Positions 1 through 64,000 of a stretch of 64,000 nt of DNA are shown here, one piece after another. The stretch spans positions 3,224,001 to 3,288,000 of the forward strand of contig CM059622.1 in assembly GCA_030435675.1 (NCBI GenBank), written 5' to 3'. The notes below the pieces were generated by a model. That model made no database searches and was not told where the DNA came from. It worked only from the letters and a program-made list of their open reading frames with translations. Made by a program: the position numbers and the translations under genes. How positions within the stretch are numbered: position 1 is the first letter of the stretch; each line of letters begins with the position of its first letter. The stretch comes from Steinernema hermaphroditum (Eukaryota > Nematoda > Chromadorea > Rhabditida > Steinernematidae).

Positions 1-884
1 TTTCGGTCTGCAATCGCCTTCCCCACAACTATAGCCCTAGCAAGACACCATTTATCCTTAGGATTGTGTATTTGAATTATAAACTGATCATTAACGGATA
101 TGTTCTCATTTCTTTCAACACCTGCCCCCGCAGGTTTTTCCATAATAAAACCGTATAGTTCCATTTTACCATCCAGTGTTACGCTGGTATTTGATTGCAT
201 TACCTTTTCCATAGAATTGGCCATGGTTTGACCAGAGATTTGGTCATGACTCTTTGAAAAATGAAAAATGGGGTCTGTCATCCCTTGGTGGTTAAAAGTG
301 AGGGCTATGGCGGCATCTCTTTTTGCATCTTTTTTAATCTCTTTTATAATATCATTCAACGCTTCCACAAATTACTCATCAGGTTTATCGTAGACGTTTT
401 TCAATTTGAAACTGTAGTGGATAGATTTTGATAGTAAATTTTTGTTCGTTTTTCCACATTTTCCTATGATTACAAAGTTATCTTTTTCAATGTTTTTGAA
501 ATTTTGAGGGAATTTTATGTTGGGAAAATAATACTTACCTTGCTGCCCTCCTTGCTGAGTGGGTAGAAGTGGCTGATGCGATGGTGGGGTTCTCTTGTGG
601 AATTCCTGAAGGTCTGTGGATTGCGAAAGAGGTGACAGAGAGCGAGCTCTTTTGGAGAATCCTTGAGTATCTTGACGCTTGAAGGCGTTAGGGGAGAGAG
701 AACGTCCTTTTTGAAAAGACATTATCGAGTGAGTACTATTAAAGGCTGATGAGAGATTAGACGAACACAGTTGGCTGTAGATAAATTGGGCCGCTAAAAT
801 GTTGAGGGCAACCGACAGTAGAGTGAAAGTAATGGGTGGTGAACTTGAAAATTGGCAGAGAGGAGAGGTAGTTGACGTCTGCAC
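1..884 (-). pseudogene. Polinton/Maverick-like DNA polymerase B N-terminal region, partial and interrupted
   Basis: A minus-strand frame opens near 884, or at a second Met near 721 (MSFQKGRSLSP). It runs to an in-frame TAA at 374-372, then stays open in the same frame to the window edge. Past the stop it reads NPKDKWCLARAIVVGKA, the type of segment that in Polinton/Maverick and related viral-like elements lies ahead of the protein-primed family-B polymerase domains. The upstream part is Ser/Arg/Gln-rich and low complexity. The polymerase catalytic motifs would be beyond the left edge, so the class rests on the N-terminal resemblance only. The stop may be a true inactivating change, a spliced intron I did not resolve, or the boundary of two frames. 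It sits next to other transposon debris, which fits a decayed mobile element. Confidence 0.4.
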
Positions 885-1197
885 AGGCGCTATGAGTGAC
901 CTTAATTAGGACGCTAATAAACCGCATGTCATTGATTTTGTTTTTCGAAAATGTGTAATATTGCCCGGGTTCATTATTGTTGACAGCTCCAGCACGCTTT
1001 ACCTCTTGCTATGACGTAATCCGATAACATGGCGCGAATCTCACCTGTGCGCTCGTTTGCGGCCCACTTGAAACGATCAAAAAAGACATGTTACAGTAAT
1101 GCTTTACTTGTATTAAGAAACCACCAGTTAACTTTGCAATTGGGAGCACCCGTTCAGAGAGAGAGGGGGGAGGGGGGGAAAGGGTACATTCTACGGA

Positions 1198-1211
1198 GGG
1201 GGGGGGGGGGG
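1198..1211 (+). repeat. Homopolymer run of 14 G in a G-rich tract
   Basis: A run of 14 G follows a GA/G-rich stretch starting near 1158. It has quadruplex-forming potential, and its length is likely to be unreliable in assemblies. Confidence 0.8.
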
Positions 1212-1214
1212 CTA

Positions 1215-1415
1215 TATAGGCATACTACTAAAGATTTCCAACAACCAACCAAATCTTCTCCACCACGATTCAAGAAAGAGAAGAAGTGCTTCTTCTGCAA
1301 AGGAGAGCATTGGTCGACCCAGTGCGAAGGCGTTGTTGTGCGAGCGTGGGACCAAAAAATAAGTATGATGTCTCTTTTGTTAAGGATGCTCACTATTATG
1401 TCCCTCACAAGAGAA
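1215..1415 (+). pseudogene. BEL/Pao-like Gag zinc-knuckle fragment
   Basis: On the plus strand at 1286-1326 the frame reads KKCFFCKGEHWSTQCE, a C-X2-C-X3-H-X4-C zinc knuckle preceded by basic residues. Knuckles of this spacing, with HW before the last Cys, are typical of Gag/Pol polyproteins of BEL/Pao LTR retrotransposons in invertebrates. No protease, reverse transcriptase, integrase or LTR is visible beside it. The left side runs into a poly-G tract, and the right side is cut by the mariner insertion at 1420. I read it as a short dead fragment that served as the mariner target. An unrelated CCHC protein is possible. Confidence 0.35.
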
Positions 1416-1484
1416 TGTATTGGGTTGGTGCATTGAAAATGTCAGATCTTTTCAATCATCGTTTATTTACATATGCACATGTTA

Positions 1485-3611
1485 TCATTCAAGGTATGCA
1501 CCATCTGAATGTACAACCTGTGCCCACTTCATGGGCAGGAGCTCGATGCCACGCTTGTAGAAAATGCGAGGTTTTGAGTCGAAAAATGATTGAAGCCAGA
1601 TTTTGACCTCTTCGTCAGAATCGAAGTGTTTTTGAGCGAGGTCATTGGACATCGCCCGGAACAAGTGGTAATCGGATGGGGCGAGGTCAGGGCTATAAGC
1701 TGGGTGCGGTAGAACTTCCCAGCCTAAATCGTGCAATTTACTACGGGTTAATCTTGCAACGTGCGGTCTGGCGTTGTCGTGGAGCAAGATGACTTTTTTC
1801 ATGTTCGGTCTTTTGTTTCGCAGTGCACTTGCGACCTTGTCCAGCTGTTCGGCGTAAACAGAAGCTGTGAGTGTGACGCCTCTATCCAGCACTTCCCAGT
1901 AGACGATGCCGGACATATCCCACCATACGCAAAGCATTAACTTTTTTTGATGGAGTTCCAGCTTCGGTTCAGGTTCGGGCTTCTCTCCGGGTCCTACCCA
2001 CTGCCGCTTTCTCCGGAAGTTCACCGTCAGGACCCACTTTTCATCGCCAGTCACCAGGTGGGGCAAGAACGTTTTTCTTCGGTAACGGGACAGAAGAGAC
2101 GAGGCGATGGCCGATCGCTGATCTTTCTGGCTGTCGGTGAGGTCGTGGGGAACCCATGCCCCCAATTTCGGTTTAAATCCCAATGGGGTCAGATGGCGGG
2201 ATACTGTAGTATGATCGACATTCAACTGCTGTGCCAATTCGCGTGTTGATTGGCGGTTGTCCTCTCGTATGAGCTTTAAGAGATCGGCATCATTTAACTG
2301 TGGTTCCGCCCCGCGACCTGATTCATCTTTCAGTGATTTATCGTCATTTCGAAATTTCTGGGAAGCCTTACATTATTACAATGTCGACTCCAATGTGATA
2401 GATATGATCAAATTACTGTATGCGAACGGAAGATCAGCGGTATTTATTGACAGTCAAGCAGCCGAATTCGAAACAAAGAAAGGTGTTCGTCAAGGCGATT
2501 TGTTGTCACCTCTGTTATTCATTCTTACCCTACAATACGCTATGGACAAGCAGAACTGGAATGAACGAGGATTGAAAGTTAACGGCCAAAGGCTGAACTA
2601 CCTAGCCTACGCAGATGACGTCGTACTGTTATCCCATAATTTCGATGAAGCCCAGGACTTACTTCGAGAATTCTCCATTGCAACAACGCAGATAGGATTG
2701 AATATAAATATATCAAAGAGCAAATGGATGAACCAGGACCGGATTCCCCATGATGGAAAGGAAATGTTAGTAGGAAACAACGTTATAGAGAAGGTTGAAA
2801 CGTTTACTTATCTCGGTCAACTGATGCGGTGGCCGCGAAACCACAACTCGGAAATTTCGCGACGAATAGCGGGATCTTGGGCAGCGTATACCCGTTACAG
2901 ACAATTTCTTACCTCTCGACGCGTGCCTATCCCTCTGAAGAAGCGATTGATTGATCAGTGTATCCAACCTGCGATGTTATATGGTTGTGAAACCTGGGCT
3001 CTCACGAAATCAACTTGGAAAAGGATCGAATGTGCCCAGAAGCGCATGGAAAGAAGAATATTGGGAATTCGGTTAATTGACAAAGTACAAAACGAGGAAA
3101 TACGACGAAGAACGAAGCTGTCCGATTGGAAAGAGGCTGCAAGAAGAAGGAAATGGAACTACGCGAAGAAACTATCAGCGGAACAGATGAAATGGTCTCA
3201 GAAAACCACTTTATGGAATATATCGACCGACTACGACGATCCGAAGCGCCTATGTGGAAGACCTCGTATAAGATGGGCGGACGATCTAAAGATACTACCA
3301 GGCCGCTGGAATGAAGCTTCGAATGCTGAATGGCTGTCATATTGTGAGCGCTACGTTCGATGTGAACAGAGATAGCAAATAAATGAAATGAAAATTCGAA
3401 ATTTGATGAACCATCGATAGCACGTCCTTTCGGTAGTTGAGTCCTTCCCATAAACATGGTTGATGTCAGCCGCCGCCTGATGGGCATTAGTGCCTTTCAG
3501 GTACTCATACAACATGACGTGCCTCAGGTGTTGAGGTGGGAGTTCATCCGCGGTCAAAACAAAATAATTCAGCAAAAATAATATAAGCACCGGAGGGACA
3601 AAACAACACAT
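1485..3611 (-). pseudogene. Mariner transposase, interrupted by an RTE insertion
   Basis: The N-terminal part lies at about 3590-3405 (PQHLRHVMLYEYLKGTNAH, then CYRWFIKFR), the helix-turn-helix region. The frame resumes at about 2357 with LKDESGRGAEPQLNDADLL, continues with the second helix-turn-helix (ELAQQLNVDHTTVSRHL) and the catalytic core, and stops at 1485. The acidic triad is visible as GDEKW, LHDNARPH and SPDLAPSDYH, with 34 residues between the last two Asp, the D,D34D signature of mariner. The only clear break is the 1.04-kb insertion between the two halves. No internal stop was seen in the downstream half. The start codon is uncertain: the family normally begins just before the PQHLRH-type segment, and no Met is visible there. 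The copy cannot make transposase in one piece, but its intact ends could still be mobilised in trans. Confidence 0.9.
2358..3394 (+). mobile_element. 5'-truncated RTE-like non-LTR retrotransposon inserted in mariner
   Basis: The segment is bounded by a 10-bp direct repeat, TTCGAAATTT, at 2348-2357 and 3395-3404, the target-site duplication in the mariner transposase gene. It carries the 3' half of a reverse transcriptase frame: KKGVRQGDLLSPLLF, then LAYADDVVLL (the FADD-type box with two catalytic Asp), then a C-terminal tail with GRPRIRWADDLK typical of RTE-type elements. The stop TAG lies at 3373-3375. The 3' end is a short AATGAAATGAAAA-like tail rather than a long poly(A), as in RTE elements. 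The endonuclease and N-terminal RT motifs are missing, so it is a dead-on-arrival 5' truncation. The longer apparent frame starting at 2257 borrows antisense mariner sequence and is not a real start. Confidence 0.88.
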
Positions 3612-3845
3612 GGCTGGGAATGCGGAGACGACTAACGGTCACAACGCGCCCATCGATTGGGCGTTCCGAGTAAACATTGCGAAATTAAAGGATGTTTACA
3701 ACATCTGACATTTTCAATGCACCAACCCAATATATACACGATCACAACTACCCGTACAACTTTATTAGGCAACAAATTACCGCCGAACATCCTACGAAAT
3801 AGGGCAGATTTATCATGTTTGTCGTATCTGCGTTTCAGACGTTCT

Positions 3846-4724
3846 TCACTCGAATGGCCACGCTCCGCAAACTGTGTAGCGCTTCCTTCGCAATGGTGGC
3901 CCGAGTCGCAGTCCGGCATAACGAGACATGTGACCTTCTACGATGAGGGCGTAGTAGCCGTCTTCATCAGCTTCTCCGAACAGCGGCTCGATTTCCTGTT
4001 TACTGTAGGCGCCGGATGAAATCAGACGAAATCTAAACTGCTCGTTGGCTTTCCATTTCTCCACACAGGCCTCTACAGCGATAAAGTTTAATTTCCTGTC
4101 GAAGTTGCGTATCTGGCACTCTTCGAGATTTTCCATAGCGATCAGTTTCACAAGCAGTTCGTAATCCTCTGGTCTATCCACTTCTTCCAAAGTCAATCGC
4201 GTAATACTTGTTGCTTGTTGCAAAAAAAAATTGTGAGAGTACTGGTTGAGCACTCCTATGAACGGAGCACTGAACCGGACACCAGCTAGAAGGTCAAGGA
4301 CGATCTCGTATTCTTTCAACTTCTTCTGCTCGTCAACTACAATATGCTGGGACGGTGCGGAATTAAGGCGAAAGCATTCAACGATCTTCGGCAGTTCATC
4401 CGTGGAAACGAGAAAATCGTCGTCAGTTCGTCGCAAGGGTTTATACAACTCACATCTACTTAGGCGCGTGAATCGGCGGTCGAAAGTGCGTGCCTCCTCC
4501 CATGTGTTCGACCATAGTGCCTTACGAAAATAGGAACGGAATAATACATTCCATCCGTCTGAGCTCTTCGTTATGTACAAGTCCATCGTCCACCTGTTTG
4601 TTTTGTGCAACTGCAGAGTGCGCTCCCACACCACATTTGCGAACCTATTGGCACACATATCGAGTGTCATTTTCCCCAACAGTTCGGCGAGGTGGTCAAC
4701 AAACGCCACTGGCACGCTCTCCAT
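3846..4724 (-). CDS. F-box-like nematode protein of unknown function, possibly frameshifted at its end
   Basis: The frame is open for 292 codons. The N-terminus MESVPVAFVDHLAELL, followed by Trp-containing helices, resembles the F-box-like start of large nematode families in which an N-terminal F-box-type motif precedes a divergent C-terminal substrate-binding region; this is a family impression, not an alignment. No signal peptide or membrane segment is visible. The last residues (after about 3900) look out of register. In a neighbouring frame at 3870-3780 the sequence SSEERLKRRYDKHDKSALF matches the kind of charged tail such proteins end with, so a frameshift or an unrecognised small intron is likely near the end. 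The downstream side abuts the mariner insertion. If functional it would act as a ubiquitin-ligase adaptor; that is inference. Confidence 0.5.
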   Translation of the reverse strand: MESVPVAFVDHLAELLGKMTLDMCANRFANVVWERTLQLHKTNRWTMDLYITKSSDGWNVLFRSYFRKALWSNTWEEARTFDRRFTRLSRCELYKPLRRTDDDFLVSTDELPKIVECFRLNSAPSQHIVVDEQKKLKEYEIVLDLLAGVRFSAPFIGVLNQYSHNFFLQQATSITRLTLEEVDRPEDYELLVKLIAMENLEECQIRNFDRKLNFIAVEACVEKWKANEQFRFRLISSGAYSKQEIEPLFGEADEDGYYALIVEGHMSRYAGLRLGPPLRRKRYTVCGAWPFE

Positions 4725-4839
4725 CCCCGCAAATCTAGTGCTGTTTGGAGATTCCGACGTTCACTGTCTAAATACAGGCTATTTTTACCAAATGCGATGC
4801 TTTTCTGATCTGAAAAAAAGGGACGCAAAGGCTCGCATT

Positions 4840-5430
4840 TGTTTTTGAGATACGTGCTTATGATCGCTCAGCCCTTTCCAGTCCCATTCGGCCCAACCTC
4901 CTGCCACAGAAACCTCCACAAATGCGATGCTTTTGTGATCCCCAAAAATTCACACAAAGGCTCGCGGCTTCCCTAAGTGTTATCGAGCGTTCGAACTGCC
5001 GCTGCTGAGAAGGCTGGGAGCGGGCCAAGGCTAAATGAACTGGAAGGCAGGAACACAAGCCGATATACAGTGACGGACAAATAAATAAGTACACCCCCAG
5101 TAAAGACTATAAGTGTCAATTTACCCAAAATTTCTCGAAGTTCTTGTAAAACAGTAATTTCCCTTAGATGTAGAATTTAACGAGCAACAAGGTGTTTTAG
5201 TTTGTTTTCCACTTGGGACCAAGTGTTACCTTTAAAGCAAAGACGCAATCGGAGCCGGAGCCGACTCCGGCTCGTGGTGCGGGCTTAGTTGGCTCGCCCA
5301 CCCGGCTCGGCTCGGGTACATAAAAGGTGTGTTTTAGCTGTAGTCGTCTGGTACGCATTGCAGATAGGTTGGTTTCTCGGAGCGGTCGAGTCGTATAGAT
5401 GGTCGACGTCGCATTCCGCGGTTTTGCGGT
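4840..5430. other. No gene recognised
   Basis: The stretch contains GC-rich Leu/Arg-type frames in several phases without splice logic or family resemblance. I see no RNA gene in it. Confidence 0.5.
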
Positions 5431-5436
5431 ACCTAT

Positions 5437-5709
5437 CATTTGGGCGCACATTCATTTCGGCGCATGTTCATTTGGGCGCAACCATTTAGGCGCACGTTTA
5501 TTTGGGCTTCGGGCTCGCTTAAAATCAATAGGCATAGTCCTAAGCCGGAGCCTAAGCCAAGCCGGGGTTTGCCTAGGCCAAACCTGGATGTTAGGCTGCA
5601 CCTAAGATGAATACGTGGCTCGCTTCGCTCGCCCGCAACCTTAAATACATATGCGCCCAAATGAACGTGCGCCCAAATCAACGTGCGCCCAAATGAACGT
5701 GCGCCCAAG
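5437..5709. repeat. Pair of inverted 16-bp minisatellite arrays
   Basis: The right array (5653-5709) holds about 3.5 copies of the 16-bp unit GCGCCCAAATGAACGT. The left array (5437-5508) holds about 4-5 degenerate copies of its reverse complement (for example ATTCATTTCGGCGC and GTTCATTTGGGCGC). About 145 bp lie between them, so the strand can fold into a long imperfect stem. The frames read as repeated SFGRT / IWAHVH peptides are by-products. Confidence 0.8.
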
Positions 5710-6113
5710 TGTAGTGCTCCGGCGGTTTTGGCCCTGCGTCTCGCTGAGAGCAGGAAGGACTTCGCTGCCTGAGAGCGCGCTAGTGAGTGGTCGCTCGGGA
5801 CCACTACGCATCGCCATAAGGGGCGATATTGGGATCACACGCAGTGATCAGGGAGAGAAGGAGGAGAAGAGAAGAGGGAGAGGAGAGAAAAGCGCGTCAC
5901 GTGCGCTTCAACGACGCTTCAAGGGCAGATTCCCCGCGAGGCGCTCTCGGTTGCTGCGGATCGGACCGAGAGTTAGAGGCGAGCACCGCCGTACGCACTG
6001 CTTTTAAGTAAGCTGACCAATGAAAAATTGCAACATTGTTAGCTGGAATTCCCCTCTCAATTCGGCTTGCCGACCTTAAATGATGCATTTCTCTGGCATG
6101 CAGGCGAGTGTTA

Positions 6114-6282
6114 CGACAGTTAAGTTAACCTACGTGGCATGTCCGAAAATGCTTCTGCTTTTGAAGGTTTGATAGCCCGATCCGACAGCATCAGGACTGT
6201 GCAGTTTTATTCGGTTTCGCTTGAATAGTCACACGTAGACAAGCTAAGCAACACCAAAAAAGGGGTTTTTGTGTGCGTGTGG
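6114..6282 (+). mobile_element. Decayed half-copy of the TWA-duplication palindromic MITE
   Basis: This is a diverged match to the right half of the element at 57719-58147. It shares GACAGTTAAGTTAACCTAC, TTTGATAGCCCGATCCGA, CTGTGCAGTTTTAT and GTAGACAAGCTAAGC in the same order. The terminal TATAAATGGCCCT end and a left half are not recognisable, so it is an old relic. Confidence 0.8.
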
Positions 6283-7630
6283 GCAGGGAGTTGGTGGGCT
6301 ATTAACGTTGCATATGTCGGCTTAGACTCCGACTTAGGCTTATTCCTATGGATTAGGCACAGTTCTATCATTCCTATCGAGCCACGCAGCTCCACATATT
6401 TTTAGCACTATCAGAGATTCCACCTTGGACAAACTTATGCGTCTTTTCGGTTAGGAGAAGAAATCCCAGGAGAGGATCCGGATTCTACATGGGACGGTTG
6501 AAGGATTTATGCCCTCTTATCAGGTGGATTCAGCTCTGGCAGAAGTACAGCTTTCGAGCAATATGTGGTATGCTGCTCTTCGGGTTTGCCTGCAGTTGGC
6601 AACTTCTCCTGACCACCGTCCACTTCGAAAGACACGAAATCGCTGGAACCCAGCAGTTCTACTACACGTTCTACACAGATGATGCAAGAGAGACTAGGGC
6701 ATACCAGATCTGCATATTTCTAGGCCGAAATAATAATAGCGAAGGATCCACTGTATTATACGACCATTCTCGTATCGATAATGGGCGTCATAGCCTCGCT
6801 ATTTCAAATCTTTCTCTCTCTTCGAAGTACTCTCTCAATCACTGATGCTTTAGGTGACAGTGTCGGTATTATTTTGTATAGGGCATGACGACACAGCCAC
6901 AGCCTTGTTGGATGATCAAAGGAAAACAGGTGAAAGTTAAATCGATGGCGTCAACTCAACAGGAACTCGAAAACACTACGAGGAGCTAAAAATTGAAAGA
7001 GGAAGTGGTGATGCAGATGGGCAAAGTTTACCGTGAACCGAAGATCACGAGCCACCAGCAGCGCATTGCCCTTCATGGTCACGATCGAACGCCCAAATAA
7101 CTGGCAGCCTAACTCAACTCAAATAGGGCAAAGCGATTTGAAGTTTTCAAGACCTTCTCCGGATCTTTCTTCTGTTTGTACAACCGTCACACAACAAGAT
7201 TTGTATTGTTGTAATCTTGTTATTTTTCGTACCATACTGAATAGAGCGAATGTATGAAGGCATAACAATTAAAATGCATAACCTGCATAACGAAAAATGC
7301 ATAACGCATCACGACATTCTTGTCGCAAGGATCTGGGAAACATGAGACGAGAAAAGGTACTGGCATGTAGGGTCTGCATTCGAACAGTCTAAAGACAGCG
7401 TACAAGAAGGAAACATAAAGTTCATAAAATCCGACAATTAGTGTCTGAGTGTCTGGGTGTCTGGTTTGGTCAGATGGCAAACCCTGTGGCATGTATGAGT
7501 TTTCCGGCTTCCAGAGGGAATTGGGACACCCGGAAGCCGTTGTCCCACCACCGCTGACAACAAGATGCCCGACGCCAGGAATCCGGCAGCACGAGATGTC
7601 ATCCCGAAGGTCGCCGACGACCTGAGGACA
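6283..7630. other. No gene recognised
   Basis: Open frames of up to 118 codons exist (for example around 6489-6845), but they show no domain, signal peptide or splice pattern that I can support. Confidence 0.5.
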
Positions 7631-7634
7631 CCAT

Positions 7635-7770
7635 CCTCCGACAGCTACAATACACCGCTATCACAACAGCAAAGAAGACAATGATGACACCGGCGATGAT
7701 GATTGTTTGATTGGATCTCCAATGGAATCCGACAGTCTTTTGTATGGAATTCAATACCTTGAGAAAAATG
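7635..7770. repeat. Two-part mosaic duplicated from the membrane-protein gene downstream
   Basis: Positions 7635-7702 match 12681-12748 in the same orientation with about one mismatch; this is the part encoding the transmembrane helix of the neighbouring gene. Directly adjoining, 7702-7770 match 13465-13533 in inverted orientation with about one mismatch; that is intronic in the same gene. The two source pieces lie about 720 bp apart and have been fused. The piece sits just downstream of the truncated lectin copy (7800-8209), so one rearrangement probably carried both. Confidence 0.88.
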
Positions 7771-7799
7771 ACGGCTATTAAATGACGGCTATCTTCTTA

Positions 7800-8209
7800 T
7801 TAAATGAAGGCTCTCTTCTTACATGGATAGGGGCCGAGCATTGCAGGACACTCCAAGACTTCCCTTTTGTCGACGAGGTAGTAGTAGGGGAAGGCCGTGG
7901 GGGACGAGTCCTGTCTCCTCTCGAAGAAGTCGATCCTCTCGATCAGACGACACGAGTAGTTGAAGGGACCGAGGCGGGCGATCTCGTAGCCGAGACTGTC
8001 GCCCTCCACAATGATGTTCCCGCATCGTTCGGGCTTTTCATAGATGATGACTTCTCCAAACTCCCCGTGGACGATCGGCGACACTTTGATGTACACATAG
8101 ATGGCCTCAGAGAAGACGAAGACCTGAAAGGTGAATGAAGAACTGTCAAATAGGAGATCTTCACCAAAAGTGCAAGGAGGAGGAGGTGCAGTCCTCCACT
8201 CAGACCCAT
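7800..8209 (-). pseudogene. Truncated paralogue of the PAN-like/CCP/lectin gene (first two exons only)
   Basis: Exon 1 (8209-8165) encodes a 15-residue signal-peptide start, MGLSGGLHLLLLALL, ending in phase 0 before GTGAAG. A 41-nt intron ends TTTCAG, and exon 2 begins at 8123 (VFVFSEAIYVYIK). Exon 2 is nearly identical to exon 2 of the gene at 8529-12363 (only scattered changes) up to the position where that gene has its second donor (GTAAGAAGAG). The similarity ends a few bases into that intron, at about 7806, and the frame reads through to a stop at 7800. The copy therefore lacks every CCP repeat and the lectin-like end. If transcribed it would make a secreted single-domain protein of about 120 residues, so a functional short form cannot be excluded. 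It lies about 320 bp downstream of the full gene on the same strand. Confidence 0.8.
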
Positions 8210-8528
8210 CTCTGAAGATGCAAATGCCGATTTGAGAAGAGGATAAAAGCATTTGGTTGCCCCAAACAACGTTTATTGCGCAAAAACAAGAAGATGCTGC
8301 AAGGAGTAGGGCGATAATGCACGTACATGGATGAGAATGATAGTCATGCTTGCAGCTGAGCGAACTGCTTGGGCAGAACTCGACGCGATAGGAAAGAAAT
8401 ATGCATTCCATTCCTTCTAGTAGCAGTACGATTTTATTATGTCGAATATTAATTTTTCGGGAGACACTACAATCCGAAGGTGATAAGATATTACTAGAGC
8501 GAACAACGAGCTTTCTTCTCTTTGGGTC

Positions 8529-11500
8529 CTAGTTATGCCCATTATAGAGATCAGCCATGCAGGTGATCACTGGCGGCAGGAAATTACCGTTTGCGGTAAC
8601 ATCGATCCAGTCAATGTCAAAAGGCCCACGCCTAGCAAAGAACTGAATAATAATTGATTATCAATTCAGCGATCACAGGTGATTCCCACCTCTGTTCCGT
8701 AAAACGCCTGCATGTTGTTCGGTTCAGTAAACCGCCAGTTGGTATAATTAGGTTTAGAGTTGTCCGAAACCCATCTGAAGTTCTCCTTTCCCCATTCCCA
8801 GCCTTCGGGTATCTGAAGGCCAATTATGGAGTGTTCAATTACGTCGTTTTGCTCTTTATTCACAATCTTCACCGGCTGCGCTCCAATATCCGAACAGTGC
8901 TTGTTCATTTCTCGCTGATTTTGAGGTTTTCCTACCTAAAAGGACGAACATCATAAGGGAACGGTGAAAGTACCTACAATTTTAACTGTTCCAATGCATT
9001 TTCCAAAGACTGGATTGTATTGTAGTGTATGTGAACAGCACTTAGACGTTCCTTTTGTCAGTCTCATCTCGGGGGGACAGCACACAGGCTTCATGTCAAC
9101 CATCCCCTTAAATTCGGTTCCTTTCGCACAGCACACGTCAATTCCAGCTTCTTTCCTAATGAACACTTTTCCTTTGGGACAGCAGATTGCTTTATATCCA
9201 TCGCGTCCTCCGACCTCTTGTCCAGCTGGACAACAATTTTCCTTTTGTGGACAGCACACTTCGGCTCCTTTGTCGTCTTTTCCAGGAAAGGTGTTGCTCG
9301 GACAGCACATATCGGTTCCGTCTTGTTTTCCGATCGCCCAGCAACATTTTGACGCTTCTTTAAGAAGAGATTGACCCTGTGGGCAGCATACGTATTGATT
9401 CTCATGGATTCCTTTGAATTCCTCCCCCTTGGGACAGCAGATGGCGTCGTCTATTATACGGCCACCAACCTCTTGTCCGGCTGGACAACAGCCATCCTTT
9501 TGTGGACAGCAGAGTTCATCTCCTGTCTTGTCCTTTCCTGGGAACCTTCCTTTCGGGCAGCATACTTCTTGTCCATCTCGTTGTTTTATGGTATAGCAGC
9601 ACTGCGACGAGGTGCCCAACATCTTCTGTCCTCTCGGACAGCAGAGGTCTTTTCCTCCCAGAGCCTTCTGGAAAGCTTCGCCTTTCGGACAGCAAGTGGC
9701 CCTTCCATTCTCCTCTCCGGTGATTACTGTACCTTGTGGGCAGCAGGTCTTTTCTTGAGGACAGCATACTTCGTTTGAGTTGGCATCTTTTCCCGGGAAG
9801 GTGCCTTCCGGACAGCACACATCTCTTCCCTTCTTCTTGATGGCATAGCAGCACTGAGACGATCCAATGACTGTCCTCTTCCCTTTGGGACAGCAGATGG
9901 CCCTGTTGTCGACGCGAGCGACGACCTCTTGTCCAGCTGGACAGCAAGATCCCTTTTCTGGACAGCAGACTCCCTTGCCATCGTACGTTCCAGAGAACAT
10001 TCCGTCGGGACAGCATGAGCTCTGTCCCTTGTCAGTGATGAAACTGCAACAGCCAGCGCCTTCGGGTTTGAGCATTTGACCTTTGGGGCATTTTTCTAAA
10101 ACGGAGTTTCAATCCCTTTTTCGATGGGTTAATGTTCATTGAGATTGATCTTTCCCAGCATGTCCCTTTTCCTACCTTCCTACCCGTTTCCAACAGATGG
10201 GTCATGGACCTATTCTACTGTCTACTTTTATATCAACTCCGCATCGACGTGTGTAGCTGTCTGTTATGCTTGACTTTTAGAGTTGATCTCATGTTTAAAA
10301 TTGTCCAAAATTGTCAAAAAATTAATGGCCAAAAATTGGCTCACAATTTTGGTGTTTTGCGTTATCCTTCAATGTTTACACAAGACTGACTAAGGGGCAT
10401 CTGGAGATATGTCAAACGAAGCGGGAAAAATCCCTTTTCATTCGACGACAACAACGAGACGACAACAAGACAGACAGTTATCCTCTGTCTCAAGAGGAAA
10501 ATAATGGCTCTACAATCGACATTCACGGGCCTGAAAAGGATGTGTAAACAGAAGAAAGCCATTTTTGAGAGAATTCAAACGTGATGCCGGTCGAAATGGG
10601 ACCGGACTCAGAATGATCGATCTCTCGTCTCAAGCTCTTGAAAGTGTCTTTTCTCTCTACATCTCCTTTTACCCCTTGTCGGATCTGTCTTTTGCCTTTG
10701 TCTGAAGGCTTCACTGACATTCGCTCACGTACCTGCAGTGGTCGTTGTTGCAGCTTCTGTTGAAGTGATTGTGGTAGTTGTTTCAGTTGTCGTCGTGGAG
10801 GCTGTTGTAGGAGTAGTGGAAGTTGAAGAAGGTTGGTCCGTCTTCTCCTCCTTTTTCTTGCAGACCGCCTCACCATTCTCGACCTTTACCATGTCCTCTC
10901 CCTCGGGACAACAACTAGTCTTCTCTGGACAGCAGACTCCCTCGCCATCGTACGTTCCAGGGAATTTCCCTTCGGGACAGCAGCTTCTACGTTTGTTTCG
11001 TGTTATATAGTAGCAGCATCTGCCTCCTTCTTGCATTTTGTCCTTAGGACATCCTTCTGAAACAACGATTTGGAAGGTAAGATGAGCGGCCGAAGATTGA
11101 AATAATCATCTTTGGGGTGTGCACTACAGAAATCTAATTTTTGGTGTAGTTAAGTAATATTATAGTGCAGAATGCGCAAAAATAAAAAACTTTCCTGATG
11201 GAAACGATGGACAGGTGGACACTTCCTATTCAAATGGTTGCAAAGGTTGCATAACGAGACAGAAAAGCCTACTACAGCCCATGCGACCAGTCTTCTCTCT
11301 GTCCCCTCTAGAACGTGTGTTTTGGGGAGGAGAGGGTAGACTGGTCACACAGGAAATTTCTGACGCAAGGCCATTTTGGCTGTCATTCACCAGCTTCACT
11401 AGCTCAAGGTGTCCACTTTTCGAATGAGTTTCAGTGATAATCGCTCACGTACTTGCAATGGCCGTTGTTGCAGCTTCTGTTGAGGTGGTGGTGGTAGTCG

Positions 11501-12363
11501 GAATTGTTGTTTCTGTTGTAGTCGTTGAGGTTGTTGTAGGAGTAGTGACAAAGGGTCGTTCCTTCTTCATACAGATAGCTTCACCATTCTCGACCCTGAC
11601 CACACCCTCTCCCTCGAGACAACAACTAGTCTTCTCTGGACAGCAGACTCCCTCACCATCGTACGTTCCAGGGAACTTCCCTTCGGGACAACACATCCTG
11701 GTGCCGTTGCTGTGGGCGATGAACGGACAACATTCCGAGCTTCTCGGTTTCGGCATTTCACCTTTCGAACATTTCACTAAAATTGTAGGTTCAGTGCAGA
11801 GTACTAGTGTACATTCACCAATGCAGTCATCAGCTTGAATTGTTTTACAGTAATCCCGAACTTCCATCAACTTCCGACAGGATTCATCACTGTTTTTCGC
11901 GCAGCTCGACGCACCTTTTAGAACGTCCGATACTGTAAAGTACATCTTTGCCCTCCGCAGTGAGAGACTCTTCTTACATGGATAGGGGCCAGAGTTCGCA
12001 GGACACTCTAAGACTTCCCTTTTGTCGACGAGGTAGTAGTAGGGGAAGGCCGTGGGGGACGAGTCCTGTCTCCTCTCGAAGAAGTCGATCCTCTCGATCA
12101 GACGACACGAGTAGTTGAAGGGACCGAGGCGGGCGATCTCGTAGCCGAGACTGTCGCCCTCCACAATGATGTCCCCGCATAGTTCGGGCTTTTCATAGAT
12201 TGTGACTTCTCCGAACTTCCCGTGGACGATCGGCGACACTTTGATGTACACGTAGATGGCATCGGAGAAGACGAAGACCTGCAAAATGGATGGGATACTG
12301 TAGAGAAGGTCTACCCACCGCAAAGGAAAAGAAGACATGAAGAAACCGACCGTTCAGGTCCAT
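8529..12363 (-). CDS. Secreted PAN-like / CCP-cysteine-repeat / C-type-lectin-like protein, 861 aa
   Basis: Eight exons, all in phase: 12363-12319, 12278-11978, 11932-11819, 11776-11453, 11056-10733, 10095-8978, 8935-8690 and 8642-8529. Exon 1 is a short hydrophobic leader (MDLNGRFLHVFFSFA). Residues 16-115 form a PAN/apple-like domain (VSPIVHG, YEKPELCG, FNYSCRLI, YYYLVDKREV). Exons 4 and 5 each encode one cysteine module (CCPEGKFPGTYDGEGVCCPE) plus a Thr-rich, probably O-glycosylated linker. Exon 6 carries about four 85-residue repeats built from CCPxG pairs (CCPAGQEVGGR, AICCPKG). The last two exons form a C-type-lectin-like domain with GLQIPEGWEWG, NFRW, EPNN and DWIDV; the usual inner Cys pair is not seen, so calcium/sugar binding is uncertain. 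Presumed extracellular, possibly cuticle, mucus or immune. Plus-strand frames reading FGQQTS or GQHIS here are antisense shadows of CCP codons. Confidence 0.85.
10736..11776 (-). repeat. Tandem duplicated exons 4 and 5 of the CCP/lectin gene
   Basis: Exon 4 (11776-11453) and exon 5 (11056-10733) are both 324 nt, both phase 1 to phase 1, and both end at a GTACGTGAGCG donor. They encode the same order of CCP module followed by Thr/Ser-rich linker. Similarity continues a short way into the following introns. This is a clean internal exon duplication. Confidence 0.85.
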
Positions 12364-12635
12364 CCCGGAAGAAACGAATGTGAAAATCGAGAGTTGGCCC
12401 ACTTTGGGTCACTTCATCTCTAATGGACCCCTTAAGTTTTATGCTCCTAATGGGAAGAAGGCACTTTGTTGTCATGGACGCTGATCTAGACGCGTCGCAA
12501 GTGTATCTGTTCCAATTTAGGACACAAGTGGCGGAAGTTGTTCGAAGTCGTTAATGTTTAGTGCATGTGTAAAATTCACTTCCGTGTTCCCCGGGAATAC
12601 CACACACGAAGTTCACCATGTACTAGTCCACTTTA

Positions 12636-15238
12636 TTACGCTCTCTCAGCCTTTCCGGCCACATATCCTTGTTTTTCCTTCCTCCGACAGCTACAGTACA
12701 CCGCTATCACAACAGCAAAGAAGACAATGATGACACCGGCGATGATGAGGTAGATACCGTAATCCTTCCAGACGCTTTTCTGAGATCCAGTCTCAACTCC
12801 TTCCATCTCTTCTTGGCTTCCGTCCGACTGCTTGACTGTCGCTCGAAGGTCCAGAATCGTGACGTCAGAAGAGATATTCACCCAGACGTTTCCTCTGGTG
12901 AACGAAGGCTCCAGCACGTCTACCGTAATCCAGAACTCGGCCTTCTCCGTGTGGTCGAAGACTTCGTTGTCGATCTGCAGCTCGAGGGGAAGGTCGATGC
13001 CGTCAAAATCCTGCGACATTTCCATGTCGATGGAGCTGACGCAGACGTTCTGCGCGACGAACGTTCCCATACAGTACTCGGGGACCTGAACGTGGAAAAG
13101 TAGGCTGAGAGGAGGGGCGACGAGGACTGACCATCTCCTTGTACTTGTAGTGGAAGACGAGACGTTCGGGCTGAAGAGTGCTCCAATAGGGCTGCAGCCA
13201 GAATTGCTTGACGTCGACGGAGGTGTACGTTTCCTTGACGTGCGGTCTGACAGACGGCAGTTTCTGGAGGGCTGAAAACCAAGGATTTATTGGGTGGATT
13301 TCGAAGCCAGAGGCAGCGCTGTTTTGGTGACACTTTTGGGACTACAGTGCTGGAAATAATGATAGCCGCACTCTGTTTTGTACAGGGCTTTGTTTTGCTT
13401 AAGCTTTGTTGCTTAACGTGTTTAAAGCAGTATTTAATAGTTTTTCTCTATTACATTTTTATAACATTTTTCTCAAGGTATTGAATTACATACAAAAGAC
13501 TGTCGGAATCCATTGGAGATCCAATCAAACAATCGATCCAATCCTTCCAATCAAACACCACACCACGACCGACAGAAGAATCTTGGGTTGATACATGTCA
13601 AAAAGAAGGAACCGTTTCTAGCTCGAACAATCAAGTTTATGTAACTCAAAATATTCAACGCCTCAGTGAATACCGCTTGTTCCTAGTCCCGCATCGATCT
13701 TGGAAACAAGGCAATGAACAAAATCTAACACACTAACAATCTGTGATCACTTTGATCACACTAACAAAGGAGTGGTCAAACATGATCGACGCGAGACTAG
13801 GGACAGCGGTAAGCCACATTAGGATGAATGTGGTTAGGGCGAAAGTGAATGTCAGCTTGGTGACTAATAACTAACTATAACTAGTAACTTTTTATGAAAC
13901 GCAAGGCTGCCTTAAAAGGACAAGTTACCCGTTCCGTGCTTTCCGTGCTGACAAGTTACCCGTTCCGTACTGGGGCACTTACGGGCGAAGCCTGGTCTCT
14001 ATGGATACTGAAAGAGAATAGTCCAAGAAGGAAGGGACAACTTAAATCAAAGAGCATCTGCAAGAACTTATCCAACATGGACCAGCTGTCTGACTTGTTT
14101 TTGTGTACTAAAATTTGGTTGTAATTTTCGGTCGAGTTTAGCTCGAGAAGAACTGCAGATAAGATACAATGCCCTGTCGAACAAGGTAGATAACTTTTGA
14201 ATGTCTGCTCGCTTTATAATTCATTTTGGTTTCGTTTTCCGGATCAACGAGTCCCTCGGCGGTTTCGACCATCGGAAATTTAAGCTGCTTATTATCTTAT
14301 TATTTTTTCTAAGAAGGCACTTAGCTTTGAAAAGCTGTGTGATATGATACGTGGGGAAAAGCAGTCATCGACTAATGCGATTAAAATGCGGCTATCCTTA
14401 TGAACAGCTAAGCCTGCCAACCCGTTCTGTTTGATCAATCTATCAACGTTATCGCGTGCTCGTATAATTCGGACCACCAAGGCCGTGTTTGCAAACAGCG
14501 CTTCAGCTGATGTTTACCCTCGTTTGCACATTTACGGCTGCAGTTGTAAATTAAATGGACATTCGTTTATGTTCGGCAAATGTCACGTCAGAGGCGCTTA
14601 ATTGGATTTTGCATTTCACGCTTTTTTGATGTATTTTTCAGCAGCTACTCTTCCAGTGAAGACATCAATAAGTAGGCTCTGCAGGGCCTAAACAGAACAG
14701 CCTCAATGCACTTTCCTTTAGTGACTCATTAAGGTCCATAAAGCATGTCCTTGTGAAAGCCATAAAACCCCCTACCGTACCCCGCCAAGGACTCACCCTG
14801 TCGATAGCAGTACTCCTTGGCGGCGCCCTTCTTTTGCCCCTCGTCTTCGCAACTTTCAGGCAAGAAGTGGTCGCATAGACACTTTCCCTCCGCTCTTAGG
14901 CACACACTAAACGACCCGTTTATGTCCTTGTTTACAGCCCGTCCGTACCTGAAGCCCTTCCGGCCGCAGATTCCACAGTCGCCGCAGTCGACGACGTCTC
15001 CAGGCGGCGTCGCATAATCGCCGGCCGTCGTGGTCGCCGCGTTTACGGCTCCGTCGCAAACGACCCGCGAACACTTCCTAAATCAATCATCACCGATAGC
15101 CATCTTCGAGAATTATGAGCGATTTACGAACATCGTCTCGGCGGCGAGGACGACGCGCACATCGTCGGAAGCCTTTGAGGGACGAAGGCTCGCGAAGAGC
15201 AGAAGAAGCAGGAGTACCGCCGTCGATGAGGGCAGCAT
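12636..15238 (-). CDS. Single-pass membrane protein with Cys-rich N-terminal domain, unknown function
   Basis: A four-exon model gives 325 aa: 15238-15132, 15077-14797, 13271-13132 and 13085-12636. Exon 1 encodes a signal peptide (MLPSSTAVLLLLLLFASLRP). Exon 2 is cysteine-rich (CGDCGICGRKGF, CLCDHFLPESC) and would be extracellular. Exons 3 and 4 encode a beta-rich ectodomain, then a transmembrane helix at about residues 285-307 (YLIIAGVIIVFFAVV) and a short basic cytoplasmic tail (CSCRRKEKQ). The stop is TAA at 12638-12636. Phases of exons 2 to 4 agree at good splice sites. The first donor is less sure: GTTCGT fits the phase, while the stronger-looking GTAAAT four bases further on does not. 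The third exon is separated from the second by a 1.5-kb intron. I do not recognise the family. The start of this gene and of the lectin gene downstream suggest two secreted/surface genes in a row on the minus strand. Confidence 0.7.
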
Positions 15239-18200
15239 GAGGCGGCGACGGTGATTTTTCTGCAATTGACACGGTTTTTAGCGTGTGACACCGCGACGAT
15301 TTGTGCGAATTGGGTGTAAAACGCGATCGCGAGCGCAACGGAGGCCGCCATTTGCGGCTGACGACGTCATCTGAGTGCGAAGGAGACCGGGGGATCGTAA
15401 ACGACGCCGTCGAGAGTTTGATCGGTCCATAGACAGACGTTTGGTCCCTATCGGAAGGGTCTTCTGTTCAGTACTGATGTCAAAGATCGACTTATTATAT
15501 TATTAAGATCGATATAAGATTGGCTTATTTATCCTATTTTCGCAGATAATCTCAATTAGCACTTCGATCTGTCTAAATAGTGAAGTTCAAGAAATTGAAT
15601 TAAATAATGCTGTCTTCAGGGTGACTCTTTTCATTAGCCCCTATTGAGAAGCCTATTTCCAATAAAAATTTACCGTAATTTATGTGTTCCACTATGCACA
15701 GAAGTACTGTGATTGATTTATGTTCTGATAGAAAGCCGCATAATCCCTCATTTCGGATTGGCTGACCAGAAAAAGTAACTTTATTTTGGATAGTGCATAT
15801 AGAGACAGTCTGAAAACAAGTGATCAATGAACTCAGCTTCCCTTGGAGACGTTTCTTATGTGAATGCTAAAAAAGGTCTTATGTATGCATGTCTCAAGCA
15901 CTATCTTTTGCAAAAAAAAAGTGACCGAAAAGTGATTTGTGCTCCATCCTGTCTGAAACGAGATCCATTTAGACAGTCTACCCAGACAGATTGTTTTCTG
16001 CAGATAGTGTGTAATATGAAAACAGACAGAGGATAGACATTTACAAAGCGGTCTATCCAGATCTGTCCAAATTTGTAGAGAAAATCTATTTTTGAAAGTT
16101 ATACGGGAACCCCTCAACCATGACCATTTTCCATCTGCCCACCCGCTCCCTAACAGTCCAACTCCGCATCCACTCATCACTCTTTTGCAACATTTCCAAA
16201 GTGCAAGACAGATTTTATCGCGCGCATAAATCTCATAAAAAAGCGTCCGAGCGATCAGATCGTTTTCGGCGGACATTCCGCAGACTGAATGAGGAAGAAA
16301 GGACAAAAATGATTGTTTGCCTTTTGCGGCGTCCTCGAGAGGGCGGACTCGGCGCCACGACGCTGTCCTCGAGATCGTCAATTATTCAGGCGGCCGAGTC
16401 GTTTGACAACAGGCGATGTTTGGAGGAAGAGGGTTCTTCACGAACGATGGGTGAATCATTAAACAACACCATAGTTAAAAGTTAGTCATAAACTGGAATT
16501 GAGGTGCGCCAGACACATGTAGGTGGGCGTTAAAAACTGAGTGAATACTCATCGACTTGACTAGAAACTGGGTGACTTGAATCCAAAATATCAGAACAGA
16601 GAAAGGTGCCTGTAAAGCAACCATAGGAACGAAACATTTGTGTCGGTGGCGATCGGGTCATCCACTCTTTCCCTCAGAAATGAGTTGAGTGAGCGGCCGT
16701 TCTTGGCCGTCGATGGTGGTTCAGTGATGCCCTCGGCTCATAATATATACATAGGATCTCTGTTCCGGGACTTCTCCTTTTTGGAAATCGGAAAAGATAC
16801 ATCGGACCCCTTTTTTAGACAGCGGCCTGTCTTATGATCTCCTAACGCGTGATAAAGGGTAACTTCAACGACTCGAAATGATTGAGTCGTTTAACTGTGA
16901 TTTACTATAAGGCTTGGATTCTAAAGCGGAAGAAAAAAAAGAAACCAACTGGTACTACGACATCTGAGTGACCATGGTCTGGTCGAGTTTGAGTGCTCGA
17001 AATGGTCGAATTCACCGTCTAAGACATTAGACCCTGTTAAGTAACGACACATTGATGGAATCAGTCTAAGTAATGAGAGAAGAGAAAGAACTGTGACTTG
17101 CATCAGTCCGGTCGGACGAGCTAGTTGAATGTCGTACCACGGACCGAAGGCCGTTTTTGTCATTTAATTAAAAAGTTGATATTTACGTTGAACTTTGTAA
17201 TTAGAGGAACTGCAAATAAGATGACCGCCTTTCTGTAAGAAAGCTACTGTAGCCAGGCTACCCCTTGGCATTCTCATTTAACTGGGTTGAGATACTAGAC
17301 ACTTCAAGAAGCCCGACACTCATTGACCCTATAAAAAGAACATGTGTTTCTCCTGTTGACAGATCAAAAACGTAAAGAGACAATGCCTCACCCCATCCCC
17401 GGACCGTAAACAGCCTCATTACTCAACTCTCATCGCTAATGGAGGGCGTCGCGGCATCAGATAAACGAAACAATATGGACATCAATCGCGCTGAGAGGAC
17501 AACGGCGCCACTCATCGCCGAAATCTCATTATTTATGGCGCGCCATCGCGTTTCCCTTTTGTCCAAAAGGCAATCAACGCAATTTCCTTTGGGGTTCCGA
17601 GTGACCACCCAGCCTGTGGACAACTGCAAATCGATGCAAGCAGGTGGCCTTGCGGGGACCAACGGAAGCGGTAAAGCGTAATTGGAGGTTACGCGAGCAC
17701 GTCGAACGGCCTCGGAGTGAAAAATGGAGTAAAAGATCGATTTGCGCCAAACCGCTAAACGCGTACGGTCGAGCGGAGACGAACGAGTCGGAACGAGTTT
17801 ATAATTGATATGTACACGGGCGCGAAAGTGAGATTATGACATGACCGTCGGCGACAAGTGGCCATCTTGTGGTCGTTGTGAAATGATGGAATTACGAAAA
17901 GGAGACAGTTAAGAGGAAAAAAGGTCAAGTAAATAGTCAATATTGTCGAGATAAAAGGAATGTGGTAGAGTAAAGTGAGTCAATACCGTAGATTAGTCTA
18001 TCCAATCATTGCATCTTTTGCCAGCTCAAATTCAGCCATACCTAAACCGGTTTATCCCAATGGAAATCTTCGAAAGCGAGGGGTTTATGGTAAATGGTGT
18101 AGTCCAAAAAAACAATATCAGAAGGGTTATAATAAAACTGTCTAGACATCTAAAGCACTTTGCTCTCGAACAACCACAGTAAATGCGTCGTTTTGAGCTT

Positions 18201-21200
18201 TTGAGCTTTCGAAAGTGAAGATCGAGCGGGGAATGATGATTGAAAGTCTCAGAATGATCTATTCACATCGGTATTTCACATGTTTGCCGGCGGTGCCACT
18301 ACTGGTGCCTTTGCGCCTGGAGAGCTACAGTATAAGGCTTGGCACTCAACTCGGGCTAGAACCCGCTGGAGTCGGTTGCGAATCGCTATTTTAACTAGCC
18401 GACTCGATATTGTTTGACTCAAACCCTAGACTGGACCCTAAGCGGGCGAGTTTCGTTTATAAAGATTATCGAAGGCTGATGAAGATGCAGTTAAAAATAA
18501 ACAGAAGAAAAACCGGCACTGTTCATGCAGCACCACCTGTCGCATGGAGAATACTGCTAATAGACGGGATAATTAATGGAAAATGAGTCGGTCGTCCATT
18601 AATCCTCGCGTGTGGTTGCAAAAACGCACTCTTTCCATTGTTATTTTGAGCGGAACAGCCAAGAGCAACGACAACACTTAAAAGTGTGTTCACTCAAATA
18701 GCCGACGGAGGAAGTCAGAACACGCATGTCGCCCCATTATTTGTAGTCGCATTTTGTATTTTGATCGACTGGACGGGACCAATCAAATACAATGGATCAG
18801 CAACCAGATGCCATGGAATGTACGACGCGAATTTCATATTTTTTCGAATTTCATATTTCATAAAAGAATTCATATCTTTGCAAAAAAACCAACAAAGATG
18901 GAACCAAAATTTAGAGGCTTTTAAACCCCAACCAATCAAAACTCGAAATATTTCTATCAAGATTTTGTCATTAAACAAAGAGAACGAACTGAGAACCGTC
19001 TCCTTCGCTACGGCGACAGTATCGCTTACAACTTTACACTTTCTTTGTCGTCCCATCAATCAAGACCCCATTGTGAAATTGTCAAATTAGTGTCAGGAAG
19101 ATCTATTACCCTTTGATAATGGCGCAAGAGTGCAGTTCTTTTAGAAGGTGTTGAAATGTCTGTCCGGTTCCGTGGAAGCCAGCTTCTTGTGAAATCGGAC
19201 TCTACAGACATGTGTGACCTTTACGATTTCATCAGTTTCGCTTCAAGGCCTCGAGGAACACCCGCCAATTAGTGTCACTTCGATTAATTAGGTGATGAAC
19301 AACTGGGAGTCGTTCTGAATTCTATCTCTTGTACTTTAATGGGACGGTTTCTGGGATACGTTGGCCAACCAATTTCCACTATATAGGGCGTTTATGAACG
19401 CTCTGTCACCGTCGCCGTCGCGCGATTTGTGACCGACCAGTGAGGGACGATTCGTAAATGTCGTCTAAATATCAAAATTTATAAATTCCCAAAAAATAAT
19501 AAAAAAAGCTAATTTCTCACTTACTAGATAGATCTCATCATTTGAAGAGAACTGAACAGATCACGAGATTTATCTTGCAGTCCAAACTGTCTGCCAAAAA
19601 AGCACTTTGTAAATGGTCTAAATGAATCTCATTCGGACGGAGACGTATTAGTCGACAAGGATCCCAGCAGAACCTAATTGTCTACGGCTCTCAAAACAAC
19701 TTAAACGGCTACAGTAGTCACTATGGTTTCCAGCAAAATCTCAACTGCAGCAGCCAACAGAATTTGGACCTCTTATCGTGATGGGCACGATATGGCTTGT
19801 CGATCGCCTTTTTTCCAGAAGATATCGCTTGAGACATGCACACCCAAGACTCAGCATTTTTATCCAAGAAACAATCTGTGAATTCATTTTTCTAAAAGGG
19901 CTTAGGTCTCTAGGGCTCTAAAATTAGACTTTAGGACGCAAAATCACTACATTGCAACGCCGTTGATTTTCTTACATTTTGCAAGAAATTTTTAAAAAGT
20001 AAATAAAAGATTTGTATTCATAAATATTTTATTTTTTTCGGTATTTTTTATTTTTGAATGTTTGAATTTATTTTAATGAACGTTTTATGGTACACTTTTA
20101 ATCTGGTCAATTGAAACGATTTTAAGGAAAAGGTTATCAGTTCGAGCGGAGTATTTGGAAAAAAGGACTTGGAAAACTATCGATCAAACGACTGATTCCA
20201 ATCTACAACCTACCGTCGTATGTAAAGGGCCCTAACGCACAGTCAGGATATCGTTTGCGCAGGACAGTCGCTGGTGTAGTAGATTTTCAAATGGTAAAAC
20301 AATTGGCTTTCACTAAGAAGGGAATAAGGGGGTGCGTTTTCCTACGTTTTAATATTTTGGACAAAGAGCACCAGTGACTTTGCAACGACCACGACACTTT
20401 TTTGCCTAAGACTGCTTGCTTACTCTTAGAGGGTGGTAAACAAGTTATTTTTGGTAAATAAGAGGCGATTAGCATTCGTAAATATTTTTGAACGTCGACG
20501 GAGTCCGAATCTGTCCGAGAACTTCACAAGACTTCACAACTTCACATCACATACAAGACCTCACACGAGACAAAAACGAAATAGACGAACCAAAATGACC
20601 AACGGAGTACCCTGTCCATAAGCAGCCAATCATCAATTTCCGCCAGACCCATCCTTAACCAATTTTGGCCCAAAAAACATAAAGTCAAGCACCCTTGCAG
20701 GAGCAAATAAATCACGAAAACCGCTTTCGATAACTCAGATAGACATCGGTCAAAGCCGACAGACGGTCTATCTGTCTCATCGGCTCTTCCGACAGCCCAT
20801 CACAGAGACATCGCATCGGATCAGACAGATCACAATTACACGACTACTTTCACGATTACGCAATCTGGCGCGCACAGCCTCCGCACTGCCTAACGCGACA
20901 AATCCGTCGTCGCGGCGGCGACGGAGAAGTGACCCGCGCGCAAACATAACACTAATCTGTGTACCCCTCTTGACACTGGTAATTACTCAAATTCCCCTTC
21001 CTCCGCCTCTCCCCGGGGGCGCTCCCAATGATTGACATGCCATAATCCGGCACTTCACTTTGGCGCGTCCTTGGGGGCTCCGTGCAGACTTAAATGGCAA
21101 TGATAGTAAAGAAGATCGAGCGGATCGGGAAAAAATGGATTAAGACGAATGCAACAAAGAGTTGGGTTTCAAAGGCGGTCAAAGTCATAACCACGAACTA

Positions 21201-21730
21201 GACATTAACCGGGTTTCAGATCGTTAAAGTGGTGTCGTTATGTAGCCCTGTGAAGACGATACCACACTGTTAAAATACCGTAGATTTCGATTTGTTCCTG
21301 GGATGAACTAAGTAGAAAAGTGAAATTTCGCAGAAACATTGAAAAAGCCCTGTTAACAAACGCTGTTTAGGGAGTGAATAATGAGAATGCAGGCTTTTAG
21401 ATCTGGAAAAGGGGCAAATTTTTCTGTTAAAGGAGAGTTGAATGGAAGTTCTGAGAAGTAGCACTATACACATCGGGATTTCCTATTCGATTACAGAGTA
21501 GAACGAAAATAAAATGACTTTTGAGACTGTCTACGGAATGCATTTCTTTTGAAAAGACAAAGAATAGTAATGGATCGGTTGGGTACTTTCTATCGCTAGG
21601 CTGCCTCAGAAATCACTTTATTTTTGGCACACCCTGTACTTGAACCGGTTTGTTACGAATTGGACATATTGGGCGAAATGTATAGACGAAGAGTTGGCAC
21701 ATCTCGTGGAACTCACGGAATATAAATCCA
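15239..21730. other. Intergenic, no gene recognised
   Basis: About 6.5 kb with only short unsupported frames (longest about 180 codons at 15833-16381, with no domain or splice support). It contains an AT-rich stretch near 19970-20110. No tRNA-like, rRNA-like or transposon structure was recognised. Confidence 0.55.
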
Positions 21731-21734
21731 GACA

Positions 21735-21960
21735 GTGGCCTCCTTAACGTCATTCGTGCGTGCTGCAGAACTACGAAGAGCTCTGCAAACGAGTCCGCCT
21801 GTCACGACCGTCGTCTGCTCGAATATGAAGAGAGCGCGCAGCTCATACTGCTCAGCCTCAGGCTCCCCAGTACCGTAGTCTTTCAGCTGACTTGCCGACT
21901 GGAGCAAGATGACGCGTTTCATCGAGTCATTGACCCCTACGAAATGGCACTCGACGCCAC
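21735..21960 (+). pseudogene. Inverted fragment of the Treslin-like gene (exon 2 to exon 3)
   Basis: The plus strand resembles the coding strand of the neighbouring minus-strand Treslin-like gene. GTGGCCTC, GAGCTCTGCAAACG and CACGACCGTCGTCTGCTCG followed by AATATGAA occur in the same order as in its second exon (24550-24430). Homology then continues through the intron remnant (AGTACCGTA..TCTTTCAG) into third-exon sequence (GCCGACTGG, ATGA.GCGTTTCATCGA). Small indels break the frame. The 120-codon minus-strand frame over the same bases is therefore an antisense shadow and not a gene. The source gene ends at 22146, only about 190 bp away, so the copy lies head-on behind it. Confidence 0.75.
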
Positions 21961-22145
21961 CGTAATCGGACCTACCGCGCTTCATACTATCCCATGTACG
22001 GTACATGTACTGTGAGACCCTCTGAAACACAGATACCACAAAACAACACTCGTTGTACATACAGACACGAAACAATAGCTTAAATCACATAGATGGCAAC
22101 TTTGGCTCAATATCGCGGAATGACTTCAAATACGACCAGATTCTT

Positions 22146-25100
22146 CTATTCATTCACCTCTTCCTGCTTTATCGCGTCGGGGTCGATTTTCACCTTCTTC
22201 GGCGACTTCAGCAGCGCGCGGGTGGCGGCGCGTTTCCGTGTGGAGGTGTGGTGCCGGAGGAGCTTCTTCATCTTGAACGGAGACTCCTGCTTCTGCGGCC
22301 GAGATCTTGAGAGCGGATTGTCGTTGTCAACGTTGAGGAGCACGTGCGCCATGTTGACACAGATTGACGAGGGATTCACTGATCTGCCGGAGCGATTCTT
22401 CTGCTGCGTACGGCGGGACGTGGCCATTGGAGCCGATTCCTCTTCTTCCTTCTGGAACAGATTCTCGTGCGTCGCATTTCGGCCGTAGAAGATCTGAAAA
22501 ATTACGATTAAATGCCATTGATCATGAGGTGCAGATAGAACGGACAAAAGCAGACGCTTGACCGGTCTAGACAAAGCAGCAACAACGCACATCTCCCAGG
22601 AAACGTAAAGCAGTCTAGACTGTCCACACAGACAAGGCCTCATTCCCACGCAAAACTGGATTATTCCCATGGGAGTCTAGACGTAAACACACACGCACAC
22701 ACAGAGACAGAGACAGACATAATTTAGATAGGAACCAAACATACAAAGGCCATACACTCCGTTAACACACTCGTAAACGTTTCGATCCAAGAGAGACGGA
22801 TTGTTCCTATCGATTTTCGCATTGACCTACCGTATCCGAGTCCAGTTTGGAGGCGTTCTTGTAGATCGAGTTCATCTTATCCGAGTAGCCGTCGATGATA
22901 TCCGCAGTGATGCCAAACTTCGACGACGTCTCGGCTTTCGGTTTGGGTGATGCGCTCGAAGAAGAAGATTCCTGCTGCAGGGCGGCGAAGCGATCGCGGA
23001 GATTCACCTTCGCCGACGACCTCAGCCTGACACTCGTGGAAGCGGGTGTAGTAGCCTTCGCAGGCGAGTTGTTCAGCAGCTTTCGCCTGGACATCACCGG
23101 GGTGCCGCTCATCGAGCCGGAGAGGGCTGGCGAGTTAAAGGCGCTTTTTACGCGCGCTTCGGAGCGAGCGGCCGAGGCTTCGGCCTGCTTTAGGAGCTCC
23201 CTGTACTTGGCGGCGTCCTTGTCGCGTCCTAAAACTAGTCACAGTAAATCTGCAGCTCGGCAATTTTACACAACTGTTGCGAATTTTGCCGGCGGGAGTC
23301 TGTTTCACAACTTCGTCATCGTACACCTCTTCTCGCTTCTTCTGGCGCAGCTTCTCGTCCGGTGTCTCCGGGACGAACGTCTTCCGGGGCTTCTTTGGGG
23401 CGCGCGTCGGCGTGCGCAACACTGAAATGGAGTGTTTAGGGTCGAGTTCATAAAAATAGACGTAGACGATGAGGTGAAGGTCACTTCATTTTCGAATTCC
23501 AGACATCAGATTAGCGACCTTCCAGCGTCTAGACATCACTGATTTTGATGGCAAAAACATCTGATTTCTCTTTCTAAACTTTAGAGAAAATAGCATATTA
23601 CCGTAACCATCTAGCCTAGAAAAACGAAGATCGTCTACTCTCAAATGGATGGAGTGACGTATGGCGAAGCAGCGCTACCAATGCTCTCCATGCACACTTA
23701 CCCTCCTTCTTGATCTGAGCTTCGTGATCGGGAGGGCTCTTGTGGTCGTTCGATTTCCGCTTGTCACCGGCCACCAGATTCCGCGTTGACCTTCTTCTGT
23801 GGATCTTCGAGTTCTCATCGTTCGCCTCTTCGTTTTCCTCCGTCTCCAACTCTTCATGAAGCTTCGCCACAGCCAACGCCGTCGCCGACGACATCGTGAA
23901 GTTCGTCGATGCAACGGGCTTCCTCCGGGAGATCTTTGGGAGCGAGTCGCCGGTGAGCAAAGCAACACCAGCTTGGCCTCGGAGGGATCGGCGCAGCGTG
24001 GAGGAGCGCTCCGAATCGCCGCCGTCTTCGGACGCGTCGTTGTTGTCTTCGTCGAAGAAGCCGAGGCGCTGGCCGCCGTTGAATGCGGATGTGAAGTCCT
24101 GCGCCATCTTGTGCTCGGCTGACTCGAACTCCTCGAGATCGCAGGGGATGTCCAGACTGAGCTCCTCGTGGAGGCCGGTCACGTAGAGAGGAAGCATCAG
24201 GGAGAATCTGAAGCATATTGCGTGTGACTACGCTACATTTTCACATGTTTTCTTACAGATCAGTGATTCCCTCGTCGATGAAACGCTTCATCCTGTCCCA
24301 GTCGGCAGTGTAGTTGAGGAATCGAATCTTGCAGGCCAACTGAAAGAGTACGGTACTTCACAAAGAGACAGGGGCGCCTTACATCTGTTTCACTGAGAGG
24401 TTTGGGCTTGAGTCTCAGCACGTGCATTTCGAGCAGCGCGCTCACTTCATATTCGAGCAGACGACGGTCGTGGCAGTCGGTCTCGTCGGAGTCGTATCGT
24501 TTGCAGAGCTCCTCGTGACTTTGCAGTACGCAATCCTTGATGAACGAGGCCACCTTGTCCTCGACACTGTTTGACCACGTCTTATCAGAGAAGTAACGCG
24601 TCAGCGAGTTCGTCACGATGTGGTAGCACTCGATCGCCTTCGAGCTTTGATTCAGCAGCGTTTGGTACTGTTCCCAGAACGTTTCGCTCAAATTCGTCTC
24701 TTCGCATTCTGAAAAACGCGCTATAATTCAAAGAAAAGGTGTCTTTGTTTACAGTGGTTGCTCTGGCTGTGAATGTCCAGACAGTGAGAAAGAGATTCTC
24801 TAGACAACTGCGTCGAATAGATCGGCCTATATTCTTACAGTGCAAACCGGTCTAGACAGACAAACTCTAGACATCCCAGATGTCTCTTATCAAACAGAAC
24901 AGACAGAAAATAACGATTTTGGCGTAGAATTTCAATAGATACATACCCAGCGGAAAGAAGACATGAGTGATTCCAGCATTCCGACGTGTCTCCCGCAACT
25001 TCAACATCTTTTTCACGTTCTTATCCTTGGTGACACGGTTCGGACTTTCCGGCAGATCCGATCGGAAGAGCGCATGTCCGAAGGAACAACGCACATCTGT

Positions 25101-25241
25101 GGGCGCCTTTGGCGACAAGTGCGGCATCGGACATTTAGCGCTTTCCTCCGCCGCTTCCTTGCCGCCACCGCTCTGCTCAGTCACCATCGTATCGCCGCCG
25201 TTCGCTGCGGAACTCGACTCCTGATCGATCTCCGCCGACAT
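22146..25241 (-). CDS. Treslin/TICRR (SLD-3)-like DNA replication initiation factor
   Basis: Seven exons, in phase: 25241-24947, 24708-24383, 24339-24257, 24207-23702, 23421-23275, 23228-22831 and 22493-22146, giving 700 aa. The central helical part (DCHDRRLLEYEVSALLEMH, RFIDEGITDLFSLMLPLYV, then LHEELSLDIP) resembles the conserved core of vertebrate Treslin in order and spacing. It is followed by basic, Ser/Thr-Pro-rich sequence with candidate CDK sites (RTPTRAPKK, VPETPDEK, KQTPAGK, NSPAK). Treslin/Sld3 proteins load Cdc45 at origins after CDK phosphorylation. The assignment is from remembered family features and is moderate. The exon 5 donor (GTTGTG) is weak but is the only one in phase. 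A TTTATAG acceptor just before the ATG could be a trans-splice site. A longer upstream frame to 25340 is not needed. Confidence 0.65.
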
Positions 25242-25661
25242 AAAACCTATAAATAGGCTGCGAAATGCATTATATTCACAGGGAAGGCGCCGGGGGACGT
25301 TGTCACGGCAACACACGCGTGTGAATCTACCCGGAGTCACGGAGGTAACGATGAAGTAAACAATTATAATGAAGCGGCACAGAGCTAATCCGGAAAGTCA
25401 TTAGAGAAGGCTACCGTAATCTGGCGGAAACGCGTGCTACGAAAGTTAATCTCTCTGAGTCAGAAATATAGCCAAAGCGCGCAAAGATCAAATTGGCTTC
25501 CACAACTGCCGCACGTACAAACCTGAAAAGCGGAAGATACAAAACAGATAGACAGCAACCAATGGCATACAACCACTTTAACTTCCCAAGACACACCAAG
25601 CAAATCCGCTAATTTTTCTGATAAAATTCAACAATAACAAGTAACAACAACAAATAGAGGT

Positions 25662-26800
25662 TCAACTGTAAATCATCTTCATCAGCTCCAGCTTCTCCGC
25701 TTCCGTTTGCTTGGCCTTCGTCTTCTTCTGTTTGAACACCTGCCTCTGCTTCACCTCGCGCGGACGAGCTTCGAATACGCCTCCGTTTTTCTTCGCCTGA
25801 AAGGTCAAACGTGAAACGAGATAGAACAGAACAACGCCTACCTTTTGCTCGATTCTCTTCAGATTTTCGCCCTTCTCGAGCTGTTCAACAAAGTGTGACG
25901 CCTTCCGCTTTGCCTGCGAAATCTCTGCCTGCATGCGATGTTGGTCCACTTTGTTCTCATAGGTCAGCTGCTCCACAAGATGAACCCATTTGAAACTGAA
26001 ATCGAACAGCTATCATACTTCTGGAGCTGTTTCTTCTTCTTACCCCTTGAGGTACTTGACCGACCAGAGCGTTTGCGCCGCCATCGTCCTCCGATGGCCA
26101 CCAACGGCGTTGTTATTCAGCATCTCGGCAGTGCGTTTCGCCTTGCTCTTCCTCTTGAATTCGACCCATCCCTCCGTGTAGATCTTCCGCGCTTTCGTAT
26201 CGTTTCCAAAGCGACGCTTTTCCGCTGCCAAGTAGACACGTCCGATGTCGCCGAAGCGTTCCATGTACTCGCGAACGCGTGTGGGTGTGAATCTCGGTGG
26301 AACCGTTTGGATGTAGAGGACTCCCGATTTCCGCTCAACCTCTTCTGGGTGTTTGATGGGCTGTTGCTCTTTCTCTTCAGCCTCATCATCATCGTCGTCG
26401 TCGTCCTCGAGATCAGAGAGTGTGATCTTCTTCTCTTTCAGGATCTGGATGTCTTCGAGACGTCGCTTCTTTGTGACAATCGGAGCTTTTCTGAATGAAA
26501 CGCATAAGACCAAAATTGCACAAAATCAGTTTGTAGGCAGCTAGCATGACAACTGACAGACAACGCACAGATTGCCTAGACAAGAAACTGCCGGCAAGAA
26601 ACAATTTGTTGTCTGCTGTCTAGACAAATGCAAATCAGACGCAATTCTGGAAATAGGGCTGGAAATAAAACTCACTTTCGGATTTTCCGCTTCTTCTTCG
26701 TATCGACGTTTCCCGCATGTTCAGTCTGCTTTTCGAGCTCCTCGTCGCTGCCGTCCGAGTCGCTCTCCACGTGCGACTGTTCCTGCTCCGAGTCGGACAT
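25662..26800 (-). CDS. Activator of basal transcription 1 (ABT1/Esf2) homologue
   Basis: Four exons: 26800-26676, 26490-26044, 25995-25842 and 25796-25662, giving 286 aa. There is an acidic N-terminus (MSDSEQEQSHVESDSDGSD), a run of Asp/Glu, then a degenerate RNA-recognition motif. That motif has the ABT1/Esf2 signatures GVLYIQTVPPRFTP, RVREYMERFGDIGRVYLA and EGWVEFKRKSKAKRTAEMLN, then LWSVKYLKGFKW. The C-terminal helix is Lys/Gln-rich. ABT1/Esf2 is a nucleolar factor of the small-subunit processome, assisting early 18S rRNA cleavage with the Dbp8 helicase. Length and domain order are normal for the family. All splice phases agree. It lies 356 bp downstream of spartin copy A and 420 bp upstream of the Treslin-like gene on the same strand, so shared transcription is possible. 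Confidence 0.92.
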
Positions 26801-27156
26801 GTCTGAAACGTGAAAACAAGCTGACACTTCCGTTCTGTGGCAAACTAATTAATTCCGCGTGAGGGAAACCCGACCGAAATGTACTCGCGGTCTCGAAACG
26901 ACATTTACAATTTACCGCCACGACCTTCGATGGCTGCGAGATGGTGACCTTCGATGCTACGGTAATCATGTGTGAGGACGTGACTTATGCTGTTTTGCAT
27001 GTCGATGAACAATGTTCGTAGATTATTCGCGTTCTTTTCCCAGAGAATCTGGTTTTTCTGTGAATGTTTTTTAATTGTTTAATAGGACAATTCTCGCAGG
27101 ATTTCGGAAACAACGACTGGGGTATATGAGGTGGACGTCTTATTTCACATTTTCCT

Positions 27157-28711
27157 CTAGTGCTTGGCGACACTCGAGCTAAGAGTGCTGGCGGCACCGA
27201 TGTCACAAACCATCTGCATGGTACCTCTTTGAGCCACTCGTCCAGCGATTGAGCGATGACCAAGTTCCCATACCTGGAAGGCCGTAAGACCGCCGTGACC
27301 AGCGGCGAAGAGGGCTTCGTAGGCAGTGCCCGAAGCTTCCTCACCATACCTGAAAATAAAGTGTACACAAGATACTAGACACACGGTAAACCGACTTCAA
27401 CTTGACAGTGTCTACGGTCTCGTTGGCGATACTTCTAACAACGGTCTTTCCGGCGTCCTCCAGTGCTATCCACACAGTTCCCATTCCCGTAATTCCTCCT
27501 CCGAGTACCGTACACGTGTCTCCAACGACTCCATCGCCAGATACACTATTCGCCACATTTTTCCCTATCGATACTCCAATGTCACCGATTTTCTCCACTG
27601 AAACACAACCTTAACTAGCACGACTACCATAACCTACACAAATATCTCGTTACTCTCGCGGCCACTTTGCTCCCCTTGTGCACATAGTGGACGCCATTTC
27701 GAACCATCGGGTTAATGTTCACCGGCTCCAGTGTCGGATCCATCTTGGACCGGATCTTCGCACCGCGATTCAAAATACGAGTGTTCGTTTTCTCGGCAGT
27801 CGTGTGGACACTGGCTGCCACATGCTGACCGCTTTTGACGAGGAAGGCGGCGATCTTGTCACTGAGGCGCTTCTTCTCCTCAGAGTCGAGCAGAGCGCCA
27901 CTTCGCACATCGGTGAAAAGGCGGAGTGTATGGACAAAGCCTTCTTCGATGTCTTTATCTATGTCCCGCGGGAGGATGATGCTGACAAACATATCTAAAT
28001 GGAGGAAATTACTCGGCTCATTTCAGTGGTCGAGGAATGAAATACAGACGGCATGCCTGTTTTCGTTGTTGCAGAGCCACATGACTTACTCGGATGATCG
28101 GGTGTCGGATTCGGCACCACATATGTGCCAAGCTCCTTCTTCAACACTGGCGTTTGGCCACTGATTAAGGGATACGCTCACGGCCCAACTTGGATGAATG
28201 CCTTCGCTTCGGCGACCATTCCTTCCTTTGCCGATACGGGACTAAGCAGCTTGAAAATCTGCAAAGAAGTCGGAGCCGTTGGGGCGGACGTTTGATCGCA
28301 TTCGACAACGATTAGCTGCACGCCGTCCGGGATGAAGTAGATCAGATCAGCTTCCTCAGATCCCGCCGACTCCAGATGCTCCCGAAGCTCTCCTTTTACC
28401 TAAAACGGGAATATGACAAATCGTTCCATTCGTTCCACCTTGTACTCTTCTGTCCCTCGCTCGGGGTCGTGTTCCTCGAAGTGCTTCAGTCTCTGCGTCA
28501 TCTTCTCCTTCGCCGCCGCCATGCTCTCGTAGATTTCGCTATTCTTCGCGTTCGGGGAAAGCTCAGCTTCGGCAATCAGGCTCAGGCTTCGTTCGTACAT
28601 CGCCTTCGTGCCTTCTGGATCGTTCTCCTCGTCAAAGACGAGTCCCTGATCGCAGCAGGCGTGCGCCACCGACAGGAGCGTCTCCGACTCAACATTACGG
28701 TTCGAGTGCAT
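27157..28711 (-). pseudogene. Spartin (SPG20) paralogue A with a premature stop
   Basis: Same five-exon structure as copy B: 28711-28439, 28399-28090, 27994-27638, 27597-27396 and 27349-27157. Exon 1 is a MIT domain (CDQGLVFDEENDPEG, AMYERSLSLIAEAELS). Exons 3 to 5 are the senescence/plant-associated domain (FVHTLRLFTDVRSGALL, KIGDIGVSIGKNVANSV, YGEEASGTAYEALFAAGHG). In exon 2 a TGG codon of copy B is TGA here (28180-28178, one base change), cutting the protein before the second domain. No other disabling change was found, so the event is recent, or a truncated MIT-only product is used. The change also creates a GTGAGC donor-like site, but splicing from it to the next exon would shift the frame. 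Spartin acts on lipid droplets, mitochondria and ESCRT-related steps. Confidence 0.75.
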
Positions 28712-29195
28712 CTGAAAATGGAATGAAACCAGACAGTAGATCCAGGCATAACAGAGGACACCCCTTAGATGACGCGAATCTACGTAGAACGACTACCTCC
28801 CCATCTGTTACTTCCCTCAAACGTAAGTCAACACAAGAGAAGATACGGGCGGAGGACAGTGCATCAACAAACACACATTATATGTACAAACACGCTGCGC
28901 ACAGGCAATACATGACGTAACCGGAGGAAGATCAATACATAACCGTTACGATCATCAATTCAACAGCAACATCCAGTTTCTCTTCTTTTTTTGTCTCTCT
29001 TTTTTCCAGTCGATGCTACCGAAAGAAATCGAAGTGCTTTACATGTGTTAGTAAAGATGAAGAAATCTCTTTTAATTTGGCGATTTCCAGCTATAACTTT
29101 CTACTGTACATAGGCAAGTAAAGGTGAGGCCGGTAATCTCGCAGCAGTTCGTAAACAACAGCTTGGGGAATATGAGACAATAAAACAATGTTTTG

Positions 29196-30827
29196 TCAAG
29201 CTCTTTTGGACTTTTCCATGATGCTCGATTTGGGAGTGCTCTGGGCGCTGCCACCGATTCCGTGAACCATTTCAATGGCACCTTTGCGAGCCATACGTCC
29301 AGCGACGGAACGGGGGCCGAGGTCCCATACTTGGAAGGCCGTAAGACCGCCATGACCAGCGGCGAACAGGGCTTTATGAGCTGTGGTGGAAGCTTCGTCA
29401 CCATATCTGAAGTAATAACATGTACGCAGAATGTAGGAAGTAAACTGACTTCAATTGGACCGTGTCCACGGTCTCGTTGGCGATACTTTTGAAAACGGTC
29501 TTTCCGGCATCCTCCAGTGCTATCCACACAGTGCTGACACCTGCAATGCCACCTCCCAGAACTGCGCAAGTGTCTCCGACGATTCCACGGTTGTTCGGAT
29601 CACCAGATACACGGTTCGCCACGCTTCTCCCGATTGACACTCCAATGTCACCGATCTTATCTACTGAAAACATTCGCTCACTACGGTAACAAAACTATCG
29701 TAACGTATACGCAAATATCTCGTTACTCTAGCGGCCACCTTGCTTCCCTTGTGCACATAGTGGACACCATTCCGGACCATCGGGTTGATGTTCACCGGCT
29801 CCACTGTCGGATCCATCTTGGAGCGGATATGCGCTCCACGAACCGAGATGTGGTTGTTGGTCTTCTCAGCTGTGAAGTGGACCCCGGCGGCGATGCGCTC
29901 TCCACTTTTGACAAGGAAGGCGGCGATCTTGTCACTGAGACGCTTCTTCTCCTCAGAGTCGAGCAGAGCGCCACTTCGCACTTCGGTGAAAAGGCGGAGT
30001 GTATGGACAAAGCCTTCCTCGATATCTTTATCTATGTCCCGCGGGAGGATGATGCTGACAAACATATCTAAATGGAGGAAATTACTCGGCTCATTTCAGT
30101 GGTCGAGGAATGAAATACAGACGGCATGCCTGTTTTCGTTGTTGCAGAGCCACATGACTTACTCGGATGATCGGGTGTCGGATTCGGCACCACATATGTG
30201 CCAAGCTCCTTCTTCAACACTGGCGTTTGGCCACTGATTAAGGGATACGCCCACGGCCCAACTTGGATGAATGCCTTCGCTTCGGTGACCATTCCTTCCT
30301 TTGCCGGTACGGGACTAAGCAGCTTGAAAATCTGCAAAGAAGTCGGAGCCGTTGGGGCGGACGTTTGATCGCCTTCGACAACGATTAGCTGCACGCCGTC
30401 CGGGATGAAGTAGATCAGATCAGCTTCCTCAGATCCCGCCGACTCCAGATGCTCCCGAAGCTCTCCTTTTACCTAAAGCGGGAATATGACAAATCGTTCC
30501 ATTCGTTCCATGCACCTTGTCCTCCTCCACTCGTTTTACTTCTTCGTTCAACTCCAAGGCGCGCTTCGTCCGACGCTGGACGCCGTGTTCCTCGAAGTGC
30601 TTCAGCCTCTGCATCATGTTCTCCTTCGCCGCCACCATGCTCTTGTAGAGTTCACTGTTCTTCACGTTCGGGAAAAGTTCGGCTTCGGAAATCAGGCTGA
30701 GGCTTCGTTCGTACATTGTCTTTGCGCCTTCTGGATCGTTCTCCTCGTCAAAGACGAGGCCCTGGTCGCAGCAGGCGTACGCCTCCGACAGGAGCGTCTC
30801 TGATTCGACGTCGAGATCAGGGTACAT
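29196..30827 (-). CDS. Spartin (SPG20) homologue, copy B, intact
   Basis: Five exons: 30827-30516, 30472-30163, 30067-29711, 29663-29450 and 29406-29196, in phase, 467 aa. Exon 1 holds the N-terminal MIT domain (ACCDQGLVFDEENDPEGA, MYERSLSLISEAELF), which in spartin binds the ESCRT-III protein IST1. The middle exon (EADLIYFIPDGVQLIVVE) matches the linker region. Exons 3 to 5 form the C-terminal senescence domain (DKIGDIGVSIGRSVANRV, VSTVWIALEDAGKTVF, YGDEASTTAHKALFAAG). The protein is shorter than human spartin but has both domains in order. It is likely the functional member of the pair. It lies 484 bp upstream of copy A and 375 bp downstream of the UQCR11-like gene, all on one strand. Confidence 0.88.
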
Positions 30828-31202
30828 CTGAATGAGATGCCGTGTCAGTCTCGAAACTTTAAAATCTAGACACGCTTCGCAGGTCTCGCACAGAAGGGCG
30901 CATACCCTAGACTAGACAGTTATTAGACGGAAAACGTCTAAACGACAGGGCTGCAGACAGCTTGTCACTTTCTTCGAATGCATATGGGTCAATGAGGAAT
31001 ATTTCTCCAACACAAATAAAATAGAATCTAACAGGGACCAATTGCTTGACAGCATGAACATGCTAAACTCCAGCAGCAAGAGATAAGAGCATCAAACTCC
31101 TACACACCTTCGCGAAACAAGGAATACGCATCACAGAATGAAACGTTTATTCTACAGCTATTAGAACGCACAGAGACGAGCGGTGCCAACTAGAGGAGCA
31201 GT

Positions 31203-31463
31203 TTACTCGTCCTTGGGGTAGCGAGCGCTCCAGAGGGGGATGTACTGGCCAACAGTCTTCCATTCGCAGAAATAGATCGCCATCAGGAAGGCCGATCCTC
31301 CGTAGGCAGCATACGAGGGGTAACTGAAATGAGAGCGATGGTGAAAACCGGAATTTTGAAGTCGATGAGTCAGAGATCAAAACAGAGTCAGAGAAAACAC
31401 TTACTACTTGGGGTTGATGATGGCGCGCTTGACGAAGCTGATGGGCTTGAGGTAAAGGGCCAT
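31203..31463 (-). CDS. UQCR11-like 6.4-kDa subunit of cytochrome bc1 complex
   Basis: Two exons (31463-31405 and 31323-31203) encode 59 aa. After a basic start (YLKPISFVKRAIIN) comes one membrane segment (YGGSAFLMAIYFCEW). The C-terminus WKTVGQYIPLWSARYPKDE has the same pattern as the end of the small complex III subunit UQCR11 (W-hydrophobic-DWVPxxxxxxKKD type). The whole length fits this tiny family. It would sit in the mitochondrial inner membrane as a supernumerary subunit. An AATAAA lies on the minus strand near 31145. DAD1 ends only 211 bp upstream on the same strand. The call rests on a short sequence; another small respiratory-chain subunit is the alternative. Confidence 0.72.
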
Positions 31464-31674
31464 GACTTTGACTGTTGTTTGGGCTGAAAACGAACCCGAT
31501 GGTACAAAAACAAAAGTGCAAACAAGTCAGATATCGATCGACGGGAAACGATTCACACCCAGCAAGTATTCCTCGACCATTTTCAATCAATAAGAATCAC
31601 AGTCTCCTTCTAATAAATAGAAACAACCCAACAATAAATAAAATTAATACATTATTACAGCATGGCTCCTCTTC

Positions 31675-32059
31675 TTAACCGAGGAAGTTGACGACGACCA
31701 AGTGCAGGATGCAGCTAGCAAAAATGAAGTCGGCAAAGGCGCGTTCGGGGCTCACGCTGGGGAACTGCGACTTGTTTTCGGGATTGATCTGGATGCGGAG
31801 GCAAGCTGAAATAGCCAGGACTAGAGCGTGTTGATAACGCTTAACACATACAGGCAAGGACGAACGATCCAACAGTGGAGATGAATCCGGAAAGGAACGA
31901 GTTGAACGGGAAGGTGCCGACGAGAACGCAGTAGACGAACTGGAAGATTCCAGTGAGCAAGATGTAGAACATGTACGCATCAACGATCTTCAGGCGCGAA
32001 GAGGTCGTGGCGCGGTAATCGTCGAAGAGCTTGCTGATCACGTCAAAAAATTGAACCAT
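31675..32059 (-). CDS. dad-1: DAD1, oligosaccharyltransferase subunit
   Basis: Two exons (32059-31852 and 31805-31675) give 112 aa, the usual length. The sequence is unmistakable: [54 protein letters not shown] and [23 protein letters not shown] are the conserved DAD1/Ost2 blocks. Three membrane-spanning segments are visible. DAD1 is a core subunit of the endoplasmic-reticulum oligosaccharyltransferase that transfers N-glycans to nascent proteins, and its loss triggers apoptosis in animals. The start follows directly after a TTTGCAGCTG-like region on the minus strand. Its 3' end is 211 bp from the UQCR11-like start on the same strand, a spacing that would allow an operon. Confidence 0.97.
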
Positions 32060-32578
32060 TTTGCAGCTGTAATGAGTCTCGTATTAACATCGGAAATTTA
32101 CCACAGCGTGTTGAAACAGAAAGACAAATTCTCGCAAGGCGACGATTCTACATAGACGGGCTACGACTCCTCGACCTTTCAGCGCTCCAATAATCATCAC
32201 GTGAAAGCAGATTTCATAGTGAAGACAACCAGATATTGGCAGGGAAAAAGCTCGCTACACGAAATTTCCAGCAAATCTCCAGTGCACAATTTCAAAATAT
32301 TTCCACCAAATTTCATGAACGATCTTCTACAATGGAAAATGGAAGTTCGAATGGAAAAAGAAGCGAAAGGGGAGAAATCTAGAAAGCGGCGCACCGGCGG
32401 CACAAAGCGGCTGCAGAAAGCGGACGAGACATGCCCCACGTCGGCCAGAGACGGTGAAACTCGGCGGCACAAGTTCATCGCGTCGAGACCGCGACCTTCG
32501 GCGTCTGACAGAAGAAATCTTCGGCAGCTGAAGCGGTTGATATAATGAACCCTCATGGATGGATTTTCGGTCGCTCTC

Positions 32579-32865
32579 CTGCAGCTCTACCGTATCCGTT
32601 GCCCAGGTCCTCTGTGGTGCCCTACTGTACCATCTGCTCGGACTTCTCTAAGCATGCGCCGCCTCGCCTGAGCCCCTTCGAAGTCCCCTGTGTTGTCCTA
32701 CTGTATCCGCTTCCCGGGCTTTTTTGAACTCCCACGCGCCGCTCCTTCTGAGCCTCTTCGAAGTCTCCCTTTCTGAGCTCCCGGGCGCAGCGTCGTCGGA
32801 ACACTGTAGCAGTACTGTATTTCTACTGTATCCTCTGTCCTATCGCAATCCTACTGTAGCGTCCG
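32579..32865. repeat. Low-order repetition of a CCTACTGTA motif with C/T-rich spacers
   Basis: CCTACTGTA or close forms (TCTACCGTATCC, CCTACTGTACC, CCTACTGTATCC, TCTACTGTATCC, CCTACTGTAGC) recur about every 40-120 bp. They are embedded in similar C/T-rich spacers such as GAGCC.CTTCGAAGTC.CC, which occurs twice. No coding frame is supported here. Confidence 0.6.
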
Positions 32866-33071
32866 GGGAGCCCATTTCCGGGCAGCTCCTCTCAATCGAT
32901 CATTCCCAACTCTTCGCCCACGTTGCCACCCCATTGCAATCGATACAAGAAACCTAAGACACATTTCGATTTTATTTTGTGATTAGTATAACTACAGATT
33001 AGCGACTCACTGCATTAAATAACAACGTCAAAACGCTTCGATAGGATCCGGAATTAGGGCCTCTCATTCGC

Positions 33072-34262
33072 TTAATTCTTGTCCTTCTTCTTCTTTTTAT
33101 CTTTCGGATGGAGACCGACATATGGTTTGGGATACTTCAAGTTCGGGTTTCGTTCGCTAAGCTTTTTTGGAGGATTTGTCGTCCAGAGGTTCGGATCGTA
33201 GCTGCCTTCAATCTCTTCGATGTCACGTACGAATCCGGGATATCGGCTGCGAAGGAAGTATGGATACTACAAAACATCCTGTAAGATGTGAAGCACGATG
33301 TGGTTACATACAACGTAATTGTCGCCAGCCGGAGTTGCAATAAATGTGACATTATGGTAGAAAAGAGTTTTCGGCTTCTTCACTCTCTTTATTCCGAGTT
33401 CTTCTTCCCGCAGACGACGTGTGTTTGGTCCCAAATGCTATAACGTAAACAAAAATTGAATCAATGCACAAACAAATCAAGAAATTTCACGTACATTAAG
33501 TTCATGAGAGTGTTTATCCAATAGAAATTCTTTCTCCCCGCGAGTTAACTTCTTCTTCTCGGCTTGAGTGGATGTCGATGTAGCCGGTTCTTCGAGGGAG
33601 ACCTGCTTCATGAACTCAGTGATGCCGAAGGTGTCATGAACCTGTTCATAGGCAGGCTGCTCGGCGGCTTCATGGCACTGCGCCTCGATGATGTGTTCGT
33701 GTTGCGCGGCATCAACATAGTGCTGATCTTGAGCAACCTGGTACTGTTGGCCGGTCTCTTCGTAGTACTGCACCTGGGTGCTGTGGTCCTGTTGGACAGG
33801 CTCCTCGTACCAGTGAGGCTGACCGTCCTGGTCGAAGTAATAGTACGCCTGGGAATCTTCATCAAAGTAGTATTGAATTTCAGAGACCAGGTCATGACGC
33901 TGCTGCTGCTCAGGGACCACCTCATGATATTGTTGCTCAGGGACCTGCTCTTGTTGAAGTACAGCTAAAACGAACATGATATAAAGCTCTCTACATCCAT
34001 CATGCATACCGTCTTGAACAAGTTCTTGCTCAGCAGCAACCTCTGTGGCTTGATAAAGCTGTCCGCTGGGATCCCAGATGTTGCCTTGGGCGTCGCAGTA
34101 GAACATATGTTCATCGTAGTAGCCGCCGTACTCGTCCAACTCGTAGGTACGGAATGGGTTACCCTGCGCGTCTAGGACGGTACTTGGGACAGGGTGACCT
34201 TGTTCATCGTAGCGCTGGCCGATTTCGTCGACATCGAGGGCAACGTTTGGCTGTTCAGCCAT
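33072..34262 (-). CDS. Uncharacterised Tyr/Gln/Glu-rich protein
   Basis: Four exons in phase (34262-34010, 33964-33495, 33437-33312 and 33266-33072) encode 347 aa. The first half has aromatic Gly/Asp/Gln repeats around YDEHMFYCDAQGNIWDPSG and YYFDQDGQPHWYEEP that loosely recall OCRE-like or other octamer aromatic repeats. The middle is Gln/Glu-rich and probably disordered. The final exons are more ordered and basic (LWTTNPPKKLSERNPN, then a Lys-rich end KDKKKKKDKN). No signal peptide or membrane segment. I do not recognise the family; a nuclear RNA-processing role would be a guess from composition. It starts 676 bp from the RdRP start in the opposite direction. Confidence 0.8.
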
Positions 34263-34938
34263 TCCTGTAATACAAGAAGACTGCTAGTGAGGAGAGACAG
34301 AAAACGCCAGGAATCAAACTATCGCGTCACGCAACTCACGGGATAAAAACGCTTACAAATCACGGTTTCCATGAGATTGTGAGCAGCACTAACGAACAAT
34401 GCACTAACGAACAAGTTGCTACCAAAATTCGACCCAAGATGCAGAGTATGGTTGAATTAAATAATAAACTTGTTTGCCATGACTCCTTATCTGTAGATTA
34501 CCGTTTCACAACTGCCCTTCCCAAGTTGTGAAAGTTATCAAAGCCATAGTGAATTCGTCACCGGGCATTACCAGAACCTAGTGACGAACTGACTTACGCT
34601 CCTTCGTCGTTGTTTCCAAAGGTGCACCCACTTTGTCGACTACAGCCGTCAGAACATGATCCAGTCGGAGAACGACCGATCACTGCCCTGTGCAAAATAC
34701 GGAATGACGCGGTGTCTCATCGTGTTGGGACCCAACATGGAGAAATTTTCTTGTAGCTATCATTTTTGAAACGCCAAATTTTGTTAACCGGCCAACTGGG
34801 TAGTTGAATTGCATATTTTCCGAATAACGCGGAACGTTTTTATGATCTTTTTGCATCATTCTATTGGATCATAGCCACGCCGAGTTTCAGTTTCTACCTT
34901 TTCTGTGATGTTCTCCTTTTCCAGAAAATCCATATGTG
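34263..34938. promoter_or_regulatory. Divergent intergenic region between the orphan gene and the RdRP gene
   Basis: The two genes start away from each other across about 676 bp, so this stretch must hold both promoters. A TTTTCCAG acceptor lies just before the RdRP start (about 34917-34924) and could serve trans-splicing or an upstream non-coding exon. No specific motif is recognised. Confidence 0.5.
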
Positions 34939-37900
34939 ATGAGCTTATCGCAGCTTAAAGAGAGCGAAGTGGTTGACAAGGTTAAGATCCTGGTGGAGAC
35001 GCTGGATGAGCAGGAAGGCGCCGTTTTCCTCGACGACTCCGAACGCCAGAAATTCCATGTGCACGTCATCGACGTATGTTTTGTGTTCATCGCTTTCTCA
35101 TGATCTCTTCCTTTACAGAGCCTCCGGAATAGTTCGACCTACGTGATCTCGCAAGATGTGTCAAGGAGAGTCGTTGTCCGCGACTTTGACCCGGAATGCG
35201 AGGAGTTTACCTTGGAAGTGGTATCAGAACAATGGGAGAATGCGCTTTTCCACCTCGTGAACAATTTCTTCGAGGCACAGGCGGCTTTCTACCACATTGT
35301 GCGACGTCCGGAGATACAGTCCGTTCTCCAACTGCCCAGCACCATTTTGCTGAGAAGAAAATTCTAGTCTGTCCTGTGTCTTTTTGAAGATGTTATGGTT
35401 ATTGTTGCAGCCCGAACGACAACGACATTCCTGTCGATCATTTCTACATCGGCAATCAGTGTAATCCGTTCTACTTCACGCCTCACATCAAATTAACGAC
35501 AGCAGAGACAGACCTGGAAGCGCTGAACCGGAAAAGTAACAATAACCGAAACCGCCATGGAATCCTCGCCGACTTCGAACATGACCGCGATCGGCTTACG
35601 CTCCGATTCGGTTACGCGCAAAAGAGAGGTGAGGGAAGAATTCTCCGAGAAACTTTCATTTGTTTGTAGATTCCGGATTCGTAAGGTCCTGCGTTCATGC
35701 GTGCGTGCAGTACAGCTCCATACGCCGCGTCATCGTCAATTGGGAAAGCTTGCGTGAAAGGAATGCTCGTCGCGTGCAGATCTGTATATATATGAATGCA
35801 CCACTGGAGATCCGTCGAGCGAATCAACGGCCGACAGGCCATTTCGGGCCGTTTGATCGGTTCTTAACTTGGGACGACCAGAGAGCACCAGCGAAAACGA
35901 TAGCCGACTGTCCTGTATTGATGGTGTGCTTTCAGAGCGTCGATGTAAGCACGCTGTCATTGGAACATTTAATGGTACATCCTTTTACAGAAGGAGCAGC
36001 TCTATAATCTACTGAGTCGTCTTCAAGGGCGTTGTAAGCTGGTGCTCGAATTCTGCACCGTACGCTGCGAGACGGCCCAGATTCCGCCTCCAAGAGTTTC
36101 CGAGCCGATGATCAATCGAAGTTCGGCATATCAAATCGAAAGAACGGGATCCTACGCGCTGGCCTATCTCATTGAAGCGCTGTCTTCGCGAGGAGCCATA
36201 GTAAATGATCATCTCCTGAAGAACAAGGAAGCGAGAGACGCATTCGTGAATAGAATCGTCAGCTGGTTTTACGAGAATCCCGGTGTTACGCTGACAGTGC
36301 TCGAGCGCCTCCTGAACACTATCGATGAGAAGATGGAAATTCGCAATCTCATGCGTGTCCTTGAGAGGCTCCACGAGAAGGCCCACCTCGATCGGCATTG
36401 GTTACTGATGGATGAAGAAGAGAACAAGAAGAATGGCTTGCAAAGAGTCAGGAAGATCGTGATCACGCCGACCAGAAGACTTTATGTCGTTCCCGAGCTG
36501 ATGATGGGAAATCGGTTCTTGCGGACATACAACCAAGGAGGGCACGAAACACTGCGAATCCAGTTCAGAGACGACGACGGCAGACCATTGCGGAGTAACA
36601 AGTGTGGCCAGTACCTCATCGGCGTGACCGTCCGGAACACGCTGAGAGATGGGATCTTTGTGGCTGGACACCGGTACAAGTACATGGGATCGTCTAATTC
36701 GCAGCTTCGTGACAACGGATGCTATTTGTTCAACGCGGACGATGACACCGTAGTGCAGAGGATACGCGAAGAATTTGGACGGTTCGATACGGACAACATT
36801 CCCAAGTTCATGTCACGCTTTGGACAGTGTTTTACGCAAGCTCGGGTAAGGATCGTCATATGTTAAATACGGTTAAAATGAAAACACTTTCAGAAAATCG
36901 ACGTGAAACTCGAACGCGCCATGTATGCCATCAAGAGAGATGTCATTGGAGGTGATGATCAGAACTACGAGCCCTATATCTTCTCTGATGGTGTTGGCAG
37001 TGTTTCACTTGAATATGCTACGCAAATATCGACTGATTTGAATCTCCGAGGATGCGTTCCGTCAGTGTACCAGGCATGGTCTACCTTCCACTTTTAACTC
37101 ACAATAGAATATCGATATTCTAGATTCGCTTCCGCGGAATGAAAGGAATCATCTGCATTGATCCTTACCTCGATAGTGTGAAGCAGTTTTTGACCGAAAA
37201 CAGTGACACTGACCAAGGATCTCCTGGTATTGGTGTCGACATGGTCCTTCGCCACTCTCAAGAGAAATTTCAAGCGCCCCGAAACGACAACATCGAAGTC
37301 GTCAAATATAGTTCGCCCGTTCCGCTTTCTCTGAATCGGCCAATGATTAACATCATGGACCAAGTCACTGCCAAGCAAAACCACGCAACGCACGTACGCC
37401 TCTGCCGACGGATCCACGAGCTTCTTGGGATTCAACTTGATGCTCTTGGCAAATCTCTCAACGATGAAATAAAAGCGCGCGAGCGGCTTAGCGAGTTTCC
37501 ACGACGCATTGACATATGCTCTTTGTCCCCTGAGAAGGGATTTCACGTCACTGATGAACCATTTTTCCGCTCCCTCCTCCAGAGCTCTGTACAGTACACT
37601 CTCGGTAAGGTGGGCGTGTCCGAACGCCGAATGAAAATTCCAATTTCAGGAAAAATCCGCAGCAAGATCCAGATAAACGTTCTACCAAATCAGGGCCGCA
37701 TGCTGTTTGGTGTGGTTGACGAATCCGGGCTTCTGCAATATGGCCAAATTTTCTGTCAGCTCACATCGAACATTTTCATGAAAATGCCGGGACCGTCCGT
37801 TAGCAAGCACGTCTTGGAAGGGCCTGTGCTCATGACAAAGAATCCAGCAATCGTGGCCAGTGACGTCCGAATGTTTCAAGCGGTCAACATACCCGAGCTG

Positions 37901-40307
37901 CATCATCTGGTTGACGTCGTCGTGTTTCCTCGTTATGGGCCACGTCCTCACAGTGACGAAATGGCCGGATCGGATCTGGATGGCGACGAATATGCCGTCA
38001 TATGGGACACGCAGCTATTCTTCAACCACAACGAGGAAGCCTTCATTTTCCCTAAACCAGTACTGAAGTTCGACGACCCTGAAGATCAGCGAGATGTGGT
38101 GAGCTCTGACTGCCCAAGCATCAACTTCTTAACTTATTCTCGTGTAGACGACGAAGATGATCGATTTCTACGTGGACTACATCCAACAAGGCACTATTGG
38201 AGCGGTTGCCACGGCTTTCCTCGCCCAGTCAGATCAGTACGGGATCAGCAGTGAGCTGTGCCTGGAGATAGCGCGAAAACACTCACTTGCTGTTGATTTC
38301 CCGAAGACCGGAAAGGCACCCGAACAGCTAACGCGCCGTTCAAGGGATGGAATGCCACCGGAGCAGCCGGATCGTTATCCGGACTTTATGGAACGCAACA
38401 CGGCACCGGCGTATATCAGTGGAAGTTTAAATGGGCAGCTTTACAGGTGTGCTTGACTTTCGCTATTGCATCAACTTTTTAAACGTTTAGACGGGCACGG
38501 CACATCGACGCCATCATCACGCAGGCTCGCGATCTGCAGACGTCCTCACCCATAGTATGCGACCCTGATTTTGAGCATGAGGGCTTTGAGCAGTATCTGC
38601 AACAGGCCACCATTGATGCTAACCGTTATAACTCCAGTTTAAGTGTAGGACTGTCAGCGTGCGGTACGGGCTTACCGTTGTTACTTTTAGGCTCTACTGG
38701 ACAACTACGGGATTGCCGATGAAGCTCAGGCCTTCACTGGAATGATAACGAAGTGCCGCAATCGCATCAGCGACAAAGACAACGACGACATGTCCCTGTT
38801 CAACACGAACTACGTCATCAAGCAGCGTGTCAATCGGATTTTCAAGAATGCCCGACTCGAATTCTTTGAAGAATTTGGTAGCTACGAAAGTTGCACAGTC
38901 GAAGACGCAGTCCGGCCCAGCAGAAAATTCCAGGCTGCCCCGGATGACCACGAATTGGACCGTCGCTACTGCAAAACGCCCACGGAAGCGATGAAGCAGA
39001 AAGCCAGTGCCTACTATAAAGTGTGCTATTACCTCGCGAATAAGACCGACAGGCGCTTTTTGTCGTTCGCCTGGGTTTGTTGGGATGTATTGGCAGAAGT
39101 CAAGAAGGACAAGTACATCAAGAAAACCATTGAAGCACACAAATTTGACAACATTCCGCGGCACTCAAGACTGCATGAATATATCATGGGATACGTTGAA
39201 GATCAAGCGATAGCGAGCGAGTTCCACTGTCACAAGAAGCATATTAGGAAGTACCAGGCGTTCGCTGCGGTTTATGCTAGAGCATTTCAAGGTGAGATGA
39301 GCGTCGAATACACACTTAGTTGATGGACGTAATTTAGGAGTTGACGAATTGTTCTTCATTCTGAGAAGATGGGGCGAGCAGCATCAGCTCTTCAATTACG
39401 AATTCACCCCGGAATGCCTGAACGCCCTTCTCATTCTGCATGGAATCAACGATTTTCCCGAGATTCGACGTGACATCTCTACTGAATGGCTTCAGAAAGT
39501 AGATTCAGTTTATTTGGATTGGAGTATCATCCACACTCTCTTAGGTCGATGCTGATAATCCGCTACCAGTAAAGAAGGACCTGAAGACCCGAATCGGTGG
39601 CCTGGGAGCCATCTTACTCCAGTTCTTCAAATTCCTTGGATCAAGTGATTTCAAGAAGTCCCGCTTCATCCCACTCTCAGTTCTCGGCTGCATGGAATTC
39701 TTGCCAATTTCGATCTGCGAGCCTGTATCTCAGGTACCACTGCTCTTATACAAGATGGTCACCTCATTCAAATACTTTAGGCCGCTAACGACACGTACTA
39801 CACCGTTGTGTTCACTGGTACCTTTGAGAGTCTACCAGCGCTTGAAGAAATTAGCGCAGATACAGAGAAACGCCGTCTGCACGAGCTGGACCCTTTCACC
39901 ATCGAGCTGCCTGCGTCGAAGTTGGGCGAGCTCCCGTTTATCGAATCCAAAGTAAAGAAGCTAAGCGGTGTGCACCACGTGACAATTCGGAAAGTGAGGA
40001 TTGACCACTATAGTACGTACATCTTCTCAGTAGATACCTAATCTAAAAGGTTTTAGATGACACAGTGCGCTTGATCGTATCCGCTACGGGCACCCTCGCA
40101 TCTCTCGAGAAATTGCGAGAATTGGTCTTCGTGAAGTCACATGTTAATTGTCCAGGAAGTGAAGTTCTATCCAAGGCGCGATTGATGGCTGACATGGTGT
40201 ATGAGAAGCTCTCTTCAAAGTCAGACGACTACACTGACCATGACAGCAATTTTGAGATCACCAACGCGAAGATCGCCTCAATCGGGAGCAGCAGGCAATT
40301 GTCGTGA
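34939..40307 (+). CDS. RNA-dependent RNA polymerase of the EGO-1/RRF family
   Basis: Fifteen exons, all in phase: 34939-35073, 35119-35366, 35411-35628, 35670-35944, 35991-36845, 36894-37073, 37124-37604, 37650-38098, 38148-38446, 38491-38644, 38691-39291, 39338-39498, 39545-39733, 39781-40012 and 40057-40307. The product is about 1575 aa, close to C. elegans EGO-1/RRF-1. The catalytic loop DLDGDE is at 37973-37990 (residue about 906) within the GSDLDGDEYAVIWD block. Other conserved blocks are FSDGVGSVS, RFRGMKGII, GPVLMTKNPAIVASDVR, FPRYGPRPHSDEMAGSDL and LAVDFPKTG. In nematodes these enzymes copy target RNAs into secondary 22G-type small RNAs for RNAi and germline silencing. The intron after exon 6 has a GC donor (CAG/GCATGG). 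No break was found, so the gene looks functional. Confidence 0.95.
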
Positions 40308-40749
40308 ATCGAGCCGGGGCAACTTTTAGTATATGATTGTTTATGTTTGCAGATTTTATATATTAAGAGACCCTCAAGCCTCGCTCGTTTTTTGTTTCTG
40401 CTGTGATGCGAGGTCTGACATCATTATCGAGCTTAAGGAGACGTCTACTCGATCCTCGTAATCGGAGCTCTTTCGAGTACGGTCATCGACTGTACGGTCC
40501 TTCATGATAGTCAAATTCACCGCCATAACCACCATGCCGATAAGTACCTGAACCTGTTTCTCTGGACAATGCACTGTTTGAGACATAACTTCAGAAACCT
40601 ACCGTAGATTTGACTTTCATGAATGACCCTACAGTTGACGCCAGGTTCCACAATAATTGGAAAGATAAAAGTAACACATAATCTTAATTTTTCATTATTT
40701 TTTGGGCACTTTTAATACAATTCAAATAGTAAATCAAAGTTTCGTCTGC

Positions 40750-41340
40750 TCAGAGATCGACGAGATCGATGAAGATGATCTTCGGTGAGAGTTTCGAGGC
40801 GGTCGCCTTCCTCTCTGCGTCGGCGAGCTCCTCGATGAGCATCTGCTGGCGAGATTTCTTCGTGGAGGGCTTCAGGGGCGTCTTCTCGGAGGCAGAGGTC
40901 TTCTTCTTGGTGGCCTTAGGCAATGGGGCTGCCTTCTTGGGCGTCGTCTGCATCGCCCATCGCTGCTTCGAGAAGCCAGAGTGTTTCTGGTGGAAGTCGA
41001 AGGCGACGTTCTTTGGAATGCGGCCGTGGAGGCGCCATTGGGAGACGCGCTCCCTCAGATGAAGAGTCTTCCGAGTGGCGGCGTCGAGTTCGAGGGACAT
41101 GAGCTCCTCGAAGAACTTCATGTTGGACTTCTGGTTGCCAGAGGACTCGATGCCCTTGATGAGCTTCTTGGCGACTTGTTGAACTTCGAGGCTACTGTGA
41201 GCATTGAGAGTAGTGGTCGCAGTGTCCCTAGTCTGGCACTTCTTCTTGTACTTCTTCGGAGCTTCGGGTAGTGGCTCTCCGAAGGCTTTGAGGCGGAGCG
41301 TCGCTTGGGCGGTCAGCTTGAATCCTTTGTTGGAAGACAT
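40750..41340 (-). CDS. Uncharacterised basic protein, 196 aa
   Basis: A single uninterrupted frame from MSSNKGFKLTAQATLRLK to IIFIDLVDL. Composition is strongly basic, with Lys/Ser/Thr-rich C-terminal sequence (KKAAPLPKATKKKTSASEK) and helical central segments (VQQVAKKLIKGIESSG, WRLHGRIPKNVAFDFHQKH). It has no signal peptide, membrane segment or motif I recognise. The codon bias (few A/T-ending codons) resembles that of expressed neighbours, which supports a real gene. A nuclear, chromatin or RNA-bound protein fits the composition but is only inference. It lies tail-to-tail with the RdRP gene. Confidence 0.8.
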   Translation of the reverse strand: MSSNKGFKLTAQATLRLKAFGEPLPEAPKKYKKKCQTRDTATTTLNAHSSLEVQQVAKKLIKGIESSGNQKSNMKFFEELMSLELDAATRKTLHLRERVSQWRLHGRIPKNVAFDFHQKHSGFSKQRWAMQTTPKKAAPLPKATKKKTSASEKTPLKPSTKKSRQQMLIEELADAERKATASKLSPKIIFIDLVDL

Positions 41341-41940
41341 GTTTGATTGCTTTCAGTTATGAGAAGTTTTCTGAGCATGCTTGAACTAAGTGTCCTTATA
41401 TGGCCTCAAGGAAGGGATGCCAAGGTCGGCTACCGTAACCCTGAGCATCATTTCGAAATGACTGCAAACTACCGCAACCCTCAATTGTCTACTAGGTACG
41501 ATTTTGTTGCATAGCCGGTCAAATATATAGATGAGGTCATTTCGAGTTTTGTCTAAAAGCGTTGTCACCCGAGTAGACTAAAAAGATGGACTTCCCCTGA
41601 CTGATCAATTCAGCCTACAGTATCCTTTTTATTCAGTTTTCCCTCGTGTCGTTTCACTTCTTCACGTGCATGTGTACGCTGTCCCACGCTTTCGTCTGCT
41701 TCTTGCACGATGATATTGATATTTAGGTGCGTCCTCGACCGCAACGCCGCATTGTAAACTCGTCGCGCCGTCGTCCACTCTCTCCACGCACCGAAGTGCC
41801 TCCCTGCAATCGGAAACTGCGAAGGCCGTTCGCCAGAAATGGGCGCAGGAGCGCGTCTCCACAGGCTCCTTCCACGCCTCTCCACGTCCATTCGCCACTT
41901 CTCCGCTCCGACTAATCCGCTCCTCTCGAAAGCGAAGAAA

Positions 41941-44233
41941 ATGGTCAGTTCCTGGCGCTTTCCTTCTTTTTGATGTTGTAGTTTAGAGTTTGAACTCCGA
42001 ACAACGCAAGGAAGTGCTTGAGCCGCTGCTCGCCGGCGGATGGCAACTCGTTCAGGGCCGCGATGCGATCCAGAAGGTTTTCCAGTTCAAAGACTTCAAT
42101 CAGGCGAGTTTTTACGAGTTAGCATGGTTGGATGCTATCATAACCGATGTTTGTTTGGTCCTGTGATCCTGGACATTGATTCGTTGAACTGAGATTTGAA
42201 GCGGTGTGACCAATTGTTTGGGGAGTTGACAGAATTGTTTTGACGCACGAAACTGAAGCCCGTCGACTGTTTTTGTTTGTGTGGCTTCGCACCAACACTG
42301 AGATCTTAGCAATTTTATGCCACCATAGTTAGATTTTCCTTTGGAGATTGTTGTTCTAGCTGTAAGTGGTGTGTCAAACACTTACGGAACCAAAATCTTG
42401 GTGCATTAACTTGAAACATTTCCGGATAGTACTCATCGATTTAGAAGCCCGGTTTCTTTCTGTAAAAACAATCATATTGACTGTAGTTCATGTGCTCCGG
42501 AATTTCACATCGATAAACACTATCCAGATTTGGCTCCTTGCGTCATATCCCCATTGTTTCGATACCACAAGCCGTAAATAACTTAAATTGCTAAAAGTCA
42601 ACTACGATATGATCTTTCACATTTTCGAAAGTTATCACACGGTGCAAAGAATTGACACATGTACAACTCGTGCCTGCGCTTAGGCTGTAAAACGGCTGTG
42701 ATCCGGTGTCGACGATTGCTAAAACTTGATTCATAACTTTCACTGATTGATCGTTGTTTGCAGGCATTCGGATTCATGTCCCGCATCGCGCTGAAGGCCG
42801 AGAAGATGGACCACCACCCTGAGTGGTTCAACGTCTACAATAAGGTTCGTTCAAGACACTTGTCTATTAGACAGAATGCCTTTAAATCATGATCATTTGT
42901 ATCGTCTTTGTACGGAAACGGGTTTTCCATAATCATGGTAGACATGACGGTGATTTGATTCATAGGAATGAGTCTCGATATGCGTTTAGTGACGGTGATA
43001 AGGTTTTCATCTAGACTCAGGCTTTCCTAGACGGATTGATTCTGAGCTGTGCGCCCCCTGACCATGTGCTGTACACTTTGGTTCTTTTTCGGATTACGGT
43101 AACTCGGGGCAAGGGCTTGCTGGTTTGTTTTTGCGACATAACGAAATGTACACCGAAGGGATCTGTTTTCCCCGGTCTGTGTCTAAAACAATCAATCAGA
43201 CATTTTTTTGCGAAATTAGACCGGTCGAAACGTTCATTTTTGGTATTTTTGTGAAACACAGTACGTGTGGAATCGTCGCCTTCGCCAACTTTTCGTACCT
43301 CCGGATGCGTTTTTCCTCCACGCTTGACCATGCACAACCTAAACCCGTTTGGGTCCCCATTTGAAAACCGCTCATGGGCACAATTTACCGTTAACAGTAA
43401 TCGAAGAGAACACCTAATTTATGATCTTTTGTTGCGTCCCCCATTACTGCAAACAGGTTTCTCGCCAAACCGTTACTGTCTAAGGTCGTTTTTGCGTCTT
43501 TCCGACATTTTTCGGACAAAGAGCGTTCGAGCGGTCGATCACTTCCCCGTTTGAGACACATTTGAGCGGTTGTTCTTTGAAAGATGCTTGTCTAAATGTC
43601 TCCAATGACGGAAACAAGCCACAAACACGACAGGAATGTGCGGAAAACGTGCGGAAGTGGTGTCTGATTGTTTGAACTTTCTACAGCGCATGGCGTAATG
43701 TGAGAACATGCGGATCCTAAATTCGTCATTTACTACGTATGCGTAGCGTTTTTTGGAGGATTGCAAAAGCAGGTTTCTATGAGTTCTCGCTTGTTTTGCG
43801 CTTGTCGTCTTTGATTTACATTAACCAGTCAATTTTTATCGATTTTTTGCCATTTTTCTCGTAATTAGCTCGACAATTGTGATTGGAATCTGAGATTTAG
43901 TTCTATACCGCAGTCTTCGGATGAATGCAGGTGGTTCTATCGTAATTCTTCGAATGCGACAGAGATGAGTTAAATGCCTTGACGAATCGGTTCGGAACTA
44001 CCAAGTTTTGTACTTGGTGCTCCATTGAGCTACTTTTCATGATTTGAATTTGAGCTCCTGTTGGAGCTTTCTATTACCGCAATTCGAGTTCTATCGTAGC
44101 CTTTTTCACTCATTCTCTTCTAATCTCACTCTACTCATTTCAGGTGGACATCACCCTCAGCACCCACGACGTTTCGGGCCTCTCGGAGCGCGACATTCGC
44201 CTCGCCAAGTTCATCGACTCGGTCGCCCAGTGA
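41941..44233 (+). CDS. Pterin-4a-carbinolamine dehydratase (PCBD)
   Basis: Four exons (41941-41943, 41987-42103, 42764-42844 and 44144-44233) encode 96 aa. The first contributes only the ATG. The sequence has the family core: [28 protein letters not shown] and then [16 protein letters not shown], with the active-site His-His-Pro-Glu-Trp and the later His of STH (numbers not checked). The enzyme dehydrates 4a-hydroxytetrahydrobiopterin and so recycles the cofactor of phenylalanine hydroxylase; animals also use it as a HNF1 dimerisation cofactor. The second intron begins with GC (CAG/GCGAGT) and the last is 1.3 kb. A longer GC-rich frame upstream (41690-41915) is out of phase and was not used. 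Confidence 0.95.
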
Positions 44234-46859
44234 AGTCTCCGAAGCCTCCCCTATTTCCATTTATAGCCATCAGCAAGTGTAGCTAAATGTTTTCTGCAAG
44301 ATTCTCTCCGTTTGCTGTAATCCTCGGGGAAAGGTCGCGCGATGTAATGCGCGATGCATGCGCAACTCCGATCGTCGTCTTAGGCGTGCGCGCCATTACA
44401 ACTGCCGAGAGGAGCGCGAAAAAACGCGCACCTCGTTCCAGTCGCCTCCGGGGACCGGTAACGCGCGCAGGCTGAACATTGAAGTGTCAAAGCGCCTCCT
44501 CGGGAATGGAGTGGGAGTCAGCTCCCGTGCGCGCCTCGCGAACATTGCTAATTAATGAAATATGTATTTTCCATGGTTTGTTTGTTGTTGAGTAGTCGTG
44601 CCGAAGGGGTAGCTCCTTGAGGGGAGCCTCTCCTAGGAGCCGATCATTGAGACCCTCAGGTCGAAGGTGTTGGCGGTTAGCATTGCTGTAGTCTCTGGGG
44701 ATGTTGTTTTTGTCCACGACATTTTAGATGATCCTTTGATTGAGTATAGTAGGCATTACGGCTTTGTTAGATGAAAAGGGTCTGGTATTTGGAGATCTTG
44801 TGTCTGCTTGTCTGTATCCAAGAATCACGATCGTTCGCTCTTTGCCTTATTGGCTGTCCAGACTGTCTAAACAGCTCTTGCAACGCATCTTTTGATCAAC
44901 TTTCATCGTTTTGGTTTTGGCCACAAACGCTATTGTATATACCTCTTATGTTTTGCTGGAATTGGTGGCTTGTACAAGTCAAGTGGGCCGAGAAAAAATT
45001 CCAGTCTATATAAACCGTGAAACGTCTGAGCCTATGTATTCGACCTGTGTCAGTAATCAAAGAATATCTCCTACGGGAGAGTGAAACAGCCGAAGTTTGA
45101 ATGATGTTAACATTCTGCTGTCCGACCGAAATCGAACGTCGGCGTTTGACCGTTCTTTAATGACTCGTCTAATCTATGACTTTTGCTGTTAAAATCATCT
45201 CAAAGGGTATAAAGGCCATTTGTTGCCAAAATCTGTTTTCTCCTCTTTGTGACCCACTACTTTTGAGGTCAATTCATTTCTTGGTTTTCCCGCTCTAATT
45301 CATTCTTATTACTTAATGGGAAATCTTCCCGATTGGATGACGTTCCTATTTTGTTGCCGTTGATAATCTACGCCATAACCTGTTTCAGAGATGATTCTTC
45401 GGCAATCAGTGAGTTGGCCCCCTGGTCGCCCCCTCATTTGTCTGCTCTCTTTTTTTCTGCGACCGGTCGGTCTGCGACAGACATCATGTTGTCTGAGTCT
45501 AGTAATAGGGGAAGGGGGAGAATCTGTGACTTATTACTTACACAGTTATTACCAATGTTTTCTGAGGAGAGCGTTGTTAAGGGTTAATCCACGAGTTTTG
45601 TATTCACGCGATACAAATTTTCTGTTTTTCTGTCCTTTGTGGTTTACCAAATCCAGAAATAAGGCTCAAGAGATTGTACGCATAAGGCCTGAGTTTATTT
45701 TCGTTCTTTTGCTACGTAACTGTACATCATTCGGCATTTCTTGGTAGGCATAGAAAAAAGAAGAGAAATACGAATGACACAAAGAAACTGCACAAAATAA
45801 GCGTTTAATTTTGTGAACTCGTGTCACATGTGCTTGCGAGGAAGGGTCCTCACCAGGGCTGCGCGAGAAGAGACTTTCGAGACTCGTGTCTTGCACAGCC
45901 GTGGTCCTCACCGGGGAACTTCTCGAACTGTGTTATATGGTTTTTAATTGCTTAACTTGGCGATAATAAGCAAAATAAAAGCTGGCATTAAATCCTGCGA
46001 CTTCAGTGTAGTCCGAGACTACCGTAACTTTCTCACTTCATGGGAAGGTCTGCGTTTTGCACTAAATGACCATTAGTGTTTACCGTTTTTGAGTGCAGAT
46101 CGGACATTTCTAGGTAAATGCTTATCGGCTTGAAATCGTAAATCGTTAGTCGTCCTTTCGTTGTCTTTAAAGTGCTCAGCGATTATGAGACCTACCTAGA
46201 GGCGTTCAAAGCACACGATCACAATTTGTATCCGCCTTAAGCAAATGAAGTTACAGAGTTAAAGGTTGCTTTAGTGAATTGTGACGGCAAAGAATTTTTT
46301 AATTTGTCTGGGCGGGCCTGTCGCTCAGACATAAATCTTAGTTGTCACATAAAACTTGAAAGTTGATGGGGACATTTAGAAAATTCCACGTCCTAAGAAG
46401 GACGGTTCTGACCCTGAATGTTAATCTGCTCGCGTCTTGTTTATGTCCTAGTCGATAATGGAAAAACAGTGAGTTGAGTTTTAAGATTTGTAGAAAGGTT
46501 CCTTTCTTCTGTGTCCCCAAAAATCGGTCGAGCCGTTCACTCGCTCTCTCTGAGCTCCAAATGAGTGGTCGTTCGCGGCCGTCGTTGCTGGTGATCCCAA
46601 CGATTTTAGAGCTGCTTGGTTGGTTGGCCAAGACGTCCCACTAAGAATTTATGCCTTTATTATAGATTATCTATGTAACTATTCTAACGTCATCATCCTA
46701 TCCCATCCGTGCCGTAATTCTAAACGATGTGGCTTAGTTTCGTATTCCCGTTAGATTATTCATTTGAGAGCCATATAAATAGCTATGTAATTACTCTCCG
46801 ATTTTTCTTATTGGAGTATCAGATTTATAGGATACGTAGATGCCTTTTATGGGCCACTC

Positions 46860-47110
46860 TGTATAAAATATCATACAAGATGTCTCAAAAAGGGCATTTT
46901 AGACAGTCGTCCAGAAAGCCATTCGGAAAAGTACTGAAATGCTCCTGATCGTAGACACAAGAGGATTCTGACAGACACCAGTCTAGAGAGTCTGCAGTCT
47001 GCAAAGCAATTTTCGAGAACGTTCAATAATGAGACCAGCCGCTGTCTGTTTTTCGTTTCCTTTCTTATTTTTCAACCGGTCTCATGTTTGGACGCCTTCG
47101 GAAATGACAT
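46860..47110 (+). repeat. Dispersed repeat, copy 1
   Basis: Shares with 52990-53175 the ordered blocks ATCGTAGACACAAGAGG, TCTGCAGTCTG, AATGGTGAGACCGGCC-like and TTTGGA.GC.TTCGGAAA. The copies are clearly diverged (about a quarter of bases differ by eye) and I see no coding capacity or clear ends. Confidence 0.7.
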
Positions 47111-47784
47111 CCCGGAGTTCTTGGGACATTTGGAACACCTCGTATAAACCTTATGTGCCTCCAAAACACACCGATTCCTACAAAACAACCCACTTGGAGG
47201 TAACTTTCGCAGACAGTCTCATTGATTTGCATTCTAGACACCTATGGTCAGCGTGATTGTTTTGAGACAATTAGGCAAGCCAGTCCATCAAAGACGTCTG
47301 AAAATGACCATCGTAGACTGTCTACAAGGCCTGTTTCTATTTGAATTGCTTGAATAAGCGATTTGGCACTTTCGCCGACGAAAGCACTTTTGAAAGAGCG
47401 AATTGTTTTATACTTCTGAGTCTTGAAATTTCGATGGCACAGACTAACTTTGGGTTCTTTGAAAGTGCAACATTTCAATTCACACGCACTCCATTCCCTC
47501 GGGAAGATTCGTTTGGTTCACTTTTTTGTTTGTTTCCTATTTTCACTGAAATCCACTAAATATTATATTTTCGGGATGTGAATCATCGTCCTGTGTTTTC
47601 GCCACACCAATTTTGGTCGTTCATGCACTTGTATTTTGAATAACAACGCATCCAGTAGATTGAATGTCTACTGCAGTACTCCACCTATCCTAAACAAGTT
47701 TTGAACCTTTGAGACTTAACTTGGGTGCTAACAAGGGTGCATTCCAGGGTGTCCGTCTTGGATCAATCTTTTTATTCCGCTTAT

Positions 47785-47955
47785 ACGCATACCCGCATAC
47801 CATGAAGACACTCTTCGAAAGCTACGTTCAAATGACTGTAGTCAACCTTGTAAAAGAAAGGCTATTTGTTTAGGTAGTCTAACTGGGTAGTTTCTTCGCT
47901 GCCATTTTTCGGATCATGGTTCGACTCCCCTCCCGATCACTACTTTTTAGTTTGC
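47785..47955 (+). repeat. tRNA-related (SINE-like) repeat, copy 1
   Basis: Shares with 60593-60760 the start GCTTATACGCATACC and the ending GG(G)TAGT.TCT.CGCTGCC..TTTT..GGTTCG.CTCCCCTCCC. The GGTTCGACTCC near 47920 is a good RNA polymerase III B box. The upstream A box is degenerate here, so it may be inactive. Confidence 0.55.
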
Positions 47956-49145
47956 CCCATTTCGCGGCCTACAACGGCTTCTGATTGAGTTGGGCGAACT
48001 TCCAGGCGAATGTACCATAGCTTAACATGTAGACATCTTTATAGCTTTTTCCTCCCTTCACATGAGCTACAGCAGATACGCACTCGTCTGGTGACTAATA
48101 GTTCATGGAAGTTCCTTAGACTGCGTCCAATAGTAGGATTTCCCTTACAATCGATCGTCTGAAAGTTTGTCTGCGATCTAGACTCCTTATCATTTCCTTA
48201 AAGCTTCTCGAAAATGCCCTTCCTCAGAGTTCGTCGAGGCTAAAAAAACAGATCGGAAATAATGTCACTTTCCATGTTTTTTCTAATGGAACCTTCCGGT
48301 AAAGCGCAAGCTCTACCATATTGCATTTGTGTCGCTTCCGTTAAAAACATGAAACTTCATCACTGTTAGACGCGTATATAAGATTGTTGGCTGAAAACAT
48401 GGACTCACATCTACTTTACTTCGTCCATGCCAGTCGTGCATACTATGTATAGACAGTGAGAATTCTTTTTGCGTCATTGGCTCGTCGGCGAAAGATTAAT
48501 GCCCTTCAAAGGATTGTCCTTCATGACTTTTTGAGGCCATTAGCGGCCGTTCTCGAGATGGCAGCATTGCTTATCTTTCGTCGTTTTGAAACAACGTTAG
48601 CTTCGCTCATCCACAGTTTAAATTCCGTAGACATACTCCTCAATCCCGGTGCTCCATCTCCACAGGAATCAATCAACCGAAAGGCCCTGCTTATTATTTT
48701 CGGCTCATTTTTCGGCAAGTCTTTGCGAGACTTGTGTTCTAAAACTGGTTTGGATTCGTTTGGTACCTTCGGTTTTTATTTTGACGATTGGACAAGATTA
48801 TCACATAGTCATCTAGAGCTCTTTTCGATACATCAGTCTTGCAGATTCCAAAATTTAAATCGACTATCCATGAGGAAGGTGTCGCCGCGATCAGCCTTGC
48901 CCATATTTGCGCTACCCTGGCTTATTACTTCGCGACTTCGCACGTTTTGGTATCGAAGGAACAATATAAAACGAGAGGAACCTGAAATATAAGATTGGAC
49001 GATGGAGCACATTCCATGCTTTTGATTACTGTAACTTGCAAGTGTAGTGTACTCTGAGTGTCAGGGATAAAGAAGGCCTTCGAGGTTTCGCAGTAAAGTG
49101 TGCCTATACTATGAGTCAGCTTTTTACCTTTCAAGCGTGTTAGTG

Positions 49146-49220
49146 GGTAGGTATAAAACATCGAAAAGAGCTCTAGATGACCACTCATCATAACACAGAT
49201 GTCAATGTTTTATACCTACC
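49146..49220. repeat. Perfect 16-bp hairpin
   Basis: GGTAGGTATAAAACAT at 49146-49161 is the exact reverse complement of 49205-49220, separated by 43 bp. A second inverted match (ATCTAGAGCTCTTTTCGAT at about 48810-48830 against 49160-49177) surrounds it, so the area looks like a nested foldback remnant. Confidence 0.7.
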
Positions 49221-52200
49221 TTGTCTTAGTCATCACTAAAAAACGAAAGCACAAGTTCAAATCCTGTTCACGTTACTTCGGAATTTGTGACAATGACACA
49301 ACAACGACATTGTTTGGACTTATACTGGACATTGTTTCTTTTCTGAAAGGACTCTCTAAGGACAAGTTAACTTTCCGTATAGTTACTTGATTGATTCGAT
49401 TCGAAGACACGCCCTAAACCGAAAGAAGGCTCTTGGAGTGTTTTCCTGCCGCCTGGGAATTCAGGAAATGAGGCGCTTCCTTGATGAGGAACTCATTACG
49501 ATATTAATCTTCGATTTTATTAACGATATCCAATACCTGGCGGTTTCAAAGGTTCTCTATGTGCTAGGTCTGGCGATAAGATCGCCAAAAAGAGCGCCAA
49601 TTCTATTGACCACAAAACGACCTTGAAGAAAGCTTATTTCCATTTTACGCCCTAGATCTAGGCTTGGCTTTGCAGCTTTCTGTCTGCATATTTACCTCGA
49701 TATTCATTTTTGTGCATGGGTTGTATAGTACGAGTGTGCCCTTTATGCGTTTAAAGAGTGCAGATTCTACCAGGTACGGACTATTCCAAAACACTATGTC
49801 CGCTTCATGATACTATTTTAATACCTGCGGTTTTCGGTATGCTATTACCTAGAAACTACGAGAAATTGGAGGGATTGTTACGCGACATGGCTTTTTCCCA
49901 TGATCAGTAACGTTCTCTGAAGTAGGAAGCTCGCGGCCAGCAACTATGTCGTCACAGATCTTTTAATCGCCATAATCAGTGCTCATTATCTTAGAACGTC
50001 CTACTCATTTCAACACAATGTCCTTTAGGTTTGGCGAACTTTGATTCTTTGAGATCCATTTACCTCACCTTCCCTGGTGGAGCTATTTAAAGTCATCATG
50101 GCAGCTGTGGTGTCACGCCATATGTGTGTGTTCTGCTACGTGCAGTTTGAACTTTTAAGTGTGAGCGTCTTCCTATGTTCTTAATGAAGTCGATATGTAT
50201 CATCTGGTTGAAATCCCAAAAGATTAACCATGAAAGTACGTGTTTGTTGTTTTGGACGTGAGAACACAGGAATGAGAAGTACTGTGTTGTGGAATTAGCT
50301 AAGACTCTTGGCTCTCCTGGCTCAGGAGACAAAGGCTTTTCGTCCTCGTCAGTGCTATTTGGTGTTATTTGAGGAGATGAACATCATCTTTTTTGAAGAA
50401 TTGTGGACGAGTCCGCGTGAACTGGCCGGATAAAATGCATAAGTTGGATATATGGATTGTCGTTTTCCCCGTGAAAGCTGTTATTGTAACCATGAGCAAT
50501 CCCGTCGGATAATTGGACCCAGCTAATCAGCATATAGAGCTTGGCGTTAATTAACTTCTAGCGTGCCCAATAATACATTATTTGCGAATCAAATCCAAGC
50601 AGATTGGCTACGAAAGGTGATCATATGACTCACAATAAGACATACATAGTTCCAAAACCATTCTTTTTACATGCAAAAGGACGAAAAGAATCGCATTGGA
50701 TCGGAGACTGCTCACGGGTTTATGCGCGTCCTAACCCTAACTCCCACCACTCCACCACATCTCAGCCCAATCGGCGCTCATCACATAGAAACATTCCCAT
50801 TTGAGTAAACCATGAAATACGAAAATAATAAATGAGGATGGGTTGTTTTTGTTTCATCGTTGAAAAGAGAGATGTTCGAAGGATGATCCGATCAAGGTGG
50901 GCGAGCTTATCCCGCGTATGTTTCTGGAATGTCTCTCATCCCATTTACGATTAACGGATTTGAGATATCCTTTGGTGGGAAGATAATCTTCTTTGGGTTG
51001 TTGTCTTTGGGTTTCGGCTGGGCGTTCGAATTTGAAATTTGGATAAAGAAACATATCTTCTGTCCATGTTTCCTCAAGCTCAGGTCTCAAAACAGCGGTT
51101 CCAGCCAGACTGCATAGTGTGTATCTTGGCAACGATAAACGAAACAACTCAACGAGCGATTCCAGACAAAATATTGCTTATTGATACATCTTGCTGCGCT
51201 TATAATATGGATAATTTATCTTCTTTTTGTGTTATTCGAATGTGGTCCTTACGCATATCCAAATCGTACCTTTTACAGTTCACGAACAAAGATATCAAAT
51301 GCGTCTATTTCTAGAAAGTGATCTTTTTAAAAAATTCCATATTTTGTTTGTTTAATTCACGTGTGTCACCAAATGAAGGTAAGGAAAGGTCACAACTCCA
51401 GTCAATTTCACTGAAAATTCGACCCGGAATTCGACCCATGACGTTCAGAACCCCCGACCACTCGTACGGATCCATCCCCAATAGGCAATTTAGAAGTGTA
51501 TTGTTCTCGAAATCTACCCGGTACGGACAACTGATTTTTTCTGCACAGTTATTGCACTCCCTAAGATCCGTTAGTTCATCGAATTTCAAGGTCATCTTGT
51601 AAGCTAATATTCATTGGCGAACAAGGCACTAACTTCTAGTGCACTCATGGTCATGTGGATTCCTGAGCCCCTCGACAGACACAAAAAAAAATTAACGCTG
51701 AAATTTCTGAGATCCTTCCGCTAATCCACTTAGTCTTACCGGAAATCCGAACTCTCCAGTGGGATCGGATCTTCCTCCTACGGTCAATGACTCATCGTCT
51801 CTGCAGGAAAACACACTCAGAAACGTTTCCTTCGCCTACGACTTCGTGTTACATTCTTGATGGGTTATTCTCTTGTTTTGCTCAGATCTCAGCAGCTTCT
51901 CCAGTAATTTTGGAATACCTTGTATAGTCCTTAAATGTAACAAATCGCTTTTTTGAGAATTTTATAGCTTGTTTGAAAAGCTAAAAGAATCATATTTCTT
52001 TTTTGATATAGTGCGTTCCCGAATTGGAATATCTGCATTACTATGAAATAGCGTCGGATGCATTTATGCCCAACTTCCAATGAATAACGGCTTTGTTTTC
52101 GTCAACAAAGCCTCCGGATGGTACATTATTTATCGAGACAAACGTCAGCGTTGTTTTGAAGTTTCGGTGATATCTGAATGCACAATTGTAATTAGTTCTC

Positions 52201-52989
52201 CGTTAACTGCCTGGCTGCTGAATCAGCCGGATGCTGATCTCCTGGACTGGCGTCAACACAGCTGTCGCGCCTATAAATTTGGAAGAAAACAGTGATTACA
52301 TAATGATATGTTCCTTTGGGGGAAAACATCCTTAGAACAGTCATAAACTTAAACATACTTTAGGTTTAGCAGAAAAGGTTGAAGAAGAGATGAGTCGGTT
52401 GGTGGATTGCGTGATCAGGTGGAAGCCTCATCGACAGGACTGTCGAACGTGATGTGATCCCATGTCTCCCCGAGGCTTGTCGACTATATCTTTAGTCGTC
52501 TCAAGGCCTCGTCTCAGGCTGTTGCTTGGTTGGACCGGGTTGGACTAATCTATAGACTGTGGTCCATTTTCAAGCCGGGCTTAGTGCCTACACAAATCGG
52601 CCCTCTATTTTAAACGCATACGTAGTAGATGCCCGCCATACTTGAGTAGTCACTTGTCTATGCGGTTGCAAATCCATTTGAAGTGAATGTTCACTCTTCA
52701 AGGCTGAACCGTATACACGGGAATGCCGAATTCTTTCCTGGAGGCTTGTTTACTGCACCCTCTGAATGCGTAGGATCTAAAGTGACGACCAACACACGTC
52801 GATACATGGAAATACCGAAAAAAAGATGTTTTTAAGACAGTCTGCAAAGTGCATTCGCATATCTAAAAAAGTTAAGAAATAATTTGGATTTGAGGACATG
52901 AGAGTTATAGTTTTGCAGAGACAAGTACGGCTCTTTTTTATAAAAAGGCGAGTCCCACTCTGATAGATGAATGAAGTCAGGACCAACGT

Positions 52990-53175
52990 CTCCAAAAGTG
53001 ACTTTGTAGACTGTTTTACTGGAGTGCATTTAATCGTAGACACAAGAGGGTTTTGGTTGCCACTAATATAGAAAGAATCTGCAGTCTGAAAATCCATTTT
53101 AGACAACATCCAATGGTGAGACCGGCCGATGCCTTTTTTCCGGCGGCTCCAACATTTGGATGCTTTCGGAAACGA
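52990..53175 (+). repeat. Dispersed repeat, copy 2
   Basis: The diverged partner of 46860-47110 in the same orientation, with the same ordered blocks, beginning TAATCGTAGACACAAGAGG and ending near TTTGGATGCTTTCGGAAA. Confidence 0.7.
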
Positions 53176-54158
53176 CTTTCTAGACTCTTTTACTCCAACA
53201 AGATATTCCGAGAGGTGTTACTCCTAAAGATCCTACGCAGGTTACAGTATCATAAAAGGATCACTTAAAAGGGGCTTCAAATAAGTTGCTGAATGTTAAA
53301 AGATATATTTGATGCAAACATGTCCGCTTGAGATGTCAGTTTGATTTCTATATTAAGATCGTACCATCCAGGGGAATCGTTAAGTACGTGAGAATTTCCG
53401 GGCCCAAGTGACGTAAGTATAGGAACAAGTTAAACCAAATGGGGATAAATATGAAGTATAGTATATAACTGTGCACTGCAGGACTCGTAGAGACTTGTCG
53501 ATATTGCTCATGTCCTGAGCATCCTCTGTGCGTAGATGTGCTGGATCTTAAGCGTTCTTGAGTGAGAGTAAATCCATACCTCTCGTCTCGCTTTAATTTC
53601 CTCCGATCCCCTATCACGTCAGAGCCGTGCAGTCTCCGTTTACATGGCTCTGATCCTCACTAGATTGTTTTCTATAGTGTGTTTTGAAAAATCGTTTGAC
53701 TTTTAAAAAGCACGTCATTCTCGGTATTCCCCTCCTCCGCGCACTTAACTGTTTGCAAATCCAACTGACCTTAACGTTTACTTAAAACACTGGAATCCGT
53801 TCAGAAATGTATTTTTGGGGCGATTTTTCCAAAGTGAGTTCCCACAGTGGTCTTGTTTACGCTGCCCTATAGAGACGCTAGACTGGTAAACAGGACCACT
53901 TAGTCCAATGATCGCTGATCTATTTAGTGTTTGTTGAGAGCCATCAGGGCCATCATGTACTTTTGGGAGGATATTTCTCACAGATGACCTTAGAAACATT
54001 TGAGATTAGGACATGGGACTTTTCGGGAAATGTTTACTTACTACATTTAGGTAGAGCTATAGAGGAGTGTAATACAAACTAGACTAAAAATGGGGTTTCT
54101 AGCCAGAGCCATGTCGATGTCTATCCCTATCCTTACGTCCTATCGTATGAACATCGTG

Positions 54159-54230
54159 TCCTCGGTAGTATAGTGGTGAGTATCCGCGCCTGTCACGTGC
54201 GAGACCCGGGTTCGATTCCCGGCCGGGGAG
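54159..54230 (+). tRNA. tRNA-Asp (anticodon GTC)
   Basis: The 72-nt cloverleaf is complete. Acceptor TCCTCGG pairs with CCGGGGA (one T-G pair), with discriminator G. The D-arm region is TAGTATAGTGGTGAGTA. The anticodon stem-loop is CGCGC-CTGTCAC-GTGCG with GTC at 54192-54194. The T-arm is CCCGGGTTCGATTCCCGG. No intron. A-box and B-box promoters lie inside the gene. It differs from the common metazoan tRNA-Asp at only a few stem positions, most of them compensated. Confidence 0.97.
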
Positions 54231-54235
54231 TAATC

Positions 54236-54241
54236 TTTTTT
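54236..54241 (+). terminator. RNA polymerase III terminator of tRNA-Asp
   Basis: A run of six T begins 6 nt after the tRNA's last base, the standard Pol III stop. Confidence 0.8.
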
Positions 54242-54624
54242 CTTCTCGTTTTTCAAAGCCTTTAGTCTCACGTCATCAGTTCTTTCCTCGGTCAACGAAC
54301 GATAAAAAATTGACTTTTCTAAAACCCTTTCGTGTTTTTTATAAAGTCTATTTCTTTCCATATTTCTCAAAGACTTTTTTCGATGTGACTTTTCACAAAA
54401 CTGGAACCTAAATTCCCACGATATGGCCCATGTAACCGAATCCCTTACGTAATTACCCTTCAACTTCGACCCCGTTTCCACTTTCGCCTTCGTTTTTTGT
54501 AGTCCCCGCGAGTTCCCACGAACGCCTTCGGCGAATTATCGCTCCCGCGAGCGCGCGGTAATCCGAGTCCGCCCTAATCCGCGTCCGCTCCAGCAGCTTC
54601 TCTCCACCGAGCGCCACTCACGCG

Positions 54625-55872
54625 ATGCCGTCACCAATCGTGCTCCTCCTCGCCATCGTCTTCGTCGCCGTCGGATTCTCCGAAGTGCCCGAGGAGGAGT
54701 TTGACCCTCTGGCGGCCCACGGAGGCATCTTCAGAGCGCTCGACTGGACGCCGGCCGAGCTGGCCAGGATCAGCCAGTACCACGCCCTGGCAGAGTACCA
54801 TCAGTTGATCGAGTTCGTCAAGGTGGGGACACTCTGAAGCTTTCTGCAGAGGTGACTCTTCGGTTATAGGACAAAATGAGAAATTCGGACGTCGACTTCT
54901 TGACTAGACAGAGAATAGGAAAGTTCCTGAAGATGAAGCGACCGCCATCAGTGCTCAGAACGTTGTTGTCGAAGAAGGAGAAGCACAAGGTAAGTATAGG
55001 TTGAGTAAGGGAAACAAGACTGTGTTCAATATGTGTCTCAAAAAAACTGGACAAAGTGTACAAGATGCACAAAAGAGACTCTTTTGATCGGTCTGCTTCC
55101 GACTGCGTTGGAAGTGACAATGCACTTTCCAGACTGTCTAGAAATGGCTTTCTTTTTTGCCTCACTTAAGGATGGCCTAAAAGGTGTCTAGACTGAAGTT
55201 TAGCCGGTCATTCTCGAGGATATCCAAAGGTGTGATCGGTCGGAGAACGTTAGTTTTCGTTCTTTTTCTCTTCTTTTCGCTCTCGCACTTCTTTCGATAA
55301 TCTCAAAAATGACCTCTAGCTGCTTCCTTCTACACAAAATCACCATTAAAAGTGATTCTCTGATCACTAAGGGTGTGCATTGGTTCAAACCCTTCAAGTA
55401 TACTATAATCGTACAGAAGTTGTACGTTTGAGCAATTCAATTTTCACAGCAACACCAGTAGTTTCCCCCGGATTCCTTGTCAACACTCTTGACTAATAAC
55501 TCGAATACAAATGGAATTAAGTCGATTTTTTGAGTGTAAAAACAACAAGCGTGAGATTAGTTCCCTTTGGCAGTCTATACTTTGGAAATTCAACTATTTC
55601 ATGGAAATTCAGGATCGTGGGATTGGTGAATCGCTGTTGATATTTTAATGCTGTCTGAATCTATCTGTATTGGCACGGGATCTCTTCCCGTTTCTACCTA
55701 ATCCATCTCACCCTATAAACAGCCTTGACTTCGTTCCTTTCAGATGAAGAGCCTCCACCAACGAGGCGAGATCGCCGAAGCGATGGGAATCCTCCGCGAC
55801 CGACTCGCGCTTCTCGGCAAGAAGGACCGTAACCGCGTTTTGCAGTACTTCGGCTACCCGACAGAGCCCTAG
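54625..55872 (+). CDS. Small secreted alpha-helical protein, unknown function
   Basis: Three exons in phase (54625-54822, 54870-54989 and 55744-55872) encode 148 aa. A clear signal peptide (MPSPIVLLLAIVFVAVGFS) is followed by an acidic start (EVPEEEFDPLAAHGG). The rest is predicted helical and charged (FLTRQRIGKFLKMKRPPS, LLSKKEKHKMKSLHQRGE, RDRLALLGKKDRNR) and ends LQYFGYPTEP. There is no cysteine in the mature chain and no membrane segment. Several dibasic sites (KK) could be cleavage sites, so a peptide precursor is possible. A member of a nematode-specific secreted helical family is equally likely. A GC-rich 5' flank precedes the ATG. Confidence 0.8.
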
Positions 55873-56109
55873 GAAGTTGGCGCGAGAACACCACATGCAT
55901 GTAGATAACATTCTCATCCGCGAAACCAAAGCACTTTATTATCCAACTAATTATTCGTACATTGTGAATAAATAAGTATGTAAGTAGTGAACACATCATA
56001 TTGAACGTCGGGACGCAAACAACTCGATTCTCGGGACTCGATCAACGCACGCATACAGCCGAGAGCGAAAGATAGGAAATGTACCGTGGTTCTCTTCGCG
56101 CACCTGTTC

Positions 56110-56912
56110 CTCTCGAGCAGAGTTGTCGGGTTCGGGTTTTCGGGTCGGGTTTTTCGGGTTTTCGGGTCGGGTTTGGGTGTCGGTTTCGGTTTTTCGGGTC
56201 GGGTACCCGAAAGTTTCGGTTTCGGTTTCGGTTTCGGGTTCGGTTTCGGGTACCCGAAAATTTCGGTTTCGGGTTCGGTTTCGGGTCGGGTACCCGAACT
56301 TCCCGGTTGGATTTCCCTGATTTTCGGTGTTTTGGAACTGTCGAACCGCGATTTTATTTTTTCTAACCCCATAAAAGCGATCAGTCACAGCGCGGCGAGA
56401 CCCAGAACCTATATTAGCGCTTTGAGATATCGAGATCTCCAGAAAAAGTAGGATATTTCGTACGTTGATAGATCGTGCTAGTGCAAACTTTGGGCGTAAG
56501 CGTGGCGCCACAACGGTACCGAGGTGTCGGTCTGCGCTTATGACGTGAACATGAGTGGGATGCACCGACGACAAGTTCATTAACTTTGTAACCTTTGTAG
56601 ACAGTTTGACGTCCACCTTTTCTGAGAGTTTCACGTTGATACAGTTTAGTCTTAAACTGAAGGACGCACGAAAAGGACTGCGGGAAAAAAAGGAAAAAAA
56701 ATGTCCCCAACTTCAAAAACAACTTCGGGTTTTCGGTTTCGGTTTCGGTTTTTTCGGTTTCGGTTTCGGTTTTTTCGGGTTCGGTTTCGGTTTCGGGTAC
56801 CCGAAAATTTCGGTTTCGGGTTCGGGTTCGGTTTCGGTTTCGGTTTTTTCGGGTTCGGTTTCGGTTTCGGGTACCCGAACTTTCGGGTACCCGGACAACT
56901 CTGCTCTCGAGA
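56110..56912. repeat. Element with short inverted ends and two TTCGGN hexamer arrays
   Basis: The ends are an imperfect inverted repeat of about 20 bp (TCTCGAGCAGAGTTGTCGGG at 56111-56130 and its counterpart at 56890-56912, CCGGACAACTCTGCTCTCGA). Just inside each end is an array of TTCGGT/TTCGGG hexamers interrupted by GGGTACCCGAA palindromes (56125-56320 and 56725-56890), both in the same orientation. The 400 bp between is not repetitive. Frames reading PKPNPKPK or FRFRFR across the arrays are by-products of the repeat. Confidence 0.75.
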
Positions 56913-57718
56913 AATCTGAAGACGCTTATGCATATCTCTTGCATATCGCTTATCTCCTTCTAGAAATTGTTATTTATTTTCTATGTGCTAATAAAAATCT
57001 ATGAAGTTTTTGTGTCTTCGCTGTCTCCATTCGGTGATCTCGACTACAGTGCCTGGATCTTTACTACACGGGACCAGATAACAGTTAAGACGTCTCCGGT
57101 ACAGGATCCCTGGTTAACCGATGAGCGCGCGCACAGCAAAAACAAGAAGGTTTCTTTAAGATTGCTCATAAGCTCCTGTCGAACCAAAAATTCTGGAACT
57201 AACAGATTCTAGCGAAATTAATCTCGACACCAAATCCGTCGCTGGTCGATATCTACCTCGGGATGCCACTAGACTAAACCAAACGTTTCCCGACATTTCA
57301 CTTCATCGGGAACTGAGTCCTCATCAACGATCCGACGATTCTTTGTTTATTCATATAATTGGTTTCCATAAAATTCCACAACGTCAACACCATCATTGAA
57401 AACAACATTCGAAACAGTGTCTCAAATCCCCAAGATTCTTTACCCTTGCTACCATGGCTTTGGCCTACATGACAGGCACTTGCTTACGGATACTTTCTCT
57501 GTCCGTGGCAGTGAGGCTGATGGAGTGGAAGTTGTCCATGAAATAAGCGCACTGGTCCATGGTCAGGCCAATCCACGTCTTCGCTACGGCGTTCAGGAGG
57601 CCTTCGCTTTGCGTCGACCATAGAAGAAGGTCAGCAAATGACTCCTTCTTGTGCAAGGAAAAGCTCTAAATAAAGAACGCGATGAGAAATATATCTAAAA
57701 CAAAAAGAAAAAGCCTTA

Positions 57719-58147
57719 AGGGCCATTTATAGTCTGCGCGACACAAAACCCCATTTTTGTGTCGCTTAGCTTGTCTACGCGTGACTATGTAGGCAAAACC
57801 AAATAAAACTGCACAGTGATGATGCTTTCGGATCGGGATATAAAATCATCAGCATAAAAAATTTTTAGGTTGACTTTGCGTAGGTTAACTTAACTGTCGC
57901 TTAGCTTCAACTTGACTGTCGCGCAGCTGTGTCGCGTAGCTAAGCGACAGTCAAGTTAAAGCTAAGCGACAGTTAAGTTAACCTACATGTCATGTCCCAC
58001 AATTTTTTTCTTTTGATGGTTTGATAGCCCGATCCGAAAGCATCATGACTGTGCAGTTTTATTTGGTTTTGCATATATAGTCACGCGTAGACAAGCTAAG
58101 CGACACAAAAAAGGGGGTTTTGTGTCGCGCAGACTATAAATGGCCCT
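57719..58147. mobile_element. Palindromic MITE, copy 1 (PIF/Harbinger-like)
   Basis: A 429-bp element with long inverted repeats (outer ends AGGGCCATTTATAGTCTGCG and its complement) and near-complete self-complementarity, flanked by TTA at 57716-57718 and 58148-58150. A 3-bp TWA duplication is the mark of PIF/Harbinger transposons. It has no coding capacity. The centre is a palindrome built on GTCGCTTAGC repeats. Confidence 0.88.
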
Positions 58148-58611
58148 TTACAAGTAAATATGTAACGCCACCCGCGAATAACGTTCTACGAGACGCCCGG
58201 TTGGCCTCGTCATAGATCTCTGTCCGATGGAATAGATAGTCAATTCGGTGGTGTAAGGGTCAAAGAGCTTGGCTCATTCTAGCATCAAACACGTTCTTTA
58301 ACGTGCCCTTTAAAATTGACCCCTCAAACAGATATAATGTTCAGAATATCATAAAAAAAGCTACAACCAATTTTTTAAAATTAGTAGTTCTGTGCATTTT
58401 TAGATCTCTGTATAATTTGGTAAATGCTAAAAGGACGCAATTCGAAAGCGCATTTTGATCTCATCAGCGACAAAGCTCGAAGTTGAGATTGATCTTATAG
58501 TTTTTGACGTGGTGCCCATAGTGCCAGACTAAATCTTTAGCCTTAAATTCAGAAAAGGTAGAGTCGAGTACATTTTTGGCACGATATGCATAGGAACTCA
58601 CCATAGAGTGA

Positions 58612-58922
58612 ACATTCTGCTCAGAGTCAATCGACGACGGATCCGTTTGATTATCCTGAAACGGTCGAATAAGTCATTTGATGTGAGAGACGGCGGTGGC
58701 GCGATCACTAACAGACAGCGACAGACAAACGGCGCGTTTCGTCATCACCACTGCATCGTCGCGATGCACTTTTCGGCGCACAAGACGCCATTAGGCACCG
58801 ATCGCGAAAACGGCGTATTTGACTGTCACCGATCGGACCAGCGCCGACCAAATCAAAAGACTTATTTGAACGTTTCAGGATAATCAAACGGAACCGTCGT
58901 CGATTGATTCTGAGCAGAATAT
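58612..58922. repeat. Foldback repeat with about 71-bp arms
   Basis: 58612-58682 and 58851-58922 are inverted copies (TTCTGCTCAGA.TCAATCGACGACGG.TCCGTTTGATTATCCTGAAACG) with about ten percent mismatch. The loop of 168 bp carries no gene. No target duplication could be fixed. Confidence 0.8.
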
Positions 58923-58929
58923 CCACTTT

Positions 58930-60498
58930 CTGGTGAGTTCTTATCCTTAAGTCACTGTTACGCTGAAATTTTTCCGAGGGCAGGACTGTCCGGCCCTTCC
59001 CACCCTCTCCCCTCTGTATTGTCTGGCAAAGATGGCGAGAGTAACCGCCCTGTACGGAAGCACAACGAAAAGTAAAAGCCGCATCTTTCTGATCGTTTTG
59101 AGATGCCGACAGACATGCTCGTCAAGAGGGTTCTAAATTCTTATGTGACCGTTTTTGCATGACACGACAATTCCAACCCGTTTTCCCACCTCCATCTGTT
59201 CCACGTAACAGAAAACTTTTATAGAAGAAGCCTGGCATGGGATTATTAACAGAAGCGCTTCCCGATCGCCTTGGTCTTCTGGAAGTTATCCAAAGTGAAG
59301 AACTTTATGTGCGCCAAGCACACCGTGAGTATACCATCAAACCCTCGATAGATCTTCGTAAACGACCACAGCGCATCAATTACAAAATGCATACGAAGGA
59401 ACGTTCGTTCCGTCGTCGCTCACTACGACACGCACAAGGAGAATCCCGTGGAATACCTTCAAAAACTGGCTGTACATTGAAGCAACAAATGGATCGTGCC
59501 ACAGCCTGCCAAAGATGATGAACATTTGTAAGTTTCCCTGTGCCCTCGTGCTTTTAATTGTTGTTTCTACCTTGGTCTCTGTTCCAGTGAGACAGCTTCG
59601 GCATCCTTTTATCGGGGTGGACATGATGTCGCACGTCGAATTCGTGGTTATAGTTACAGAAGCTGTCTCAGTGGAGCAGAGATGACCATAAGCTGTAACG
59701 CTCGTGGTGCTACAGTAGCTCTCGTCGAATTCCCGAAGTTAAAGATCTGGTTCGCCGTCGACTGCGGCTAGAACATCGTATCGAGAGTTTCCATCAGCAT
59801 TGACCTATCCAGAGTCAAATGTCCTGGCGGCCAAACAGAAATGTCTCTCTTTGGAACGCTAAAGACGAAGTCAAGGACCCCCTCTACAGCAAAGGATCTC
59901 GAAGCGACATCGGAAACGGCGTCTCTGCGACCAGCCTCGACACATTCTTCAAATTCTTTTATGCCATCCAATTTCCGTCATTTTTCTTGTTCCCATTCGT
60001 TACTATGTTAGTCGTCCTTGTATTGGTTGTATCATTTCGTTTCATCACTTCTCTAACCCGAAATTTCTTCCCCCATTTTCTCCTTATGTTCCTTCTTCCC
60101 CGCTTTCGACCCGGGAGTATTATCGAACGATGATTCCCCCTTCAAAACCTCCTTAATTATTCATAGACCCGCTCCCACGTGAGTCATCGTCTGGCGCCGC
60201 GCCGCCCCTCTCCCTCCGCACTCTTGCTGCCTAAGTATATTAATAGGGTGTGTAGGGAAAATAAATTAGTTATGATCCAAGAGGTAAAAATCGCTGTGCT
60301 CCGCGTTTCGCCCGCTCCACACGGATGCGACAGTGTTCCACAACTCCGCCGTCCACGCCGCCAGCCGATCTGAAGATGGGTTCGCTGTGTTCCGCCGTCT
60401 CCGGGATCAGCCCCTCGCCTCTCCTTGGAAAAAAAGAAACATGAATATGTACGCCGAATATCGACGAAAATCTTTCCTTCCTGTGGCAACTGTATCTA
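58930..60498. other. No gene recognised
   Basis: Scattered frames of 60-104 codons (59237-60133 and 60179-60584) lack a consistent splice pattern or domain. Some segments look protein-like, so a decayed gene is possible but cannot be named. Confidence 0.45.
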
Positions 60499-60592
60499 AC
60501 AAGGGAACCTTCCGAAGTGTCCTGCTCGGATCGAGCTGGAAATTGACACACAGGTAGGCCTTCTTTAGTGTATGTCATCCCCAAAAGGGCAC

Positions 60593-60760
60593 CTGCTTAT
60601 ACGCATACCAGGTCATGTAAACACCCTTCGCAAGTTACGGCCAAACAACTAGCCAATAGCCAACTTCGGCAACGATTGAGAGATGGTGTGTATGGCCGAA
60701 TCGGGTAGTATCTCGGCTGCCCTTTTTGGGGTTCGGGTTCGCTCCCCTCCCAGCCCATAT
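60593..60760 (+). repeat. tRNA-related (SINE-like) repeat, copy 2
   Basis: Contains an A-box-like TGGCCGAATCGGG at about 60693 and a B-box-like GGTTCGCTCCC at about 60737, spaced as in a tRNA gene, followed by CATATTTTTC. It shares its framework with 47785-47955. It lies in the left arm of the foldback. Confidence 0.55.
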
Positions 60761-60840
60761 TTTTCTTATCGCTTCTTGAACATATTTAAGTTTGTTTTTG
60801 TCTTACTAAAAGGTAGTAATGAAATTTTTTTAAAACAAAT

Positions 60841-61080
60841 TTGAACATTACGGCAATACAGATAAGTGCTAACCGATTCCAAAATATGATACGGTATGCA
60901 TGGCATCACGCTGGATTTATTGACGAACACCCTCCTTCTTTCGAAACGCCGGAACATTTTTGCTTCAATTTCGACGAAGGGCATCAATGCATGTGTTCCA
61001 AAATGCCCGTTCTTCGCTGTGCTCATTGTGCAGGATTCTTGTGTGTTACGCATCTTGTTGATGTTGAACATAATTGTTAA
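60841..61080 (+). pseudogene. C-terminal Cys/His zinc-binding fragment of a transposase-like protein
   Basis: The frame of 79 codons in the loop of the foldback reads RYAWHHAGFIDEHPPSFETP, then CSKMPVLRCAHCAGFLCVTH and HNC. The C-X2-C, C-X2-H and H-X-C arrangement looks like a treble-clef or cross-brace metal site. Similar tails close proteins of several nematode DNA transposons; this is a recollection of pattern, not a match I could run. The first residues come from the inverted repeat arm. No catalytic domain is present, so it is an internal deletion derivative. Confidence 0.45.
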
Positions 61081-61293
61081 GGAACACCGTTGTTATAAAA
61101 AAATTTGTTTAAAAAAATTTCATTACTACCTTTTAGTAAGACAAAAACAAACTTAAATATGTTCAAGAAGCGAGAAGAAAAATATGGGTATAAGCAGGTG
61201 CCCTTTTGGGGATGACATACACTAAAGAAGGCCTACCTGTGTGTCAATTTCGAGCTCGATCCGAGCAGGACACTTCGGAAGGTTCCCTTGTAA

Positions 61294-61721
61294 AGGCCCA
61301 TTTATAGTCTGCGCGACACAAAACCCCCTTTTTGTGTCGCTTATCTTGTCTACGCGTGACTATTTACACAAAACCAAATAAAACTGCACAGTCATGATGC
61401 TTTTGGACCGGGCCATCAAACTATCAAAAGAAAATATTTTTGGGACTTGCCATGTAGGTTAACTTAACTGTCGCTTAGCTTTAACTTGACTGTCGCTTAC
61501 CTACGCGACACAGCTGCGCGACAGTCAAGTTGAAGCTAAGCGACAGTTAAGTTAACCTACGCAAAGTCAACCTAAAAATTTTTTATGCTGATGATTTTAT
61601 ATCCCGATCCGAAAGCATCATCACTGTGCAGTTTTATTTGGTTTTGCGTACATAGTCACGCGTAGACAAGCTAAGCGACACAAAAAAGGGGTTTTGTGTC
61701 GCGCAGACTATAAATGGCCCT
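61294..61721. mobile_element. Palindromic MITE, copy 2 (PIF/Harbinger-like)
   Basis: A 428-bp copy of the element at 57719, in opposite orientation, flanked by TAA at 61291-61293 and 61722-61724. One end has AGGCCC in place of AGGGCC. It lies about 200 bp upstream of the lectin-like gene start, and its right end supplies the ATG of a spurious upstream frame. Confidence 0.88.
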
Positions 61722-61918
61722 TAAGTCGAAAAAGGTGCTTCGCATCCGTTATGTTTCATGTTCCGCTCAGGCCCATAAACGAAAGTATAACGACCCATAT
61801 TCGGCTGTTGCTGGGGACAAAAGAACCTCCTTTGGCCGTTGCCGAGGACATCCTGCTTCCTCTCCTCATTCGAAGGCGTTTCTTGTGCCTGTGCGGCCTC
61901 GACTCCAGATTCTCAACT

Positions 61919-63556
61919 ATGGCTATCTGGAAGCCTTTTCTCCTCCTTGTCTGGGTCCTACCGGTTAGTTCATGGCTGAGATGCAGGTGTTAGGGTTGAA
62001 GCGTTTAGACCACTGAATCTTTTGATCCCATCTATCGCTACAGCTTCATAGGAAGCAAAGTTGCGGGACCGATCTACAGAGAGTTTCAGGCGAGAAATCT
62101 CGATGAATGTGGCAGGATGGCCCACCGCAATAAAGCCATCGCCCTCACTCACACCACCAACGGGACTGGCGAGTATTGTGGTTTGATCACGAAGTTCGTC
62201 TCGATTGAGGAGAACTTGGACCCTTTTGTGCACTACTATCTCCTGGATAAAAGGATCACCGAATCGAAGCAATGTCCGAGCGGACGAACGGGTGAGGCAA
62301 TTCTTTATATTTTAAGCATCCCCTATATACAAACGGAGAACCGACGGGTCCGATGGTCTGTTTGTGTGTTTTTTTCCGTGCGCACGGGGAAAACACCCAC
62401 ACAATAAACCCAAATGGAAACCGAACCCGACAGCGCACGCTTACAAACGTTTACCGCCGGTAGGCTACTGGTGTCTTGCCGCCCTAGAGATTCGAACGAT
62501 GCAGCAGTCAAAGAAATTTGGAATGTTCGGAAGACGTCATAGAGCCCTGTTTTCAGTTCGACAGATTCTCAAGGGGCTAAGTCAATGTGAGGAGGAGGAC
62601 AAAGTGTGCATGGAGTTGCACAAAATCGTGGGTTTCTTGTCACGCCACCCGAAGAACGTATTCCATTTCTAGAAGCGCCACTGTGACGCGGTCAACGTGC
62701 TGAACGTTGACTGTCACTGCCCCCCGCATCAGAAGGTTATCGACGACAATGGAAAAGATCGCTGCTCCGCAGTCATCACAAGGAAAGACGGCACAGAAGA
62801 GTACTGTCCCGCGCTCCATGCGGTTTGGAAGGACAAATACGGAGAATTCTGCTGCGGGAAGAACAGTGGATCTTGCTGTCGGCGTGACACGTTTTGTTGC
62901 CGAAGAGAAGAAAGGATCGAAGCAGATGGCGGGAAGCCTTACTGCTGCCCTGATGGGACGACTTTCCGAGGAAGACACGATGGAGAAGCTGTGTGCTGTC
63001 CTCCGGAAATGGACCGAGTGGAGGGAAGCAGATTCTGCTGTCCAAAAGGTTTTGTGTACAGCGAAGCCTTTAAAAGATGTATCGGCGCCATTGAATTCGT
63101 AAGTGTTCGTCCTCCCTTACTCACTCAAATCTCCTCTTTAGGGTGAGGAAATGCCAGAAAACCAGAAGGAGATGAAAAGGATATGCACGGACGTGAAAAG
63201 CTTCCCGGTCAAGATCGAAAACGAGGAGCAGAACAAAGCCTTACGGAGCATTATTCAACCGTTCGGTGGAATAATCGGTCTCCACATTCCGGAAGGCCGA
63301 GAATGGGGCAGAAACAATTTCCGATGGTCTGTGGATGGCAGCGAGCCGACATTCACAAAATGGGCAGCTGGCGATCCGAATAACCTGTTTGTGGGACAAG
63401 CACCAGAGGTAGCATAACACAACACGTAGCAACTCCTTTCTCCCTTTTTAGATCTTTACCTTACATAAATCTGATAGGAACTGGATCGATGTCAACTACT
63501 TATGGAAGGTTAGCCACGCCTACTGCATGGCCAGCGGATACGACAGCCGTGGATGA
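61919..63556 (+). CDS. Secreted PAN-like / CCP-repeat / C-type-lectin-like protein, 398 aa
   Basis: Six exons in phase: 61919-61963, 62009-62291, 62557-62627, 62673-63098, 63142-63408 and 63452-63556. Exon 1 is a 15-codon leader (MAIWKPFLLLVWVLP), exactly as in the gene at 8529-12363. Exon 2 is the PAN-like domain (YREFQARNLDECGRMAH, GEYCGLITKF, HYYLLDKRITES). Exon 3 (RQILKGLSQCEEEDKVC) matches the short helical exon of the larger paralogue. Exon 4 has one to two CCP modules (KPYCCPDGTTFRG, AVCCPPEMDR, SRFCCPKGF, FKRCIGAIEF). Exons 5 and 6 form the lectin-like domain (IGLHIPEGREWGRNNFRW, DPNN, NWIDV, YCMASGYDSRG) with only two obvious Cys. It has no Thr-rich linker. Intron positions and phases match the larger paralogue, so both descend from one gene. 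Role presumed extracellular. Confidence 0.85.
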
Positions 63557-64000
63557 AGATTTTTGGATAGTTAGGGGGAAGGGCTTACCTGTGCTCTTTT
63601 TATTTATAGCTTCTGGTTAGATAAATCTATGAAATCATATCCAAAGCGTGGAAAATTTACGTGAGACATATTTTTTAGCATTTAGCAATGTTGCATTTTC
63701 CTTGGGAATGAAAGAGATTCAAAGCCTAGGTTTCAATAACGGATCAGTGCACCTTTTCTATGGGACTCTGGTATTAGAGTTTGAATTACCGTAGACTAAA
63801 AGGTACCGAATCGTCTCAGCCTCCACAAGAGTCGTGCATCGCATGTCGACTTCTAGCGCTGGCAATCGAACCCAGTTTGGACTGGACTAACTGTGGAAAA
63901 ACAAGCTAAGAAGGGGGAAAGTACATTAGTTAAGGGTAGGTAGAGAAGAAAGAAGAACAGATGGGAAATGACGACGGGAAGCCTTACTACTATCCTGATT
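63557..64000 (+). other. Intergenic, ending in a degenerate CCP-module fragment
   Basis: No gene to about 63970. From 63972 to the edge the sequence matches 62929-62957 of the gene upstream (GGGAAGCCTTACT.CT..CCTGAT), but the Cys-Cys codons read TAC TAT (Tyr-Tyr). This is the edge of another, probably decayed copy of the family, continuing outside the window. Confidence 0.5.

Follow-up and report, generated by a model that had tools for sequence, protein, structure and literature searches.

The nematode Steinernema hermaphroditum kills insects, carries a specific bacterial symbiont and can be studied with established genetic tools. In a stretch of 64,000 nucleotides of its genome (the window), an earlier reading of the bare sequence (the original prediction) had picked out two genes in which a leader, a PAN-like N-terminal domain, repeats of paired cysteines (CC) and a C-type-lectin-like end appear to be joined, and had regarded this combination as undescribed. 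The locus thus raises the question of whether such an architecture exists as predicted, how far it departs from lectins that are already known, and what it might be for.

Gene models and distribution of the family

Both genes can be spliced from the window with GT-AG introns and have a single, terminal stop, namely gene A on the minus strand (12363-8529; 8 exons, 861 aa) and gene B on the plus strand (61919-63556; 6 exons, 398 aa). Other genes sit between them, so that the span 8529-63556, which had been put forward as one entry, is not a single unit. The exons are as follows.

Gene A
12319..12363, minus strand: exon 1, 15-codon hydrophobic leader, 45 nt, ends in phase 0
11978..12278, minus strand: exon 2, PAN-like N-terminal domain, ends in phase 1
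11819..11932, minus strand: exon 3, short helical Cys exon, 114 nt, downstream intron in phase 1
11453..11776, minus strand: exon 4, CC-repeat block 1 and Thr-rich linker 1
10733..11056, minus strand: exon 5, CC-repeat block 2 and Thr-rich linker 2
8978..10095, minus strand: exon 6, main CCPxG repeat array with an 85-residue period
8690..8935, minus strand: exon 7, first part of the C-type-lectin-like domain, EPN motif
8529..8642, minus strand: exon 8, last part of the C-type-lectin-like domain, W-I-D where W-N-D is expected, stop

Gene B
61919..61963, plus strand: exon 1, 15-codon hydrophobic leader, 45 nt, ends in phase 0
62009..62291, plus strand: exon 2, PAN-like N-terminal domain, ends in phase 1
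62557..62627, plus strand: exon 3, short helical Cys exon, 71 nt, downstream intron in phase 0
62673..63098, plus strand: exon 4, short CC-repeat region
63142..63408, plus strand: exon 5, first part of the C-type-lectin-like domain, DPN motif
63452..63556, plus strand: exon 6, last part of the C-type-lectin-like domain, W-I-D where W-N-D is expected, stop

Truncated third copy
8165..8209, minus strand: 15-codon leader exon
7823..8123, minus strand: N-terminal PAN-like exon, DNA 94% identical to that of A

The common plan, also evident between the two proteins (blastp E 2e-43), agrees in its main parts with the original prediction and comprises leader exons of the same length, phase and hydrophobic character, N-terminal exons ending in phase 1, a short helical exon (although the phases of its downstream intron differ, 1 versus 0), a variable number of CC repeats, Thr-rich linkers in the larger gene and a lectin-like end on two exons cut by a phase-0 intron. 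Both proteins have a hydrophobic N-terminus, and we infer that they are secreted.

Within A, a stretch of 42 nt (11818-11777) is bounded by GT-AG and in frame, and the deposited model of the relative P0004 splices it out. It was accepted as an intron here, and the helical stretch of A accordingly becomes a separate exon of a protein of 861 aa; the 42-nt stretch is open in frame, and a longer form of A (7 exons, 875 aa) may be an alternative. The protein closest to A, P0003 (QR680_008072, Steinernema hermaphroditum), is 94% identical over 96% of the 875-aa form. Its deposited model skips the helical exon, lacks the last lectin exon of A, and is fused to an adjacent gene as well as to the truncated third copy (7823-8209, minus strand), which the original prediction had not listed and downstream of whose N-terminal exon no repeat or lectin exon was found within the window. 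The disagreement at two exons counts against the model of A. Gene B and its paralog at 3.603 Mb are absent among the matches of two protein-database searches and may be missing from the deposited annotation or fused in it.

Six-frame genome searches with B, pieces of P0007 and P0009 (E up to 0.001 each) and one N-terminal domain (E up to 0.1) yielded at least 73, 66, 84 and 26 matches, respectively. When N-terminal and lectin profiles were mapped in 20 genome stretches plus the window (eight overlapping loci, L001-L008, being left out), the N-terminal domain was followed by a lectin domain on the same strand at no fewer than 23 loci including A and B, of which 17 lie within 0.74 Mb of contig C2 (2.94-3.68 Mb), four elsewhere on C2, and one each on C4 and C3. 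Open frames with 2 to 35 CC pairs (a raw count without shuffle control) are found between both domains at 22 of the 23 loci, the exception being the locus at 3.632 Mb. Seven N-terminal matches are unpaired (one each in the window, L009, L018 and L020, three in L027), and for those close to the end of a stretch the lectin end may lie outside. A second group on C4 (~3.67-4.13 Mb) is matched by the N-terminal and repeat parts, and no lectin domain was detected in L027, the stretch of this group that was mapped by profile.

With B as query, splice-aware alignment at L024 and L025 yielded proteins without a single difference from the deposited P0001 and P0002, respectively, and it gave open genes at L017 and L023; all six spliced loci of the 23 (A, B and four paralogs) have an open coding sequence. 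In the protein-database searches, the named matches all belong to S. hermaphroditum (2/2, 7/8 and 3/3; the remaining match of the second, P0010, is weak). As the search with A scored just 7980 candidates that shared most words, and another search did not recover P0008, one of its own query rows, we do not claim that the family is restricted to this lineage.

Domains and their known counterparts

The label "PAN-like" that had been given to the N-terminal domain stands with regard to the predicted fold and falls short with regard to sequence. In the whole B model, VIA listed the lectin domain alone, and the N-terminal domain was therefore folded in a second construct; in this separate model, made from a paralog, a PAN/apple fold is predicted. 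Within the span of the fold, A has cysteines at positions 49 and 73 and B at 49 and 72, just two in each protein, and the following invariant cysteine of B comes at position 104. For PAN/apple domains, a core of four to six cysteines under strict conservation is described (PMC9249922); of four core cysteines, two are kept here. The PAN and apple domains of plasminogen/HGF have in common with the family the predicted fold and one pair of cysteines that links helix and strand over a distance of 23-24 residues, but the inner pair is missing and there is no Pfam or PDB sequence match. Specifically, the Pfam PAN models gave no match at E up to 1 or up to 10, and no other Pfam family reached its cut-off in the N-terminal domain, among A, B, ten database relatives (P0001-P0010) and the members of two alignments; a PDB sequence search with the alignment of the N-terminal and repeat parts returned nothing relevant. 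The five top Foldseek matches of the N-terminal construct (CD40, NELL1, decoy receptor, EMR2 and NELL2) were rejected with rmsd values above 11, and weak Pfam matches (New_glue, DUF5481, YjgF and others) were dismissed as due to chance or composition.

The repeats are characterised by an excess of adjacent cysteines. In A, 81 of 861 residues are cysteines and form 33 CC pairs (mean 6.9, maximum 14 in 2000 residue shuffles); B has 25 cysteines and 6 pairs (shuffle mean 1.4, maximum 6). The main array of A has a recurring series of CC spacings, 17-7-17-17-14-13, which sums to 85 residues; the same series is present in P0004 and, with a last step of 12 instead of 13, in P0005 and P0006, and the repeat region of B is a short, irregular version of it. 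Across nine aligned family members, 15 cysteine columns are invariant. The two linkers of A comprise residues 230-262 (64% Thr plus Ser) and 337-371 (69%). No Pfam family scored above its cut-off in the CC repeats of A, B, the ten relatives or the members of the two alignments. With galaxins, di-Cys repeat proteins that have been tied to organic skeletons (PMC2726143), the family shares regularly spaced CC pairs in extracellular (here putatively so) proteins; the galaxin repeats are, however, given as around 30 residues in Acropora (PMC2726143), and the Galaxin_repeat model (PF24748) matched one of the 12 whole proteins, P0005, at E 0.041 and 14.2 bits against a cut-off of 28. Granulins resemble the repeats in the same respect, but the profile matches to granulin chains are weak (E 2.8 and 4.8).

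That the C-terminal end is lectin-like, as predicted, is supported by the C-type-lectin fold in the structure model of B, in which three stretches within the domain have a pLDDT under 50. Besides the fold, the outer cysteines, the IGL core and, in many members, an EPN- or QPD-type motif are shared with the C-type lectin domain (PF00059; e. g., CD23 and the mannose receptor), from which the family differs in that A and B stay under the Pfam cut-off, the aligned members lack the inner disulphide pair (judged by eye) and W-x-D takes the place of W-N-D. Among the ten relatives, P0007 passes PF00059 (33 bits versus 22.6) and P0006 remains below (19.1); other Pfam families above cut-off, DUF1759 in P0006 and chemoreceptor families in P0009, are taken for fused neighbours.

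In C-type lectins, EPN is the mannose-type and QPD the galactose-type motif, and W-N-D provides calcium ligands. The binding loop reads EPN at 13 of the 23 loci, DPN and QPD at two each and EPD at one, with five others or unread (among the "others" the gene at 15.34 Mb on C3, QPE by eye). In the second lectin exons read, W-N-D is replaced by W-x-D, and the canonical calcium/sugar combination (EPN or QPD plus WND) is thus not found. We therefore speak of a C-type-lectin-like domain whose sugar binding is not proven and, to judge by these residues, may be lost or altered. Selection on the domain is purifying, with dN/dS of 0.33-0.51 in ten pairs of five B-type genes (0.28 to 0.95 in the loop subregion), and positive selection was sought by dN/dS in the lectin domains of these pairs and not found. 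In short, the lectin heads are preserved and diverse, and their sugar binding is uncertain.

The novelty ascribed to the combination holds in part. In the C. elegans scheme, class IV comprises CTLD plus PAN/CW (PAN-3) proteins with one or two of each domain, amounting to 16 proteins in C. elegans and to zero in each of the other six species tabulated (PMC5297725); the same work describes lectin genes as numerous in all Steinernema species examined and few in H. bacteriophora. These class IV lectins likewise unite PAN-type and C-type-lectin domains and belong to large gene families; a combination of this kind was therefore already known in nematodes, and the di-cysteine stalk between the domains would be the new variation. 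Held against class IV as published, the family shows the CTLD fold and, in the paralog model, the predicted PAN-type fold, but has no Pfam PAN or CW (PAN-3) sequence match, only two PAN core cysteines, and the stalk in between. No paper on PAN, CC repeats and lectin domain together was recognised in the literature, which was mostly judged from titles and listings; a term search of the article on the S. carpocapsae genome met "lectin" in a reference title only (PMC5120318). A PAN-type fold too divergent for Pfam is joined here to a regular di-cysteine stalk for which no family was identified.

Exchange of modules between paralogs

Several copies are mosaics, with near-identical fronts and divergent lectin ends or the reverse. 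Over 100-base bins, B and the paralog at 3.603 Mb are 97-100% identical at 61.8-62.8 kb, introns 1-3 included, 91-95% at 62.8-63.1 kb and 63-89% in the lectin exons (63.1-63.5 kb), and their synonymous divergence rises from 0.01-0.05 ahead of the lectin domain to 0.50 within it (Fisher P 4e-12). The gene at 3.649 Mb combines a front that matches the 3.670 Mb gene (439 bp, 95.4% identity) with a back that matches the 3.667 Mb gene (992 bp, 94.7% identity), while blastn found for the converse parts just one 59-bp match (80%) and one 169-bp match (72%); the respective protein identities are 99% and 59% as opposed to 48% and 97% (the 59% derives from 32 aligned residues). Gene A, too, is a patchwork. 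Its front is nearest to the gene at 3.220 Mb (96.0% over 926 bp), its main array to that at 3.207 Mb (97.0% over 1425 bp), and its lectin end shares 77-79% with those at 3.217 and 3.207 Mb.

Such reciprocal patterns go beyond what differences in rate alone can explain and call for recombination or gene conversion, in either direction. Across the family, N-terminal and lectin identities correlate at 0.57 (247 of 253 pairs, six being dropped for too few aligned columns), a value that does not by itself show exchange, so that the claim rests on the DNA mosaics. The swapping of modules between neighbours looks like many binding heads being put on one common frame.

Recognition, structure or decay

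Of the architecture itself (leader, PAN-like domain, CC stalk and lectin head) and of the shuffling of its modules we are highly confident. As to function, we lean towards secreted multi-module recognition lectins that are diversified by module exchange. The leader would take the protein out of the cell, the cysteine pairs would bond into a stiff rod and thus form a stalk of variable length (interrupted in A by the Thr-rich linkers), the PAN-like end would hold or oligomerise the protein, and the C-terminal head would bind microbial or insect-host glycans or proteins. Swapping of heads and fronts would keep the frame constant and renew the binding heads, as expected for the recognition of changing targets. 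The W-x-D motif, the purifying dN/dS of the lectin domain and the low-pLDDT lectin stretches of the B model all count against this reading, as does the fact that exchange in tandem clusters occurs also without selection for diversity.

The original prediction, supported in part as an overall interpretation, had pictured a surface-coat polymer. A structural extracellular layer (surface coat, cuticle, eggshell or sheath), in which the CC repeats would cross-link, the Thr-rich linkers would carry glycans and the polymer would be anchored through its lectin head, stands as a rival that we consider rather unlikely: the very high cysteine content of A, its regular 85-residue spacing, its linkers and the link between galaxin-type proteins and organic skeletons (PMC2726143) would all suit it, but a varying lectin head has no obvious use in a polymer, heads and fronts are swapped among paralogs, the repeat region is only short in B and B-type relatives, and the single galaxin match lies far under the cut-off. 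A narrower form of the recognition reading, overlapping with it, is that the proteins are lectins of the infective stage that are released into insect blood, where they would mask glycans or block pattern recognition and melanisation. We regard this as possible but not probable. In the secreted products of S. feltiae, lectins in general are reported to rank with the most abundant Pfam domains, and they also belong to the core secreted set common to this species and S. carpocapsae (PMC6513111). C-type lectins are, however, abundant in free-living nematodes too and few in Heterorhabditis, likewise a genus of insect killers (PMC5297725), so that there is no simple tie between lectins and insect killing. 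Finally, the truncated copy in the window, the seven unpaired N-terminal matches in the mapped stretches and the extensive exchange among copies might suggest that the loci are mostly decaying tandem duplicates with no selected common function. This appears very improbable in view of the open coding sequences of the six spliced genes, the lectin dN/dS and the invariant cysteine columns.

Returning to the recognition reading, the compact cluster of lectin-like genes provides candidates for telling the symbiont from other bacteria or for handling insect immunity, and block deletion of parts of the cluster would be feasible. A more speculative extension, to which we give limited credence, is a constant-frame, variable-head system, i. 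e., a chromosomal store of lectin heads and stalks recombined by ectopic exchange within the cluster; the surfaces of symbiont, competitor or host would then meet one frame with many binding specificities, and wild strains would possibly differ. As a minor observation, the N-terminal dN/dS exceeds 1 in two comparisons with few changes, B versus the 3.603 Mb paralog (4 versus 1) and the 5.467 versus the 5.479 Mb gene (8 versus 1).

Deposited models and a second group on contig C4

The deposited protein models related to genes A and B, the two window genes of this secreted lectin-like family, look fused: P0003 unites most of A, the truncated third copy and a neighbour gene in a single model, P0004, P0005 and P0006 each hold two family units, and P0009 begins with a chemoreceptor. 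On contig C4, at about 3.67-4.13 Mb, lies a second expanded group that carries an N-terminal domain and CC repeats as in the A/B family; no lectin domain was found in L027, the sole stretch of this group that was read.

Repeats and the DNA upstream of gene B

About 1.2 kb at B (60500-61721) separates two blocks that adjoin directly at its paralog at 3.603 Mb, and because the blocks are contiguous there, either an insertion at B or a loss at the paralog is likely to account for the difference. Repeats are also present in the window:

56122-56886, TTTCGG-type tandem repeats, about 750 bp, with long open frames on both strands
57887-57981, 22-base repeats of the type AGCTAAGCGACAGTCAAGTTAA

By eye, words similar to the 22-base repeat were also noted at about 61500-61700.

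Other genes and mobile-element frames

Pfam matches in the window mark further features:

1485-3375, minus and plus strand, respectively, overlapping mariner-type transposase and reverse-transcriptase frames
27624-28792 and 29661-30911, minus strand, Senescence-domain gene (PF06911), tandem duplicate
35973-38254, plus strand, RNA-dependent RNA polymerase, two open frames matching RdRP

The RdRP frames matched with E-values of 9.3e-27 and 4.9e-63 in a scan that took in 35973-38254, with more frames running on to about 40.0 kb. PF06911 was matched at 5e-9 and 2.7e-8 in the tandem pair, the frames of which appear similar to each other by eye. The mobile-element frames matched Transposase_1 (9.5e-29) and RVT_1 (1.3e-15), and the start of the plus-strand RVT_1 frame is overlapped by the minus-strand Transposase_1 frame.
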